Part shown: positions 1 to 64,000 of the stretch, piece after piece | How the letters are laid out: every line of letters begins with the position of its first letter | How positions within the stretch are numbered: position 1 is the stretch's first letter | Source: Verticillium longisporum | Taxonomy: Eukaryota; Ascomycota; Sordariomycetes; Glomerellales; Plectosphaerellaceae | Assembly (NCBI GenBank): GCA_019188255.1 | Contig: JAETXT010000001.1 | Coordinates: 1,116,001 to 1,180,000, forward strand | Length of the DNA stretch: 64,000 nt | Reading direction: 5' to 3' | The notes under the pieces: generated by a model | Told to the model about the DNA's origin: nothing | The model's input: the letters and a program-made list of their open reading frames with translations, nothing else | The model's database searches: none | Made by a program: the position numbers and the translations under genes

Positions 1-1116
1 GGCCGCGCTCGCCGAGGGATTTGATCTCGCCGTAGACGACCGATACGTTGGGCTTGGTAAGGGACTCGAGATAGTCTACGCCTGGTGTCAGACGACGGCA
101 CCCGACGCTCCAGTCTGGAATGAGCTTTTCCTCGAGGTAGGCGTCGCCGAGCTTGTCCTTCATCTGCTGGGTCATGTAAGGGTGGGAGTCGCGGTTGCTG
201 CGGTTGTTCTTGCGGAAGATGCCGAATTGACCGTTGAGGCCGGATTCAATGTTCTTGCGGTACTCAAGCAGTGCGGCGGGGTTCTCCACAAACTCACGCT
301 TCTCTTCTTCCGAGAAGCGATGCTGTTCGAGGCCTTGAACTGGAGAGACCCAGGTGGGCTCACGGATGAATGTCGTGACCTTTTTGCATTGGTCCCGGAT
401 GGCGGGGAGGACCTGAATTCCAGACGAGCCGTTGCCGATGAGACCAACATGCTTTCCCTCCAGGCTCACGGATTCATCCCAGTTAGCGGTATGGAGGAGA
501 ACGCCTCTGTACTTGTCGAGACCAGGGATGGCAGGCCACTTCCAGTTGTTAAGGATGCCGCCAGCATTGATGAGAACATCACAGTGATCCTCGACGATGG
601 CACCTGTCGCAAGGTCCTTGATCTTCACGTCATAACCGCCGTCCTGGTGGTTCCAAGACGACTCGACAACCTGGTGCTGCAGCTTGACGTACTGGTAGAG
701 GGCGTATTTCCTCGTAAAGCCTTCGAAGTATGCGAAGATCTCTTTCGCTGGCGGATACACAGCGGACCAGTCAAGCTTGGGTTCGAAGCTCCATGTGTAG
801 TTGTGAGAGGGCACATCGCAGGCACAACTGATTCTGTCAGTCATTTTCTCTAGACGGTTCGGGTTGGAAGATGGAATGTGTACCCAGGATACTTGTTCTC
901 CCACCAAGTGCCCGATACCGCTTCGTTCTTTTCGTAGACGGCAAGCGAGAAATTTTGAAAGTGTTTCTGCATTTTGTAGGCCACAAGAAGACCCGAGGCT
1001 CCGGCACCAACGCAGATGACTCGGATGTGCTTTTCGGAGTGGATGGGCCCGTCGAGCCTCCTTGAGGCATCACGATCACCGGCGTGCATGGTCTTTGGCA
1101 ACAGTAGGTCGGCCAT
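1..1116 (-). CDS. Baeyer-Villiger / flavin monooxygenase, 3' end outside window
   Basis: FAD- and NADPH-dependent monooxygenase that would insert oxygen next to a ketone. The start at 1116 gives MADLLLPK; an in-frame ATG at 1170 is possible. Exon 1 is 1116-884, a 56 bp intron spans 883-828, and exon 2 runs 827-1 open to the edge. The first Rossmann motif VGAGASG is followed by GTWWENKYPG; the intron splits the YPG glycine codon and CACDVPSHNY follows. YRGVLLHTANWD fits the BVMO fingerprint FxGxxxHxxxW with Y for F, and LIGNGSSG is the second dinucleotide motif. No stop or frame break is seen in the visible part. It resembles the second BVMO at 45754-47851. Substrate unknown; the C-terminus (and any peroxisomal signal) is missing. 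Confidence 0.9.
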
Positions 1117-2696
1117 TTTAGATATAAAACGTGATCGAGGAACGGGGGCGAGTGTCGAATGCAGATGCACTTGGGTATAATGGAGTTGACCGTCGAATGG
1201 CAGGACGGCCCTTGACTGTCAAAAAAACAGATAATGGAGAGAAGGCGGGACACGAAACCGCGACACAAGAAGATCTTCAGGATAGAGGGTATTATAACAG
1301 CACACAGGAGGGCATGAAACAGGTCAGTCGAGCGTAGGTGGCATGCCCAGCAGCTGGCGTCATGACATGCACATTGTGGCCCTGGCCCCTGTCAGTTGGC
1401 TCTCTCAAGCTGCGTGGCCGGCTATCGAATATCGAGGTGCGGCACACCAACCTCCCTGTGGGAGCGCTGTGCGACAGACAGCCGATGATTGTCGGTCCGT
1501 GGTGTGGCATGACCGGGGTTTAGGGGCGGTAGTTTCTTGCATCTAGGGAAGCAAGCTCAGAGAGAAACACGGGAGTGGACAGCGTTTGTGGATCGGCCGA
1601 GTCATAGTGGATGTATCGCAGAAGGAAGTCTGGAGGTTCCATGACTCGTCTTTACTCGCCCGTCTGTGATCGCAGACGACAGACTCAGTCATGTTTGTTG
1701 CACGGTGGACCAGGTAGGGGTGGGCTCAACAGGGATCCCAGTCGACAGCCTTGGGGAAATCCGCCTGTCTTGCTTGCCATGTTCACAGCTTGCGGCGGGC
1801 CACTCCATCCCACGAGACCGGTAGCCCGGCTGAACGGGCCAGGTTCGCTTCCCTAGCTTTGTAGCCTGTGTTGGTGCAGGGCCAAGGGCTGGCCAGCCGT
1901 TTCTCCAAGCGACATGGCGTGACGGCTGCTTGCTGTCCTCGTTGAAAAACGTCCGAGGGGTTGTCCGAGGGGTCAAGGTACCGAGCCTGGAGTGGAGCTA
2001 AATCATTGAGAGGGGTGTCTCTTCGCCAGTCTGGGGTTGTTTGCGGGGAGGAGGAGATGGTGCCTTGGCGGGCGGTGTTGAGACGAAGACGGTCGGAAGC
2101 TTGATCGTGACCACCCTTTGGTTTGTTGATTCTGGCTCGGGAAACCTCAACCGCGGGGCGTTTCTAGAGTTGGTGGGGCTCGGAACTGTTTGCCCTTGCC
2201 AGGTGACGCTGAGGTAATCAGCCGCCAGCAGCTGGCCACAGAGCCATTTCTCAGCCTACTCATCCCCTTTTATCTATTGGTGCTATTGGTGGAGGTTAAG
2301 GGTCTGGAGAAAAAGGGGTTATTATTGGGAAGTTATTCTACAGGGCAGGAGGGTGCCTGGAACTAAGCTATAGGAGGCAACAGGGCACCAGGTGAGTGCC
2401 ACTGACCAGGTGAGTTCCATCAACATTATCAAGCTCATCTTGACCTTGCCTACCTACCAAGCCTACCTAGGTACCTCAAATATGTAGGTAGTCTGGAAGC
2501 CAATAAGCATCTTTCGATACAAATATGAGGTCTCAAGAGTGGGTCGAGGGTGATTCACGTCTAGGTGTCGACTTCGAGCAATTGAAATCAATAACAGAAG
2601 TGATTGTAGGCAACACATTTTGCATCCCGCCCAGAATCTTGCCACCATGCACCTCAAGCCAACTGCATATACAACCATATGTCACATCGCATGTAG
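1117..2696. other. Intergenic region, no gene seen
   Basis: It lies upstream of the BVMO and downstream of the ligase. ORFs on both strands are short, lack domain-like composition and do not join through plausible introns. A direct repeat of CCAGGTGAGT lies near 2389-2416, and a cluster of CCTACC / CTAGGTACC words near 2450-2475. It should hold the BVMO promoter. Confidence 0.5.
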
Positions 2697-4522
2697 CTAC
2701 AGCCTCGCCCTCTCTTGTTGGCTGGCGGCTTCAATCGCCGTCGCATCCCTCTTGGCCCACTCGCGCATTGTCTTCCGCTGGATCTTTCCGCTCGCCAGCT
2801 TGGGCACCTCCTCTACGAACACGACCCCACCAGTCAATCGCTTGTGCTTGGCCACGCGCGTCTTGATCCATTCCGCAACGTCCCCCGGCGTGACCCTGCC
2901 CTTGGAGTCCTCCTGAATGGCGACGTAGGCTCTTGGCTTCTCCTCCCCGTTGCTGGGTTCGTCAGTCCCGAGTTCACGGTCACTTGTACCTCATTCTTGG
3001 GGGATACCTACACCGTGATGCCTACCGCCGCCGCGTCTGCAATATGCTCGTTCTCGAGAAGAACGGCCTCCAGTTCAGCCGGCGCTACTTGCAGCGCATT
3101 GACCTTGATGAGTTCCTGTTTTCGTTAGCTTCATTGTTTGGAAGAAGTTGCTTTTGACAGAAGAGTCTGGCAGGAAGATGAGAATGAAAAAAAGGACAGT
3201 AGCATACCTTCTTTCGGTCGACAATCCAGAAGAACCCTTTCTTGTCGCAGACGGCAATGTCCCCCGTCTTCAGCCAGCCCTCGCTGTCGATACACTCCTT
3301 CGTCGCGGCCTCGTTCCGCCAGTAGCCTAGACAGACGTTGGGTCCTCGAACGACCATCTCCCCGGGCTGCCCGACACCGACCTCGCGCCCTCGTCGTCGA
3401 CGAGCCGCATCTCGCAGTTGGGGTCGAGTTGGCCGACGCTGCCCGTGTCGTCACGGATACCGCCCGGCACGTGCAGCGCCCCGCAGGTCACCTCGGTCAT
3501 GCCCCAGCCCTGGTTGATCTGGACGCCAAAGCGGCGCTGGCACTCGTTCTGCAGCTCGCGCGACAGCGGCGCCGCGCCGCAGAGCACGTCGCGGACGCTG
3601 CTGAGGTCGTAGCGCGCCGTCTCGCGGCGCTTCGACAGCATGACGAGGATGGGCGGCGCCACCTGCAGGCTCGTGATGCGGTAGCGGCCAATGGCGGCGA
3701 GGAAGTCCTCGTAGCGGAACTCGCGCATCACGTAGACGGGCACGCGCAGCCGGATGGCCATGAGGATGGTGTAGAGCTGGCCGTAGGCGTGGTAGAGGGG
3801 AGGAAGCCGATCCAGCGCTCGGCGGGGCGCGAGACAAAGGGGTACGGCTTATGAGCGTAGCGCATGACGATTGTCTGCTCGACGTTGGCGATGAGGTTAC
3901 GGTGGGAGACGCAGACGCCCTTTGGGAGGCCGGTCGTACCGGAGCTGTAGTTGATCGTGGCGACGGTCGTTTCAGATTCGGACGGGGTGAGATCGGGCCA
4001 GCGGTACGTCTTGACTTCGGAGGGGGTGGCGAGGAGGGCACGCCAGTCGGGAATGCCATGGCGGGTGGCCGCATCTGTGTCGGAAAACTGGAAAATGCGG
4101 TTCTTGGGCACATTGGCCTTTTCGGCGGCTGCGAGGACGTGATCGAGGTGGTCTGGGTGGGCAAGAATGACTTTGGCTGTCGTGTTATTGAGCTGGTGGA
4201 CGAGCTCAGGGATCGTATAAGCCGGGTTGGCGCCACTGAAGATGCAGCCGGCACCGACAATTCCTAGGTAGGCGACGGGAACGAAGATTTGGTTGGGAGT
4301 GCAAATCAGGACCACGTCGCCGCGCTTGACGCCGATCCTCTCAAGTCCAAACGACAGCCGCTTGACCCATTCGACGAGCTCTTTGGGAGACAGGTTGATC
4401 CTGTCATCCTTGCAGTCAAGCCACAGCGGGTCTTCTTGTGGGAGTTGGTCCTCGGGAAAGAGATATGTGAGGAGGTTTGTCTTGGGTATGTCAAGTGACG
4501 GAAAGGGTGATGTGAAAACCAT
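2697..4522 (-). CDS. 4-coumarate-CoA-ligase-like acyl-CoA synthetase, PTS1 end, two frame breaks
   Basis: Adenylate-forming ligase of the ANL superfamily that would activate a carboxylic acid to its CoA thioester. Exons are 4522-3208, 3115-3012 and 2952-2697 (introns of 92 and 59 bp). The P-loop is [32 protein letters not shown] and the C-terminal catalytic-lysine motif LASGKIQRK follow in order. The protein ends in ARL, which fits the PTS1 consensus, so peroxisomal import is likely. The frame is lost twice, each time by one missing base: near 3796-3804 (before LYHAYGQLY) and near 3381-3390 (before VGVGQPGE). With two bases added the model is 558 aa, normal for 4CL-like proteins. It is divergent from the SDR at 5044. 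Either it is a young pseudogene or, more likely, the sequence contains indel errors. Confidence 0.88.
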
Positions 4523-5043
4523 GGCTGCTGTGTTGCGATGAGACAGGCGGCTTCCGCTTTCGAGAGTTCTGACGAGTGCTGAGACGTGTAATGAAAGATG
4601 GCCACAATGCTAAGGCGAATAGGCGAACGTGTTTAAACGTCCAAAAGGCAAACATGTTGAATCGAGATCACGATGTGATAAAGTGGCCTCGCGGCAACAA
4701 ATCCCAGCTCCTTCTCAAAAATGACCGTATCAACCCTCGGCAGGAGCTGCCGGGGGTCTTGCGGGGTAACTGCTGGTCGTAGTGGATCCCAGGAAGTGGG
4801 GAGCTACCCCGATATTTCCCCAGTTTCCGGCCGGTGTCCGTTGCCCGCAGTTGTTGCTGGTGCTGTCTTTTTTGCCGAGGTGCGCGTCGAGGTACCCATA
4901 GAGATAAGGTAGGTGCCCCCATGGCACCTTGGGTACTAAGCCAGGTGCTGTGCCTGGTCGTGTCTGCTCAACCATTCGACATCCAGCACTCTGCGCCTCG
5001 CTATTCGGTCACCCCTCCATTGTGACACCTCGCAGAAGTCATC
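4523..5043. promoter_or_regulatory. Bidirectional promoter region of ligase and SDR
   Basis: These 521 bp separate two divergent start codons, so both promoters must lie here. No coding potential is seen. It includes a CGG/CCG inverted repeat (4738-4752) and a CCGGCCGG palindrome near 4827. Confidence 0.6.
4738..4752. promoter_or_regulatory. CGG-N9-CCG inverted repeat, possible Zn2Cys6 site
   Basis: Arms CGGCAG and CTGCCG flank a GAG spacer. Inverted CGG triplets are the usual target of dimeric Zn2Cys6 regulators, and one is encoded at 49969-53047. The link is inference; short CG-rich palindromes also arise by chance. Confidence 0.3.
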
Positions 5044-6054
5044 ATGTCCGATCTCAAGAACTTCAGCAGCGCATTTTCTCTCGAGGGCCGAACGGCTGTC
5101 GTCACCGGCGGCTCCCGCGGCCTTGGCCTGCACATGGCCACCGCCTTCCTTCTTGCTGGCTGCTCCCACGTCGTCATCACCGCCCGCAAGCTCGAAGGGG
5201 AGCAGGGCATCACGCAAGCAGTCGAGAAGCTGAACAAGCTGCCCAGAATCCGCGGAAAGGCCATTGGTCTTGCGGCGAACGTGGCCGACACCAAGGACAT
5301 TGCGCGCCTTGTGGGCGAGGTCAAGGGCATTGTTGGGAGCAAAGGCCTGAACATTTTGGTGTGCAATGCCGGCGCGGCCTGGGGTTCGAGGTTCGAGGAT
5401 GCGCCGCCGAGCAGTTCCGTCAAGATCTTGGATCTCAATGTGAGAGGCGTCTTTGAGCTAGCGCAAAAGTAAGCTATTTTCGCCTGCAAAGTCACAGACT
5501 GTGCTGATCAGTGTCCGCAGATTCCTTCCCTTGCTGCAGCAGGCTGCTTCGAGGGAAGACCCGGCACGCGTGCTCACCATAAGCTCAACAGCTGGGAGCA
5601 ACGTGCCACATGTCGGCGAGCATGGTACCATCATGTATTCCGTCTCGAAGGCGGCAGCCAACGTAAGCAGTCTGTATGCCGAACGCTCTGCTGAACAGGG
5701 GGAGACTGACCAGTTAGCACTTGGGTCGCAACTTGGCCGTCGAGCTGGGCCGACGCAACATCACCTCCAATATCATTGCGCCCGGCTTCTTCCCGTCAAA
5801 GCTCGCGTCAGGTCTCATCAGCAATCTCGGTGGCATCGACGAATTGAGCAAGGATAACCCATTGGGAAGACTGGGCGAGGCCGATGACATTGCCGGTGTT
5901 GCGGTATTTCTCTGCTCTCCAGCTGGCAAATATGTGTGAGTGCTCGACAGAATTTCGACCTATGTGCAACTTGCTGACATTATTCAGAAACGGCGTTGAG
6001 GTGGCGGTGGATGGAGGTGCCAGATTGTCGGCAGGGAGAATGTCCCGTCTCTAA
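5044..6054 (+). CDS. Short-chain dehydrogenase/reductase with PTS1 (SRL)
   Basis: Classical SDR of 283 aa that would interconvert a hydroxyl and a keto group with NAD(P)H. Four exons: 5044-5468, 5521-5662, 5718-5935 and 5988-6054 (introns of 52, 55 and 52 bp). Cofactor loop TGGSRGLG, NAG motif (VCNAGAAW), catalytic Ser in TISSTAG, catalytic pair in YSVSK, and PGFFP after the active site. The last residues are SRL, a canonical PTS1. This matches the divergent ligase, which also ends in a PTS1, and suggests that both act on the same CoA ester in the peroxisome. No frame problems. Confidence 0.92.
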
Positions 6055-6306
6055 ATCCAGATATGGTGGCTACAGCCCTGCAAAAGCTGTACCAGCCAGA
6101 ATGGTCTGTCTGACAGACTCTATAATGCGTGAACACACAGTTTCAGGGACCATATTCTACAGAACGGGTCGAGTACCATGTACGAAATACACCATTCATC
6201 CAACATTCTCACCGTGATACGCAATCTTCAGGTACCTGCATGCATGCATTGTGGCTGAAAGAATATTGATTGGAAAATACATCAAGTTAGCTCCTCTGAA
6301 ATGCAT

Positions 6307-7396
6307 TCATTCAAATGTGATGCCTTGTCGCTTTGCCACCTTGCCCTCCTCCATATCCTGCACCATCGCAGGCAACTCCTCGAGCCCCTTTCTGATCTCC
6401 ACTACCGGCATGATGCCATGCTCCTCGGTGAACTTGACAGCCTTGGCCATCCTCTGTGGAGTAGAGGTGCTGTCAGCCTTAATCTGGTAGTTCCCCAGCA
6501 GCAGATCCATGACCTTGACCTGCAGCGGCTCCTTCGACACTCCGATGATCATCAGTGTGCCCCCGAGCGCCAGGCACGACGGCGCAGACGCAAACGCCGG
6601 CGCCGCATTCGTGTACACGGCCACAGCACGAACACCTCCCCCCGTCAGCGTCTTGACGTCCTGCGCCCAGTCTACGTTTGACCGCGAATTGAAAACGGCC
6701 TCGGCGCCCTGCCTCTTCGTCTCCTCAAGGTTCGCATCGGCAACGTCAATACCCACAACACGCAGCCCCATGGCCTTGGCGTACTGCGTCGCCAGCTGCC
6801 CGAGGCCGCCGCACCCGACCACGCCGAACCAGTCGCCCGGCTGCAGGGCGCAGCTGTCGACGGAGTGAAACGCCGTGATGCCGGCGCAGAAGACGGCGCT
6901 CGCGGCGTCCATGTCCCACTTGGCCCCGTCCAGCACGACGGCGTTGCGCCGGTCGACGAGGGCGTACTCGGCGAAGAAGCCGTCGGCGACGAACCCCTGC
7001 AGGAGCTGCTTGCCCGTCTCGCAGTGGAGGTTGTGCACCTGGCAGCCGGCGCATGTGAAGCAGCAGCCGCGGATGTAGAGGAAGCCGACGGCGTCGCCGA
7101 GGGCGAACCCCTGGTTCTCGGCGGACGCGTGGAACTGCACTATGTGGCCGACGCCCTCGTGGCCGAGCGTCACGGTGTCCTGGGCGTCGCGGATGGCGAG
7201 GAGGTCGCTGTGGCAGAGAGAGGCAGAGCGGATCTTGACGAGGAATTCGTCGGGGCCGGGTTCGGGGACGGGAATCTCATTGATGACGACCTTCTTTTGG
7301 TGCTGGGTTACGTTAGTGGATGAGAACCGACGTGGAATGTGAGTGGCGTACAGGGTCCCATTGACCGGCCTTCATGGTTTTGGGAATAGATGACAT
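6307..7396 (-). CDS. Zinc-dependent alcohol dehydrogenase (MDR)
   Basis: Medium-chain alcohol dehydrogenase of 346 aa, probably cytosolic, oxidising an alcohol to an aldehyde or the reverse. Exon 1 is 7396-7352, a 49 bp intron spans 7351-7303, and exon 2 is 7302-6307. Catalytic zinc ligands lie in ASLCHSD and GHEGVGH. The structural zinc loop reads CFTCAGCQVHNLHC, with six rather than the usual seven residues before the last Cys. VVGCGGLGQLA is the NAD(P)-binding turn. It is divergent from the aldehyde dehydrogenase at 8319, an arrangement typical of consecutive steps under shared control. Confidence 0.92.
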
Positions 7397-8318
7397 GGCT
7401 GTAAGATGCAAGTGTGCTAGCTGACGTGCCTGCGTGTGAGATCCAACGATCCGAGTCAATCGAGAAGCACAAGATCAAGGTTAGTTTAACCTTCACGAGG
7501 AATTGTATTTGGACTCATGATATCGGGCAGATATCAAAACCCTCGGCAATCATTTCTATCCTCACGTTTACATGGACAGGCATCAAGAGGACCACAAGGC
7601 CGCCGGAAGCTCTCATCCAAAGATTTGGTAGGATGTTTGCTTTGCAAGTCCGTTACGTACCTACTCCTATACCCCAGACATGGACCTGTGACATCTCACC
7701 CCCCATAACAAAGAGTAACCAGCACTCGCTAGAGGTTACCCAACCAATCCGGAAGCTTTTGAGAGGCATCAAGTGGGTGGTGGCGTCTCGCCGGCTCTCT
7801 ACTCCCTCTCGAGCTTGCCGGACCATCGATACATACCCATTTTACCAAGTAGTTAGTTGGTCATTCCGTAGAACAACCTGCAGCGGGGTCGTTGGCTGTG
7901 TGGGCGGCATTGTTAGTGTTGTCCAGGGGCCGTACTCGTAGCATTGCGGGGGAGGGGTCGGGCGAGTCATCGCCCCCAACTTTCTCCAAGCCCCTGACTC
8001 GGGTGGAAATCAATAACCTCCGCCCTTGGCATGCATCCTGCCCTCGGAAATCAAGCAGGTGGCCCGTTTCGAAGAGAGGGGATCGCTTGGGTTGGTATAT
8101 CTTAGCAGCTTGGAGCAGATCAAGTCATGGTCGTCAAAAGACCACTCCGGAGTTAGCGAAACCTACTGCTTGGACTTCGCCGACGCCATCAGTTAATTAA
8201 TAGCCTGCATCTGTTCTGCAAGCTTCCAATACCGAGCCGTCCGTCGTGTTCATTTGAATCCTTCTTCTCATATTTTTACCTAGCAAGCTATTCGCATACA
8301 GCCGGCAGTAACCACATC
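7397..8318. promoter_or_regulatory. Bidirectional promoter region of ADH and ALDH
   Basis: These 922 bp lie between divergent start codons. The plus-strand ORFs here have no recognisable domain and no ATG context better than chance. No clear operator was found by eye. Confidence 0.5.
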
Positions 8319-9894
8319 ATGACTTCACTAGGACCTGGTCTGAAAGAGGCTTCTAAAAACCTCCCATCCTCCTTCGATTGGAGCAAAGGGAACCTTCCCA
8401 AAAAGCTCTTCATCAACAACGAGGTACATGACATCCTATCTCTTTGATCCTATCTCTTTGAAGGCGATTTCTGACACCTCAAAGTATGTCGAGTCCAAGA
8501 ACAGCAAGAAGCTGTCACTGCACAACCCTATAGACGGTTCCGCAGTCGCCGATGATGTTGCTCTCGCTGGCGAGGCAGACGTCGACGCGGCAGTGGCAGC
8601 TGCCGAAGCCGCGTTCCCAATTTGGAAGAAGACACCTCCTAACACACGCCGAGACATCATGAACAAGTTCGCAGACCTCCTCAACCAGAACAGGCTTGCC
8701 CTGGCTGAGCTGACGCGCCTGACCCTCGGAGCACCCTTCGGGTCTTTTGGCTCTTTTGAAATCAATCTCGCATGCGAAGGTTTCCGCTACTTTGCTGGCT
8801 GGACAGACAAGTTCCCTGGTGAGACGTATCCCCAGGAAGACGGCTTCATGAAGATTGTACGCAACGAGCCGCTCGGCGTCACCTGCGGCATCATCCCCTG
8901 GAACGGCCCCTTGGGTAACGTCGGCATGAAGGCGGGCCCGGCCCTGGCGACAGGCAACTGCTTCATCCTCAAGCCTTCCGAGAAGACCCCATTCGCCGCT
9001 CTAGCCCTGGGGACCCTCATCAAAGAAGCTGGCTTTCCACCTGGCGTCTTCCAAGTCATTTCTGGCGACGGCAGTACGGGCGCCCTCCTAGCGAGCCACA
9101 TGCGCGTGCGCAAGGTCAGCTTTACGGGATCTACCTCGACAGGCCGCAAGATCCAGGAGATGGCTGCCAAGAGCAATCTCAAACGCGTGACGCTCGAGCT
9201 CGGCGGTAAGAGCCCTGCCGTGGTTTTCGACGACTGCAACCTCGACAACGCCGTGTCGTGGTGCGCAAACGCCATCACGGCCAATACAGGGCAGGTCTGC
9301 TTTGCGGCAAGCCGAGTGTACGTACAGGCGGGCATCTACGATAAGTTCACCGCGGCGTACAAGGCGGCCATGGAGGAGAAGGCTCGCGGCGTCGGAGATC
9401 CCAATGATGAGGGAACTATCATTGGCCCACTGGTTGATCAGGCACAGTTTGACCGTGTTCGAGGCTTCATCGAGCGCGGGCAGCAGGGCCAGGGGACGCT
9501 GCTCGTCGGAGGCGGCCGTGTTGGTGAGAAGGGCTACTACGTACAGCCGACCGTGTTCGAGAATGTTGCACAAGACGCCGAGCTCTGTCGCGAGGAGATC
9601 TTTGGGCCTGTCGCTATACTCAACCGTTTTGAGACGGAAGAAGAGATTGTGGCCAAGGCAAACGATACCAACTTTGGTCTGATGGCCGGTGTCTTCACGC
9701 AGGACATCAACAAGGCGATGCGCGTGGCGTCTGATATTGACAGCGGCATGGTCGGCATCAATTGTGTCAGTCTTTGCTTCCTGACGGCGCCTTTCGGTGG
9801 CAGCAAGGAGAGCGGCTCTGGTCGGGAGAACGCGATCAACGCACTTCGCATGTTCACGGAGCCCAAGACCGTTATGGTGAACTTGACGTACTAG
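8319..9894 (+). CDS. NAD(P)-dependent aldehyde dehydrogenase
   Basis: Aldehyde dehydrogenase of 504 aa, the usual family length, converting an aldehyde to its acid. Exon 1 is 8319-8423 (35 codons ending FINNE), a 61 bp intron follows, and exon 2 is 8485-9894. FTGSTSTGRK is the cofactor-binding turn, the general-base Glu lies in LELGGKSP and the catalytic Cys in NTGQVCFA. EIFGPVAIL and PFGGSKESGSGRE are typical C-terminal blocks. No organelle signal is evident (it ends VNLTY). It is divergent from the ADH, and its acid product would suit the nearby CoA ligase. Confidence 0.94.
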
Positions 9895-10063
9895 CTAGCT
9901 ACATGTCTGTATTGCGGAATTTATCGGTATTCAATCAATTCAAGGCTAAAGCTAGCCGCCACGGAAAAGTGACGTGAATAGTGAGGATGAAGGCGAAGCC
10001 ACCATCACTGAAGACGAGGAAACACATGTGTTTGATAACCCATGCCTGTCCGAGAACTTCTCT

Positions 10064-13000
10064 TCATTTGAAAAGATCATCTCCATCTGAGTCAGGACCA
10101 TCAATCTGTTCAAAATCAGAGTCATCAATGTGAACCGTTTCCCCTTGTAACAGCTGCTGGTACTCATCGCTCATTTTCGCCTCTTTTCTGGATTCAAGCA
10201 AGGTCTTGATTTCCCCGAGCTCATCTTCAATAAAACAATCATTCTCCTCCTCCAACCTGTGCACAACTGATTTGAGCGGCGTCTGTCCGTTGCTGTTCGA
10301 TACTGTGACATCGGCACCTAGATCCAACAAGAACTTGACACACTCCACATATCCTCTGGTCGGATAGTGATGAAGGAGCGTCGACCCCTGATTATTGAGA
10401 GCGTTGATGTCGGCGTCCCAATGTATCGAGCCCAAAGCCATGCCACGCCGTCGTGGGTAATCCAAAAGCGCCGTTTCGAGCACGATCTTCAACATGTCGT
10501 GCTTCGCAGCAGGACTTTTCGCCTTTGAAAGTAGATAGTCCAAGTAGCCGAATTTGCTGCGCTGAATAGCGTACCATATCGGCAGTGCGATTACGCTGTC
10601 CGTAGGGGGGTGAGGATTTGCACCACTCTTCAACAGTAAACGTCGCATGCGAGATGTTCCAGCCAAACAGAGCGCTGTGCGGCCGTGCCCGTCGCAGCTT
10701 TCGATGTTGACATGCGGCTGAGTGACTAGAAGACGCACGACTCCTACCAGCTGCGATCGCGTTGCCAGCAAAAGAGCAAAGTCATATGTAGGTAGGTTAG
10801 ATGGTAGCTCATCTTGGAATGCGGAATTTGGCCAGCCTTTGCCTCTGCATTTCAGAAGTTTGACGATGAGATCCAAGTCGTCCTCGCCAGAGTTTCCTTC
10901 CAGGTGCTGTGTCGTGTTGGTGATTGCATAGCGATGAAAAGCCATGTGAGGGTGTCTTTCTATCCAGTCATCGACCTCTTGAATTGTATCTCCCACTCTG
11001 TAGCCAGGCATTCTATGGACAGTTTGGTGAACTAAATCTTTCGAGACATGACATCCGTTGACCTCAAAGCTAGGGAGTTGTGGATCGTTGTTGTATAGCC
11101 AGTTATACCGAAGACAAATGCGTGCCATGAAGCTATTGGAAAACTTGGGACTGAACGAATGCTGCCACTGCGTGGGAAGGTCGGCCGTCGGCATTTCGGT
11201 GTCCGAAGACTGGAAGAACTCCCGTACCGTCTGGTGTAAGAAATACACGCGGTCGTTGTGTGTGATGATGAAAAGTCCGGTTATCTGCCTCAAGCTTCTC
11301 TTGAACGTTTGTTCGTCCTCCATGTCCAAATTGTTGAGGTTATTGACGCCTTCGTCCAGGTTCATTGCAACATTCATTTCCGCTATCGTCAAAGGAACTG
11401 CTGCTCCCAAGACAATGGTGAAAGCCTTTCGTATGAGTGGCTGTAAGGTTTCATCAGTCCGACTTAGGATCTTTGAGTAGGCGTCATTGATGCTGCGCGG
11501 TAGATTCTCAATCGCATCTTCCAAGCCCTTGATAGTCTTTTTGAAGTGACTAGTCTCAACAAATCTGAACGTCAATGCTGCCCAAAGATATGTTGGGTTC
11601 TCGACACTCAGAAGCCTCTCCTCAAGTCGCGAGAGCAGTCTTTGGGGAATGATTCTCTGAAGTTTGGGATCGCGGACCCTGTGCTGGATCACAATCTTGA
11701 CTTCTTGCCGAATGGTGGTCGACTTCTCCTCGCCATACATGCGGATACAAGATGCCACAATCATGTTTGTGATGCTTTGGTATGGGCGAGTGGTGAAGAG
11801 CCATCGCGTCGTGGCATGAGAATGTTTCTCAACGGCGAGTAGGTGGTTGACGCTCCTGGCCAGGACTTGAAAGTCTGCCTGTCGGCATTCGTCCAGTCCG
11901 TCCAGAACAATAATGACTGGACCTGTATCCGAGTCTCTGAGGCTAGCCTCCAAGATCCTCCAGAGTATAGTCGTGTTGTTTGAAGGCTATTGCCATTCTT
12001 CGCATGCTCGTGCGCCAAGTGCCTCTTTATCAAACTGGGCTTCCGACTCAGAAGCTGATGCAGCAGAGCACACAGTGCCAGGCAGAGCCTGTCCTGATCG
12101 TCCTCCTTGAAGAAGAAGTAGCATATTGTTGCGTCATTGGCGTCTTCGAGAAGTCGTTCGTCGATGAGGTGTTTAGCTAGAACAGACTTGCCGCAGCCGG
12201 GGTCTGCTGAAACCATCAGTAGCCCATGAGCCTTCCGCAGCCAGTCCTGATATTTCTCCTCCTCAAGAAGCCACTTGCATGTTCCTGGAACTCTGTCCTC
12301 GGTGCGTTCTTTTGCGCTTTCGTATGACAGATCTTGAGAAGCGTTCTGGGGCCGCAAGACCTGGAGGTGCTCCTGTTCTTCCAGGGACAGTGCTCGTGAC
12401 TCAAGGCGCTGTAAAGTTGCGGCCATTTCACGCGTGGATTTTGTATGATTTTGGAACTCCGTAGAAATTTCCAGCATTATAGAGTTCGTGACTTCGAGGT
12501 TCGCGACAGTCTCTTCTTTCAATTGACGTAGATAATCCTCGCTGGCTGTGCGCTGGAGCGGCCGCCATCGCTCTGCGAACAGCTTTTCGGCGTCCTTCAC
12601 GCTCTGCAGCATGGTCTCCCAGCCGTCATAGTCGACAGCATCTCTGAGCTTGTTCTTCAGCTTGCGCCGATTGAATCGTAAGGCTGACCGGAGCTGAAAG
12701 GAGAGTATGGCTTTGTAGAGCGCTATGATGCTCTCTTCGGCAGCTTCGATGAGTTCTTGTGAGCATGAGCCGTGGCTTTTCTGAAGCTCTGGCTCAAGAG
12801 CAAGATAGTACTTCAGAGTTCCAGTGACGTAGATGAAACCGCTGTCGTTCATGTCTTTGGCCTTCTGGACATTTTCCAGCAGGGGGAGGACCAGTATGGT
12901 GGCAGCCCAAACAATGGAGACTTCGAAAGACGCCGTCTTGCCCAGCGCTGTGGACACCAGGTCTTTACCCCAGGCTATCATGCGAATACCCTTGTCGAAC

Positions 13001-13263
13001 ATTTCACCGACCTTGTGATCCTTGTTCCTAAGTTTGAACCTAATCTCTGCATCTTCCATCCGTTGCTTGCCGTCTTGGCACAGCTTCTGGACATCGTGGT
13101 ATGTCGGATCTTGGTCTTGAGCCAGATCTCCTGGCAATTCTTGTGGCTGATCTTGTCGCCGAGCTTCTTGAGCTACGAGTGTCTGAAATTTCAACACGAG
13201 GTCCCTTTCTTCCTCCCGAAGCTTGTCCGGGATGCAGCTCACAGGGATGAGTCTTAAGTTCAT
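10064..13263 (-). CDS. NLR-like STAND protein (NACHT_N, NACHT, ankyrin repeats), one frame break
   Basis: Fungal NOD-like receptor of the type linked to non-self recognition and programmed cell death. The start chosen is the ATG at 13263 (MNLRLIPVSC). Residues about 50-270 resemble the NACHT-NTPase N-terminal domain (IAWGKDLV, FEVSIVWAA). Walker A is SADPGCGKS and Walker B VIIVLDGLDEC. Ankyrin-like repeats follow (DGHGRTALCLAG, NNQGSTLLHH, SNGQTPLKSV), then an acidic tail. One base is missing near 11965-11990, between NGNSLQTT and the LWRILEAS frame. With it the protein is 1066 aa. The RIP island begins about 40 bp upstream of the start codon, so the native promoter appears displaced or heterochromatic. 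Confidence 0.85.
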
Positions 13264-13292
13264 CCCCCCCAATTCGGAGAAACCTCGGGGGG
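13235..13292 (-). repeat. Left copy of inverted 58 bp border motif
   Basis: Read on the minus strand it matches 31016-31073 (plus strand) at 51 of 58 positions; the inner 22 bases are identical. It contains a C6 / 16-base / G6 hairpin-like block directly before the NLR ATG and extends into the first codons. It marks the left border of the AT-rich island. Confidence 0.75.
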
Positions 13293-13299
13293 AATAGCA

Positions 13300-14532
13300 T
13301 ACATAATTCAAGGTGCACGGGCCCTATGCATTAAGCATAGTATAACCTAGAAAAGGTAGTTTACGCGAGTATAAGGGCAATATATCCTAAGTATAAGTTA
13401 AGTATATACGAGAATAAAAAAAAAAGGAACTTCTTAATATAATAAAATTCTTTATATATACTTAGTATAAGCGTAATGACGACCTCGCTTAATATAGATT
13501 CTTAATCTAGCCTCTATAAAGAAGAAATAGAAGACCTCTATAATACGCTACGCTAGAATAATTAGGAGCTTAAGGAAAACTAGGATAAAATTAAAGATAA
13601 TCGAAATAGTAAGACTTAGCTATATATAGAGGATATATTAAATATACGCTAATTAATAACTAGAAATAGAAAAGTTACTAAAAGCCTAAGCTTATCCCTA
13701 GAATCGTCGTCTCTTAAATATATTAAAAGTAGTTTATAAATATAGTAAATTCCTACTTAGAAAATAGGTTTCTAGGGTAAGTAGTATTATATATATACTT
13801 AGTATATACTAAATATATATAAAGGATATATAAATACTCGAAAACGAAAATACTTCTATTATTATTTATAAAAACTTATTTAGCTTAGAGGCGAGCTTTA
13901 TAATAATAGGCTTAAGAATAGTAAAGATATATAGGATATTTATTATATTTTTATTAATCTTCTTAGGATTTAATTCGATTTATTAATATAAAGCTCTAGA
14001 ATATAGGACCTTTAATTACTATTTAAGAAATCTAAGATTACCTAAGTATTCTATTTTATCTTTATATATTAATAAGAGGAATCCTCTATTTTATTTCATT
14101 TAAATCTTAAATAGAATATATAACTTAGGAGTAAGCGAATATAATAATACGTAATATAAGATAGATAATAGGGATATACTATATATATACTAGGTATATA
14201 TTAACTATATTCTAGGTTAGCTTTTACTTAAGATTTAACTATAAAAGGCTTTAAATAATTAATCTCTAGCTAATTAATATAAATCCCGAATATAGACGTA
14301 TTTAGTATACCTCTTTATATTATATTAATATTAAGTATTATAAGTATATATACCTTATATATATTTAATATATATTAGACTATAATAGGGTTTTACTTAA
14401 GTCTCGACTCTAATATCTCTAAAGCGAAGATAGAATGCTTTAGAGGTAGCCTAAGTTAATAAGAGCTAAATAAACTATTAAGATAGAGGCTTAATTTACT
14501 ATAATCTAGAGGTCCTAGAATATTAAGAAGCC
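13300..14532 (+). repeat. Outer retroelement remnant with gag-like frame
   Basis: RIP-degraded DNA. From an ATG at 13476 the plus strand reads as a charged, Glu/Lys/Asn-rich frame interrupted only by TAA/TAG at positions where Gln would fit. That suggests a mutated coiled-coil gag-like start of a retroelement unrelated in order to E1/E2. Short words such as CTTAGTATAAG recur here and near 30858, so this layer and the segment 30800-31010 may be two ends of one element interrupted by the others. Family not recognised. Confidence 0.4.
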
Positions 14533-14759
14533 TATTACGACCTAGCAGCTTCCGAAGGGGGAATACTATTAGAGGGTTAGGGTTACTATTTATAGAAGCT
14601 TAGGTTATAACTCTAAGACGATATAGTATCGTAAGGCGTTACGTACTCGTTATAATAGATATAAAATAAGACTTAGATTAATCACTATTATAAGAAAGAA
14701 TATATCTATAAGTACTAAATACCTGTCCTTATATATTTATTATTCTATCCTTATCGTAT
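14533..14759 (-). repeat. E2 LTR, left part, split by E1
   Basis: It repeats the first about 227 bases of the adjacent E1 LTR (begins TATTACGACC, contains CTTCCGAAGGGGGAATAC) and stops at the E1 target site. The rest of this LTR resumes at 22176. Confidence 0.75.
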
Positions 14760-15236
14760 TATTACGACCTAGTAGCTTCCGAAGGGGGAATACTATTAGA
14801 GGGTTAGGGTTATTATTTATAGAAGCTTAGGTTATGACTCTAAGACGATATAGTGTCGTAAGGCGTTACGCACTTATTATAATAAATATAAGGTAAGACT
14901 TAGATTAATCACTATCGTGAGAAAGAATATATCTATAAGTCTAGAATATCTATCCTTATATACCCGTTATCCTATCCTTATTATATTTAGGTAGTAAGCC
15001 TATATTAGATAGCTTACTATTTAGTTATTAGTGATCTATAATATTAGGATTATAGTATATTATCCCGTAAGCTATTCCCTAGCTTACTATAGCGTCCTTA
15101 GTAAGCCCGACGACTCACCCTTTATATTTAAGTAAGCTATTACGTAATTTACTAGGTAGGCCCGATTCTTATCTTATCGCGCTCCCTAATCGCGGGGTCG
15201 TCGATTCGCGGCCGCCCTGCTTCCTTAGTTATTATA
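14760..15236 (-). repeat. E1 left (3') LTR
   Basis: RIP-mutated 477 bp LTR. It aligns over its full length with the unmutated solo LTR at 18278-18753 in reverse orientation; the CGCGGCCGCCCTGC block near 15208-15221 is intact. Confidence 0.85.
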
Positions 15237-15426
15237 TAATGCTCCTCCTCTAGGCCGATATCCTAGCGGCTATAAATAGTAAGTCCTAGCCGCCTACGGT
15301 AGTTCTTCTCTTATTATCCTTATTAACTATAATAAAATATTAAATCGTATTATAAAACGTTCGTCTACTAAAACCGATTAAAGAAAGGCGCTCGCTACTT
15401 TAATTAATTCCGAGGGCGAAATTAGG

Positions 15427-15987
15427 ATGCCTTATACGGGGTACTTTAAGCGATATCTCGTTTATAAGACCGCCCCTAATTCTTCTCGCTATAGGGAGTA
15501 TATCCGTCGCGGTCGTTCTTATAATAGTATAAGCGTAGTTTCTACGCGTAAATTAGTCCTTAGTAGGGTTATAGGTCTATTTTCTAATAATCGTCTAGTA
15601 GAAAAGGCTCTTATAGAGTAGAAGAAGCGAGAAGCTAAGATTAAGGATACTAAAATAGAATTAGAGGTACTCTAAACGAAGTTAGCGACGGCCTTAGGTT
15701 ATTTATCCCGTCTTCGTAAGATACGGAAGGCGGCGAAGGCTCGTAGGGAAGAGTTATTTATTCGTAGGATTCGTTAATTAGATAAAGAGGACGGCGTCCT
15801 TCCTCTAAGCGGGGATAACCTAAGCCTCGAGGCTTAGGAGGCTAACGTAGTATAGGACCTTTAGGAGTAGGGTGCTAATAGTATCGTAGACTAGTCCTCG
15901 TTAAGCTTCGGGGAGGAATTTTCCGACCTTAATCCTATATTAGGCGATAATATTCTTAGAGTAATTATAAATAATTTAGGTTCTTAA
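15427..15987 (+). pseudogene. Antisense ORF between integrase and 3' LTR of E1
   Basis: On the strand opposite to gag-pol, an ATG at 15427 opens 64 uninterrupted codons. The same frame then continues to 15987 with stops only at TAG/TAA positions compatible with mutated Gln codons. The product would be basic and helical (LVEKALIE, RLRKIRKAAKARREELF) with an acidic C-terminal part. A related frame sits at the same place in E2 (ending near 23117 with a similar IIINNL tail). Function unknown. Confidence 0.5.
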
Positions 15988-15989
15988 TT

Positions 15990-18900
15990 AATTCTTATAT
16001 ATTTTCTTTATACCTATAGTTCTTCTATTTAATTAAGTATTCTTCTTATTTATTTATCTTTCTATAATCGAGGATTCTTTCGATTTTATACTTATTAATA
16101 TTTTCGATTTCTATATTTATTTCGAGTAGTATATTATATAGTACTAGCTCTAATAGTATAATATAAAAAACGGGGTAAATCTTTATATTCTCTAGTAATA
16201 AGAGGTAGTAATTAGTATCCGAGAGTTTCTTAAGGATTTTAAATAATCTTAGTTTCTTAAAATCTAATTTATCGTTTAATCGTTTAGTTTTAATATTTTA
16301 GTAGATAAGGTAAACGCTATCTCCCTCCTATAAAGATAGTCCCTTTATCCTTATCTTATTAGCGTATATAGTTATTCTAGTATATACGAGCTCGAGGTCG
16401 AGCTTAATATAATCCTAGATCTTACGGATATTAACCGTAATATTAATCGCTTTTAGTATATCTAGTGCTTCGTAGCGTTCCGTATAGGCTATTAGGTTAT
16501 ACCCGTAATTAGTATAGAAGGGTAATTCCTTTATTAACTCGCTTAATAAGCTATTATATATAAACTATGCGATAGGTAATAATATAACCTAGTTATCTTA
16601 TTAATAGTTAATATAATACCGAAGGTATTACTCTAGAGTCTAGTTCGTTCTCTCTATTTATCCGTCTATTTATAGGTAAAAAGCCGTAGATAGCTTATAT
16701 TTAGCTCCGAGTTAAGCGATAAGCGATTTCTAGAAGTTATTAGTAAAGAGCTTATCTTTATCTAATATTAATTCTTTTAGGAGTCCGTATTATCCTATAA
16801 TATTCCTAAGGAATATATAGGCGAGGTCTTCTACTATTCTTATAGCTTTATATAGGAGAAAGTAGGAGTATTTAGTAAGTCGGTCGACGATTACTAGGAT
16901 ATTATCGTAAGAGGTCCTAGTTAAGGGTTCCTTCGATAATAGTAGGCTAATAATAAAGTCTAATAAGATTAACTCCTAGGCTACTATTAATACTAATAAA
17001 GCTTTAAGTTTTCCGTAAAGCCTATACCTCTCTATTTTACTTTTCTTATAGAGGTTATAATTATGGATTACTATTATAACGTCCTATCTAGTTCCTTTAA
17101 AGTTATAATATTTTCTAAATTAAGCGAATATTTTCGCTACTCCTTAGTATCCGTAGGCCTTAGCTTCGTGGATTTATCGAATTAGTTCTAATGCTTTCGT
17201 AGGTAATCTAATAGGTATTATACGAGTAGTAATTATTAGCGTTTAATAATAAAGGATAAGATTCCTTTCTTTATCTTTTATTAAGATAGCGTTAATATTA
17301 AGGGGCGTATTTTATTTATAATCTAAGTATCTATTTAGAATATCTACCCTATTATTCTTAGATCCTTTACGATAGATAATAATAAAATTAAATTCTAAAA
17401 GGAATTCTATTTATCTTATTTAGCGTTTATTAAGGTCTTTATTCGTTATAAAGTATATAAGATTTTTATAGTCGGTATAGACCTTAACTTCGTATCGTGC
17501 TCCGGAGAGATATATTCTTTATTCTTTAAAGGCTTCGATAATTACTATAAGTTCTTTATCGTATATCTAATAATTAAGCTCTAGTCCGTATAGCTTCTTC
17601 GAGAAGAACGCTATTAGGTATAGGCGTCCTTAGTCGTCCCTTTATCCTAATTATCCTCTAATAGCGAAGTCGGAGGTATCTATCTCGATTTCTATAGGTT
17701 TTTCGGGGTCTATTATCCGGAGGACTAGTTCGCTAAGGACGGTATCGATAATTTAGCGAAATGCCTTTTCTTAGGGTTCGTTCTATATAAACTCTATTTC
17801 CTTAACTATAAGGCTCGTTAAAGGATTAGTAGTCTTATTATATCCTTTTAGGAATCGTCGGTAGAAATTAACGAAACCGAGGAATACTCTAACGTCCTTA
17901 ACGTTCTTTAATATAGGCTATTCCCTAATAGCTACTATTTTAGATTTTTCTATCCTAATTTCTCCTAGGGTAATCGTATACCCTAGGAAATCTACTTCCT
18001 ATATATAGAATTTAGCTTTTTCTAATTCTATTAATAGCTCGTATTAGTATAATCGTATAAGGACCTAGTAGACGTATCCCTTATATTCTTCTATTATCTT
18101 CGAGAAGATTAGAATATTATCGAGATATATTATTACGAAGACGTCTAGGAATTCTCGTAATATATCGTTAATTATATTTTAGAAGGTTACGGGAGCGTTA
18201 GTTAATCCGAATAGTATAATTAAATACTTATAGTATCCTTGTCGTATTCGGAATACCGTTTTCTATTCCTCTCTATCTGTAACAACCAAGGAAGCAGGGC
18301 GGCCGCGAATCGACGACCCCGCGATCAGGGAACGCGATAAGATAAGAATCGGGCCCACCTGGCAAATCACGTGATGGCTCACTCAGACATAAAGGGTGAG
18401 TCGTCGGGCTCACCAAGGACGCCGCAGTGAGCCAGGGAATGGCTCACGGGATAACACACCGTGATCCTAACATCATGGATCACCAACAACTAACCAGTGA
18501 GCCATCCAACATGAGCTCACCACCTAACACAACAAGGACAGGATGGCAGGTATATAAGGACGGACATTCTGGACTTGTAGATACATTCTTTCTCACGACA
18601 GTGATCAATCTAAGTCTTACCTTGTATTCATTGTAACGAGTGCGCAACGCCTTACGACACCACATCGTCTCAGAGTCACAACCTAAGCTTCTGCAAACAG
18701 CAACCCCAACCCTCTGACAGTGTTCCCCCTTCGGAAGCTGCCAGGTCGTAACACTATCCTTAATACGGATAAAGTTATATACTCCTTTAAGATCGAGCGC
18801 TATAAATTAATTAGCTCCTATTAATACGTCCCTAAGTTCTAATATTAGAGGTAATAGGTAATAGTTCTTAATAATAATATCGTTTAACTATCTATAGTCG

Positions 18901-21690
18901 ATATATAGTCTTTCTTTATTATTCTTCTTTAATATAAAGAGAATCGGGTATCCTATTAAGGATATCGATAATCGGATATATCCTTTTCTAAGGTTCTCCT
19001 TAAGATATTTATCGAGAATATCTATTTATCGAGGGTTTAATCCGTAGATCTTATTAAATCGGGGGCTCTCTTTTTCCTTAATTAGGATTTCGTAGTCGTA
19101 GTATATATACTTAGGTAGTACCGTATCGATTTCTTCCTTAAAGATCTTTTCGTATTTCTAGTATTCCTTAGGTACGTTCTATAGTCTTTCTTATTATTCT
19201 ATTATAAGCTCTTCCGGGGTTATCTCCTCTATGTTATCCCTATTCGTGAGGGCTAGTTAGAGGTCGCTTAAGAGACTATTTATAGGTCTTTCCTTAGGGG
19301 CTAATATACTCTATTAGACGTAGCTAGCTATCTAGTTAATTTAAGGGTTCTATTCTCTAAGCTATAGAATATTTAGGATAATTTATTTTCCTTTTATATT
19401 AATAATATCGAAGGTTATATAGCTAGGTCGGCGAGAAATAAATACTTAGAGGGGCGTAATCTCTATATTTACGATTCCTCCTCTATACGAGACCGTTTAT
19501 CCCTCTACTATACTAAGCTAATAGGGTTCCTCTTTATATTTCTAGCTAATATAGTTCTTATTAATATATTTAGGGCTTATATAGTTACCCTAGGCGCTAC
19601 TATCTAATAGCGCGCTCGCCTATCGTCCTCCTACGTTTACTCTCACGTAGAGGTGATTCGTGTTATAGGTTCGTTTAGCTAAGTAGATTGCTCTTACTTC
19701 CTTCGTCGGTCGTTATCCCTATCCGATTAACGCTTACCTTTTCCTAAAAGCGGTAGTATAGTAGGTAGCTACGTTATATTTAGATTATTTAGGTCGAGGT
19801 TATCGTCTTCCTTATAATAGACCCTAAAGAGTAGCTTCTTAACGTATTTTATATAGTAAAGCCTCTAATCTCTAGCCTTAGCTATATAGTGCTTTATATA
19901 TACGTTATTATCATAGTCCTCTTATCTAGTATAATCTTAATAGTATTTATCGTAATAAGCGGGGTCTAGTCGGAATATAAGCCGACCTTAATTATATTCG
20001 TCTATATATAGGATCTATTTACGACTTTCCTATTCGAACTCTACTATTATTCGTAGCTCGGTCTAATAGTTACGCGGGAGAAACTAGTACGCGGCTTTCT
20101 CTTTAAAATAATATTCGTAATCGTCGTAGATATATTCGGGCTAAAATAATTAATAATATTATTTATAGGCGTAATAGAGTACTAGATAGTCTCCTATTAT
20201 AAGTTGTATATTTTCTTTCGTGCTTTCTTATTTTCGGGCGCTAGCCTTCTAGGACTTAATACTATAGTAGACGAGTTCGTCCTATAGTATAAGAGGATCG
20301 TAATCGTTATTAGGGTTATTAATAGCGTATTCTTATGTAGGAATATAAAGTTAGAGTTATCCTATAAGGGGCCCTACCTCTTAATTTACTTATGTATATT
20401 CGTCCTATTCCTAGTCGTTTATAAGTCCGATATATAGTACGGATTAGGGTTCTAGATAGGCTTATTTATAGGCCCTTTCTTTATCCGTATTAATCTCCTA
20501 GGTCTCCGGCGTTACTTACTAGGCCTATTTTTAGATTCGTTTTTCTTTTCTAGTAGTAACTATTATAATAAGGGTCCTTTATCCTATAGGAGCCCTAGGG
20601 AACTAGCCGTTTTACTCTTTATTATCCTTATAAGCGGGGTAGCTATCTTAGTAATAAAAGGTCTAGTTAATATTAGCGTAGTCCTAGTATTAAGTATAGT
20701 TAAGCTAGCGTTTATTTACGGGCTTCTATAGTTTCTTTAGCTATCGATATTCGCGAGCTATATAGCCGTTCTTACTATAGTTATAGTACTTAATGTCTTT
20801 AACGGGTATAGCCTTTCCGTAGCGAGTATTATCGAGTTCCATAGGTCCTAAATAGGTGGTTTATCCCTATACCGTACTAATGCGTAGCTTATTATATTAG
20901 TATTTACGTCCTTAGTTAGAGCGGTAGTATAGAATACGCGAACTCTAAGGGCCTATAGTAGGTTTCCGCCCCTTTTCTATTTATCGTTTATATTAATAGT
21001 CGTCGATCTTAATAGCTATAGCGATATACTCCGCGAAGGTATCCGGCCTATCCTCTCTAATAAGGTCGTCCTTAACGATATCCTTAAATCCTTCGTAGAA
21101 GCGGGCTATAAGGGCAGACTTAGTTTAGTCGAGCTTAATAGCTAGGAGTCGAAACTCTGTTATGTACTTAATAGTGGGCCCGGTTTATTTAAGAAGGAGG
21201 ATTTTTCGTTTATTCTAACGTTCTTCGTCTACGTCTCCGAAGGCGCCCTTAATAGCTTCCTCGAAAGCGTTTATATTAGCGTAGATATCCTAAGTAGCTT
21301 ACTTTATATCTTCTTTCTTAGCGTAAGTAGAGTAGTCCTTAGCGAAGGGTTCGAATTAATATAGAGTATCTCCTTTAAGGTAGGAGGATACGTTAACGAC
21401 TTTCTCTCCTTAATACTTGAGATTGCCTTTATTAGCTTTATAGTACTAGCGTACCTAAGTAATAAAAGATTAAAGTGCTTTAAGGTTACCGTCGAATAAT
21501 TAAGGGGGAAGAGCCTTTATACTCGTTCCGCCTTAAAGTTACTATATCGAGGCTCGTAGCTACTCGTTCTCTAAGCGGAGCTCTTAGATTATAGCGGCTA
21601 GGTTGTTAACGCTATTTCCGACGCTATTAATAGATATTATTCCTATAGTGAGTATTGCTTAGTATTATAAAGTAAACCTACTAAATAAGA
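15990..21690 (-). pseudogene. E1 gag-pol, RIP-inactivated
   Basis: Minus-strand translation shows fossils of Ty3/Gypsy domains. The reverse transcriptase box reads FVIIYLDNILIFS (about 18105-18145), with the second catalytic Asp changed to Asn. A gag knuckle reads YYNYSKNGYIARE, with Cys changed to Tyr (about 20740-20810). An integrase block ending in ERTN-x-TLE lies near 16615-16680. The changes are those expected from RIP. No usable reading frame remains. Confidence 0.8.
18278..18753 (+). mobile_element. Unmutated solo LTR of the E1 family
   Basis: A 476 bp GC-balanced LTR, starting TGTAACAACC and ending GGTCGTAACA, is flanked by the target duplication CTATC (18273-18277 and 18754-18758). 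The homologous place in E2 near 25412 has the uninterrupted sequence CTCTATCCTTAATA, an empty site. A TATATAAGG box near 18551 and the downstream tract are typical of an LTR promoter. It has the opposite orientation to E1 and no RIP changes, so it is much younger than its surroundings. Confidence 0.92.
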
Positions 21691-21700
21691 GTAATTAAAA

Positions 21701-22175
21701 TATTACGACCTAATAGCTTCTAAAAGGGGAATACTTAGAGGGTTAGGGTTATTATTTATAGAAGCTTAAGTTATAACTCTAAGACGATATAGTATCGTAA
21801 GGCGTTGCGTACTCGTTATAATAAATATAAAGTAAGATTTAGATTAATTATTATTATAAGAAAGAATATATCTATAAGTCTAGAATATCTATCCTTATAT
21901 ACCCGTTATCCTATCCTTATTATATTTAAGTAGTAAGCTTATATTAGATAGCTTACTATTTAGTTATTAGTGATCTATAATATTAGGATCACGGTGTATT
22001 ATCCCGTAAGCTATTCCCTAGCTTATTGCGGCGTCCTTAGTGAGCCCGATGACTTACCCTTTATATCTAAGTGAGCTATTACGTGATTTGCCAGGTAGGC
22101 CCGATTCTTATCTTATCGCGCTCCCTGATCGCGGGGTCGTCGATTCGCGGCCGCCCTGCTTCCTTGGTTATTATA
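21701..22175 (-). repeat. E1 right (5') LTR
   Basis: Partner of 14760-15236, also RIP-mutated but less so toward its inner-right end (GGTCGTCGATTCGCGGCCGC intact). It is followed directly by the target duplication CGTAT. Confidence 0.85.
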
Positions 22176-22386
22176 CGTATTAAGTTAATAAGTCTATATT
22201 AAATAGCTTACCTTTCTTATTATAATCTTATTACTTAGGTTATAATATAATTAATAACTAGATTACTTTAAGAATCGTAATCTAGTTACGGTTACGTAAA
22301 TGATCCTATAGGTCTATATAGTATATCCGATCGCCTATAGGGTATCCTACCTAGTATCCTAGTAACGACTAGGCTAGGGCGTTATA
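22176..22386 (-). repeat. E2 LTR, right part
   Basis: Continuation of the LTR that starts at 14533. The first about 40 bases align with the E1 LTR at the corresponding offset; the remainder diverges, indicating a related LTR subfamily. It ends GTTATA just before a block (TCTCCTCCTCTAGG) shared with the E1 internal start. Confidence 0.55.
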
Positions 22387-25300
22387 TAATTCTCCTCCTC
22401 TAGGTCGATATCCTAATAACCCTTACTTATAAGCGCTATACCTTAGGTAATTATATCCTTTAACTTATTCTTCCTTTATAATATTAATAAAATATCGAAT
22501 TATATCGAAAAACTAAAGTCTTTATCTACTCGAAAACGATAAGAATAGTTTAATTTTATTAAGCTTCGTAGCTACAATATTATACTATATTCCTTCTATT
22601 AATAGAAGGGTTAAAAGTATTATATAATAGAGGGCGTTAATCGCTATTCTAAATACGTTTATTACGGTCGCTCCTATAATAATTCGGGGGGACCTATTAA
22701 TACTTATAAATACCTATAATAGTATCTCTCTCGCTTTCTTAATCTATTAACCTATAATAGTATCTCGTATTACCTAAGAGCTAGGTAAGCTAGATAAGAA
22801 AGAGCTAAATAAGGAGGCGTATTTAGAAGAGCTATAATCTTAAATAATAAAAGCTCTTAATCGTTTAAAGCGCTTTCGTATTTAGAAGCGATCTCTTTAT
22901 AAGAGGGGTATAAAGATAGTAAATTAAGGGTTATAATCTCTAAATAAATTAGATTCTATAGAATAAGAGGAGTCTAAGGCTATAATAGCTATATAAATAG
23001 CTAAGGGTTTTAGGATTATTAATTAAAGCATTTTAAGCTCCTTTAACTTAGAATCGCTTGATTTCCTTAAAGCTAGTAATACTATTTTAATAATTATAAA
23101 TAATTTAAATTCTTAATTAATTCCTATATATTTTCTTTATATTTATAGTTTTTCTATTTAATAAAGTATTTATCTTATTTATTCGTTTTTCTATAATCGA
23201 TAATTCTTTTAATTTTATATTTATTTATATCTTCTATTTCTATATTAATTATAAATAATACATTTAATAGTATTAGTTCTAAAAGTATTATATAAAAAAC
23301 GGGGTAAATTTTTATATTCTCTAATAATAAAAGGTAATAATTAATATCTAAGAATTTCTTAAGAATTTTAAAAGGTTTTAATTTCTTAAAATTTAATGTA
23401 TTATTTAATCGTTTAGTTTTAATATTTTAGTAAATAAAGTAAATATTACCTCCCTCTTATAAAAATAATCCCTTTATCCTTATTTTATTAATATATATAG
23501 TTATTCTAGTATATATAAGCTCGAGGTCGAGCTTAATCTAGTCCTAGATCTTATAGATATTAACTATAATATTAATTACTTTTAGTATATCTAGTACTTT
23601 ATAGCGTTCCGTATAAGCTATTAAGTTATATTTATAATTAATATAGAAAAGTAACTCCTTTATAGACTTACTTAGTAAGCTATTATATATAAACTATATA
23701 ATAAATAATAATATAACTTAATTATCCTATTAATAATTAATATAATATTAAAAGTATTATTCTAAAGTCTAATTCGTTCTTTCTATTTATCTATTTATCT
23801 ATAAATAAAAAGCTATAAATAGTTTATATTTAGCTCTAAATTAAGTAATAAGTAATTTCTAGAAATTATTAATAAAGAGCTTATCTCTATCTAATATTAA
23901 TTCTTTTAAGAGTCTATATTATCCTATAATATTTCTAAGGAAAATATAAATAAGGTTTTCTATTATTCTTATAGCTTTATATAGGAGAAAATACGAATAC
24001 TTAATAAATTAATCTACGATTATTAAGATATTATTATAAGAGGTCCTAATTAAAGGTTCCTTCGATAATAATAAGCTAATAATAAAATCTAATAAAATTA
24101 ACTCCTAAACTATTATTAATATTAATAAAGCGTTAAATTCTCTATAAAGCTTATATCTTTCTATTTTATTCTTTTTATAGAAATTATAATTACGAATAAT
24201 TATTATAACGTCCTATCTAGTTCCTTTAAAGTTATAATATTTCTTAAATTAAGCGAAAGTCTTCGCTACTCCTTAATACTTATAAGCCTTAGCTTTATAG
24301 ATTTATCGAATTAGTTCTAATACTTCTATGAATAGTTTAATAGGTATTATATAAGTAATAACTATTAGCGTTTAATAATAAAAGATAAGATACCTTTTTT
24401 TATCTTTTATTAAAATAATATTAATATTAAAGGGCGTATTTTATTTATAATCTAAATATCTATTTAGAATATTTACTTTATTATTCTTAGATCTTTTATA
24501 ATAGATAATAATAAAATTAAATTCTAAAAGGAATTCTATTTATCTTATTTAGTGTTTATTAAAGTCTTTATTTATTATAAAGTATATAGGATTTTTATAA
24601 TTAATATAGATTTTAATTTTATATTATACTCTAGAGAGATATATTCTCTATTCTTTAAAAGCTTTAATAATTATTATAAGTTCTTTATCGTATAAGTTAT
24701 CTAATAATTAAGCTCTAATTTATATAGCTTCTTCGAGAAAAACGCTATTAAGTATAAGTATCCTTAATCGTCCTTTTATCCTAATTATCCTTTAATAGCG
24801 AAGTTGGAGGTATCTATCTCGATTTCTATAGGTTTTTCGGGATCTATTATCTAGAGGACTAATTCGCTAAAGATAATATCGATAATTTAGCGAAATACCT
24901 TTTCTTAGGGTTTATTCTATATAAACTCTATTTCCTTAATTATAAAGCTCGTTAAAGGATTAATAATCTTATTATATCCTTTTAGGAATCGTCGATAGAA
25001 ATTAATAAAACTAAGGAATACTCTAATATCCTTAATATTCTTTAATATAAACTATTCCCTAATAATTATTATTTTAGATTTTTCTATCTTAATTTCTCCT
25101 AAAATAATCGTATACCCTAAGAAATCTACTTTTTATATATAGAATTTAGTTTTTTCTAGTTCTATTAATAGCTCGTACTAATATAGTCGTATAAAGACTT
25201 AATAGACGTATCCCTTATATTCTTCTATTATCTTCGAGAAGATTAGAATATTATCGAGATATATTATTACGAAGACGTCTAAGAATTCTTATAATATATC

Positions 25301-26764
25301 ATTAATTATATTTTAAAAGCTTATAAAAATATTAATTAATCTAAATAATATAATTAAATATTTATAATATCCTTATTATATTTAGAATACTATTTTCTAT
25401 TCTTCTCTATCCTTAATATAGATAAAATTATATACTCCTTTAAGATCGAGTACTATAAATTAATTAACTCCTATTAATATATCCCTAAATTCTAATATTA
25501 AAGGTAATAAGTAATAATTCTTAATAATAATATTATTTAATTATCTATAATTAATATATAATCTTTCTTTATTATTCTTCTTTAATATAAAGAGAATTAG
25601 GTATCCTATTAAAGATATTAATAATTAAATATATCCTTTTCTAAAGTTCTCTTTAAAATATTTATCGAGAATATCTATTTATCGAGGATTTAATCTATAG
25701 ATTTTATTAAATTAGGGGCTCTCCCTTTCCTTAATTAGGATTTCGTAAGTATAATATATATACTTAAGTAATACTATATCGACTTCTTCTTTAAAGATCT
25801 TTTCGTATTTCTAATATTCTTTAAATATATTCTATAATCTTTCTTATTATTCTATTATAAGCTCCTCTAAGGTTATCTCCTCTAAATTATCCTTATTCGT
25901 AAGGGCTAATTAGAGGTCGCTTAAGAGACTATTTATAAATCTTTCTTTAAGGGCTAACGTATTCTACTAAACGTAGCTAGCTATTTAATTAATCTAAGGG
26001 TTCTATTATCTAAGCTATAAAATACCTAGGATAATTTATTTTCCTCTTATATTAATAATATCGAAGGTTATATAACTTTAATAATAAGAAATAAATACTT
26101 AAAGGGGCGTAATCTCTATATTTACGATCCCTCTTCTATATAAAACCGCTTATCCTTCTATTATACTAAATTAATAAGGTTCCTCCTTATATTTCTATAT
26201 AATCTTATTCTTATTAATATATTTAAGGCTTATATAATTACTTTAAGCGCTATTATCTAATAATACGCTTATTTATTATCCTCTTACGTTTATTCTTATA
26301 TATAAGTAATTCGTATTATAGGTTTATTTAGCTAAGTAGATCGCTCTTACTTCCTTCGTTAATTATTATCCTTATCCGATTAACGTTTACCTTTTCCCGA
26401 AAGTAGTAATATAATAAGTAATTATATTATATTTAGATTATTTAAATCGAGGTTATCGTCGTCCTTATAATAGATTTAAAAGACTAGCTTCTTAATATAT
26501 TTTATATAGTAAAGCCTTTAATCTCTAGCCTTAATTATATAGTACTTTATATATATATTATTATTATAATCCTCTTATTTAATATAATTTTAATAATATT
26601 TATTATAATAAATAGGGTTTAATTAAAATATAAACTGACCTTAATTATATTTATCTATATATAAGATCTATTTACGATTTTCCTATTCGAATTCTACTAT
26701 TATTTATAGCTCGGTCTAATAATTATATAAGAGAAACTAATATATAGCTTTCTTTTTAAAATAA
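22387..26764 (-). mobile_element. E2: older, heavily RIP-mutated Gypsy copy, internal part
   Basis: Collinear with E1 15240-20120 but more degraded. The same antisense-ORF region (about 22600-23117), integrase, RNase H, reverse transcriptase and protease/gag regions can be followed in order on the minus strand. It is interrupted at 26765 by a Fot-like transposon. E1 sits in its LTR, so E2 is the older insertion. Its 5' LTR was not found. Confidence 0.75.
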
Positions 26765-26766
26765 TA

Positions 26767-28623
26767 ACGTAATCCACAAGCGAGTGGTTCACCCATGCGA
26801 GTGGTTCACTTCACCCCGACCCGACAAACATTCCGAGGAAAACCTCAACCCAAACGCCGTAAATCAATTAAAATCACTCCTCCTCGTCTTTTGCAGACGA
26901 TGAGATAGCTACCTGACAAGTTCTCGCGTTGTGGCCGGTCTTCCCGCATACGCTACAGCATCGTTTCTTCGGCTGGGACCACGACGCGGGACCCGGGTTC
27001 TGCAGCGTTTCCTCTTTTATCTGGATATCTACTTCCTTCTGAGCAATCTTGTCCTGTCCCTCGCCTACAGCCATGCTTCCTCCTTCCCGGAGACGTAGCT
27101 TTTGGCCCTCCGGCGTCGGCTTAGTGTAGCATTTTCCTCTCGAAGGATCATAACCTCTGACTTCAAAGAGCGATCTGGTGCATAACACCCCGCGTCCCCT
27201 TCGCAAGATAGTCAACAGCATCTAAAATTGACGTTGGGGAGCTTCCCTGGTGGCGTGAGATTCGCCCTTTGATGAAGTCAGTCTGGGAACCTGCCTCGAG
27301 CAGGTTAGTGGGCGTCTTAGAGACCCAAGAATCACGCTCCCCGTGGGACGTCCCCGGAGGCGTCGTCGTCCTCAACCTCACATCCAGCTTTGACAGGACT
27401 GTTTCCGGGTTATGGGGGACAAGCCCCGCTCCTCGAAAGCCTCCCTGGATGTTTTTCTGTCATTGCTTGCTGAAATGCAGCCGAAAACGCCGGGAAGAAG
27501 TCCTCTTTGCTGATGTGCGTTGTACCCGCCCTCATCCTATCCTCGATTTGCCGACCGTATGCTTTCTTTAGTGGGCCAAAACACCCAACATCGAGAGGCT
27601 GGAGTAGATGTGACGAATGAGGAGGCATACAGAGTGTGATGATGTTGTTCTCCTTGCAGTAGAGTTCGAAGTCGACCGAGTGGTGACTTTCGTGGCCATC
27701 CAGGATCAGTAGGCGATAACCGCCCGAAGTACGGGACTTTGTATGCCTGTCAAAATGCCGAATCCATTCCAGACCAATATCATTCGTCGTCCAGCCGTTT
27801 GGAGATGTTGCGATTCTCCAGTCGCGAGAAATCGCGTCGTCCTGGTACCAGCTCGAGAGGTGGTACTTGCCCGAAACCACGATGAACGGCGGGACGGAGA
27901 AACCCAACGCGCCAACGCCCTGGATCACCGTAACCCATTCCCGGTTGCCTGGCTGCCTCATCTTCACATTGGACCGTCTTTCCGAACTGGTCACGACCAT
28001 TCCGTTGGCGATAACGCCCATCTGGAAGCCGGTCTCGTCAAAGTTGTACATGTCAGCCTCTTGGATGCCGTACTTGGCGATCATGTTATGCACGAGGCGG
28101 AACCACGCGTTTATCGCGTCCGGATCTTCGCATTGGGCCCTCTTGTAGTCGTACTTGCGAAAGAAACGCGTCCGGAGCTCTGGTTGCCGTTTGACGAAGT
28201 TTGCGGCCCAGTTCTTCCCGACGCGTGGCGCGTCACGGTCGGCAAGCAGGCGATTCGCCATATCTCCGACCTCACCCAACCGGGGAGGGTAAGATCGCGC
28301 ATCTAGGTCAAGGATATATTCGACAATAGTTTTCTCTTCTAGTACTGTTAATTTGGCAGAATTGGGCGGGCTTTCGCGTCGGGAGGGTTTGCCCTTCTGG
28401 CGTCGGAGGAGCGTCGTTAAGGGGACGGTGTAGATCCTCGCAGCACTCCGGGCGCTTAGGTTCGGGTCATTGTCCATAGCTTGGATAGCAAGGAATAATT
28501 GACCTTCTTTTGAAAGAGTCTCCATCGCGGGCGGAGGTGGAATCTGTAGAATTCAGGTGTAGGTCGTGGGCCCGGGCGAAGTGAACCACTCGCTTGGGTG
28601 AACCACTCGCTTGTGGATTACGT
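26767..28623 (-). mobile_element. Fot-like (Tc1/mariner, pogo group) transposon, copy a
   Basis: A 1857 bp element with terminal inverted repeats that start ACGTAATCCACAAGCGAG and contain two GCGAGTGGTTCAC units. It is flanked by the TA duplication (26765-26766, 28624-28625). No RIP changes. It is almost identical to copy b, which is 4 bp longer and oppositely oriented. Confidence 0.93.
26874..28525 (-). pseudogene. Fot-like transposase, copy a, frame broken
   Basis: DDE/DDD transposase with an N-terminal helix-turn-helix region, a CENP-B/Tc5-type DNA-binding part, catalytic Asp in NFDETGF and LILDGHESH, a third acidic position near LLQPLDVGC and a C-terminal CCHC zinc knuckle (CSVCGKTGHNARTC). 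The start METLSKEG (28525) is intact. The frame breaks after AMTEK at a run of five A (about 27458), and twice more at T3 (near 27169) and A4 (near 27111) runs. It is therefore inactive as read, or an artefact of homopolymer calling. Confidence 0.85.
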
Positions 28624-28625
28624 TA

Positions 28626-28869
28626 ACTTTAACTCTATATCTTAATATAGATTTACGCTATTAATAACCTTAATAAGGATTACGATCCCCTTATATTATA
28701 GGACGAACTTATCTATTATAGGATTAAGCTATAGAAGGCTAGCGCCTAAAAATAAGAAAATATAAAAGAAAACGTATAATTTATAATAGGAGATTATCTA
28801 GTATTCTATTATATTTATAAATAATACTATTAATTATTTTAGCCTAAATATATTTATAATAATTATAAA
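28626..28869 (+). mobile_element. Inverted 244 bp slice of E2 between the two Fot copies
   Basis: Its reverse complement aligns with E1 about 20116-20355, whereas the E2 sequence left of copy a aligns in direct orientation. Flipping this slice restores collinearity at both transposon insertion points. Confidence 0.85.
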
Positions 28870-28871
28870 TA

Positions 28872-30732
28872 ACGTAATCCACAAGCGAGTGGTTCACCCA
28901 AGCGAGTGGTTCACTTCGCCCGGGCCCACGACCTACACCTGAATTCTACAGATTCCACCTCCGCCCGCGATGGAGACTCATTTCAAAAGAAGGTCAATTA
29001 TTCCTTGCTATCCAAGCTATGGACAATGACCCGAACCTAAGCGCCCGGAGTGCTGCGAGGATCTACACCGTCCCCTTAACGACGCTCCTCCGACGCCAGA
29101 AGGGCAAACCCTCCCGACGCGAAAGCCCGCCCAATTCTGCCAAATTAACAGTACTAGAAGAGAAAACTATTGTCGAATATATCCTTGACCTAGATGCGCG
29201 ATCTTACCCTCCCCGGTTGGGTGAGGTCGGAGATATGGCGAATCGCCTGCTTGCCGACCGTGACGCGCCACGCGTCGGGAAGAACTGGGCCGCAAACTTC
29301 GTCAAACGGCAACCAGAGCTCCGGACGCGTTTCTTTCGCAAGTACGACTACAAGAGGGCCCAATGCGAAGATCCGGACGCGATAAACGCGTGGTTCCGCC
29401 TCGTGCATAACATGATCGCCAAGTACGGCATCCAAGAGGCTGACATGTACAACTTTGACGAGACCGGCTTCCAGATGGGCGTTATCGCCAACGGAATGGT
29501 CGTGACCAGTTCGGAAAGACGGTCCAATGTGAAGATGAGGCAGCCAGGCAACCGGGAATGGGTTACGGTGATCCAGGGCGTTGGCGCGTTGGGTTTCTCC
29601 GTCCCGCCGTTCATCGTGGTTTCGGGCAAGTACCACCTCTCGAGCTGGTACCAGGACGACGCGATTTCTCGCGACTGGAGAATCGCAACATCTCCAAACG
29701 GCTGGACGACGAATGATATTGGTCTGGAATGGATTCGGCATTTTGACAGGCATACAAAGTCCCGTACTTCGGGCGGTTATCGCCTACTGATCCTGGATGG
29801 CCACGAAAGTCACCACTCGGTCGACTTCGAACTCTACTGCAAGGAGAACAACATCATCACACTCTGTATGCCTCCTCATTCGTCACATCTACTCCAGCCT
29901 CTCGATGTTGGGTGTTTTGGCCCACTAAAGAAAGCATACGGTCGGCAAATCGAGGATAGGATGAGGGCGGGTACAACGCACATCAGCAAAGAGGACTTCT
30001 TCCCGGCGTTTTCGGCTGCATTTCAGCAAGCAATGACAGAAAAAACATCCAGGGAGGCTTTCGAGGAGCGGGGCTTGTCCCCCATAACCCGGAAACAGTC
30101 CTGTCAAAGCTGGATGTGAGGTTGAGGACGACGACGCCTCCGGGGACGTCCCACGGGGAGCGTGATTCTTGGGTCTCTAAGACGCCCACTAACCTGCTCG
30201 AGGCAGGTTCCCAGACTGACTTCATCAAAGGGCGAATCTCACGCCACCAGGGAAGCTCCCCAACGTCAATTTTAGATGCTGTTGACTATCTTGCGAAGGG
30301 GACGCGGGGTGTTATGCACCAGATCGCTCTTTTGAAGTCAGAGGTTATGATCCTTCGAGAGGAAAATGCTACACTAAGCCGACGCCGGAGGGCCAAAAAG
30401 CTACGTCTCCGGGAAGGAGGAAGCATGGCTGTAGGCGAGGGACAGGACAAGATTGCTCAGAAGGAAGTAGATATCCAGATAAAAGAGGAAACGCTGCAGA
30501 ACCCGGGTCCCGCGTCGTGGTCCCAGCCGAAGAAACGATGCTGTAGCGTATGCGGGAAGACCGGCCACAACGCGAGAACTTGTCAGGTAGCTATCTCATC
30601 GTCTGCAAAAGACGAGGAGGAGTGATTTTAATTGATTTACGGCGTTTGGGTTGAGGTTTTCCTCGGAATGTTTGTCGGGTCGGGGTGAAGTGAACCACTC
30701 GCATGGGTGAACCACTCGCTTGTGGATTACGT
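28872..30732 (+). mobile_element. Fot-like transposon, copy b
   Basis: A 1861 bp element with the same terminal inverted repeats as copy a (one A/T difference between its two ends), flanked by TA (28870-28871, 30733-30734). The four extra bases are single-base indels in otherwise identical sequence. No RIP changes. Confidence 0.93.
28970..30625 (+). pseudogene. Fot-like transposase, copy b, frame broken
   Basis: Same protein as copy a. The first ATG (28970) is followed by an extra A (ACTCATTTC versus ACTCTTTC), so the long frame starts only at MDNDPNLSAR (29019). A run of six A after AMTEK (about 30040) shifts the frame again, whereas a run of four or seven would keep it open into the C-terminal part (30116-30625) with the CCHC knuckle. 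Here the T4 and A5 runs are in frame. Neither copy as read encodes a full transposase. Confidence 0.85.
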
Positions 30733-30734
30733 TA

Positions 30735-31010
30735 TATCTATAACGTTAGCCTTATATATAATTTACGTACTAATACGATTATCGATATACTAAGGGTATT
30801 TAATATAGGCAGAGTTATATAAGGAGGAAAGTAAGAGAAAAAAAATTTCACTTCTTAGTATAAGTTCGGTATATACCTGCCTAGTATATTATATAGGGTA
30901 GGAGTAGGTCGAATATAGGTCCTATATACTAGAATCACAATACTATATTACAGTTTATTATTTATAGCATATTATTTATTTATACTTTCTTCTAAAAATT
31001 ATACTAACTA
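30735..31010. repeat. Right remainder of the RIP island
   Basis: The first bases (TATCTATAACGTTAGCC) continue E2 at the position matching E1 about 20355. After roughly 30800 the sequence is AT-rich, no longer clearly E2, and may belong to the outer retroelement. It ends in a run of eleven C at 31011-31021. Confidence 0.5.
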
Positions 31011-31015
31011 CCCCC

Positions 31016-31073
31016 CCCCCCGAGGTTTCTCCGAATTAGGGGGGGTGAACTTGAGTCTCACCCCTGTCAGCTG
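31016..31073 (+). repeat. Right copy of inverted 58 bp border motif
   Basis: Partner of 13235-13292. On the plus strand it reads as the NLR start region with GTG in place of ATG (GGGGTGAACTTGAG) and then loses similarity. Five of seven differences fall on third codon positions of the NLR frame. Confidence 0.7.
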
Positions 31074-31140
31074 TAAACTCAAGCTTGTCGTATGCTTGCT
31101 TCCAAAGAGGGCGCGAGTCGTGAGGATTATCAGGCCCATT

Positions 31141-31635
31141 CTATGTGGTCAGATCAGTTGGTAGAGCTGATGGGTCGATATTCTCGTGATCCTCCTCGAG
31201 TGCTGGATTTTCCCTATTCTTTGATATGAATGGTCTTTCAACGATTGTTTCGGCTGTCGTGGTTCTCCCGGGAGTAATCCAGGGCCCCGTGGTCTTTGAG
31301 TTTGACGACGGCGGCTTGTTTAGCTTGGACGCCGAAGCTAGGCGCTCTCGCAGTTTACCCACTAGCCCCATGGTCGATATCAGCGCCAGGGCCGCTTCAT
31401 ATGGCCTACAGCAGAAGACAAGACCGCATGTTTGTGTACCTTAGCCTGAGATGTTCAATCGACAATTTACAAGAACATGCCAGAAGCGGGGTCACTTCAG
31501 CTCCTTCAGCTTGTTCTTCATGAAGGCCAGGCTGAGGCGACATACCCCCGCGTCTGGACGAATGAGGAATGCTTCTTCCCCCAGGCATTCGCGCCAATAG
31601 GACAAAGTGTAAGAAATGCTGTACCGGCATGACAT
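31141..31635 (-). CDS. Hypothetical small protein or gene remnant
   Basis: A two-exon model (31635-31496, 90 bp intron, 31405-31141) gives an uninterrupted 134 aa frame: MSCRYSISYTLSYWREC, then after the splice PYEAALALISTMG and a Ser/Thr/Asn-rich tail ending DPSALPTDLTT. I recognise no family. It starts 91 bp beyond the NmrA-like stop and faces the island, so it could be the 3' end of a gene truncated by rearrangement at the island border. Confidence 0.3.
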
Positions 31636-31726
31636 CGCCTCAATCCTTGGCAGCCTCAAAATCTCGAGCCTTGAAGTGTAAATACTAGGAATCAGTTCGT
31701 GATTTCGGATGCTGAGTCTCAATTCC

Positions 31727-32696
31727 TTACTGATAGTCAGCCCAAGGCTTGCCTTTGGTTTCGAGAGCCAAATCTTTTATCGACTTCCACCTTTCAAAGC
31801 CCCCATCCCCTTCGATAATCGAATTATCGTTCCCAAGACCACCGGCAGTGTGGTTGATAAGACCCTCCCCCATCAAGAACCGGAGGTACTTCTCAGGCAT
31901 CGGCTCCGGGTTGGCTAAAAGATTGGCCTTGTAGGGGTGCAAATCAAGGGTCGTAACCTCAATCGGCTTCTGGTCCTCGCTCGCCTGCTCCATAATCCTG
32001 GCGATCTCTGCGACTGATTTGGTGCCGCCAGCGAGGTGCACCTTTTCAGGAACTTCACCGGGAGGCAACACCGCCAGAGCAGCGAGGGCGCGTCCCACGT
32101 CGTGCATGCTTGTGTAGGACGTCGGCTCGTCCGGGCTGCCCACAGCCTCGTACTTATTCAGCTTTGTGTGGAAGCCAAACCAAGGCCCAACCGAGTCCTC
32201 CAGAAAGAGGCCGGGGAAGACGCGGCAAACGCGTATCTCAGGGATCAGCTCCTCGGCCAGGCGTATGTGATTTTTCTTGGCATCCCACTCGTCGTGCGCA
32301 AAGTCGTGCACGTAGTGATCAACCCCAAACTCGGATGGGAAGTAGAGCTTCACGGAGGATTGCGGCAGGGCGCGGAGCAGCTGCTCTTTGAAATGGTGGC
32401 CTGTCGCACCGACTCTGGCGCCCAATCAGTACCTACAAGAATGTTTGACTGCGCGGTGGGGCTCACGTGTTGATCAAGACATTGACTCCTTCAAGGGCAG
32501 ACTTGAGGTTACCCTCGGAGTACAGCCTAATTGTTGCTCCTTTTGATTCAAGGCTGGCGGTTTTCTCTGACTCGTTGCGAGCCAAGACGACCAGCTCGCG
32601 GAAGCGCGGGCGCAGTTGGTCTGACAACAGCGCCTGGACAATCTTGTAGCCAAGGTTTCCGGTGCCACCAGCGATGGCTACAGTGATAGAGCTCAT
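31727..32696 (-). CDS. NmrA-like NAD(P)-binding protein 1 (isoflavone-reductase-like)
   Basis: Atypical SDR of 305 aa. Exon 1 is 32696-32467, a 52 bp intron spans 32466-32415, and exon 2 is 32414-31727. AIAGGTGNLGYKIV is the dinucleotide loop, and LVVLARNESEK is the start of the second strand, where NADP discrimination occurs. FPSEFGVDH is the motif conserved in isoflavone- and phenylcoumaran-reductase-like proteins. Members are either enone/ether reductases or redox-sensing regulators; which applies is not visible. No Tyr-x3-Lys pair is seen at the classical place. Confidence 0.85.
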
Positions 32697-33940
32697 GTTC
32701 GTTCGAGGTTCACAGTTGCATTCGTGCTCCAGAAGGACGGATGACTACACCGGAGTATGTAGGAGTCTGGAGATGCGGGGTTGGGTTGAGAGGGCGATTG
32801 TCAGCATAAGCTCAGTCGTCTGACGCAGCTCCAATGGGACAGAGTTCACCCTCTACTGCATGCAGCGAGGTACCCCGCTGGGTGACGCAGAGTTGGTGTG
32901 CCATGCGGCTGTTCTTGATGTTTTGATCCAGCAATGCCCAGAATGGTCTCCTCGTGTTGGAGAATTGAGGGTGTGTCAACAATGAAAGTCGATGAAGTAC
33001 AAAGTACCCATCTTCCTCCCTCTCTGCTTCGACAGTGACATGGGGCCCAGCCTGTGAACGGTAAGGTAGAGCAGTAGGCATTTGACCCACGGCCCAGCTG
33101 CAAACTTGACAGCCATCGACGTCAGGCTGCCTTACTTCATTTTGAGTTGGACGTGAAATGTCGGCAGTCGTTCAAGAGATGCCCCGTCCATTTGTCCGAA
33201 CAATCGATGCCATTGGCGAGAAGACGAGCAATCCAGATCCTCCATCTCTGGACCCCATGACGTGCTCGGTGCTGACATCACGCAATGCCTAGATCGGCCA
33301 AGGAATTGGCGCCAAGGTGGGGCGTGAGCTTGTCTGTACTTGGCTCCTGATGGTCCCTATTCCATGCTGGGTCTAGGCCAGACCTCTTCGCTTTCAGGGG
33401 GTGCTCCAAATGGCCGAGCCTTGACAGTTGAGGAGCCTCGTGTTGGAGATTCGTTGCTGTCAACAAGCTTCATGGAAGGAAGGGCACTTGGGGTAAACTG
33501 ACACGCTGGCGAGTGCTTCGTTGTGCGCGCTGTTTGCTTGCAAGTGAGACATGTGAACAGAAGCGACGGCCTCTGTTGGCGGACATCCCTTGACCACGCG
33601 GATTAAGCATAAATTTTGCCTCGCTCTCTGGCGCAACCGTTGGAATGAACGACAGGGTGCAGGAGGATGTTTCCTCTTCAGCGCCCCACCCAAGCTTCTT
33701 ACCAGTCGAACCGCTTCCAGTCAAGATCGCTGCAGACGTCCCCTTCGAATGAGCAACGGTTGGGGTGACGTTGCACGGGATCCTCTTCCACGGAGACCTT
33801 AAAACCAACCTGGGCCCAGAGCCTGATTCGCAATCTGGAAAAGCTCTTGTTGCAGATTTCGTTTCTTTACCTGCCCCCTCAAGGTACCTGATCTTCCCAG
33901 TGCGATACTGTCCGCTACTATTAGACGACCGACTTCCATC
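32697..33940. promoter_or_regulatory. Intergenic region between divergent NmrA-like 1 and transporter
   Basis: These 1244 bp hold only short, unconvincing ORFs on both strands and should contain both promoters. No repeat or conserved motif stood out. Confidence 0.45.
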
Positions 33941-35586
33941 ATGGAGACGAAATTGAAGACCACGACCGACTCAGACCCGGAGCGGGACAGCACAAACGCA
34001 CCAAAGCAGTCCTCATGGCTGGCGTCCGCCTTCGGCGGCCCAAACGTTGTCATTGGGCCTCGTATTGAGCCGGTTGCTGCCCACCTGCTGCCGAATCACC
34101 AAGAGGGCGACAGTGATGTCGGTTCCGCTGCCGAGATTATGGGCAAGCAAGTCGACGCAGAGCAAGGCAATGGCATCAAGTACAGGACTTGTTCGTGGCA
34201 AAAGACGGCTGGTCTTCTCTTTTCCGAGTACATCGTTCTCTCCATCATGAGCTTTCCCTGGTCCTACAGCCTCCTCGGTTTGGTCCCCGGCCTCATCCTA
34301 ACGGCCGTCGTCGCGAGTCTCGTGCTCTACACGAGTCTGGTGCTGTGGGAGTTTTGCCTGAGACACCCCGAGGTGCGCGACGTCTGCGACGTCGGACAAA
34401 TGATCTTTTGGAACAAGAAGTGGGCTTGGTGGTGGACTGCCATCATGTTCGCTCTCAACAACACCTTCATCCAGGCCCTGCACGTGCTCGTCGGCGGCAT
34501 CTATCTCAACACCATGACCGAGGCCGACACCATCCACGCTTGCCGCACAGTTGCGTTCGCCGTCGCTGTCACGGTCATCAGCTGGCTCGGCTCCCTGCCT
34601 CGCACCTTCAACATGCTCTCCACTCTTGGATTCGCTTCTGCATTCTTCACCTTCATCTCCGTCATCCTGGCGACGGCTTTTGCTGGGGCCCAGGGCAAAC
34701 CTGCAGGCTATCCCGAGTTGGGCGAGCCGATTGTCTCGGCTTGGACGCCTTCCACGACGACTCTCGTCACCGGCATGTCGGCCTTCATGAACATGAGCTA
34801 CACTTTCATCGGGCAGACGACCCTGCCCAGTTTTATCGCTGAGATGCGTGACCCTCGGTATGTCGACCTGAGGCACAAGTCAATTGAATCCTTTCTAACT
34901 CATATTCTAGCGATTTCCCCAAGGCCCTTTGGGCCTGCACTTGTGCTGAAATTGTCACCTTTAGCATCGTTGGCTCCGTCATTTATGCCTACACCGGCAA
35001 CCAGTACATGGTAGCGCCGGCCTTTGGCGTGCTGGAGAACGTGTACAAAAAGGTGTCATACTCGTTCATGATACCAACCATCATTTTCGTCGGCTGCCTC
35101 TACGCCTCCGTCACCGGACGCTTCATCTTCTTCCGCATGTTCCACCAGTCGAAACATCTCACCGAGCACACCTTCAAGGGCTGGTTCTACTGGGGGCTGG
35201 TCCTTCTCGGAAGCTGGGTGCTCTCCTTTATTATCGCGGAGGTCATCCCCTTCTTCTCCTCACGTAAGTCAATCGTCCCCATTGTCGTCCTTCAGAGGTT
35301 CTGACTGGTCCAAGTGCTCTCCGTCATGTCGTCACTCTTCAATTGCTGGTTCGGCTTCATCTTCTGGGGCCTGGCCTACTTCCGCATGCGAAACGCTGAT
35401 ATCAAGCATGGCGTGCCGCGGCGGAAGATCCTGGACAAGCTTTCTGTGGCGCTCAACGTTGTCATCATCTTGACTGGCTTCTTGTATCTCACTTTGGGCA
35501 CTTATGTCAGTGTTCAAGGCATCATTGATCAATTTGAGGCTGGGACAGTAGGAGGTGTGTTCAGCTGCAAGAGCAACGGTCTTTAG
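33941..35586 (+). CDS. Amino-acid-permease-like transporter (Aa_trans/AAAP type)
   Basis: Polytopic membrane protein of 513 aa, probably at the plasma membrane. Exons are 33941-34857, 34911-35263 and 35315-35586 (introns of 53 and 51 bp). About 85 hydrophilic N-terminal residues precede roughly eleven hydrophobic segments, starting with TAGLLFSEYIVLSIMSFPWS, a typical first-helix region of fungal AAAP permeases. RDFPKALWACTCAEI in the middle loop and GNQYMVAPAFG are also family-like. Substrate could be a neutral amino acid or a cluster metabolite; the sequence does not decide. Confidence 0.82.
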
Positions 35587-35927
35587 CTGGTACTAGATGC
35601 ACTTAGAAGAGCACGACTCCTCTGCATGGAGAGTGATGGCTTGAGCTTCTCTAATGAATTCATGACCTAATCACAATAGTTCTCCTCCGCCAGTTTTGGC
35701 GTGAGTTTCACACACGGACAACAGCATTTGCCGACCTCTTGACCATGATCGACAACACTGGTAAAATGAAGACATCGCAGCCATTTTCCACTCAAACATG
35801 AAGCCCTCAAAGAATTGCGTCGCCTATTTTGCCCCTTTCAGTCACCCTGACCAGCATAAAAGTGAAACCGAGAGCTGGCGTTCAGAAAGGCTATGACTCC
35901 TCGAGTTAAGAATCACTTTATTGTGAA
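35587..35927. other. Short intergenic gap between convergent genes
   Basis: 341 bp between the 3' ends of the transporter and NmrA-like 2; expected to hold both 3' UTRs. Nothing else seen. Confidence 0.5.
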
Positions 35928-36978
35928 TCACTTTACGAACATGTGCTTGAGCCCAGTAATGGTTTCTCTGAAGCCGGGAACCTCCTTTGGATTGATATCC
36001 AAGTCTGAGGGGCCCAGAAACAGACCATCCTTCTCCTCCCAGGGATCGCACATCTCCCCGAACTTGAATTGCAAAGCTAGTTCCTTGCCCGTAGTACCCC
36101 AAAGCGTCTCCCAGGACTCGGCGGAGCACGGCACGTAGACAGCACGCTTCCCGGTGATCTCGCCCCAGACTTCGTTCATTTGTTGGAATGTCCACTTCTC
36201 CAAAGCGACGTTGGTGTACTTTCCAAACGTCGCGGCACCCTTGGCCAGAACCTGTCTTGTCCAAAGGCCGGGCGTGACGGTCATGTCACCTGACAGTAGG
36301 ACCTTCGCATCCGGGCGCGACGGGATGATCTGGACGTAGGTACCAGATCCAGGAGGCTACATATAGTCAGCAACCTATTGCTCACAGCTGTTGCATCTCA
36401 TTCAAAGACAGCAACACAAGATCGCGACTCACAAATTCAGTGGGCTTGAGCATGGGATACCAGACAAGGTTCTGTGGATAATAACCAAAGTAGAGGTAAG
36501 TGGTTTTCGCCGCAAGGTCAGGAAGCTCCTTTTGAATTCGCTCGTCGACATTGGCCTTGTAATCCATATGAGGCGTCACCAGTTCGCCCTTGAAAACGCG
36601 CTTTGCGCTGGGCGTGGTGGACCACAGATAGTGCTCAAGAGAGGGCGTTTTGGCAGCAGCCCTGGCTATTGTCATGCCCTGTTCTTCTTCCAGTATTCCG
36701 GCCTCATCCTGCGTCTTGCCACTGAATAGATGCTCCCACCAGTTTGTGACTGCATAGATCGCGGAAACGCCCTCGAACGCCTTGGCGAGAGACTCTTCGT
36801 CATCGAAGCTCGCTTGAACGACCTCGATACCCTCGCTGGCAAGCTTCTTTGCTGCGTCACTCTTGGGGTTTCGTGTGATGGCACGGACTTTCCAGTTGGA
36901 CGTGTTTTTCATGACGTTGATCACGCCTCCGCCTTGGATGCCAGTGGCGCCGGTCACGGCAAGGATCTTGGTTGACAT
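35928..36978 (-). CDS. NmrA-like family protein 2
   Basis: NAD(P)-binding atypical SDR of 324 aa of the NmrA/HSCARG type. Exon 1 is 36978-36433, a 76 bp intron spans 36432-36357, and exon 2 is 36356-35928. The N-terminus has AVTGATGIQGGGVINVM with the GATGxQG loop, followed by VRAITRNPKSDAAKKL. The C-terminal half (LWSTTPSAKR, VWGEITGKRAVYV, GEMCDPWEEKDGLF) fits the family. No Tyr-x3-Lys motif, so it may bind the cofactor as a redox sensor or act as a reductase. It is only distantly similar to NmrA-like 1. Confidence 0.85.
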
Positions 36979-37907
36979 GTTGAATGTTGCGATGCTTGGG
37001 ATCTGGTTTGTCAGGATGAGGAACCTGAAATGTATTGAAAATGGAGTCCAACTGGCATTTATGCAAGGCGATATTCTGGAAATATGGAAGGATTCGCTGG
37101 ATAAAACCCGATGTCACCAAGAGGACAATCCAAAGGCTGCTCCAGCTGGCGCTCCACCTTCTACCCCTATCCGTTACACTATCCTTTGTCAACCCTCACG
37201 CGATTACCGGACAACTGGAACTGAGGAGCAACTTTTTGGAAGAGACAGAAAGAGTGGGCTTCCAAGCCTTCCACCAACTGTATCGTACGTTGGTGGCCAA
37301 TGCATGTCCAGAGTCGCAGACCAAACCAGGTATATAGTGGATTCCCCCAGACGAGCATTGGAGCGCTTGGCTGCCACGGGAAAGTCATCCCCTGTCCCAG
37401 TCGACCCACCTGGCAAAAGACCTCACGATTGCTCCACTGATACGCTGCTTGTCTCGTCGATAGAACTAACTACATGAAACCGAATAGAGATCAAGGTCTT
37501 ACAGATCAAGATGGTGCTTGCTGGAAGTTGTAGATAATCTATGTAGTAAATTGTATGGCTATTGTTCAGCGCCTCGATCCCAGGAGCATTACATTGGCCC
37601 GGGCCATTTGTGCCGGCTCGGCACGGCCCAGCGCCGAGGTGTCCTGCGGAAGCGGGACCAAAGTGGAGATATTTTCTCCGGTTCTTCTCCACCGCATGAA
37701 ACTTGGCCGTGGGTCAACACGTCAAAACAGCACAGCAATGCAACCTTCATCACGCAAGCGTCAGTAGGTCCCAAGCCATCGAGAGTGAAAATGTTCTCGT
37801 GAGACGTTCTTTTCGTACTTTGCTCCGTGGTGTGATTCCTGTCTCCTTCAACCCCCGAAGCTTGGCCGCGCAACAAACGCTATCGACTTGTCGAGGCAAT
37901 AGCGATG
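36979..37907. other. Intergenic region, no gene seen
   Basis: 929 bp upstream of NmrA-like 2 and downstream of the SDR at 37908. ORFs are short and overlap on both strands without domain-like content. It presumably holds the NmrA-like 2 promoter. Confidence 0.45.
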
Positions 37908-38973
37908 TTACGATAGTCGTGTCAAAGGCTTACTGGGTGGTCCCTCCAGTGCATCCTTGAGACCGCTTTTCTCTCCGTGGATGTAGGAAAACCACGGCTC
38001 GAACGCCAGCGTGTTGCGATACGACACATCGCCACCTTTATACTCTGGAAGGTCGTAATAAAAGTGCTTGTCGTGCGCAACCTCAACTAGCTGCCCCGTC
38101 TTTTCGTTAGATTCATCCTTAAAGAAGACATCGTAGGCCTCAATTAATGCGGGCATCAGTGTCAAACTATCCAAACTGTCAGCGCCATGGACGTCAAATG
38201 TAGAGCATGCATCAGGGAAGCTAGCTCACTGCTCTGGTTGAAACGCTTCGGAGAAGTTCGGCATAGCCGGCGTATCGACTGCTCCAGGCATAACGCAGTT
38301 GATGGTGATATTTTCCTTGAGCTTGAGAGGTGCTGCCATTGTGCGAGTCCAATGGTGTACAGCTGCCTTGGCCGAGCTGTACTCTGGGAACGTCGAGCCT
38401 GTGTGAAGCCCAATCATGCTACCCGTGATGACAATTTTGCCACCTGGCGTTTCATTATGGCGCATAAAATGTGTCGCAAGCGTCGTGCCATAGACGACGC
38501 CCTTAAAGTGTGTATCGGTGCAAGTCGTACTGGGCTCGGGTGGGATGTCATCAATCGATGCATCGCGGCGACGAAAGTTGTATTTTGAGTCTTCATCGAC
38601 ACCACCAGCGTTGGCGATGAAAATATCCAGGCGCCCCCATGTATCCCAAACCACTTTGAATAGGTTGGCCTGCGATGCGTACGAGGCAACATTGGTCCGA
38701 ACGAAGATGGCTGTTCTACCTGTTGGATCGATTGATGCTGCTGTTGCTTGTCCTTCGGGTCGCCGACCGGTGATGACTACTCTGTAATCATTATCGTGCA
38801 GGTGTTTGGCTACTGCCAAACCAATACCGCTCTGAAGGACCGTCAGATCAGAGACTTTTCTGTGATTCAGAGCCGCTCAAACTTGGTGAACACCACAAAT
38901 GTTCCTAGGAAGTACATACTGTTGAGCCGGTAACGATAGCCACCTTTTCATGATCCTTAGGTAATGATCCCAT
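37908..38973 (-). CDS. Short-chain dehydrogenase/reductase 2
   Basis: Classical SDR of 307 aa. Exons are 38973-38920, 38831-38230 and 38175-37908 (introns of 88 and 54 bp). The N-terminus spliced across intron 1 gives VTGSTSGIGLAVAK. IANAGG, ITGSMIG (catalytic Ser) and YSSAK (catalytic pair) follow. The C-terminal extension with FEPWFSYIHG is seen in fungal 15-hydroxyprostaglandin-dehydrogenase-like SDRs. It ends TRLS, no PTS1. It is divergent from the Pth11-like gene. It would oxidise or reduce a secondary alcohol or ketone of the pathway substrate. Confidence 0.9.
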
Positions 38974-39797
38974 GCTTCAGACGAGCTTATAAAAATGATT
39001 TCTTGAATAATAGTCGTCAATACCAAGCGGGCGTCTGTGTACTGTGCGTGGATCGATGTAGTGGTTTGAGTGAGACGATGCAAAAGCATTCAGGGGCTAC
39101 TGTCAGCAACGTCGCAGAAGGCGATGTGGGAGATACACCGGAATAAACCCAAGAGCCATCTTTCGTAGAGGAAGAAAACGTCCGACCCCGGGGTACTTGG
39201 GCCTCTGTTGATAGCGAAGGCTTCGCCTGCCTGTCAAACGGTACCCCGTGCTAACCCTGGTTGCTGCTAGCTACGAGTAGGCTGCCAAGTGGCGATCTGT
39301 GGTGCGACAGCAGACCTCCCTGGTGGTTTCACTCGTACCACCCGTTGCATTTGCTCCTTCTCTTGACCCTTACTCGGGAATTCGGATTACTGGTCCCATC
39401 ATGACTCTGTCATGCCTGATCAATAGGGATGCTGAGGTGCCCCTGTGTTGCCCAGCAGGCGGGGCCTTTTCTCGGACATCCACCTTTGGGAACTTTGGGT
39501 CGAGTCTGCACGAGAGGAAAGATGGAGCCACTTGGACGGATAGCTAGCCGTAGCGGGCCTCGTCCCTTCGTCTTTCCGTTGCAGAATATCCGAAAAGTGT
39601 CAAACATGACGGAACACGCGAGCTTTCTAATATATACAGGTGTCTTTGCGTCTATGCCTGTATGGTTTGTTCACTTTCCAATCCCTCTTTGAACAATTCG
39701 TCGAAACGAGTACATCAACTTCCTTGAAGGAGAGTCTTCCTGCTATGCTGGCCAGCCTGACGAAGAAGCACTCCGTTGTCACTGGAAACAGTCCATC
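38974..39797. promoter_or_regulatory. Bidirectional promoter region of SDR 2 and Pth11-like gene
   Basis: 824 bp between divergent start codons with no convincing ORF. No motif recognised by eye. Confidence 0.45.
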
Positions 39798-41061
39798 ATG
39801 GCGACTGCTGCAAGCATGCCTGTGGCGGTTGAATCCCCAATCCCAATAGAAAACGGAAAACAGAGAGGTCTGATAGCCGCTTCAACATTCTGCCTGTTTA
39901 TAACCAGCTTCATGGTGGCTCTTCGACTCATCGCCAAGACGAAATCGAAAAAGGCACTCAACGCCAGTGATGCTTGCATTCTTGTAGCGCTGGTCAGTAT
40001 TACCACGGACTTTCTTTGAAAAGAATGCTTGCTATATTGCATCCAGCTCACTGATCGTGTTTGCAGTTCTTCAATACCGCACTACATGCCGACGTCTTCA
40101 TCATGGTTGTGCATGGAGGATTTGGATTCCATGTGCAGGACATTGCCATGCGCTTCGGTCCAGATGTTCTCACAGTCTTTTTCAAGGTTTGCAGCCTTTC
40201 AATATCGATTTTCCTCCAGCTTGCTGACGCCGCCAGTGCATCATGGTATTCGCACTTCTTTGGAACGCAACGACCTGTTTTACGAAGCTCTCGGTCCTCC
40301 TCATGTACATGAGCATTTTCCCCGTACGCCGCGTAATACTCCCGTGCAAGATACTCGCAGTCTTCATCATCCTCTGGAACACTGGAGGTATCCTTGGAGG
40401 CGTCCTCGTCTGCCGTCCATTCGCCATGAACTGGGACCAGACGATCCCCGGCGGCAAGTGTGGCAACCAGCCCATGTATTACATGGCACTGGGGGTCATC
40501 AACATTCTGGTCGAGGTCACTATACTTGCCCTGCCACTTCCCGTGCTCTACAACCTGCAGATGCCCATGCGCAAGAAGATTGTCATCATCAGCATGTTCA
40601 GCGTCGGCTTCGCCACGTGCGCCATCACCATCTACCGGCAGGCCTCGCTGCCCGATCTTCAATTCGCCGTCATGACGCACAGCTGTGCCGTTGCGACGCT
40701 CTTGTCGGGGCTGGAGCCATCTGTCGCCCTGGCCCTCGCATGTGTGCCCTTCCTGCGGCCGCTGTTCGGAGGCATGTTCGGCTCGTCGCAGAAGGGATCG
40801 AGTTATGCCAACGTGAAGCCAAAGACAGAAAGCTACAAGAAGGGCAGCAAGCGCAGCGAGAGTCGGGACTTTGAGGAGCTTCAGGATGATGCGTCGGAGA
40901 TTCAGCTTCGCCCTGTCATGCCGATGAGGGATACCCTGGTTGTCTCTGACCGTATAGCAGCATCGAGGAGCTTGAAGGACTTGAAGGGGGATGGTATCAC
41001 TGTAGAGCGCCAGTGGGAGGTTGACACGAGTGAAGATGGCAACGCGCCCCATCGCGGTTAA
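39798..41061 (+). CDS. Pth11-like / rhodopsin-fold fungal integral membrane protein
   Basis: Seven-helix membrane protein of 379 aa without a CFEM domain. Exons are 39798-39992, 40067-40186 and 40237-41061 (introns of 74 and 50 bp). Helices are visible at LIAASTFCLFITSFMVAL, CIMVFALLWNATTCF, ILAVFIILWNTGGILGG, ALGVINILVEVTILAL and others. Family features include FTKLSVLLMYMSIFP, CRPFAMNWDQTIPGGKC and YRQASLPD. The last about 110 residues are a charged cytosolic tail. The family includes surface sensors such as Pth11; a role in sensing the cluster substrate is inference. Confidence 0.85.
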
Positions 41062-41280
41062 GCAATTTCTCAAGTGCCGGTGCTTTGGTATCGAGCTTCC
41101 AACTTTGTTGTCAAAATTTCAATCAGTCGTTCGTCTACAAGGATGGTTTTTGAAAGACAAAGCAAGTCACCTCTGACGCATTAGCACACTGACCAACACG
41201 GCCTCAATTCGTTCCTCATCAACTCCCATTATCCCAGTTGCAAGAAATGATAGTATATCGCTATTAATACTTTTCGCACA

Positions 41281-42638
41281 CTACTCAAAAGAGACAAATT
41301 TCTCCCCATACTGCTCAGAAAATTCCTTGTACCTGTCCAGGTAGGTCTGATGCCTATCCCTGAACCCCTGAGCCGTCTTCATCTCCTCCCGCCCAACCTG
41401 ATGTCGGTGTGCTGCGTCCGGCCCGTCCGCCACGCGCACGAAGCGCGCATACGTCCACATCTCCGGCAGCGGCGTGTGCTGCGTGAGGCCCTGGCCGCCG
41501 TAGATCTGCATGCACTCGTCGATGATGCGGGCGGCGAGCTCGGGGACGAGGATCTTGCTCTGGGCAATGGCGCGCTTGCCGGCCTTGTTGCCGAGCAGGT
41601 CCATCGTGTCGGCGGCGTTGAGGACGACGAGGCGCGCGGCGTCGAGCTCGAGGCGCATCTGGGCGACGCGCTCAATGTTGGAGTCAAAGTCGCCGATGAG
41701 GCGGCCGCGCGGCTTCTTGCGCGGGTCGATGCAGCGCACGAGGGCGAGCTCGTAGGCGCGCTCGCACTGGCCGATGAGGCGCATGCAGTGGTGGATGCGG
41801 CCGGGCCCGAGGCGGCCCTGGGCGATCTCAAAGGCGCGGCCCTCGCCGAGGATGACGTTGCCGACGGGCACGCGGACGTTGTCGTACTTGTACTCGCCGT
41901 GGCCCTCGGGGGCGTGGTCGTAGCCCATGATGGTGAGGTTGCGCACCTGCGTGATGCCGGGCGTGTCGCAGGGCACGATGAGCATGGAGTGGCGGCGCCA
42001 CTTGTCCGGGTGGTCGGGCGCCGTGCAGCCCATGAGGATGTAGAAGGAGAGCTCCTTGTTCCAGAGGCAGTTTCCGTACAGCTTGCGGCCGTTGATGACG
42101 TACTGGTCGCCGTCGCGGCGGATGGAGATGCCAATCTGAGTGGCGTCTGAAGAGGCCACGTCGGGCTCGGTCATGGAGTAGGCTGAGGAGGCCGTACCGT
42201 CGAGCAGAGGCTGAAGCCACTTGGCCTTCTGTTCGGGGAGCAGTACTTTGCGAGGAGCTCAATATTGCCCGTCTCGGGAGCGTGGCAGTTCATCGTCTGG
42301 GCGGCCCAGTAGCAGCGGCCCATGATCTCAGCGCAGCACGAGTATTCGAGATTTGTGAGACCCGGGCTCTCTTTGAAGTGGTTTGGCAGGAAAAGATTGA
42401 ATAGACCGCGTTCCTTCGCTCGCTCCCGGAGCTCATGAATCAGAGGCGGTGTCGTCCATCGCTTGCCCTCAAGCTGTGCCTTCATGACTTGTTCGCGGGG
42501 AATGCATTCGTTTTCGACCCAGTCAAAGACAGCCTGAATCTTTTCAATAGCCAGAGGTGACAGCTTGGCCTTGACCCACGGGGGGATTCGGCTGAAGGCA
42601 GGGCCCTCGAGTTTTGGTGTTGTCTGGGATGGTGACAT
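41281..42638 (-). CDS. Acyl-CoA dehydrogenase, ACAD10/11-like, one frame break
   Basis: FAD-dependent alpha,beta-dehydrogenation of an acyl-CoA. Single exon from the ATG at 42638 (MSPSQTTPK). YSMTEPDVASSDATQ is the first family signature (flavin and substrate contact). QIYGGQGLTQHTPLPEMW and RVADGPDAAHRHQVGR are the C-terminal blocks seen in the ACAD10/11 branch and in fungal homologues. The frame is lost at a C4 run (42235-42238 on the plus strand, G4) between KYCSP and EQKAKWLQP; one extra base gives 452 aa. No PTS1 (ends VSFE), so a mitochondrial, cytosolic or piggy-backed peroxisomal location is open. It fits downstream of the CoA ligase. Confidence 0.9.
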
Positions 42639-43152
42639 GATGCTGCTTCGTCTGTCAGGGTTAGGGTATCGCCGGGCCGCAGATGGACAGTAACAAGGCG
42701 GACAGTCGGGAAGGAGGAATAAAAAAAGATGAATAGTGTTTATGCTACGTCGTACGAAGATTGAAGGAGCATATAATAGAGAGCAGATGATGGGCACACA
42801 TAGGAATGATAACAGAAAGCTTCGGCTGGAAGTCTTGTTCCACTCCGCAGACTACCGCGGCATTACAACTCCACCTCCCCACTTCCCCTCAAACTACCCC
42901 GGCCTCCCACCGGGCGACTTTTGGTCGGCGGATCCTTGAGGATTCCTCAATGAGGAAGATGGCTGGAGATCTGTTGGGGTAATTGGGACCATAGAACGGA
43001 CCTCGGGCATGCGGGGAAATTGTCAGAGGGCAGAAAGATGCTCTTATAGTTGTTTGTTGGATTCTCTCTTGCATTTTCAGGTGGTTGATAATGATCAATG
43101 GCATTGTATCTAGGCACATAGTGGACTCTCCAGGCCTGTGATCAGCACCACC
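42639..43152. other. Intergenic region upstream of acyl-CoA dehydrogenase
   Basis: 514 bp between the ACAD start and the stop of the PRISE reductase (tandem, same strand). It should hold the ACAD promoter; pyrimidine-rich on the coding strand near 42890-42910. No gene seen. Confidence 0.5.
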
Positions 43153-44456
43153 TCACGGGATGATCTTGGCCTTGCGGAACCGGTCCAGCGTCGTCCAACA
43201 CGAGGTCTTGGTATCAATCTCCTCCTTTGCAGACCCCCACATCCCATGACACTTGCTCAGGTCCATCTGTCGATCAAAGTCGAGCATGGTGATGATGAAG
43301 TAGGCAAAAGGCCCGAAACTGCGATCATTGCCCACCCTCCCACTGACCAGGCCGTATTTCTCTTCCAGCGCCTTCCAGTCGTCAAAGTGCTCCGCGAGAT
43401 ACTGGGCGGGCTGCGGCCCTGAGCCGCCCGGGGGCGGTGCCGTGCCCTTGAGGCCAAAGTACTCGCAGATGACGGGCCACTTCTCGCTCCAGGACGATGG
43501 CTGCGAGTTGTCCGTTGCGTTGTACCGCTGCTCGGCCGTCGTCTCCGGGTGCAGCGACGCGTAGATGCAGACCCTGGCCACGATGTCCTGGTTGCTCTCG
43601 TTGCTGAGGTTGCGCCACGACCGCTCCGTGCCGGGGAACGGGACCTCGGCGCCCTTGCCTTCGAGCTCGGCGTAGAGCGCCAGGTACGTGCCCACCGTCT
43701 GCGCGAGGCAGTAGATGTTGTTGTTGGGCACGAAGCCGATGATGTTGTCTGGGATCACCTCGCACCAGGTCCACGACTTGCCCTTGGCCATCTCGAAGAG
43801 CATGTCCGTCTGGTCGTAGTAGAACATCTGCGAGGCGTACGGCTCGGGGATGCGCGGCAGTGATTCTCGCAGGGGCAGGTCATTCTTAAAGGGAAAGTTC
43901 TCGTCCAGAAGGTGCACGCCGTATGCCTTGGTTCCGGTCGGCAGGACGACGAATTTGAGACTCTGGGAGAGGTTCTCGACGGCGGAGACGGCGCGCTTGA
44001 TGAGTTCCTTGTTGATCGAGCACTCTTTCGCCGGATCGGTGTCCATGATGTAGGCTACGTTTCTTGTATCAGCATGGCGCCAAACCTTGTTAGTGGATGT
44101 ATTTGATGACCCACCAAAGAAGTAGACATGGCTGATGTTGGCGATATTCTTGACTTTGGCTTTGAGGTCTGCTTCAAGCCCGTCTTGCCCTTTCGAGGTC
44201 AAGATGTCGACGCCACTGGCAATCTGGAGCTTCTCCGAATTTGGCCAGAACGCGGCATCGGGGTCCAACGGTCGATTCGTCAGGGCCGTGACCGAGGCAA
44301 AGGTGTCTTTGGACGGGTATCCCTCGAGCAGGGCATTTGTGATGGACCAGCCAGTAATGCCGCTGGCGCCTGTGGATTTTGGTTAGGACTGGCCTAGTGA
44401 GCCTGCAGCATGACAGGAAAAAACGGACCATAGATGAGTGCGTGATTCTGTGTCAT
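43153..44456 (-). CDS. PRISE-type enone reductase (progesterone-5-beta-reductase / iridoid-synthase-like)
   Basis: Atypical SDR of 394 aa that would reduce the C=C bond of an enone with NADPH. Exons are 44456-44429, 44369-44115 and 44054-43153 (introns of 59 and 60 bp; the second is a multiple of three and can be misread as coding). IYGASGITGWSI is the cofactor loop. SHVYFFAYIM spans the second splice. LPTGTKAYGVHL carries the conserved Lys, and FYYDQTDMLFE the conserved Tyr of the PRISE active site. VIPDNIIGFVPNN also fits the family. It is divergent from the second BVMO, which suggests that enone reduction and Baeyer-Villiger oxidation act on the same molecule. Confidence 0.88.
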
Positions 44457-45753
44457 GGTGTCTGTCAATTCGGCTTGAAGGAAAGAAATGCAAGGCAGAC
44501 ACAAGTCTAGGCGTACTATCGCGATTGGCGAAGCGAGAGCACGTCTCTGGCGCGCATCGCAGAGACAGACTGCCTTGATGTAGCAGCATCTCTGTGCTCC
44601 CTGTGGATGTCAAGCTCAGGTGGGGTCAAAGGCCATCCCGCGTGAACATGGAGGGCCCAATGTTGCGTACTAGGGTAGTGATCGGGTATCAAGACGCAGG
44701 ATGTCGACACCAGTTCGCTACCAGGAACAACCTACCCCGTTTGGGTGAGAGCTTGATGCGGATGAACCCAAGGGCTCATGTGAGCCAGCCTGATGCAAGA
44801 CGCCACATCCTCAACAACAGTCGCGATGAGTTTGGTCCATGATGGTTGAAGCTGGTCTTCTTGATCCCATCAAAATGAGGAGGCCAGCCGCTGTATCCCC
44901 GCTCTCCCGCAAGCCAGGGCTACGGATGTCAACCAAACACAAATCTCCGTGGGAAGATTGAAGAGGAGTGCTCGCCTCGAACGACATCCAAACACTGGCG
45001 TCGCTTGTTCAAACGCCATGAATGGCCAACAGCTTGTCGAGTCGCTCTTCACGTTACTCTTGGCGGGCACACGAGAAATCTCGAGTCAGGCCGATTTCAC
45101 TCCTTCCACCACTGAAGGGTCCGGGTGGCCCAGGTACTGCATTTCCCCGCGCGGTACGTACCTCCATCGCCTGGCAGTCACTACCTGGAAAATCTTACCC
45201 TGACGAGCATCCTCCCCCCTATCGAGAAATGCTTGCATGGGATCATAGACAGCTCACCTCCACCAAGTCTCACAAGCTGGCGGCAGCGGCAGTAACAGTA
45301 GCAGTCGAATAGCTCACCCCAAGCAGGCCACACCTCCCTTCCTGGCTCTGCTCAGACGACTGTCGACCGCGGCATCTCAGTCGTCTGGAAATGCACTTCC
45401 CGCAGCCCACACCCGAGGCGTTCGCGTCGCTCCGTCCACGCCCACGCCAGACGGCGGTTCGCCATCTCGGATACTCACATGCGATACTCGGGACCATGGC
45501 CCAACTCCCAAAGCATGCACGACAGATCGAACCATGCCTGCCCTGCATATCCTGAACTTAGTCTGTCCCCAAACGGGGGCTGCGGTGCTCCGTACATCGC
45601 GCGCCGAGTAACTGGACCTCCTGGAACTACGTCCGATATATTTACACTTTGTCCCGGTCTCTTGTGCCATCCTTCTTCCCACTCTCTTTGCATTGCTGCT
45701 CCTTGTTCGCGATACCCTAAAGACCCAAGGCCGTGCTTCCGACCCTCGACATC
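44457..45753. promoter_or_regulatory. Bidirectional promoter region of PRISE reductase and BVMO 2
   Basis: 1297 bp between divergent start codons. ORFs on both strands are short and unlikely. A CCGCGG palindrome occurs near 45368. The 150 bp before the BVMO start are pyrimidine-rich, as often seen near fungal transcription starts. Confidence 0.5.
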
Positions 45754-47851
45754 ATGGCGCCTTCAGCAGAGTCTAGTGGTGCCGGTGTAAGTGCCCAGCC
45801 AAACGGCCACCAGAAGAATGGCCACACCAACGGCACCTCCAACGTCACAGGCACCGCCAATGGTGTCCGCGGTCACGACAGTGGAAATCTATACCAAGAC
45901 TTCGCCTACCCTCCAGTCGTCGAGGATGGGACGCCGTACAGGGTTCTGAAGCAGTATCATTCCAAACCTACAAAGTTGCGCGTGGCTTGCATCGGTGCTG
46001 GCGCCTCGGGATTATGCTTGGCATACAAGATGGAGAAGCAGATGGTCCCCGACAGCTGGGAACTGACTCTCTTCGAGAAGAACCCTCACTTCGGCGGCAC
46101 ATGGTACGAGAACACGTGAGTCTGTACACATCCCGAATATTCAGCTCGCGCTAACACCAACGCGAAAGATATCCCGGTGTTGCCTGCGACGTAGGTCCCA
46201 GACGATGACACCCCTCTACGCTCTTGCTGTCTAACGGTAACCTGCAGATCCCGTCTCATCTGTACACCTTCTCCTGGGACCCCAAGCCCGACTGGTCACA
46301 CTACTTTGCCTACGGCGACGAGATCCAGCGCTACTTTGAAGACTTTGCCGAGCGCAACGGGTCGAAGCGCTACATGAAGCTCAACACCAAGGTCGTCGAG
46401 GCCCGCTGGGACGAGCCCAAGGGCCTCTGGAACCTGACGCTCGAGGACCAGCGCACCAAGGCCTCCTGGCAGGACTGGTGCCACGTCCTCGTCAACGGCA
46501 CCGGCATCCTCAACAACTGGAAGTGGCCCGACGTCGAGGGCCTGCACGACTTTGCCGGCCCCAAAATGCATTCCGCAGCCTGGGACCACTCGGTGGATTT
46601 CGAGGGCAAGACGATCGGCGTCATCGGCACCGGTAGCACGAGCGTCCAGATTGTGCCGGCGCTGCAAAAGGTCGCAGGGACAAACCTCAAGGTCTTTATG
46701 CGCTCGTCGACGTGGATTTCGCCTCCCTTTGGAGGCGGCGTCCTCGAGACGGATCTGCGAAAAGACAAGGAGGGTGCGCAGCCGGGCAAGAGGCAGTATA
46801 CGTTTACCGAGGAGGACAAACAAAAGTTCCGCGATGACCCGGAGTATCACCTCATGTTCCGCAAGAGGATAGAGGCTGAGATCAACTCCCTCTTCGGCAT
46901 GTACCAGCGGGGCTCCGAGCTCTCGGATCAGTTCCGGCAGGTCATCAAGGACGAGATGGAGAGGCGCATCGGGCCTGGTAACGAGGAGCTGAAGAAGTTC
47001 ATCATTCCCGACTGGGCTCCCGGCTGTCGTCGCATCTCGCCTGGTGACGGGTACCTTGAGGCCCTGGTGCAGCCGAATGTGAAGCCCGTGTTTGGTGGTA
47101 TCAAGCAGATTGTGCACGAGGGCATCATCACCGCTGACGGCGAAACGCACAAGATCGACATTCTCGTGTGCGCGACTGGCTTCAACGTCGCCTTCAGACC
47201 AGCCTTCAAGCTCGTCAACGGAGCCGGCAAGACATTGAACGAGGACTGGGGCGACAGTGTCAACCTCTACATGGGTGTGTCAGCGCCACGGTTCCCCAAC
47301 TACTACACCATTGTGGTAAGTCGATGTTCTGCAACGCCTTTCGTCCTGAGACTGATGTCCGTCTAGGGCCCTGGCGCAACGTGGTCATCGGGCACGCTGC
47401 TGCCCTCCATCGAGACGACAATCGAGTACTCAATCCAAATGATGAAGAAAATTCAGCACGAGAACATCCGCTCCATCGATGTCAAGCAAGACGCCCTCGA
47501 CGACATTTACGCCCACTTTGACGAGTTCCACAAGACAACAGTCTTCAAAGAGAGCTGCAGGAGTTGGTTCAAGGACGGCAAGATCAAGAACCGCATCTAT
47601 CTGTGGCCTGGCTGCGTAAGTCCCTCGTGTCGTTCGCCCGACTGATGGTACAATCGCTAATGTAGCTCAAGACAATCCACTTCCTCAAATCGATCAAGAC
47701 TCCACGATTCGAGGACTATAATATTCGGTACCGTTACGCCAATAGGTTTGCGTTCCTCGGCGACGGCGAGATCAAGGCGAATACGACCAAGAATGTCCTT
47801 GGCTTAAGCACATATGTTCGGGATCATGATCACGACTGGAACGTTGATTGA
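45754..47851 (+). CDS. Baeyer-Villiger monooxygenase 2
   Basis: Class B flavoprotein monooxygenase of 628 aa. Five exons: 45754-46115, 46169-46190 (only 22 nt), 46248-47315, 47367-47615 and 47666-47851. A Gly/Asn-rich N-terminal leader precedes CIGAGASGLCLAYKME (FAD site) and GGTWYENTYPGVACDIPSH. FAGPKMHSAAWD matches the BVMO fingerprint FxGxxxHxxxW[P/D] exactly. GVIGTGSTSVQ is the NADPH loop, and ATGFNVAF the conserved C-terminal block. It ends WNVD. Intact, no frame problem. It is of the same family as the BVMO at the left window edge. Likely substrate: a cyclic or branched ketone, converted to a lactone or ester. Confidence 0.94.
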
Positions 47852-49968
47852 TTCCATTGTGCTTGCGTGCGAATTTGCATAGTATGGCTGGCGTTACACT
47901 GACGGATTGTATGCAAGGCGACGAGTCCATGTTGTTATCAGGGCAGAGGACGAAGATGCATTTTGTGGGGGATATCATTTGAGAGAAGCAGCATTCTGCA
48001 AAGTCCCTTATTCATCGTATGGTCTGAAGTGATGAAATGCATTGATGGTACTTGCCCGGGCTGGAACATGAATCAGTGGTCAAATAGACAAAGATGGTCA
48101 GCCAGAGGCAGGTGCAACGTGCTCACACTCGCTAGAATACCGTGCTCCAGAGTTTCCAATGTCTAGTAACGACTTTTTAGGAAATATCAGGCGATGATTC
48201 GGGTCACTGACTCAACGTGGCTGCCACGCTGCGAACGGCAGTCTGGCACTAACCACAAGCCGTCGTCTTTGGTTGCCGCAAGTGGCGTTGGCGGGGCCCT
48301 GGATTGGTTTGGCGCTTTGATGGCCAGAGTCCCTGATCTGATTCGGCCGGGTTGATGCTGCGTCTCGTGGTCCATCAAGCCGACGACATGCTAGCCTTTT
48401 ATGATCTTCCCCAAGATAGTCCCAGTACGTCGTCGTGCGAAAAGGCATGCTGGCCCCAGTCCTATGCCGCGGAAGCACCGCATGCCAGGCTCGCTTCAAC
48501 ACTTGTGCCTTTCGAGGGCAGCTGGGTTTGGCCTGATTTCTGAACCCTGGATTGGAACAACTAGTCCCTGTATGCTGCTGGTCTCGAACATTTGACCTAA
48601 TACTCCGAGAATGTGCTGCATTATTTCGTCACCGTGCAGTGCATATGGATTTGCAAGTACTGTGAGAAGCGCCGATCAAATTGATGCCTCACCCACGTCG
48701 TGCAAACGCGAGTAGACCCAAGTTGTATGACACGGGTTGGCGCCGTATTCGATTCCTACGCGTGTCATGAATCCAGCCGGCCGGGCCTTTCTCGAGTCAT
48801 TACATCTGGGGTCCAACGCGGGGTTGCTGCGCATGCTTCCCTACGATGGCGTCTGATTCGTTTTCCTCACGACCCCGCCCCCGTGCTCCGGCTATTTCTC
48901 CAACAACTAGGACTAGCTGGGGCAATAGCTCTGGAGCCGCGGAATTTAGCGGTAATGCGGCGTCTCAGTCGTGGTCACAGGGGTGACAGGGGTGGCGGCC
49001 GTCGCGAAGACGGCCTAGACGTTGTGGAAGGGGTCCTAGACATGCCGTAGGTAGGTACATGGCGTGAGCGTGACCCTTGCCAACACGCCTGGGCCAAGAG
49101 GAGCAAGATGTTGAGAATCCGGGGAAAGTGGAATCTGGGGAAGAAAGTCCGGGGTGGTTTTGAGGTCGCGCTCCGATTCGAGTTCTTGAGGCGATTGCTG
49201 GGGTGTTGCAGCAACCAATATAGACTCCTATTCAAGAGAGGCTGTGTGGTATTTGAGGTCTCGAGCTCGATTCGAGGGTTCGGTTGTGGCCGTCAGAACG
49301 CCATCCGTCGGGTTCGGCCTCGAGTGGGAGTCCGTGTGAATGGGTTTCTCCGTGTCTTGCTGGCCAACAAAGAGTAGTGTATGGCACGCAGGGTAAACGG
49401 GCTTGACAGGAGACCCCGCCTGCAACTGGTCCCTTTGGGCTGCGCGATGGACGAGTATGATCTCATGTTCGTGTAGGGGCGTGATGGGAGTCGGCCACAA
49501 GGGGTTGAGGAGTAGCGCAATGCCCAATGACCCATGGACCTCAGCACTGCCAGGTACCACCCTCTTCTCTTCCATTGTACCTTCCCCATCCCAGCTTCAG
49601 ACTGCCGCGCCTGCACACCAAAGCTCCTGCACTACCTTAGTCCAAGCTGCTTGCCTGCACGCCAGGTGCTGCTTCTGGCTCAGACTGTGGGGCTTTGCCT
49701 CAAGACCTAGAACCCAGCCAAGTCCAGTGCCGGTTCTGTTGGGCTGACACCTTGAAGCATACTCCCTCATCTCTTCCTCCTCTGCGCGAAGCTTCCGCTC
49801 ATCTACAATATCTACCAGAACCTTCTTGGGTTGATTTGTTATTCAATGAGCTCCGGTGTCTCAACTGCCATTCAAGTAGACTTCGCAACAAAACCCACTC
49901 CTGACCGTTTCTCCATCCGCTGTCGTTTGCCACTTCGTCAAGGCCTATCACATAGTCCTGGCTTCATC
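47852..49968. other. Intergenic region upstream of the Zn2Cys6 regulator
   Basis: 2117 bp without a convincing gene. ORFs on both strands are short and low in quality. The last about 140 bp before 49969 are an open frame running into the regulator's start and are probably 5' UTR. No repeat or RNA gene was recognised. Confidence 0.45.
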
Positions 49969-52900
49969 ATGGCCAACCATAATGACACCAAGTCTGCCTC
50001 CGAAGAGACGACTGGCGTGACCTCTCAGGAGAATGTCTCGCCTCGAAATGCCGCTCCCCGATCCAGTTCCAATAAGCAGCAGATTCGCCACAGGGCTTCA
50101 GTTGCCTGTGCATCGTGCCGCGAACGTCGAATCCGCTGCGTCGTGCCCAAGGGTGACAATGAATGTACTCAGTGCAAACGTTCTGGAACTGATTGTGTCA
50201 TTAAGAATGATGACGAAAGGCGACGGTACGCTTCTCTTGTTCTCAGGCGTCTCATTCGAGGCCATCGAGCTGACCCATCCCATGCAGTCCCATCTCGAAA
50301 GCCTACGTGTCGTCACTCTCGGAACGGATCGCCTTGCTCGAAGGTCTTCTCGAGGAGAAAGGCGTTGAACCACCGCCAGCGGCTCATCCACCCAAAACTC
50401 GACACGAAGGGCAGAGTAAATCCTCAGACGAACAGATCAAGGATGCCCACAACCAGACGCAGCCCCCCGTGCAGCCCTCAACAACCTATTCGCCTTTGCC
50501 AGAGGTGCCTTCACCCCCCGATTCAGCCAATGAGGAGTTCTCCATCCAGGAGAGTGACCAGCAGGCGGCCAGTCAAAATGGCAATTCTTCCTCGTACTCC
50601 ATCCCGCCGCCCCCCGGCGTCAAAGAAACGTCTCCTTTCCGTATGCTAGACCCAAGACAAGACGACATGGTCCATCGACTTCTCTCTACCAAAGGAAATT
50701 TGGCCTTCGATCAGCTCTCTGGACGCATCCGGTTCTTCGGCCCTACTGCCAACAGCCACGTCTACACAGACACACAAGACCATCTCGACGCCCGCGAGCC
50801 CCCTGAACAAGTTCGTCGTGCCGAGCGCATCATCCGCTCGCTCTCTTCTGAGACGCATACTTACCTGATGGACAACTTCTGGGGCTACTACAATGCGGTT
50901 CTCAACATCATCCATCAAGAGGCCTTTGAGGCCGACCGCGATGCCCAAAGCCCACGATTCTACTCAAGTTTCTTACACATTGCTATACTCGCCATGGGCT
51001 TCAGATTCGCCGACTTTGGCCGAGACGACATGCGACGCATTACCATAGGCAGCCGCGAAAGCACCCTCCATCGCGAGGCAAAGTATATGCTCGACATTGA
51101 ACTTGAGCGTCCCGGAGGTATCCCGAGCGTCCAGGCCCTCCTGCTGCTGGGTGACCTGGAGTGCGGTGTCGGTAGAGAAAACACAGGCTGGATGTATTCG
51201 GGTATGGCCAACCGATTGGCTTTCGATATTGGCCTCCATCTCGACTGCCGCGACAATGGTATCAGTGATATCGAGATAGATATCCGGCATATGGCCATGC
51301 GGGCTTGCGTCATCTACGACAAGTACTGGGCTCTTTTCCTGGGGCGACCTACGAGCATCAAGAACCAAGACATCGGCATGGATCTCCTGTCCAAACACTT
51401 TTCCCAACTCTCGTCCATGTTACAGGATGGCACATCGACACCAGACAAGAAGTCCACTGGTATTGAAATTTATGAGCAGCTCATTGAATTGATGGAGCTT
51501 GCTGGCCGTATCGTGGAGACTCGCGAAAATAATCGAGTCTCTAGCAGCCGCAACGCCAACATCTCTCCGGATCAGCAGGGCATCACTGATGCTGCGGGCG
51601 CCGACGCCGATGCCGAGGACAATGCCTACCTGCACGTCATCAATCTTGACCGCCAGCTACAGAACTGGTACCGCCGCTTGCCCGACCACTTGCAATGGAA
51701 GCCTGCCAATATCAAGACGGCACCCTACAGTTTCTTTCTTCTGCATCAGCAGTACCACGTCTCAATGATTCTCCTTCACCGTCCCTGGGCCAAGTACGGG
51801 GCATCTGGCGATGGCGCCAGCACCGGGTCCCATCCTTCACCAGAGGCTCATGCGCCCCAAACACCACACGATCGGGCAGCGCTCCCCTTCGGGGCTATCA
51901 ACACTGCTACTGACCCTCATTTACTGGGTCTGGGCATGGGTGATCCGCATTCCATGGTGGACGACAGTCGCACATCGCTCTCGCGGAGTATTTGTACTCA
52001 GCAGGCCATTCGCGTAGCTCGCATCTTCTGGCAGCACCGCCAGCGTTTCGATGGGACAAAGATCTTCGTCACAGGAATACAGCACGCGGGCACGGCTGCA
52101 ACAGCCCTCATCGCCGCCCTGGCGCACAACGCCAGCCCCACTGACCGATCGACCTATCTCGGCTACCTCGAGATTCTTGCTTGTGCCGTTCTGATATGTC
52201 CCATACCTACCACCCAGCTGCACGCATGGACACGCTGCTACAGGCCGTCCTCGCCCAATTAAGGCCGGAAGCCGAAGCTCAGCAGATGGATCCGTGGTCC
52301 GGGCCATCAATCCCCGTCCGGCGCGACTCCACTGCTCTTGCCGATGCCATCGCTCCGGCTTCCAAGCGGAGACGGCCTGCGGGCTCCCGGCGTGCCAGCG
52401 AGTTCACACGGCCACCGCCTCCATTTTTCGCCCCGGGGCCGACACAGCCTACACAGCCTACGCCTCCGCAAAGCAGCCATTCTTTCGGAGCACGCCATTA
52501 CTCCAATCAGTTGGATCCAGCCATGTATACGCTAAGCAGCACGACTGACACGTCGCATCCGGGATTCAGTCTCGATTTTTTGTCGGGCAGCGCAATCGAC
52601 AATGATGGCGATGAAACTAACAGACCTGCGGACGATTACGTCGTTGTGCCGCCACAATCGGACGCATGGTCTCTCACAGGAGTCAGCGGTGGCGATGGCG
52701 GCAACGCCATCTGGAACGCCGGGCCTGCAGGGTTGAGTGCTAGTTCTGTGCTCGGCGGCGGCGTCGCCCCGAGTATGGTCTCGCATGGCCTCTACAGTGG
52801 ATCGAGAGGTGAGACAGACGGCCTCAGAGGGGCCATGGCAAGCGTAGGAGAGAAAGGTCTTGACGATGGCAAGCCGAGAGAAGCGGGAGGGATGGACTGG

Positions 52901-53047
52901 ATGGACAGCGAGGGCGGCCTGGACGCGCTTAGCCCTGTGAGCTTGAGCGGGCTCGTGAACAGTGTCACGGCGGACAAGACGAGAGGGACTGATATTGAAA
53001 GTGGTGGACCGGCACGGAATCACGACTTGGATTTCTTCAGCTTCTGA
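49969..53047 (+). CDS. Zn2Cys6 transcription factor with fungal_trans domain, one frame break
   Basis: Nuclear regulator, 1005 aa once one missing base is allowed. Exon 1 is 49969-50225, a 62 bp intron follows, and exon 2 is 50288-53047. The zinc cluster CASCRERRIRC ... CTQCKRSGTDC has C-x2-C-x6-C-x8-C-x2-C-x6-C spacing. After the intron a short coiled coil (SSLSERIALLEGLLEEK) would mediate dimerisation. The middle homology domain includes YNAVLNIIHQEAF, LLLLGDLECG and NRLAFDIGLHLDC. The frame shifts near 52187-52193 (CAV to SDMSHTYHPA), consistent with one T lost from a T run. Its position makes it the candidate pathway regulator. Confidence 0.9.
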
Positions 53048-53282
53048 CTTCTGAGAGTGTAGAAATTTTCTCTTTTCGATCTTTCGTAGCCTTTCAGCTG
53101 GGTGTTGGTGTTTGGATTTTGCTTGTCTGAGAATGTGGAAGCAAGGCATAAGCCTGTTCAACGAAATGGTCTGCTCTCCTTGATGTCTTATCAGCGGTTC
53201 AGATTGGTCATGCAAACCAAATCATTGCAATTTCATCACATGTACTCAATTCCATGCTTGCCTCAAACCACCCCTGAGCCTC

Positions 53283-54143
53283 TCATTGTATCGTGAAGCC
53301 ACCGTCTGCAACGAGGGCCGCGCCCTGCATAGCACTGCTCATGTCCGAGGCCAGGAACGCGATGCAGTCGGCGACCTCCTCCATCTGCATGATCCGCTGC
53401 AGCGGCGTCCGGGCGATATCGTTGGCGAGGGGCGAGTCGGCGGCGGCGGACATGGCCTTTGCACGAGCGGCGTCTCGACGTAGCCGGGACAGATGGCATT
53501 GACGCGGATGCCGCGCGGGCCATACGTGTTGGCGTCGGCGCGCGTGAGGCCGAGGACGCCGTGCTTGGCCGCCGTGTAGGCCGTGTGGGCGAGGTGGTGG
53601 GCGGGGGCGACGAGGCCGTACATGGAGGCGACGTTGACGATGCGGCCACGGCCGCGGCGGGGGCCGAGGTCGTCCTGGGCGAGCATGGCGCGCAGCTCGG
53701 CGCGCTGGCAGCGCCAGACGCCGTGGAGGTCGACGTCGAGGACGCGGGCGAACTCGGCCTCGTCGAGCTCGTGCGTGGCGCGGCCGGAGCCGCCGATGCC
53801 GGCGTTGTTGACGGCGACGTCGAGGCGCCGGAAGCGGCGGACCGTCTCGGCGATGCCGCGGTCGACTTGCTCGGGCTTCTGCACGTCGAGGTCGAGGGCC
53901 AGGATCTCGAGGGCCGGGTGCTGGGCTTGCAGGGCTGCGTTCGCCTTGGCGAGGAGGGGGCCGTTGATGTCGGCCAGGGCGAGGCGCGTCATGCCGTGCT
54001 TGGCGAAGGCGAGGGCCGTGTATTGACCGATGCCTGTTGTGGTGTCAGCAATTTGAGGTCGGTCTGGCTCGACAGGAAGGGAGAAGGGGCGTACCTGATG
54101 CTGCACCGGTGATGAACGCGGCTCCCCTCAGCAGGGTGGACAT
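53283..54143 (-). CDS. Short-chain dehydrogenase/reductase 3, one frame break
   Basis: Classical SDR of about 266 aa. Exon 1 is 54143-54095, a 61 bp intron spans 54094-54034, and exon 2 is 54033-53283. TGAASGIGQYTA spans the splice. NNAGIGGSG, VNVASMYG (catalytic Ser) and YTAAK (catalytic pair) follow, then ICPGYVETPL. The frame is lost at an A3 run (plus strand TTT, 53458-53460) just after LVQ; one added base restores AMSAAADSPLAND and the normal C-terminus VADGGFTIQ. It is convergent with the regulator and divergent from the kinase. It may be the last cluster gene. Confidence 0.88.
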
Positions 54144-55139
54144 CGCAGTGAGGAGGTGAAGATAAGTATCGAGGTGATCAGATCAAAACAAAGAGCATGT
54201 CGTATGAACCCCGGTGCCGAACGACTTGTACGGCATTTCCCAAGGAAAGCGGCACGGCACGACCCCCCAAAGGTCGCGAGGAGGATTTGGGAGGTATAGG
54301 TAGGCATGGCTTCAGCGGCAAGCGGGAGTCGATGTCCTGTAAAGGAACGGTCTGGGTAAGCTTCCCAGCAAGTGGGTCCTTTCGCTAGAGCTCCCCTGGA
54401 TCGAGGAAGAAGTTTCCCCGAAGGGTGGTCGAGGAGATGGTGTCTTTCTCCAGCTTCCCGAATGGCGTCTGGCCACCGAATGGGCCGGCTTCTGTCCCAC
54501 GTGGTTCGATCTCTGTGTCTGGCCTGTTGGGAATCTTGGTCTGAGTATTGAAGTTATGCCGAAATGACTTTTGGTGCTGGGTGTAAGCACGGAGATGGGT
54601 TTCCGCCTAGGTGACCCGAAACGTGAGAGGCTGTTGGGGGGCCATCTCTTCTAGCAAGGCTTCCATGGGAGCAGGCTTTTCCCATGGAACTTTGATCGAT
54701 TCCGTCAACCGCTCTCAGAAAAGTTGAACTGGTACAATGGCAGAATGCCTGCACAGGTGTCAGAGGATGGAGGCCGAGAAGAGCTCAACCAGTGCCTGCC
54801 ACAGACATCAGGTGAGATTATGTCAGCGTGCTGCCCCGCCTGATCCACCAGGCGAAAGGCGCTTGGGGAGCTGAAGCTGCCCGCATTCAGGGCCAGTGTC
54901 GGCCTGTCACCTGCTGGCTCAACGACATGGTCGAACGAGCATAGCTACGTCGAAAAAGAAGAACAACAACAATCAGCTCCTGCAGATCTGACTCACCTGC
55001 ACCTTCGTATCGCCTTCTTTGCATTGCATCCCACAGTACCCCGCCACTAAGTTATACAGTCTTCGACGACCAGCTTCGACATGAGGACCGACGCCAAAAC
55101 AGCGGCAGTCTGACGTCAACCCACTTCAACCCCTCCGCG
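54144..55139. promoter_or_regulatory. Intergenic region between divergent SDR 3 and kinase
   Basis: 996 bp with no convincing ORF. It separates the metabolic genes from housekeeping genes and probably marks the cluster's right boundary. Confidence 0.45.
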
Positions 55140-57516
55140 ATGTCTCTGATACCATACCATCCCCAAGAGGGTCGCGAGATCGTTCTGTGAGTCGCTTCAG
55201 GACCCTTCGAATCATATGCTGCCATCTTGCTGATGTTTCTTCAAAATAGACGCCACCGGAATGCCATTGTCGTCCGCGATCCCGCCTCCCAAAGACTCGC
55301 CATCCGAAGCGTCACCGAATGCCCTACCTGCCACCAGCCATTGCGCCCATCGTCCCCAGACCGCCATGGTTTCGAGGCATCCTCGCAGCAGGACTCATAC
55401 GTTGATCCAGGCTTCTTTGGCAAGCTGCGTGCTGGGCGCGGCGAACAGGAAGCCAGCGAGCCCCCGCCCAGCCCCATTCGACGCCTGATCCGTCCCGTTC
55501 TGCCCCAAGCTCAGCCAGCCGCCTTTGAAGAAGTTGACGATGCCGAGTTCGTGTCCAGCACCCCCCGTGTGCAGCAAGGTAGCCGCATTCGCCGTGAGGC
55601 TTTCAGTCCGAACTACTTTAATACATTCTTCGTCGAGAAGCGAGAGCTAGGACGTGGCGGCAAGGGAGTCGTGCTGCTGGTCCGCCACGAGATTGATGGT
55701 TGCCATCTGGGTATGCTCGTCGCTCAGGAAGGACTCTTGTCAAGCCCGAGGTGCTAACCCCCACAGGACACTTTGCATGCAAGCGCGTGCCGGGAGACGA
55801 CCATGCTTGGCTAGAGAAAGTTCTCATCGAGGTGGAGCTCTTGGCGAAGCTCTCTCATCCCAATCTCGTGTCCTACCGACACGTCTGGCTTGAAGATGTC
55901 AAGCTCATCCGATTTGGACCCAGCGTCGCCTGTGCCTTTATCCTGCAGCAGTACTGCAACGGCGGCGATCTTCTCAACTACATAAACGGAGACCAACCGA
56001 AGCAGACCACGAAGGAAGAGCTCAAGGCACGCCTGCGGAGGAGGTCCAAGGGTCAGTCCGAGCGAGCTCCCGTCTCACAACGGCATCTCTCTTTTGAGGA
56101 GATTTATTCTCTGTTCAGGGATGTGACGTCTGGTCTTTCATATCTCCACGCGGCCAATTACATCCACCGCGACCTCAAGCCGAGCAATTGTCTCTTACAT
56201 AGGGAGGGAGGCAATCTGATCTGTCTGATCAGCGATTTTGGAGAGGTTCAGCCCGGAGGACAGGTGCGCAATTCCACCGGCTCCACCGGCACCATCTCCT
56301 ATTGCGCACCGAAGTCCTGAAGAAGGACCATGCAACGGGCTTCTACGGCAACTTCACCACCAAATCCGATATCTTCTCCCTCGGCATGATTCTGTACTTT
56401 ATGTGCTTTGGCCGCCTACCCTATCAGAACGCCAACACAATCAACGAGGAGCTGGAGGACATTGATGAACTGCGTGCTGAAATAACCGATTGGCAGGGCT
56501 TCCAGGATGAACGGAGAGAACGTCCGGATCTACCACCGAAGCTTTACCAGCTCCTCAAGAGGCTTCTCGCCCTGGACCCCGTACAACGACCCAGCGCCAA
56601 CGAAGTTCTTGCCGCCATGAAGGGAGAGACAATACTGGATGGCATCCCCCCTGGACGTAGTTCAAGCCCTTCTATGGGCCTGCCTGGCCGGAGGGTTCAG
56701 AACCTCGATTCCCCAATGCCACCAAACACCCCCGTCCCAGGTTTGTGAACCAATCGCATCATGGACGAGATGACATGCCGAGTGGCTAAATCCTTTGACA
56801 GATCCACAGAAGTCGCAGTCCTTCGACAGATCCACACGCCGACCCAGTGTTCTCTCGTCCATCGAAACAAGCGACGTCGTTCAACCTCGTCTAGGCTGCA
56901 GAACGGATTCCGTCGTGATAGTAACAGCCCTTCAAGGCAACGTGCTCAGCCGATAGTCTCCTCACCCTCACGAGAGGATTTCCCCCCCATGACACCAGAA
57001 CCTACCTCATCCGAGGGAACTGCCTCAAGAAGGCCGTCCATATCCGCCATACCTCCTTTGCTCATGGCACCCCCAACAACATGGAGGGGCGACATCCAAC
57101 ACAAGCTCGTGCTCGCTGGGCATTACGGTTCTCAACTGGCCGGCCTCAGTGAGGCGTCGGCACCGCTCCTCCTTCGCCTGGGGATATTCTTCGGCAAGCT
57201 GGCCACCCTCGCCCGACCCTGCTGGCCCTATATGTTCAACCCCTGGATCGGCGCCTCCCTCATCGCCCTGGCCGCTCTAGACCTAGGCATCCTCGACGCC
57301 CGAAGCAGACGCGGCAGCATGCATGATCGGGCCGGCTGGATCGGTCAGCGCCGAAACACAGTCGACAGCCTGGGCACGCGCGAGGTCCGCACCAGTGCCC
57401 TCCTGCTGTTGCTGCATTTTGCCGTGCTTTGGACGGCGCAACGATGGGCGCCGCTCTGCGCGATGGTTCCGCAACCGTGGCATGAGTTGCCGGCGACGGG
57501 TGATACAAGTGCATAG
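55140..57516 (+). CDS. iks1: Iks1-type serine/threonine protein kinase, two frame breaks
   Basis: Protein kinase of about 732 aa after correction. Exons are 55140-55186, 55250-55710, 55767-56740 and 56802-57516 (introns of 63, 56 and 61 bp). The N-terminal segment has a CPTCHQPL pair. Kinase motifs: LGRGGKGVV, FACKRV (ATP Lys), YIHRDLKPSNC, SDFGEV and YCAPEVL. Hydrophobic segments near the C-terminus suggest membrane anchoring, as in Iks1 homologues. One base is missing at 56310-56311 inside CAPEVL, and one more is needed in the poorly conserved linker near 56830-56900 (exact place unresolved). Adding two bases makes the summed exon length a multiple of three. Probably a housekeeping gene outside the cluster. 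Confidence 0.82.
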
Positions 57517-57942
57517 CGTTGCGAGCAAGCGAAATAAATCTAATAAAGTGACTAGATACCCAGTCAATTAATGTTATACCCGGCAATGTAGTCGTATGAT
57601 ACGAATGGGCCAGACCACATAATCAAGTAGAGCAGTAAGCCTCGACGTTAGCCTGGGCTGGCTTTCGTGTTTTCGGCAGAACTTACCAGCGGCGCGAGCA
57701 CATTGATGTTCCTGTTGTGAGGTGCATCGTATTCCCTTTGGTAACAAGAATCATGTCTCAATTTCTGGCGTATGCGCCAGTCCCCTCCACTGATCTTCTA
57801 CGTACTGATCAAACACGAACCCGCATCACATTGCTACACCGAACACCTGACCTCCGAAGCTGCCGCGGCCAAGGTCAAACCCACATGATCCCACAGATAC
57901 ACCCTCCAGCAAGAAACCCGGAAACAAATAGAGACACAACGA
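57517..57942. other. Gap between convergent kinase and MSH6
   Basis: 426 bp holding the two 3' ends. No gene seen. Confidence 0.5.
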
Positions 57943-60900
57943 TCACATAGCCTCCACAGCCCGAAGCAGCACGTCGACATTGCCCACCTCCTCCTCGTCC
58001 CGCAGCAGAGATGCGACGTCGCTGAGCATGCCCAGCGGGATGTAGCAGCCCGTCTTGGCCTTCTCGAGGCTCTCCTTCAGGCGGCTCGTGTGCTCCCACT
58101 CGCGGGCGGCGACCTCTGCGCGCTCAATGATGCGATTGTTAATGCCGCACATGGCGGCGCAGTGCATGCCGAAGCTGCCCTCGGCGACGCCGTCCTCGAG
58201 CTTGTACAGGAAGGTGACGCGGCGCTCGGCCTCGTCGACGTGGATCTGCATGCGGCGGGCGCGGACCTCGGGGTGGTTCTCAAACTCGGTGGCGAGGGAG
58301 TGGTAGTGCGTCGCGAAGAAGCCGATGCAGCCGACGTGCGTGGCGACGTGGTGCAGGACGGCCTGGGCGACGGCGACGCCGTCGTAGGAGCTTGTGCCGC
58401 GGCCGAGCTCGTCGAGGATGACGAGCGAGCGGGGCGTCGCCTCGGCTAGGATCTTCTTTGTCTCGGAGAGCTCGACGAAGAAGGTGGACTGCGAGGCAAA
58501 AATATTGTCGTTGGCGCCGAGGCGAGACATGATGCGGTCCACGGGTGTCAGGCGGGCCGAGGTCGCGGGGACGTAGCATCCGATCTGGGCCATGATGACG
58601 GCTGTGCAGGTCTGCGTCATGTCAGTGAGGAGGCCGAGATTCTATCAGCATCAGCGACTTACCATGCGGAGGACCGTTGACTTTCCGGCCGCATTGGCGC
58701 CCGTGAGAAGGTTGATCTTGGCCGAGTTACCGCCCAGTTCGATGGCGTTGGGGATGAAGTCAGAAACTGTGTTCAGCATGCACGGGTGACGCAGTTCGTC
58801 AAACTCCACCAGGCTTCTCTCCTCGTCAACAAACTGCGGACGGCAGCTTGGCTCGCCCAAAGACGACGAAGCCTTCGCAAGGCTGACCAAGCAGTCGAGC
58901 TGGGAGATGATGCGGATCGCTTGCAGCCACGTCGCGTAATCCGCGTCGAAACGACGGAAGAAGCGCGAAGCGACTTCCTTCATGATCTGGCCGTGGGTCT
59001 CTTCAGCTTCTTGCAAATCCCGTACCAGCTCGGTCAGGGCATCGAAATAGTACCGCTTGACGCTGGACGTGGCCGACATCTGCCTCCAGCTGGAAGGAAC
59101 CTTGGTCGACTTGGGTGCCTCGATCTGGAAGATCTCTTTCCCGATATCTGTGAACTTGAGCGTCTTGCATTTCAGCTCTGCCTTCTTCTTCTCAAGAAGC
59201 TTGCCCAGGTCCTTTTTGATTTCGGCAATCCGGTCTTGGCTCTCGTCAAAGTCCTCTTCGATGCCTCTTTCCGGGAGGAACATTCTGTCATTCTTCGCCT
59301 TCATCCTGTCAAAAGCCGTCTTCCAATAGCTGAGCGGCTCGTCTAGGTTTGGCATGGAGGATAGAAGCCTGTCGACGAGACCCTTGCCACCGCCCCACGC
59401 ACCCAAGAGACTCATTGTGTACTCGATCTGCTCGAAGCCTTCGAGAACCTTGACAAAGTCATCAGGCCGACATACCCCAGCGTGAATTCTAGAGATCAGC
59501 CTCTCAAGGTCCGGCATCTTTGTCATCTGAGCGGAGAACTGCTCACGGACGCTGCGGTCCGAGTTCAACATGTCCACAGCGTCCAGGCGCTCGTTGATCC
59601 GGTCAATGTCGCAGAGAGGATGGCACACCCACTGGCGGAAAAGGCGCTTGCCAAACGGCGTGACACATTTGTTGAGGAGGGTGAACAGCGTTCCTTCTGT
59701 GCTGCCGTCTGCACTGTTGGCAAATACCTCCAGGTTGATGAACGTCTGACCGTCGTGTATGAGGGTTCCGATTCGTCGAATAGGGTTGTACCCCTCCAAA
59801 TTGCCCTGCGACAAGAGACTCTGCTCAATCTTGAGCAGCTGGAGATACTTTACCAAGGCACCCAGCGAAGACATGGCAAGGTCCTTCTCCTTTGCTTCTG
59901 CAAGAACAGCGGGCCAGCCTCCTTCCTTCTCGCCGTCACCATCGAAATACCCGCCCATGTCAAGCTCCCGGCGAGTGACATCAGCATCTAGGAATTCGAG
60001 ACCTGGTTTCCTGTAGTTCCAGATGGTGGTTGGCGAAGTGTTGTTCTTTAGGATCCGCAGGGCTTTGCTCGAGAGGAGTGACTTCTCTAGTAAAAGCTCA
60101 CGAGGGGATGTTTGGGCCACAAAGGTCTCGAACTTGGTCAAGTCAACGTCGTCCTCGAACTCCGTGATGAAAAATTGGCCAGTGGCGCAGTCCACGAACG
60201 AGATGCCAAAAGACGGAATGCCATCCGTGATGGACTCCTTGATAGCGGCGCAGTAGGTCGCGAGATCGTCCTGAAGCATGCTGCCTTCAACCAGCGTGCC
60301 TCCGGTCAGAATGCACGCCAGCTCACGCCGGATAATCTTGTCAACCTTTTTGCTCTTCGCCGCTTGGTCATCGCGTTCGCGCATCTCCTTGCCAAGAGCA
60401 GACTCCATCTGGTCAACGCGGGCGACCTTGAAGCCTTTGGCTACGAATTGATTCACCCACATGTCGAGAGAGCTCTCAGGCACGCCGACCATGCGCATAT
60501 TGACCCTGTCCGTCATTTTGAAGTCGAAAAGCTGATGGCCAATCGTCGCATCGTTTTCGTACAGTTCGAAGAACTTGCCCTTCTTGAAGAAAACGATCGT
60601 GTCCCACAGATTTTGTTTAATCGCCCAGTATTGCTTCTCAAAGGGGGAAAACTTGTTCCATGCTCCAGGGGGATGTAAATGCTGGATGGGTTGTACTCAG
60701 GGTCGCCGGGAGACTTGCGGTCGATATCAGTGATATTCGCAAGCCACGGGTATCGATCGCTCGGCTCCTGGGTATGGGCCTTGACCTTCGATTTGGACAC
60801 GGCTGATGACTTCTTCGTGGCGGGTGGGCGAGCGGCTCTCGAGCCGGCTTTGACCACGGCATTGGGGTCAAATTTCCACTGTTGTGCTGTCGAGTGTGGG

Positions 60901-61796
60901 GGCAGGTCATCCATATCAACATCCTCATCATCACCATTCGTAGCAGGCTCCACAATAGGCGAGGTGGGAGCCGCCGAGGCGGTCCTCTTGCGAGGAGCTG
61001 CTTTCTTAGTGGGTCGCTTTCGCTTCTTTGAGCTCGGTTCTTCGTCGGAGTCATCCGAGGCGATGAAGTCGGCCATTTCTGTGAGCATGTAAGTAAAGAG
61101 AACTGGCGGCGACAAGCATGGGTATTGGACCTTCGTCTTCATCCTCTTCAGCAGGATCGAAGTTGTCTGGGTCTGCGGCAAAGTCGTCTTCGTCATCCAG
61201 AATCGTGCCACGAGCTCTAACACGGCGACGGTTTCGGGGGGCTGGTACGTCGTCGAAAGGATCTTCGTACTCGTCTGAGGACTCGGCATAGTTCACGGCC
61301 TTCTTCGTCTATCGTAGCATAATGTCAGTTTTGGTACAAAGTTCGGCGCTTGGATCTCGCAACATACCTTACGGGAAGGACTGCTGGGTAGGACATTGGA
61401 AGTGATAGTCGCCTTCTATGCGACGAATAGATCAGTAACGGTCAGCAGTAAGGGGGGCTGTGGGCTGTTTACCTTGGTCACTGTGGAATCCATGTTCTCC
61501 TGGGAGCTGGGCGGTTCAAGGGCGTCACTGCTAGGAACGGGTGTTACATTGGCAGGGCGCTTGATCTTCGAGAGTGTGTTGGACTTGTTGGTAGACTCTT
61601 TCAGGCAAGGAGATTCCATCTTTGGGGGCTTCTGTGTTGGCGTAGCCGTTGACGTCGGAGTGGATGCTGCTGCCTTGGTGGCAGAGGAAGTTGCTGGCTT
61701 GGAGAAGAAGCTCGTGATAGACTTCTGGGTGCTGCCTGAAGGTGTCTTTGACAGCCTCGCCGGCGTGCGCGCCGGTGTTGCGCGCTTCTCGACCAT
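57943..61796 (-). CDS. msh6: DNA mismatch repair protein MSH6, one frame break
   Basis: MutS homologue that pairs with MSH2 to recognise base mismatches and 1-nt loops. Exons are 61796-61473, 61415-61368, 61308-61131, 61078-58663 and 58611-57943 (introns of 57, 59, 52 and 51 bp). The N-terminus has a PCNA-interacting box (QKSITSFF) and an acidic/basic disordered region. The mismatch-binding F-x-E motif lies in GKFFELYE, Walker A is TGANAAGKST and Walker B VILDELGRGTS. The frame breaks at a C5 run (plus strand G5, 60668-60672) between SIYIP and GAWNKFSP, just before F-x-E. One extra base gives 1211 aa, the usual length. As read, translation would stop before the mismatch-binding and ATPase domains. 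Confidence 0.95.
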
Positions 61797-64000
61797 TTTC
61801 AGGGTCCTTTCGTTAGATCGCGGGTGCTCAGCACTGGAGGCGTACTAGAAACACGACGGGGAAAGAACGACGATGTTGATACAATCAGATTACAAAACAA
61901 AGATGATTCGATATACTCCGGCCGTCGTCAACGAGTACAAGAGATGGCATTGGGAGTCCTATGCATGACGAATGTGTCCGACAATCTGCAGGTCACAGCT
62001 GGAGATTGGAGGAGCTTATCGTCCCGCCAGCCAGCGGAGCGCGTCGAGGAGTGGTTCGCGTCTCTCACAGCGCGTGCTCCAGGCGCGTCCCGTGTCAGTG
62101 GAGTCAAGCTGTTTTTAATTGCCGTTCGTCACGTGCCCTCCCTGTGGCTTTTGTGGGACTGAACACAGCTTGGCCTTCGCTATCCACCTTGACAGGCATA
62201 CTTCCTCTCATTCGGACCTCCTCAACATCTTCCAGCAACAAGGGAAAATAGGACTTTCGCGCCTCATCAAAAGGCTACTGCAGCTTTGATATAGACATGT
62301 TTCCTCGTTCGACCAAGTGGCGACTCTGATTCGGGGCAGAGCGACTCTGCAACGACAATTCCTCACAAGACCCCGACGGGCTCGTGACAGGATGTGTGGG
62401 ATGTCTCTAGGTTTCCGCTAGAGCTACTCTTCCACCAACAATCATCCAGGCCCCTTGTCGTTCTTCGCCTGGGTCTCATTCGGCTCATGAAGAATATGGC
62501 AAGGACGGCATTCAGCAACAATCACTAATGAGCAAAGAGCCATTGGAACAACCAATCGCTGGCCTTGAGTACGAAATACTATGAATGTGCCGGATTTCTC
62601 TCTTGACGCTTTGCGCTTTCAGGAACCCGTCCCGATGCATCGCAAAATCGACTGGCCATTCGGAGTCTCGAGCTGCATGGCTGTGTTATACAGAGGCTGG
62701 CCACCATCCACAGCGTGGATTGGCCATAATAAGCTGAGAGACTAATGCTTGTCAGCATGCTGGAACGACTCTGAGCCCAAGAGGTACGCAGAAGAAATGT
62801 TGCTTTCAAGCTGGAGCAGTCATCGCAGCCTATCATTCCGGTGCAACCTCGACCAGCGGCGCTGAAACCGTCTTCACCGGCAGGATGCGTGATGCATGCA
62901 GGCTGCCCTCTGATTACTCTCCAGATACTGATTAGGGCAGAACTCAACATGCCGGTTATCCGACTTCGCAGCTTCTCGACAGGCCTTTGCATGCGATCGC
63001 CAGGGCCAGTTTGGGATAAGGCCATGCCTCTAGCACCATGGGTGTCAAACTCTGATCGCCCATTTGAACATTCTAGACCGACCTGCACGTACAATCTCCA
63101 ATTACGAACGGGCGGTCCCAGCAGTGAGTACATGTAGTTTGTCCAGACTGGGATTGAGGAGCGGCAGCAACCAAAGGGCGCAAGGGCATCTCTAAGTGGT
63201 GACTGTAAGGAGCATCGGAGTAGTTGATGTCCAACACCGACCCTCTCTCAACTCGTTAGAGCTCCGACATTACCAATCATAACAGTCAGTCCAGAGGAAC
63301 ACACAGTCGCAATGGCCTTCTCGGGATTCGACGAGTTAGGGGCAAGGAATCACGGCTACGATGTCATGACCATCGATAACCACAATGCAAGTGGAACATG
63401 GTTGCGCGGGCCTGAATCGCTCGCCCAGATTGACCTTTGCGCATTGCGAACCCTGATAATCCAACATGCACCAGTGCAAGCAGGGACATTCAGCACGATG
63501 TCAGGCAGAGCCCCGAACTATCCGATAGCGAGGAAGGACGACACGTTGGGTCTCACGCGGTTGCAATCCAAGAGCCTTGGCATAACAAATTCCCTGGGGC
63601 GCCACGAGCAAAACGAGTCAGCCCTTGAGATGAGACACGGTCGAAGGGATCCTCGACAGGTCTCGGCGTGACCCCATTGGGCAGCACCGCCTTCTGAGTG
63701 CCAGCGTAAACAGGAAACAGGCACTAAACTGGCCCTTTGAAGGGGGTTCTCAGCTTTTGTTTGCCGATTGTTGGGTTGATGCTCCTGGCAACAGTCAGTC
63801 GCGCGCGAGCTAAGTATTGAAGGGGAGCCAGGCCCCTAAAAAGCTCGGATACCAGACACCAGACATGGAAATTAGAAAGCCGTGTCACGGTCGGCGCCTC
63901 CTCACGCAGCCAGTCGCCACAAATGAAGCATCACGGCGATATATATGGCAGAAGCAACATTGCATGCGCATGAATTGGTAGGGCAGCGGGAGGTTGGAAA
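61797..64000. other. Region upstream of MSH6 to window end, no supported gene
   Basis: About 2.2 kb. The MSH6 promoter should lie at its left end. Several 60-180 codon ORFs occur on both strands, none with a recognisable domain. The best is at 63312-63671 (plus), opening MAFSGFDELGARNH in a fair start context and 119 codons long. It could be a first exon of a gene continuing beyond the window, but I cannot support it. Confidence 0.4.

Follow-up and report, generated by a model that had tools for sequence, protein, structure and literature searches.

Bacterial routes for carveol/dihydrocarvone and cyclohexanone comprise enone reduction, a Baeyer-Villiger monooxygenase (BVMO) reaction, lactone opening, alcohol and aldehyde oxidation, CoA ligation, and beta-oxidation. 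In fungi, the same broad logic, in which terpenes are used with the help of BVMOs and a CoA ligase, has been published for Grosmannia clavigera (PMC8120277, PMC3680317, PMC4368105). The portions of these papers considered here describe a terpene-responsive cluster of 30 genes (PMC3680317), list the BVMOs CMQ_6956 and CMQ_7007 as peroxisomal (PMC8120277), and give a value of 1107 on monoterpenes for the acyl-CoA ligase CMQ_6959 among the transcript changes of Table 3 (PMC4368105). We infer from their gene numbers that these BVMOs and the ligase belong to the 30-gene cluster.

We analyzed a window of 64,000 nucleotides, the whole stretch of DNA under study, from Verticillium longisporum, a plant pathogen according to the portion of PMC8406199 considered. 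Here, roughly twelve enzyme genes form a set that is divided into two arms and is present on both sub-genomes (C1, this locus; C9, the homoeologous contig). The first-pass annotation had proposed an undescribed catabolic cluster for a cyclic ketone or enone. Its gene list was recovered by gene models and Pfam: two BVMOs, a PRISE-type enone reductase, a zinc alcohol dehydrogenase, an aldehyde dehydrogenase (ALDH), a CoA ligase, an acyl-CoA dehydrogenase (ACAD), three SDRs, two NmrA-like genes, an Aa_trans permease, a Fung_rhodopsin (Pth11-like) protein, and a Zn2Cys6 regulator. The term "undescribed" holds in that no account of this gene set was found in the titles and abstract openings of one open-access library, but not for the broad logic, to which G. 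clavigera offers an analogue as far as the available portions of its literature describe it. We consider it probable that the arms form one catabolic cluster, at least partly peroxisomal, with an old and widespread core, that was split by a later insertion.

The left arm begins with BVMO1 (595 aa; 1..1116, minus strand; C-terminus ARL), whose gene crosses the left edge of the window and reaches −727. A P450 gene, supported by a gene model and Pfam, lies to its left (−5572..−3837). The following genes were assigned by models and Pfam, as was BVMO1: an AMP-binding acyl-CoA ligase (517 aa; 2697..4522, minus; C-terminus ARL), SDR1 (283 aa; 5044..6054, plus; C-terminus SRL), the zinc alcohol dehydrogenase (346 aa; 6307..7396, minus), and the ALDH (8319..10090, plus; Pfam 530 bits), of which the coding part probably ends at 9894 although the model runs to 10090. 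The ratio dN/dS between C1 and C9 was 0.10, 0.14, 0.06, 0.11, and 0.05, respectively, counting from BVMO1.

The right arm starts with NmrA-like reductase 1 (305 aa; 31727..32696, minus), which is supported by models. The Pfam score of its 31727-32413 part (26.9) is just under the cut-off of 27. It occurs on C1 only: nothing in the aligned part of C9 corresponds to it, and its sole match in the genome is itself. It is followed by the permease (513 aa; 33941..35586, plus; dN/dS 0.03), NmrA-like reductase 2 (315 aa; 35928..36978, minus; 0.12), and SDR2 (304 aa; 37908..38973, minus; 0.10), all with models and Pfam matches, and by the Pth11-like membrane protein with a fungal rhodopsin domain (379 aa, 299 aa in the C9 model; 39798..41061, plus; 0.08). 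The ACAD10/11-like acyl-CoA dehydrogenase (41281..42638, minus) was assigned by Pfam and PDB relatives. The PRISE-type enone reductase (394 aa; 43153..44456, minus; models; dN/dS 0.20) is divergent from BVMO2 (628 aa; 45754..47851, plus; Pfam; 0.05). The Zn2Cys6 transcription factor (49969..53047, plus; Pfam; 0.08) has a model of 986 aa on C1 with an uncertain 3′ part, compared with 1259 aa on C9, and SDR3 (250 aa; 53283..54143, minus; models, Pfam; 0.155) ends the arm.

Type I BVMOs carry the motifs FxGxxxHxxxW[PD] and [AG]GxW....[FY]P[GM]...D, and we assigned the type by these motifs together with an FMO-like fold. Both proteins matched PF00743 above the cut-off. The motifs are exact in BVMO2; in BVMO1, Y stands in place of the first F, and S in place of the first A/G. 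By fold and motifs, both are assigned as type I Baeyer-Villiger monooxygenases; among the other BVMOs, each scores best against its partner. PRISE enzymes share an SDR-type Lys/Tyr motif, which we required along with a match to PF22917; the candidate reached 451 bits and has TGTKAY at 134 and FYY at 172. The solved ACAD structures nearest to the dehydrogenase are 4hr3, 8v3u, 2wbi, and 8v3v (E 2e-77 to 8e-74; the next is at 2e-21). A hallmark of ACAD10/11 is a fused kinase domain acting on 4-hydroxyacyl-CoA; the 431-aa fungal model matches ACAD11 (8v3u) from residue 408 onward only.

The two sub-genome copies indicate that these genes are under constraint: dN/dS was 0.03-0.20 across the 14 members of the cluster that have an equivalent on C9, and 0.24 for an NLR-like gene described below. 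PRISE, ACAD, BVMO1, and BVMO2 have one close copy each per sub-genome. A duplication of the left arm elsewhere in the genome was also considered; a DNA search listed short repeats only (38 of 154 candidates scored). The same search missed the C9 copy of the left arm, which was found by direct alignment, so a miss there does not mean absence.

Several reading frames are disturbed. The ACAD frame is broken near 42220 in both the C1 and C9 copies of this assembly, and a programmed frameshift was considered for this reason. However, two database proteins named V. longisporum (P0241 and P0242) are uninterrupted, so that a fault of the assembly or a difference between strains is the likelier cause. 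The P450 frame on C1 also looks interrupted in this assembly. C1 and C9 differ in length by single bases inside the models of the P450, the ALDH, the Pth11-like protein, and a kinase, and also where an exon of the ligase meets its boundary.

Between the arms lies an NLR-like gene with NACHT_N, NPHP3_N, and ankyrin domains (10101..13263, minus; model, Pfam; C9 model 1108 aa), which the first-pass annotation had overlooked and which is probably outside the pathway. Its 5′ end is truncated on C1 by a repeat island (13228..31080) that sits within the gene. The island is RIP-marked and bounded by 58-nt terminal inverted repeats (13235-13292 and 31016-31073), the arms of which are 90% complementary. 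The site is empty on C9, where the flanking sequences abut. An apparent 9-bp target duplication, AAGCTTGTC, is found on both sides of the island, compared with a single copy, AAGCTTATC, on C9. Mutator-like (MULE) transposons have terminal inverted repeats and a target duplication of 9-11 bp, and the island shows such repeats and an apparent duplication. An inverted pair of DDE_1/Psq (pogo-like) transposons of about 1.87 kb each is nested in it (26764..30735; Pfam, alignment), and no ORF of at least 150 aa was listed between 13311 and 27410. The island is a later insertion in one sub-genome that cut the locus in two; the first-pass annotation had already described the arms as split by a repeat island.

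We surveyed linkage in other fungi for three genes, the left-arm BVMO1 and the right-arm genes PRISE and ACAD, using the best 120 homologues listed for each. Of 27 organisms, 21 carried PRISE and BVMO1 on the same contig, where a rough estimate of random placement that assumes 40-Mb genomes predicts about 0.75; six did not. PRISE and ACAD shared a contig in 20 of 25 organisms (five did not; in Fusarium decemcellulare NM208 they lie on separate contigs), and for BVMO1 with ACAD the figure was 16 of 30. Fifteen organisms occur in all three lists, and in 10 of them the three genes were on one contig. The PRISE and BVMO1 tags are adjacent in Sarocladium (7565/7566) and Hymenoscyphus (12495/12496), and neighbouring tags were also found in Polytolypa (1941/1942/1944), Myotisia (3687/3688/3690), Neonectria (g9147/g9148), and Neoarthrinium (11851/11852). 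A merged Colletotrichum gene model (P0146, 21 members) fuses the CoA ligase with BVMO1, and judged by this model the two genes adjoin there. The expectation that the arms are linked thus stood for BVMO1 with PRISE and ACAD in many fungi but not in all: relatives mostly do not hold the arms apart, yet PRISE and BVMO1 were not on one contig in 6/27 organisms and BVMO1 and ACAD in 14/30. Physical linkage across species, which we take as a mark of a fungal catabolic cluster, is conserved for these three genes, and the best explanation appears to be that the BVMO1-PRISE-ACAD core is ancient and widely distributed among filamentous ascomycetes. In bacteria, the cluster proteins were compared by tblastn (E 1e-15) with the loci of the best 80 of 593 confirmed ACAD relatives, several with short flanks; a BVMO was found at one locus and PRISE at none. 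The two patterns derived from the PRISE alignment found no relatives in prokaryote genomes.

PTS1-type ends are confined to BVMO1, the CoA ligase, and SDR1 (3 of 35 C1 models, and the same three of 50 C9 models); all predicted peroxisomal signals therefore lie in the left arm, and the Verticillium ACAD, PRISE, and BVMO2 have no C-terminal peroxisomal signal. Among the best 120 homologues listed, strict PTS1 ends occur in 42 for BVMO1, 31 for ACAD, and none for PRISE. Because the flanks abut on C9, BVMO1 is linked to PRISE and ACAD in many other fungi, and PTS1-type signals are confined to few genes, we regard the arms as one cluster. A regulator motif shared by the arms, CGG-N9-CCG, was rejected, as it occurred at chance (16 found, 16.2 expected). 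The best motifs conserved with C9 were CGG-N10-CGG in 4 of 10 promoters and GGGGAAA in 6 of 10. They were chosen, uncorrected, from 100 spaced-triplet patterns and all 7/8-mers, and for this reason we claim no shared motif.

In the proposed pathway, PRISE would saturate an alpha,beta-unsaturated ketone, probably of a cyclic substrate, and a BVMO, with BVMO1 carrying a peroxisomal signal, would insert oxygen, producing a lactone or ester that would then be hydrolysed to a hydroxy acid; the exons scanned in the set showed neither a lactone hydrolase nor an enoyl-CoA hydratase or thiolase. The zinc alcohol dehydrogenase and/or an SDR, and then the ALDH, may carry the oxidation further. The CoA ligase, which has a peroxisomal signal, would activate the acid, and the ACAD with an SDR would begin beta-oxidation. 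BVMO2 could oxidise a ketone that arises further along the route or sits in a side chain, the remaining genes would be further members, and the Zn2Cys6 protein may regulate the cluster.

Several observations count against this cluster reading: the failure to find a hydrolase, hydratase, or thiolase among the exons scanned, the lack of PTS1 on ACAD, PRISE, and BVMO2, the unlinked organisms, the interrupted ACAD and P450 frames, the ALDH and Pth11 indels, the lack of a convincing promoter motif, and the bacterial loci. Ophiostoma piceae has an ACAD (P0250) that is 75% identical and, according to the portion of PMC3680317 considered, does not grow on a monoterpene mixture. We counted this against the reading as well, with the comparison covering the ACAD of this fungus.

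A secondary-metabolite cluster with tailoring functions and a backbone gene elsewhere is unlikely. BVMOs, "SirQ" reductases, and SDRs also act as tailoring enzymes, some homologues carry the database names sterigmatocystin stcW and SirQ, and the P450 sits just left of the set. However, a Pfam scan of 30 exon pieces (larger exons rather than every exon) gave no domain of a PKS, an NRPS, or a terpene cyclase, in line with the first-pass annotation, and the linkage is kept across many genera. Degradation is favoured over biosynthesis by this result, the three left-arm peroxisomal signals, although some biosynthetic pathways use peroxisomes too, and the CoA ligase with an ACAD10/11-like enzyme, which point to beta-oxidation. 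We likewise give little credence to a lineage-specific cluster with which this pathogen would detoxify plant defence compounds. The host does infect plants (PMC8406199, in part), and the available portion of PMC8120277 ascribes a role in detoxifying terpenes to two BVMOs of G. clavigera, but the core is not confined to this lineage, and its linkage extends to Aspergillus, Penicillium, Polytolypa, Elasticomyces, and further genera. Detoxification and use as a carbon source are not mutually exclusive. Two unrelated neighbouring clusters (BVMO/CoA ligase/ALDH on the left, PRISE/ACAD/BVMO2 on the right) would fit the island and NLR-like gene between the arms, an AT-rich, RIP-marked stretch that C9 has of its own there, the left-arm restriction of peroxisomal signals, and the 14 of 30 organisms with BVMO1 and ACAD apart, but are very unlikely given the excess of PRISE/BVMO1 linkage over the rough random expectation and their adjacent tags in Sarocladium and Hymenoscyphus.

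Beyond the single catabolic cluster, we tentatively suggest that PRISE, BVMO1, and the ACAD10/11-like enzyme might constitute an undescribed, at least partly peroxisomal ring-cleavage pathway for one common environmental cyclic enone, presumably from Sordariomycetes to Eurotiomycetes and Dothideomycetes, and one of the main routes by which such compounds are used in filamentous ascomycetes. If the catabolic reading holds, a single testable locus would explain the use of cyclic ketones or enones by many filamentous fungi, and a function would be assigned to the fungal PRISE ("SirQ-like") proteins. The allodiploid host supplies two constrained copies of the locus, and the conserved BVMO1-PRISE-ACAD linkage offers a simple marker by which further genomes can be searched for the cluster.

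Among known systems, the G. clavigera cluster is the nearest published analogue, as far as its partly available sources describe it. Both would have BVMOs, with a peroxisomal location given for those of G. clavigera, and an acyl-CoA ligase; the likeness is drawn from published descriptions, and none of the best 120 PRISE, BVMO1, and ACAD homologues listed is named Grosmannia, many being unnamed. The bacterial carveol/dihydrocarvone and cyclohexanone pathways follow the same step logic, whereas the present locus has other reductase families, no lactone hydrolase in the set, and a eukaryotic setting with peroxisomal signals. The likeness of the ACAD to ACAD10/ACAD11 and IBR3-like proteins lies in PDB 4hr3, the ACAD11 structures 8v3u and 2wbi, and homologues that databases call "family member 10" or "IBR3 like"; the 431-aa fungal model differs in lacking the N-terminal part of the 778-residue ACAD11 (8v3u), which we take to be the kinase. 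The predicted reductase shares with PRISE enzymes a match to PF22917 (the scanned exon covers positions 91-394 of a 394-position profile), the PDB relatives 6el3, 2v6f, and 5dcy, and the TG-K-Y and FYY motifs, but the fungal clade differs from them in its linkage to BVMO and ACAD genes.

We regard this locus as a real, constrained and predicted catabolic gene cluster, the core of which is linked across many fungi. Contig C1, which carries it, belongs to a 72.01-Mb genome in 16 contigs. Verticillium longisporum is described as allodiploid (PMC8406199). The 2.81–2.92 Mb region of contig C9 aligned with both the window and the sequence flanking it, with approximately 88–93% identity in long blocks, and was treated, from this alignment, as the homoeologous copy. 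The best relative of the enone reductase (PRISE), a protein named Verticillium longisporum, was 95% identical to the window copy and 99.7% identical to the C9 copy.

Genes were modeled using a custom finder that weighed codon bias and splice signals together with the pattern of substitutions between C1 and C9, and the larger in-frame exons were scanned with Pfam; all models are sequence-based predictions. The gene list of the first-pass annotation was confirmed. The left arm contains a Baeyer-Villiger monooxygenase (BVMO1), an AMP-binding ligase, SDR1, a zinc ADH, and an ALDH. The right arm contains NmrA1, an Aa_trans permease, NmrA2, SDR2, a Pth11-like protein, an ACAD10/11-like acyl-CoA dehydrogenase (ACAD), PRISE, BVMO2, a Zn2Cys6 regulator, and SDR3. 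The first-pass list did not include an NLR-like gene (NACHT_N, NPHP3_N, and ankyrin; window 10101–13263, C9:2849918–2853327) between ALDH and the repeat island. To the right of the right arm, beyond SDR3, Pfam detected a protein kinase, followed by a gene that we take to be MSH6.

Fourteen cluster genes are matched by a copy on C9; their dN/dS values between C1 and C9 ranged from 0.03 (permease) to 0.20 (PRISE), and the value for the NLR-like gene was 0.24. NmrA1 (31727–32696) was not matched in the part of C9 that aligns, and its single match in the whole genome was itself. Some models were unequal in length between the two contigs, and single-base length differences were located inside the P450, ALDH, Pth11, and kinase models. 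Indels of one or two bases between the sub-genomes were observed within the coding models of ALDH (C9:2848144–2849907) and the Pth11-like gene (window 40515–40863). In this assembly, the two ACAD copies (window 41281–42638; C9:2879024–2880381) share one position at which the reading frame is broken; the frame is continuous in two database proteins named V. longisporum. ACAD also showed the lowest dS in the cluster (0.07; others, 0.11–0.21), which could reflect gene conversion. For PRISE, ACAD, BVMO1, and BVMO2, C1 and C9 each carry a single close copy, and all further genome matches of at least 100 residues were at most 46% identical. BVMO1 and BVMO2 were mutual best scorers among the BVMOs of the genome (approximately 40% identity), with other BVMOs at 39% identity scoring slightly below this pair.

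The island (13228–31080) was missing at the matching C9 site, where the matches to window 13227 and window 31081 adjoin with an overlap of 9 bases. Its termini are 58-nt inverted repeats (90% complementary), and AAGCTTGTC is present on both flanks, whereas C9 has a single copy, AAGCTTATC. The composite RIP index was 1.1–1.5 in the AT-rich parts of the island, −0.7 to −0.8 in the arms, and −0.2 in the nested pogo-like part. We interpret the island as an insertion of a Mutator-like or similar TIR element, subsequently mutated and loaded with nested elements. It lies approximately 94 codons into the NLR-like gene as predicted on C9. In C1, the 17.8-kb island parts the 5′ end of this gene from the rest; on C9, the model is unbroken (1108 aa). 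Because the island is absent from the C9 site and shows the features of an insertion, the split of the arms in C1 is secondary. An inverted pair of pogo-like (DDE_1/Psq) elements in the island (window 26764–30735) was 99.7–99.8% identical to three copies within C9:2854328–2865683; the C1 elements carry little RIP signature, and the family was probably active recently. These C9 copies lie in a region of similar length to the island (C9:2853563–2871428, approximately 17.9 kb), which is AT-rich and RIP-marked outside them. This region is near the C1 island site, at the place occupied by NmrA1 in C1, and is perhaps a second, independent insertion. Separately, window 2269–2434 is a short dispersed repeat with many genome copies (74–89% identity among the matches listed).

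Linkage of PRISE, BVMO1, and ACAD was counted among the best 120 homologues of each query. Two homologues of one organism were assigned to the same contig when the longest contigs in the protein tables were equal in length to the base, which very probably indicates one contig. PRISE and BVMO1 shared a contig in 21/27 organisms, BVMO1 and ACAD in 16/30, and PRISE and ACAD in 20/25; for these pairs, random placement in genomes of 40 Mb would give roughly 0.75, 0.60, and 0.51 organisms. The remaining organisms (6/27, 14/30, and 5/25, respectively), some with short contigs, had no contig common to the pair. All three genes were together in 10 of the 15 organisms present in all three lists. Near-neighbor locus tags were found in Sarocladium (7565/7566), Hymenoscyphus (12495/12496), Polytolypa (1941/1942/1944), Myotisia (3687/3688/3690), Neonectria (g9147/g9148), Neoarthrinium (11851/11852), and Verruconis (00093/00094), and a merged Colletotrichum model (P0146) fuses the ligase with BVMO1. 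The proposal that both arms form one cluster is therefore supported by the adjoining island flanks on C9 and by the linkage of BVMO1 to PRISE and ACAD in many fungi. The cluster is firmer than the first-pass annotation could show and, with its core so widely linked, less unique than that annotation supposed.

C-terminal ends matching [SAC][KR][LM] were scored as PTS1-type signals. Only BVMO1 (ARL), the CoA ligase (ARL), and SDR1 (SRL) had such an end among 35 predicted proteins in 104 kb of C1 (the window extended by 20 kb in both directions), and the same three did among 50 in 140 kb of C9. Peroxisomal import of these proteins is predicted from these motifs. Among the best 120 listed homologues, such ends occurred in 42 for BVMO1, 31 for ACAD, and none for PRISE. 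The Verticillium ACAD ends in SFE. A C-terminal IIP is kept in 108 of the 120 listed fungal PRISE homologues (P0001–P0120).

BVMOs convert ketones to lactones or esters, ADH and ALDH convert alcohols to acids, and CoA ligases and ACADs feed into β-oxidation. The encoded pathway may proceed from enone reduction by PRISE through BVMO, ADH/ALDH, and CoA ligase to ACAD and β-oxidation, an order that we infer. No lactone hydrolase, hydratase, or thiolase was found among the exons scanned. PRISE enzymes are described as reducing the C=C bond of 1,4-enones (PMC11643720). Among proteins of solved structure, the nearest to the BVMOs were cyclohexanone monooxygenases, "putative flavin-binding monooxygenases", and steroid and phenylacetone monooxygenases, which leave the substrate unfixed. 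The sole PDB match of SDR1 at E ≤ 1e-40 was a rhamnolipid 3-oxoacyl reductase, and the ligase, ADH, and ALDH matched NCBIfam only below the curated cut-offs. A candidate additional member, a P450 to the left of the window (−5572 to −3837), could be the source of an oxygenation step. It is predicted as a single 539-aa gene on C9 but is split into two pieces on C1. The copies differ in length by a single base at two sites, and the C1 reading frame looks interrupted.

In bacteria, this gene set was not seen around the closest ACADs (best 80 of 593 relatives' loci). Ophiostoma piceae has an ACAD 75% identical to that of Verticillium and is reported not to grow on monoterpenes (PMC3680317), which argues mildly against a monoterpene substrate. 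No homologue named Grosmannia was present among the best 120 listed for PRISE, BVMO1, or ACAD. Grosmannia clavigera is described as having a terpene-responsive cluster of 30 genes (PMC3680317), two peroxisome-labelled BVMOs, CMQ_6956 and CMQ_7007 (PMC8120277), and an acyl-CoA ligase, CMQ_6959, with a value of 1107 on monoterpenes (PMC4368105). Judged by these descriptions, the Grosmannia cluster and the Verticillium set appear alike in pathway logic.
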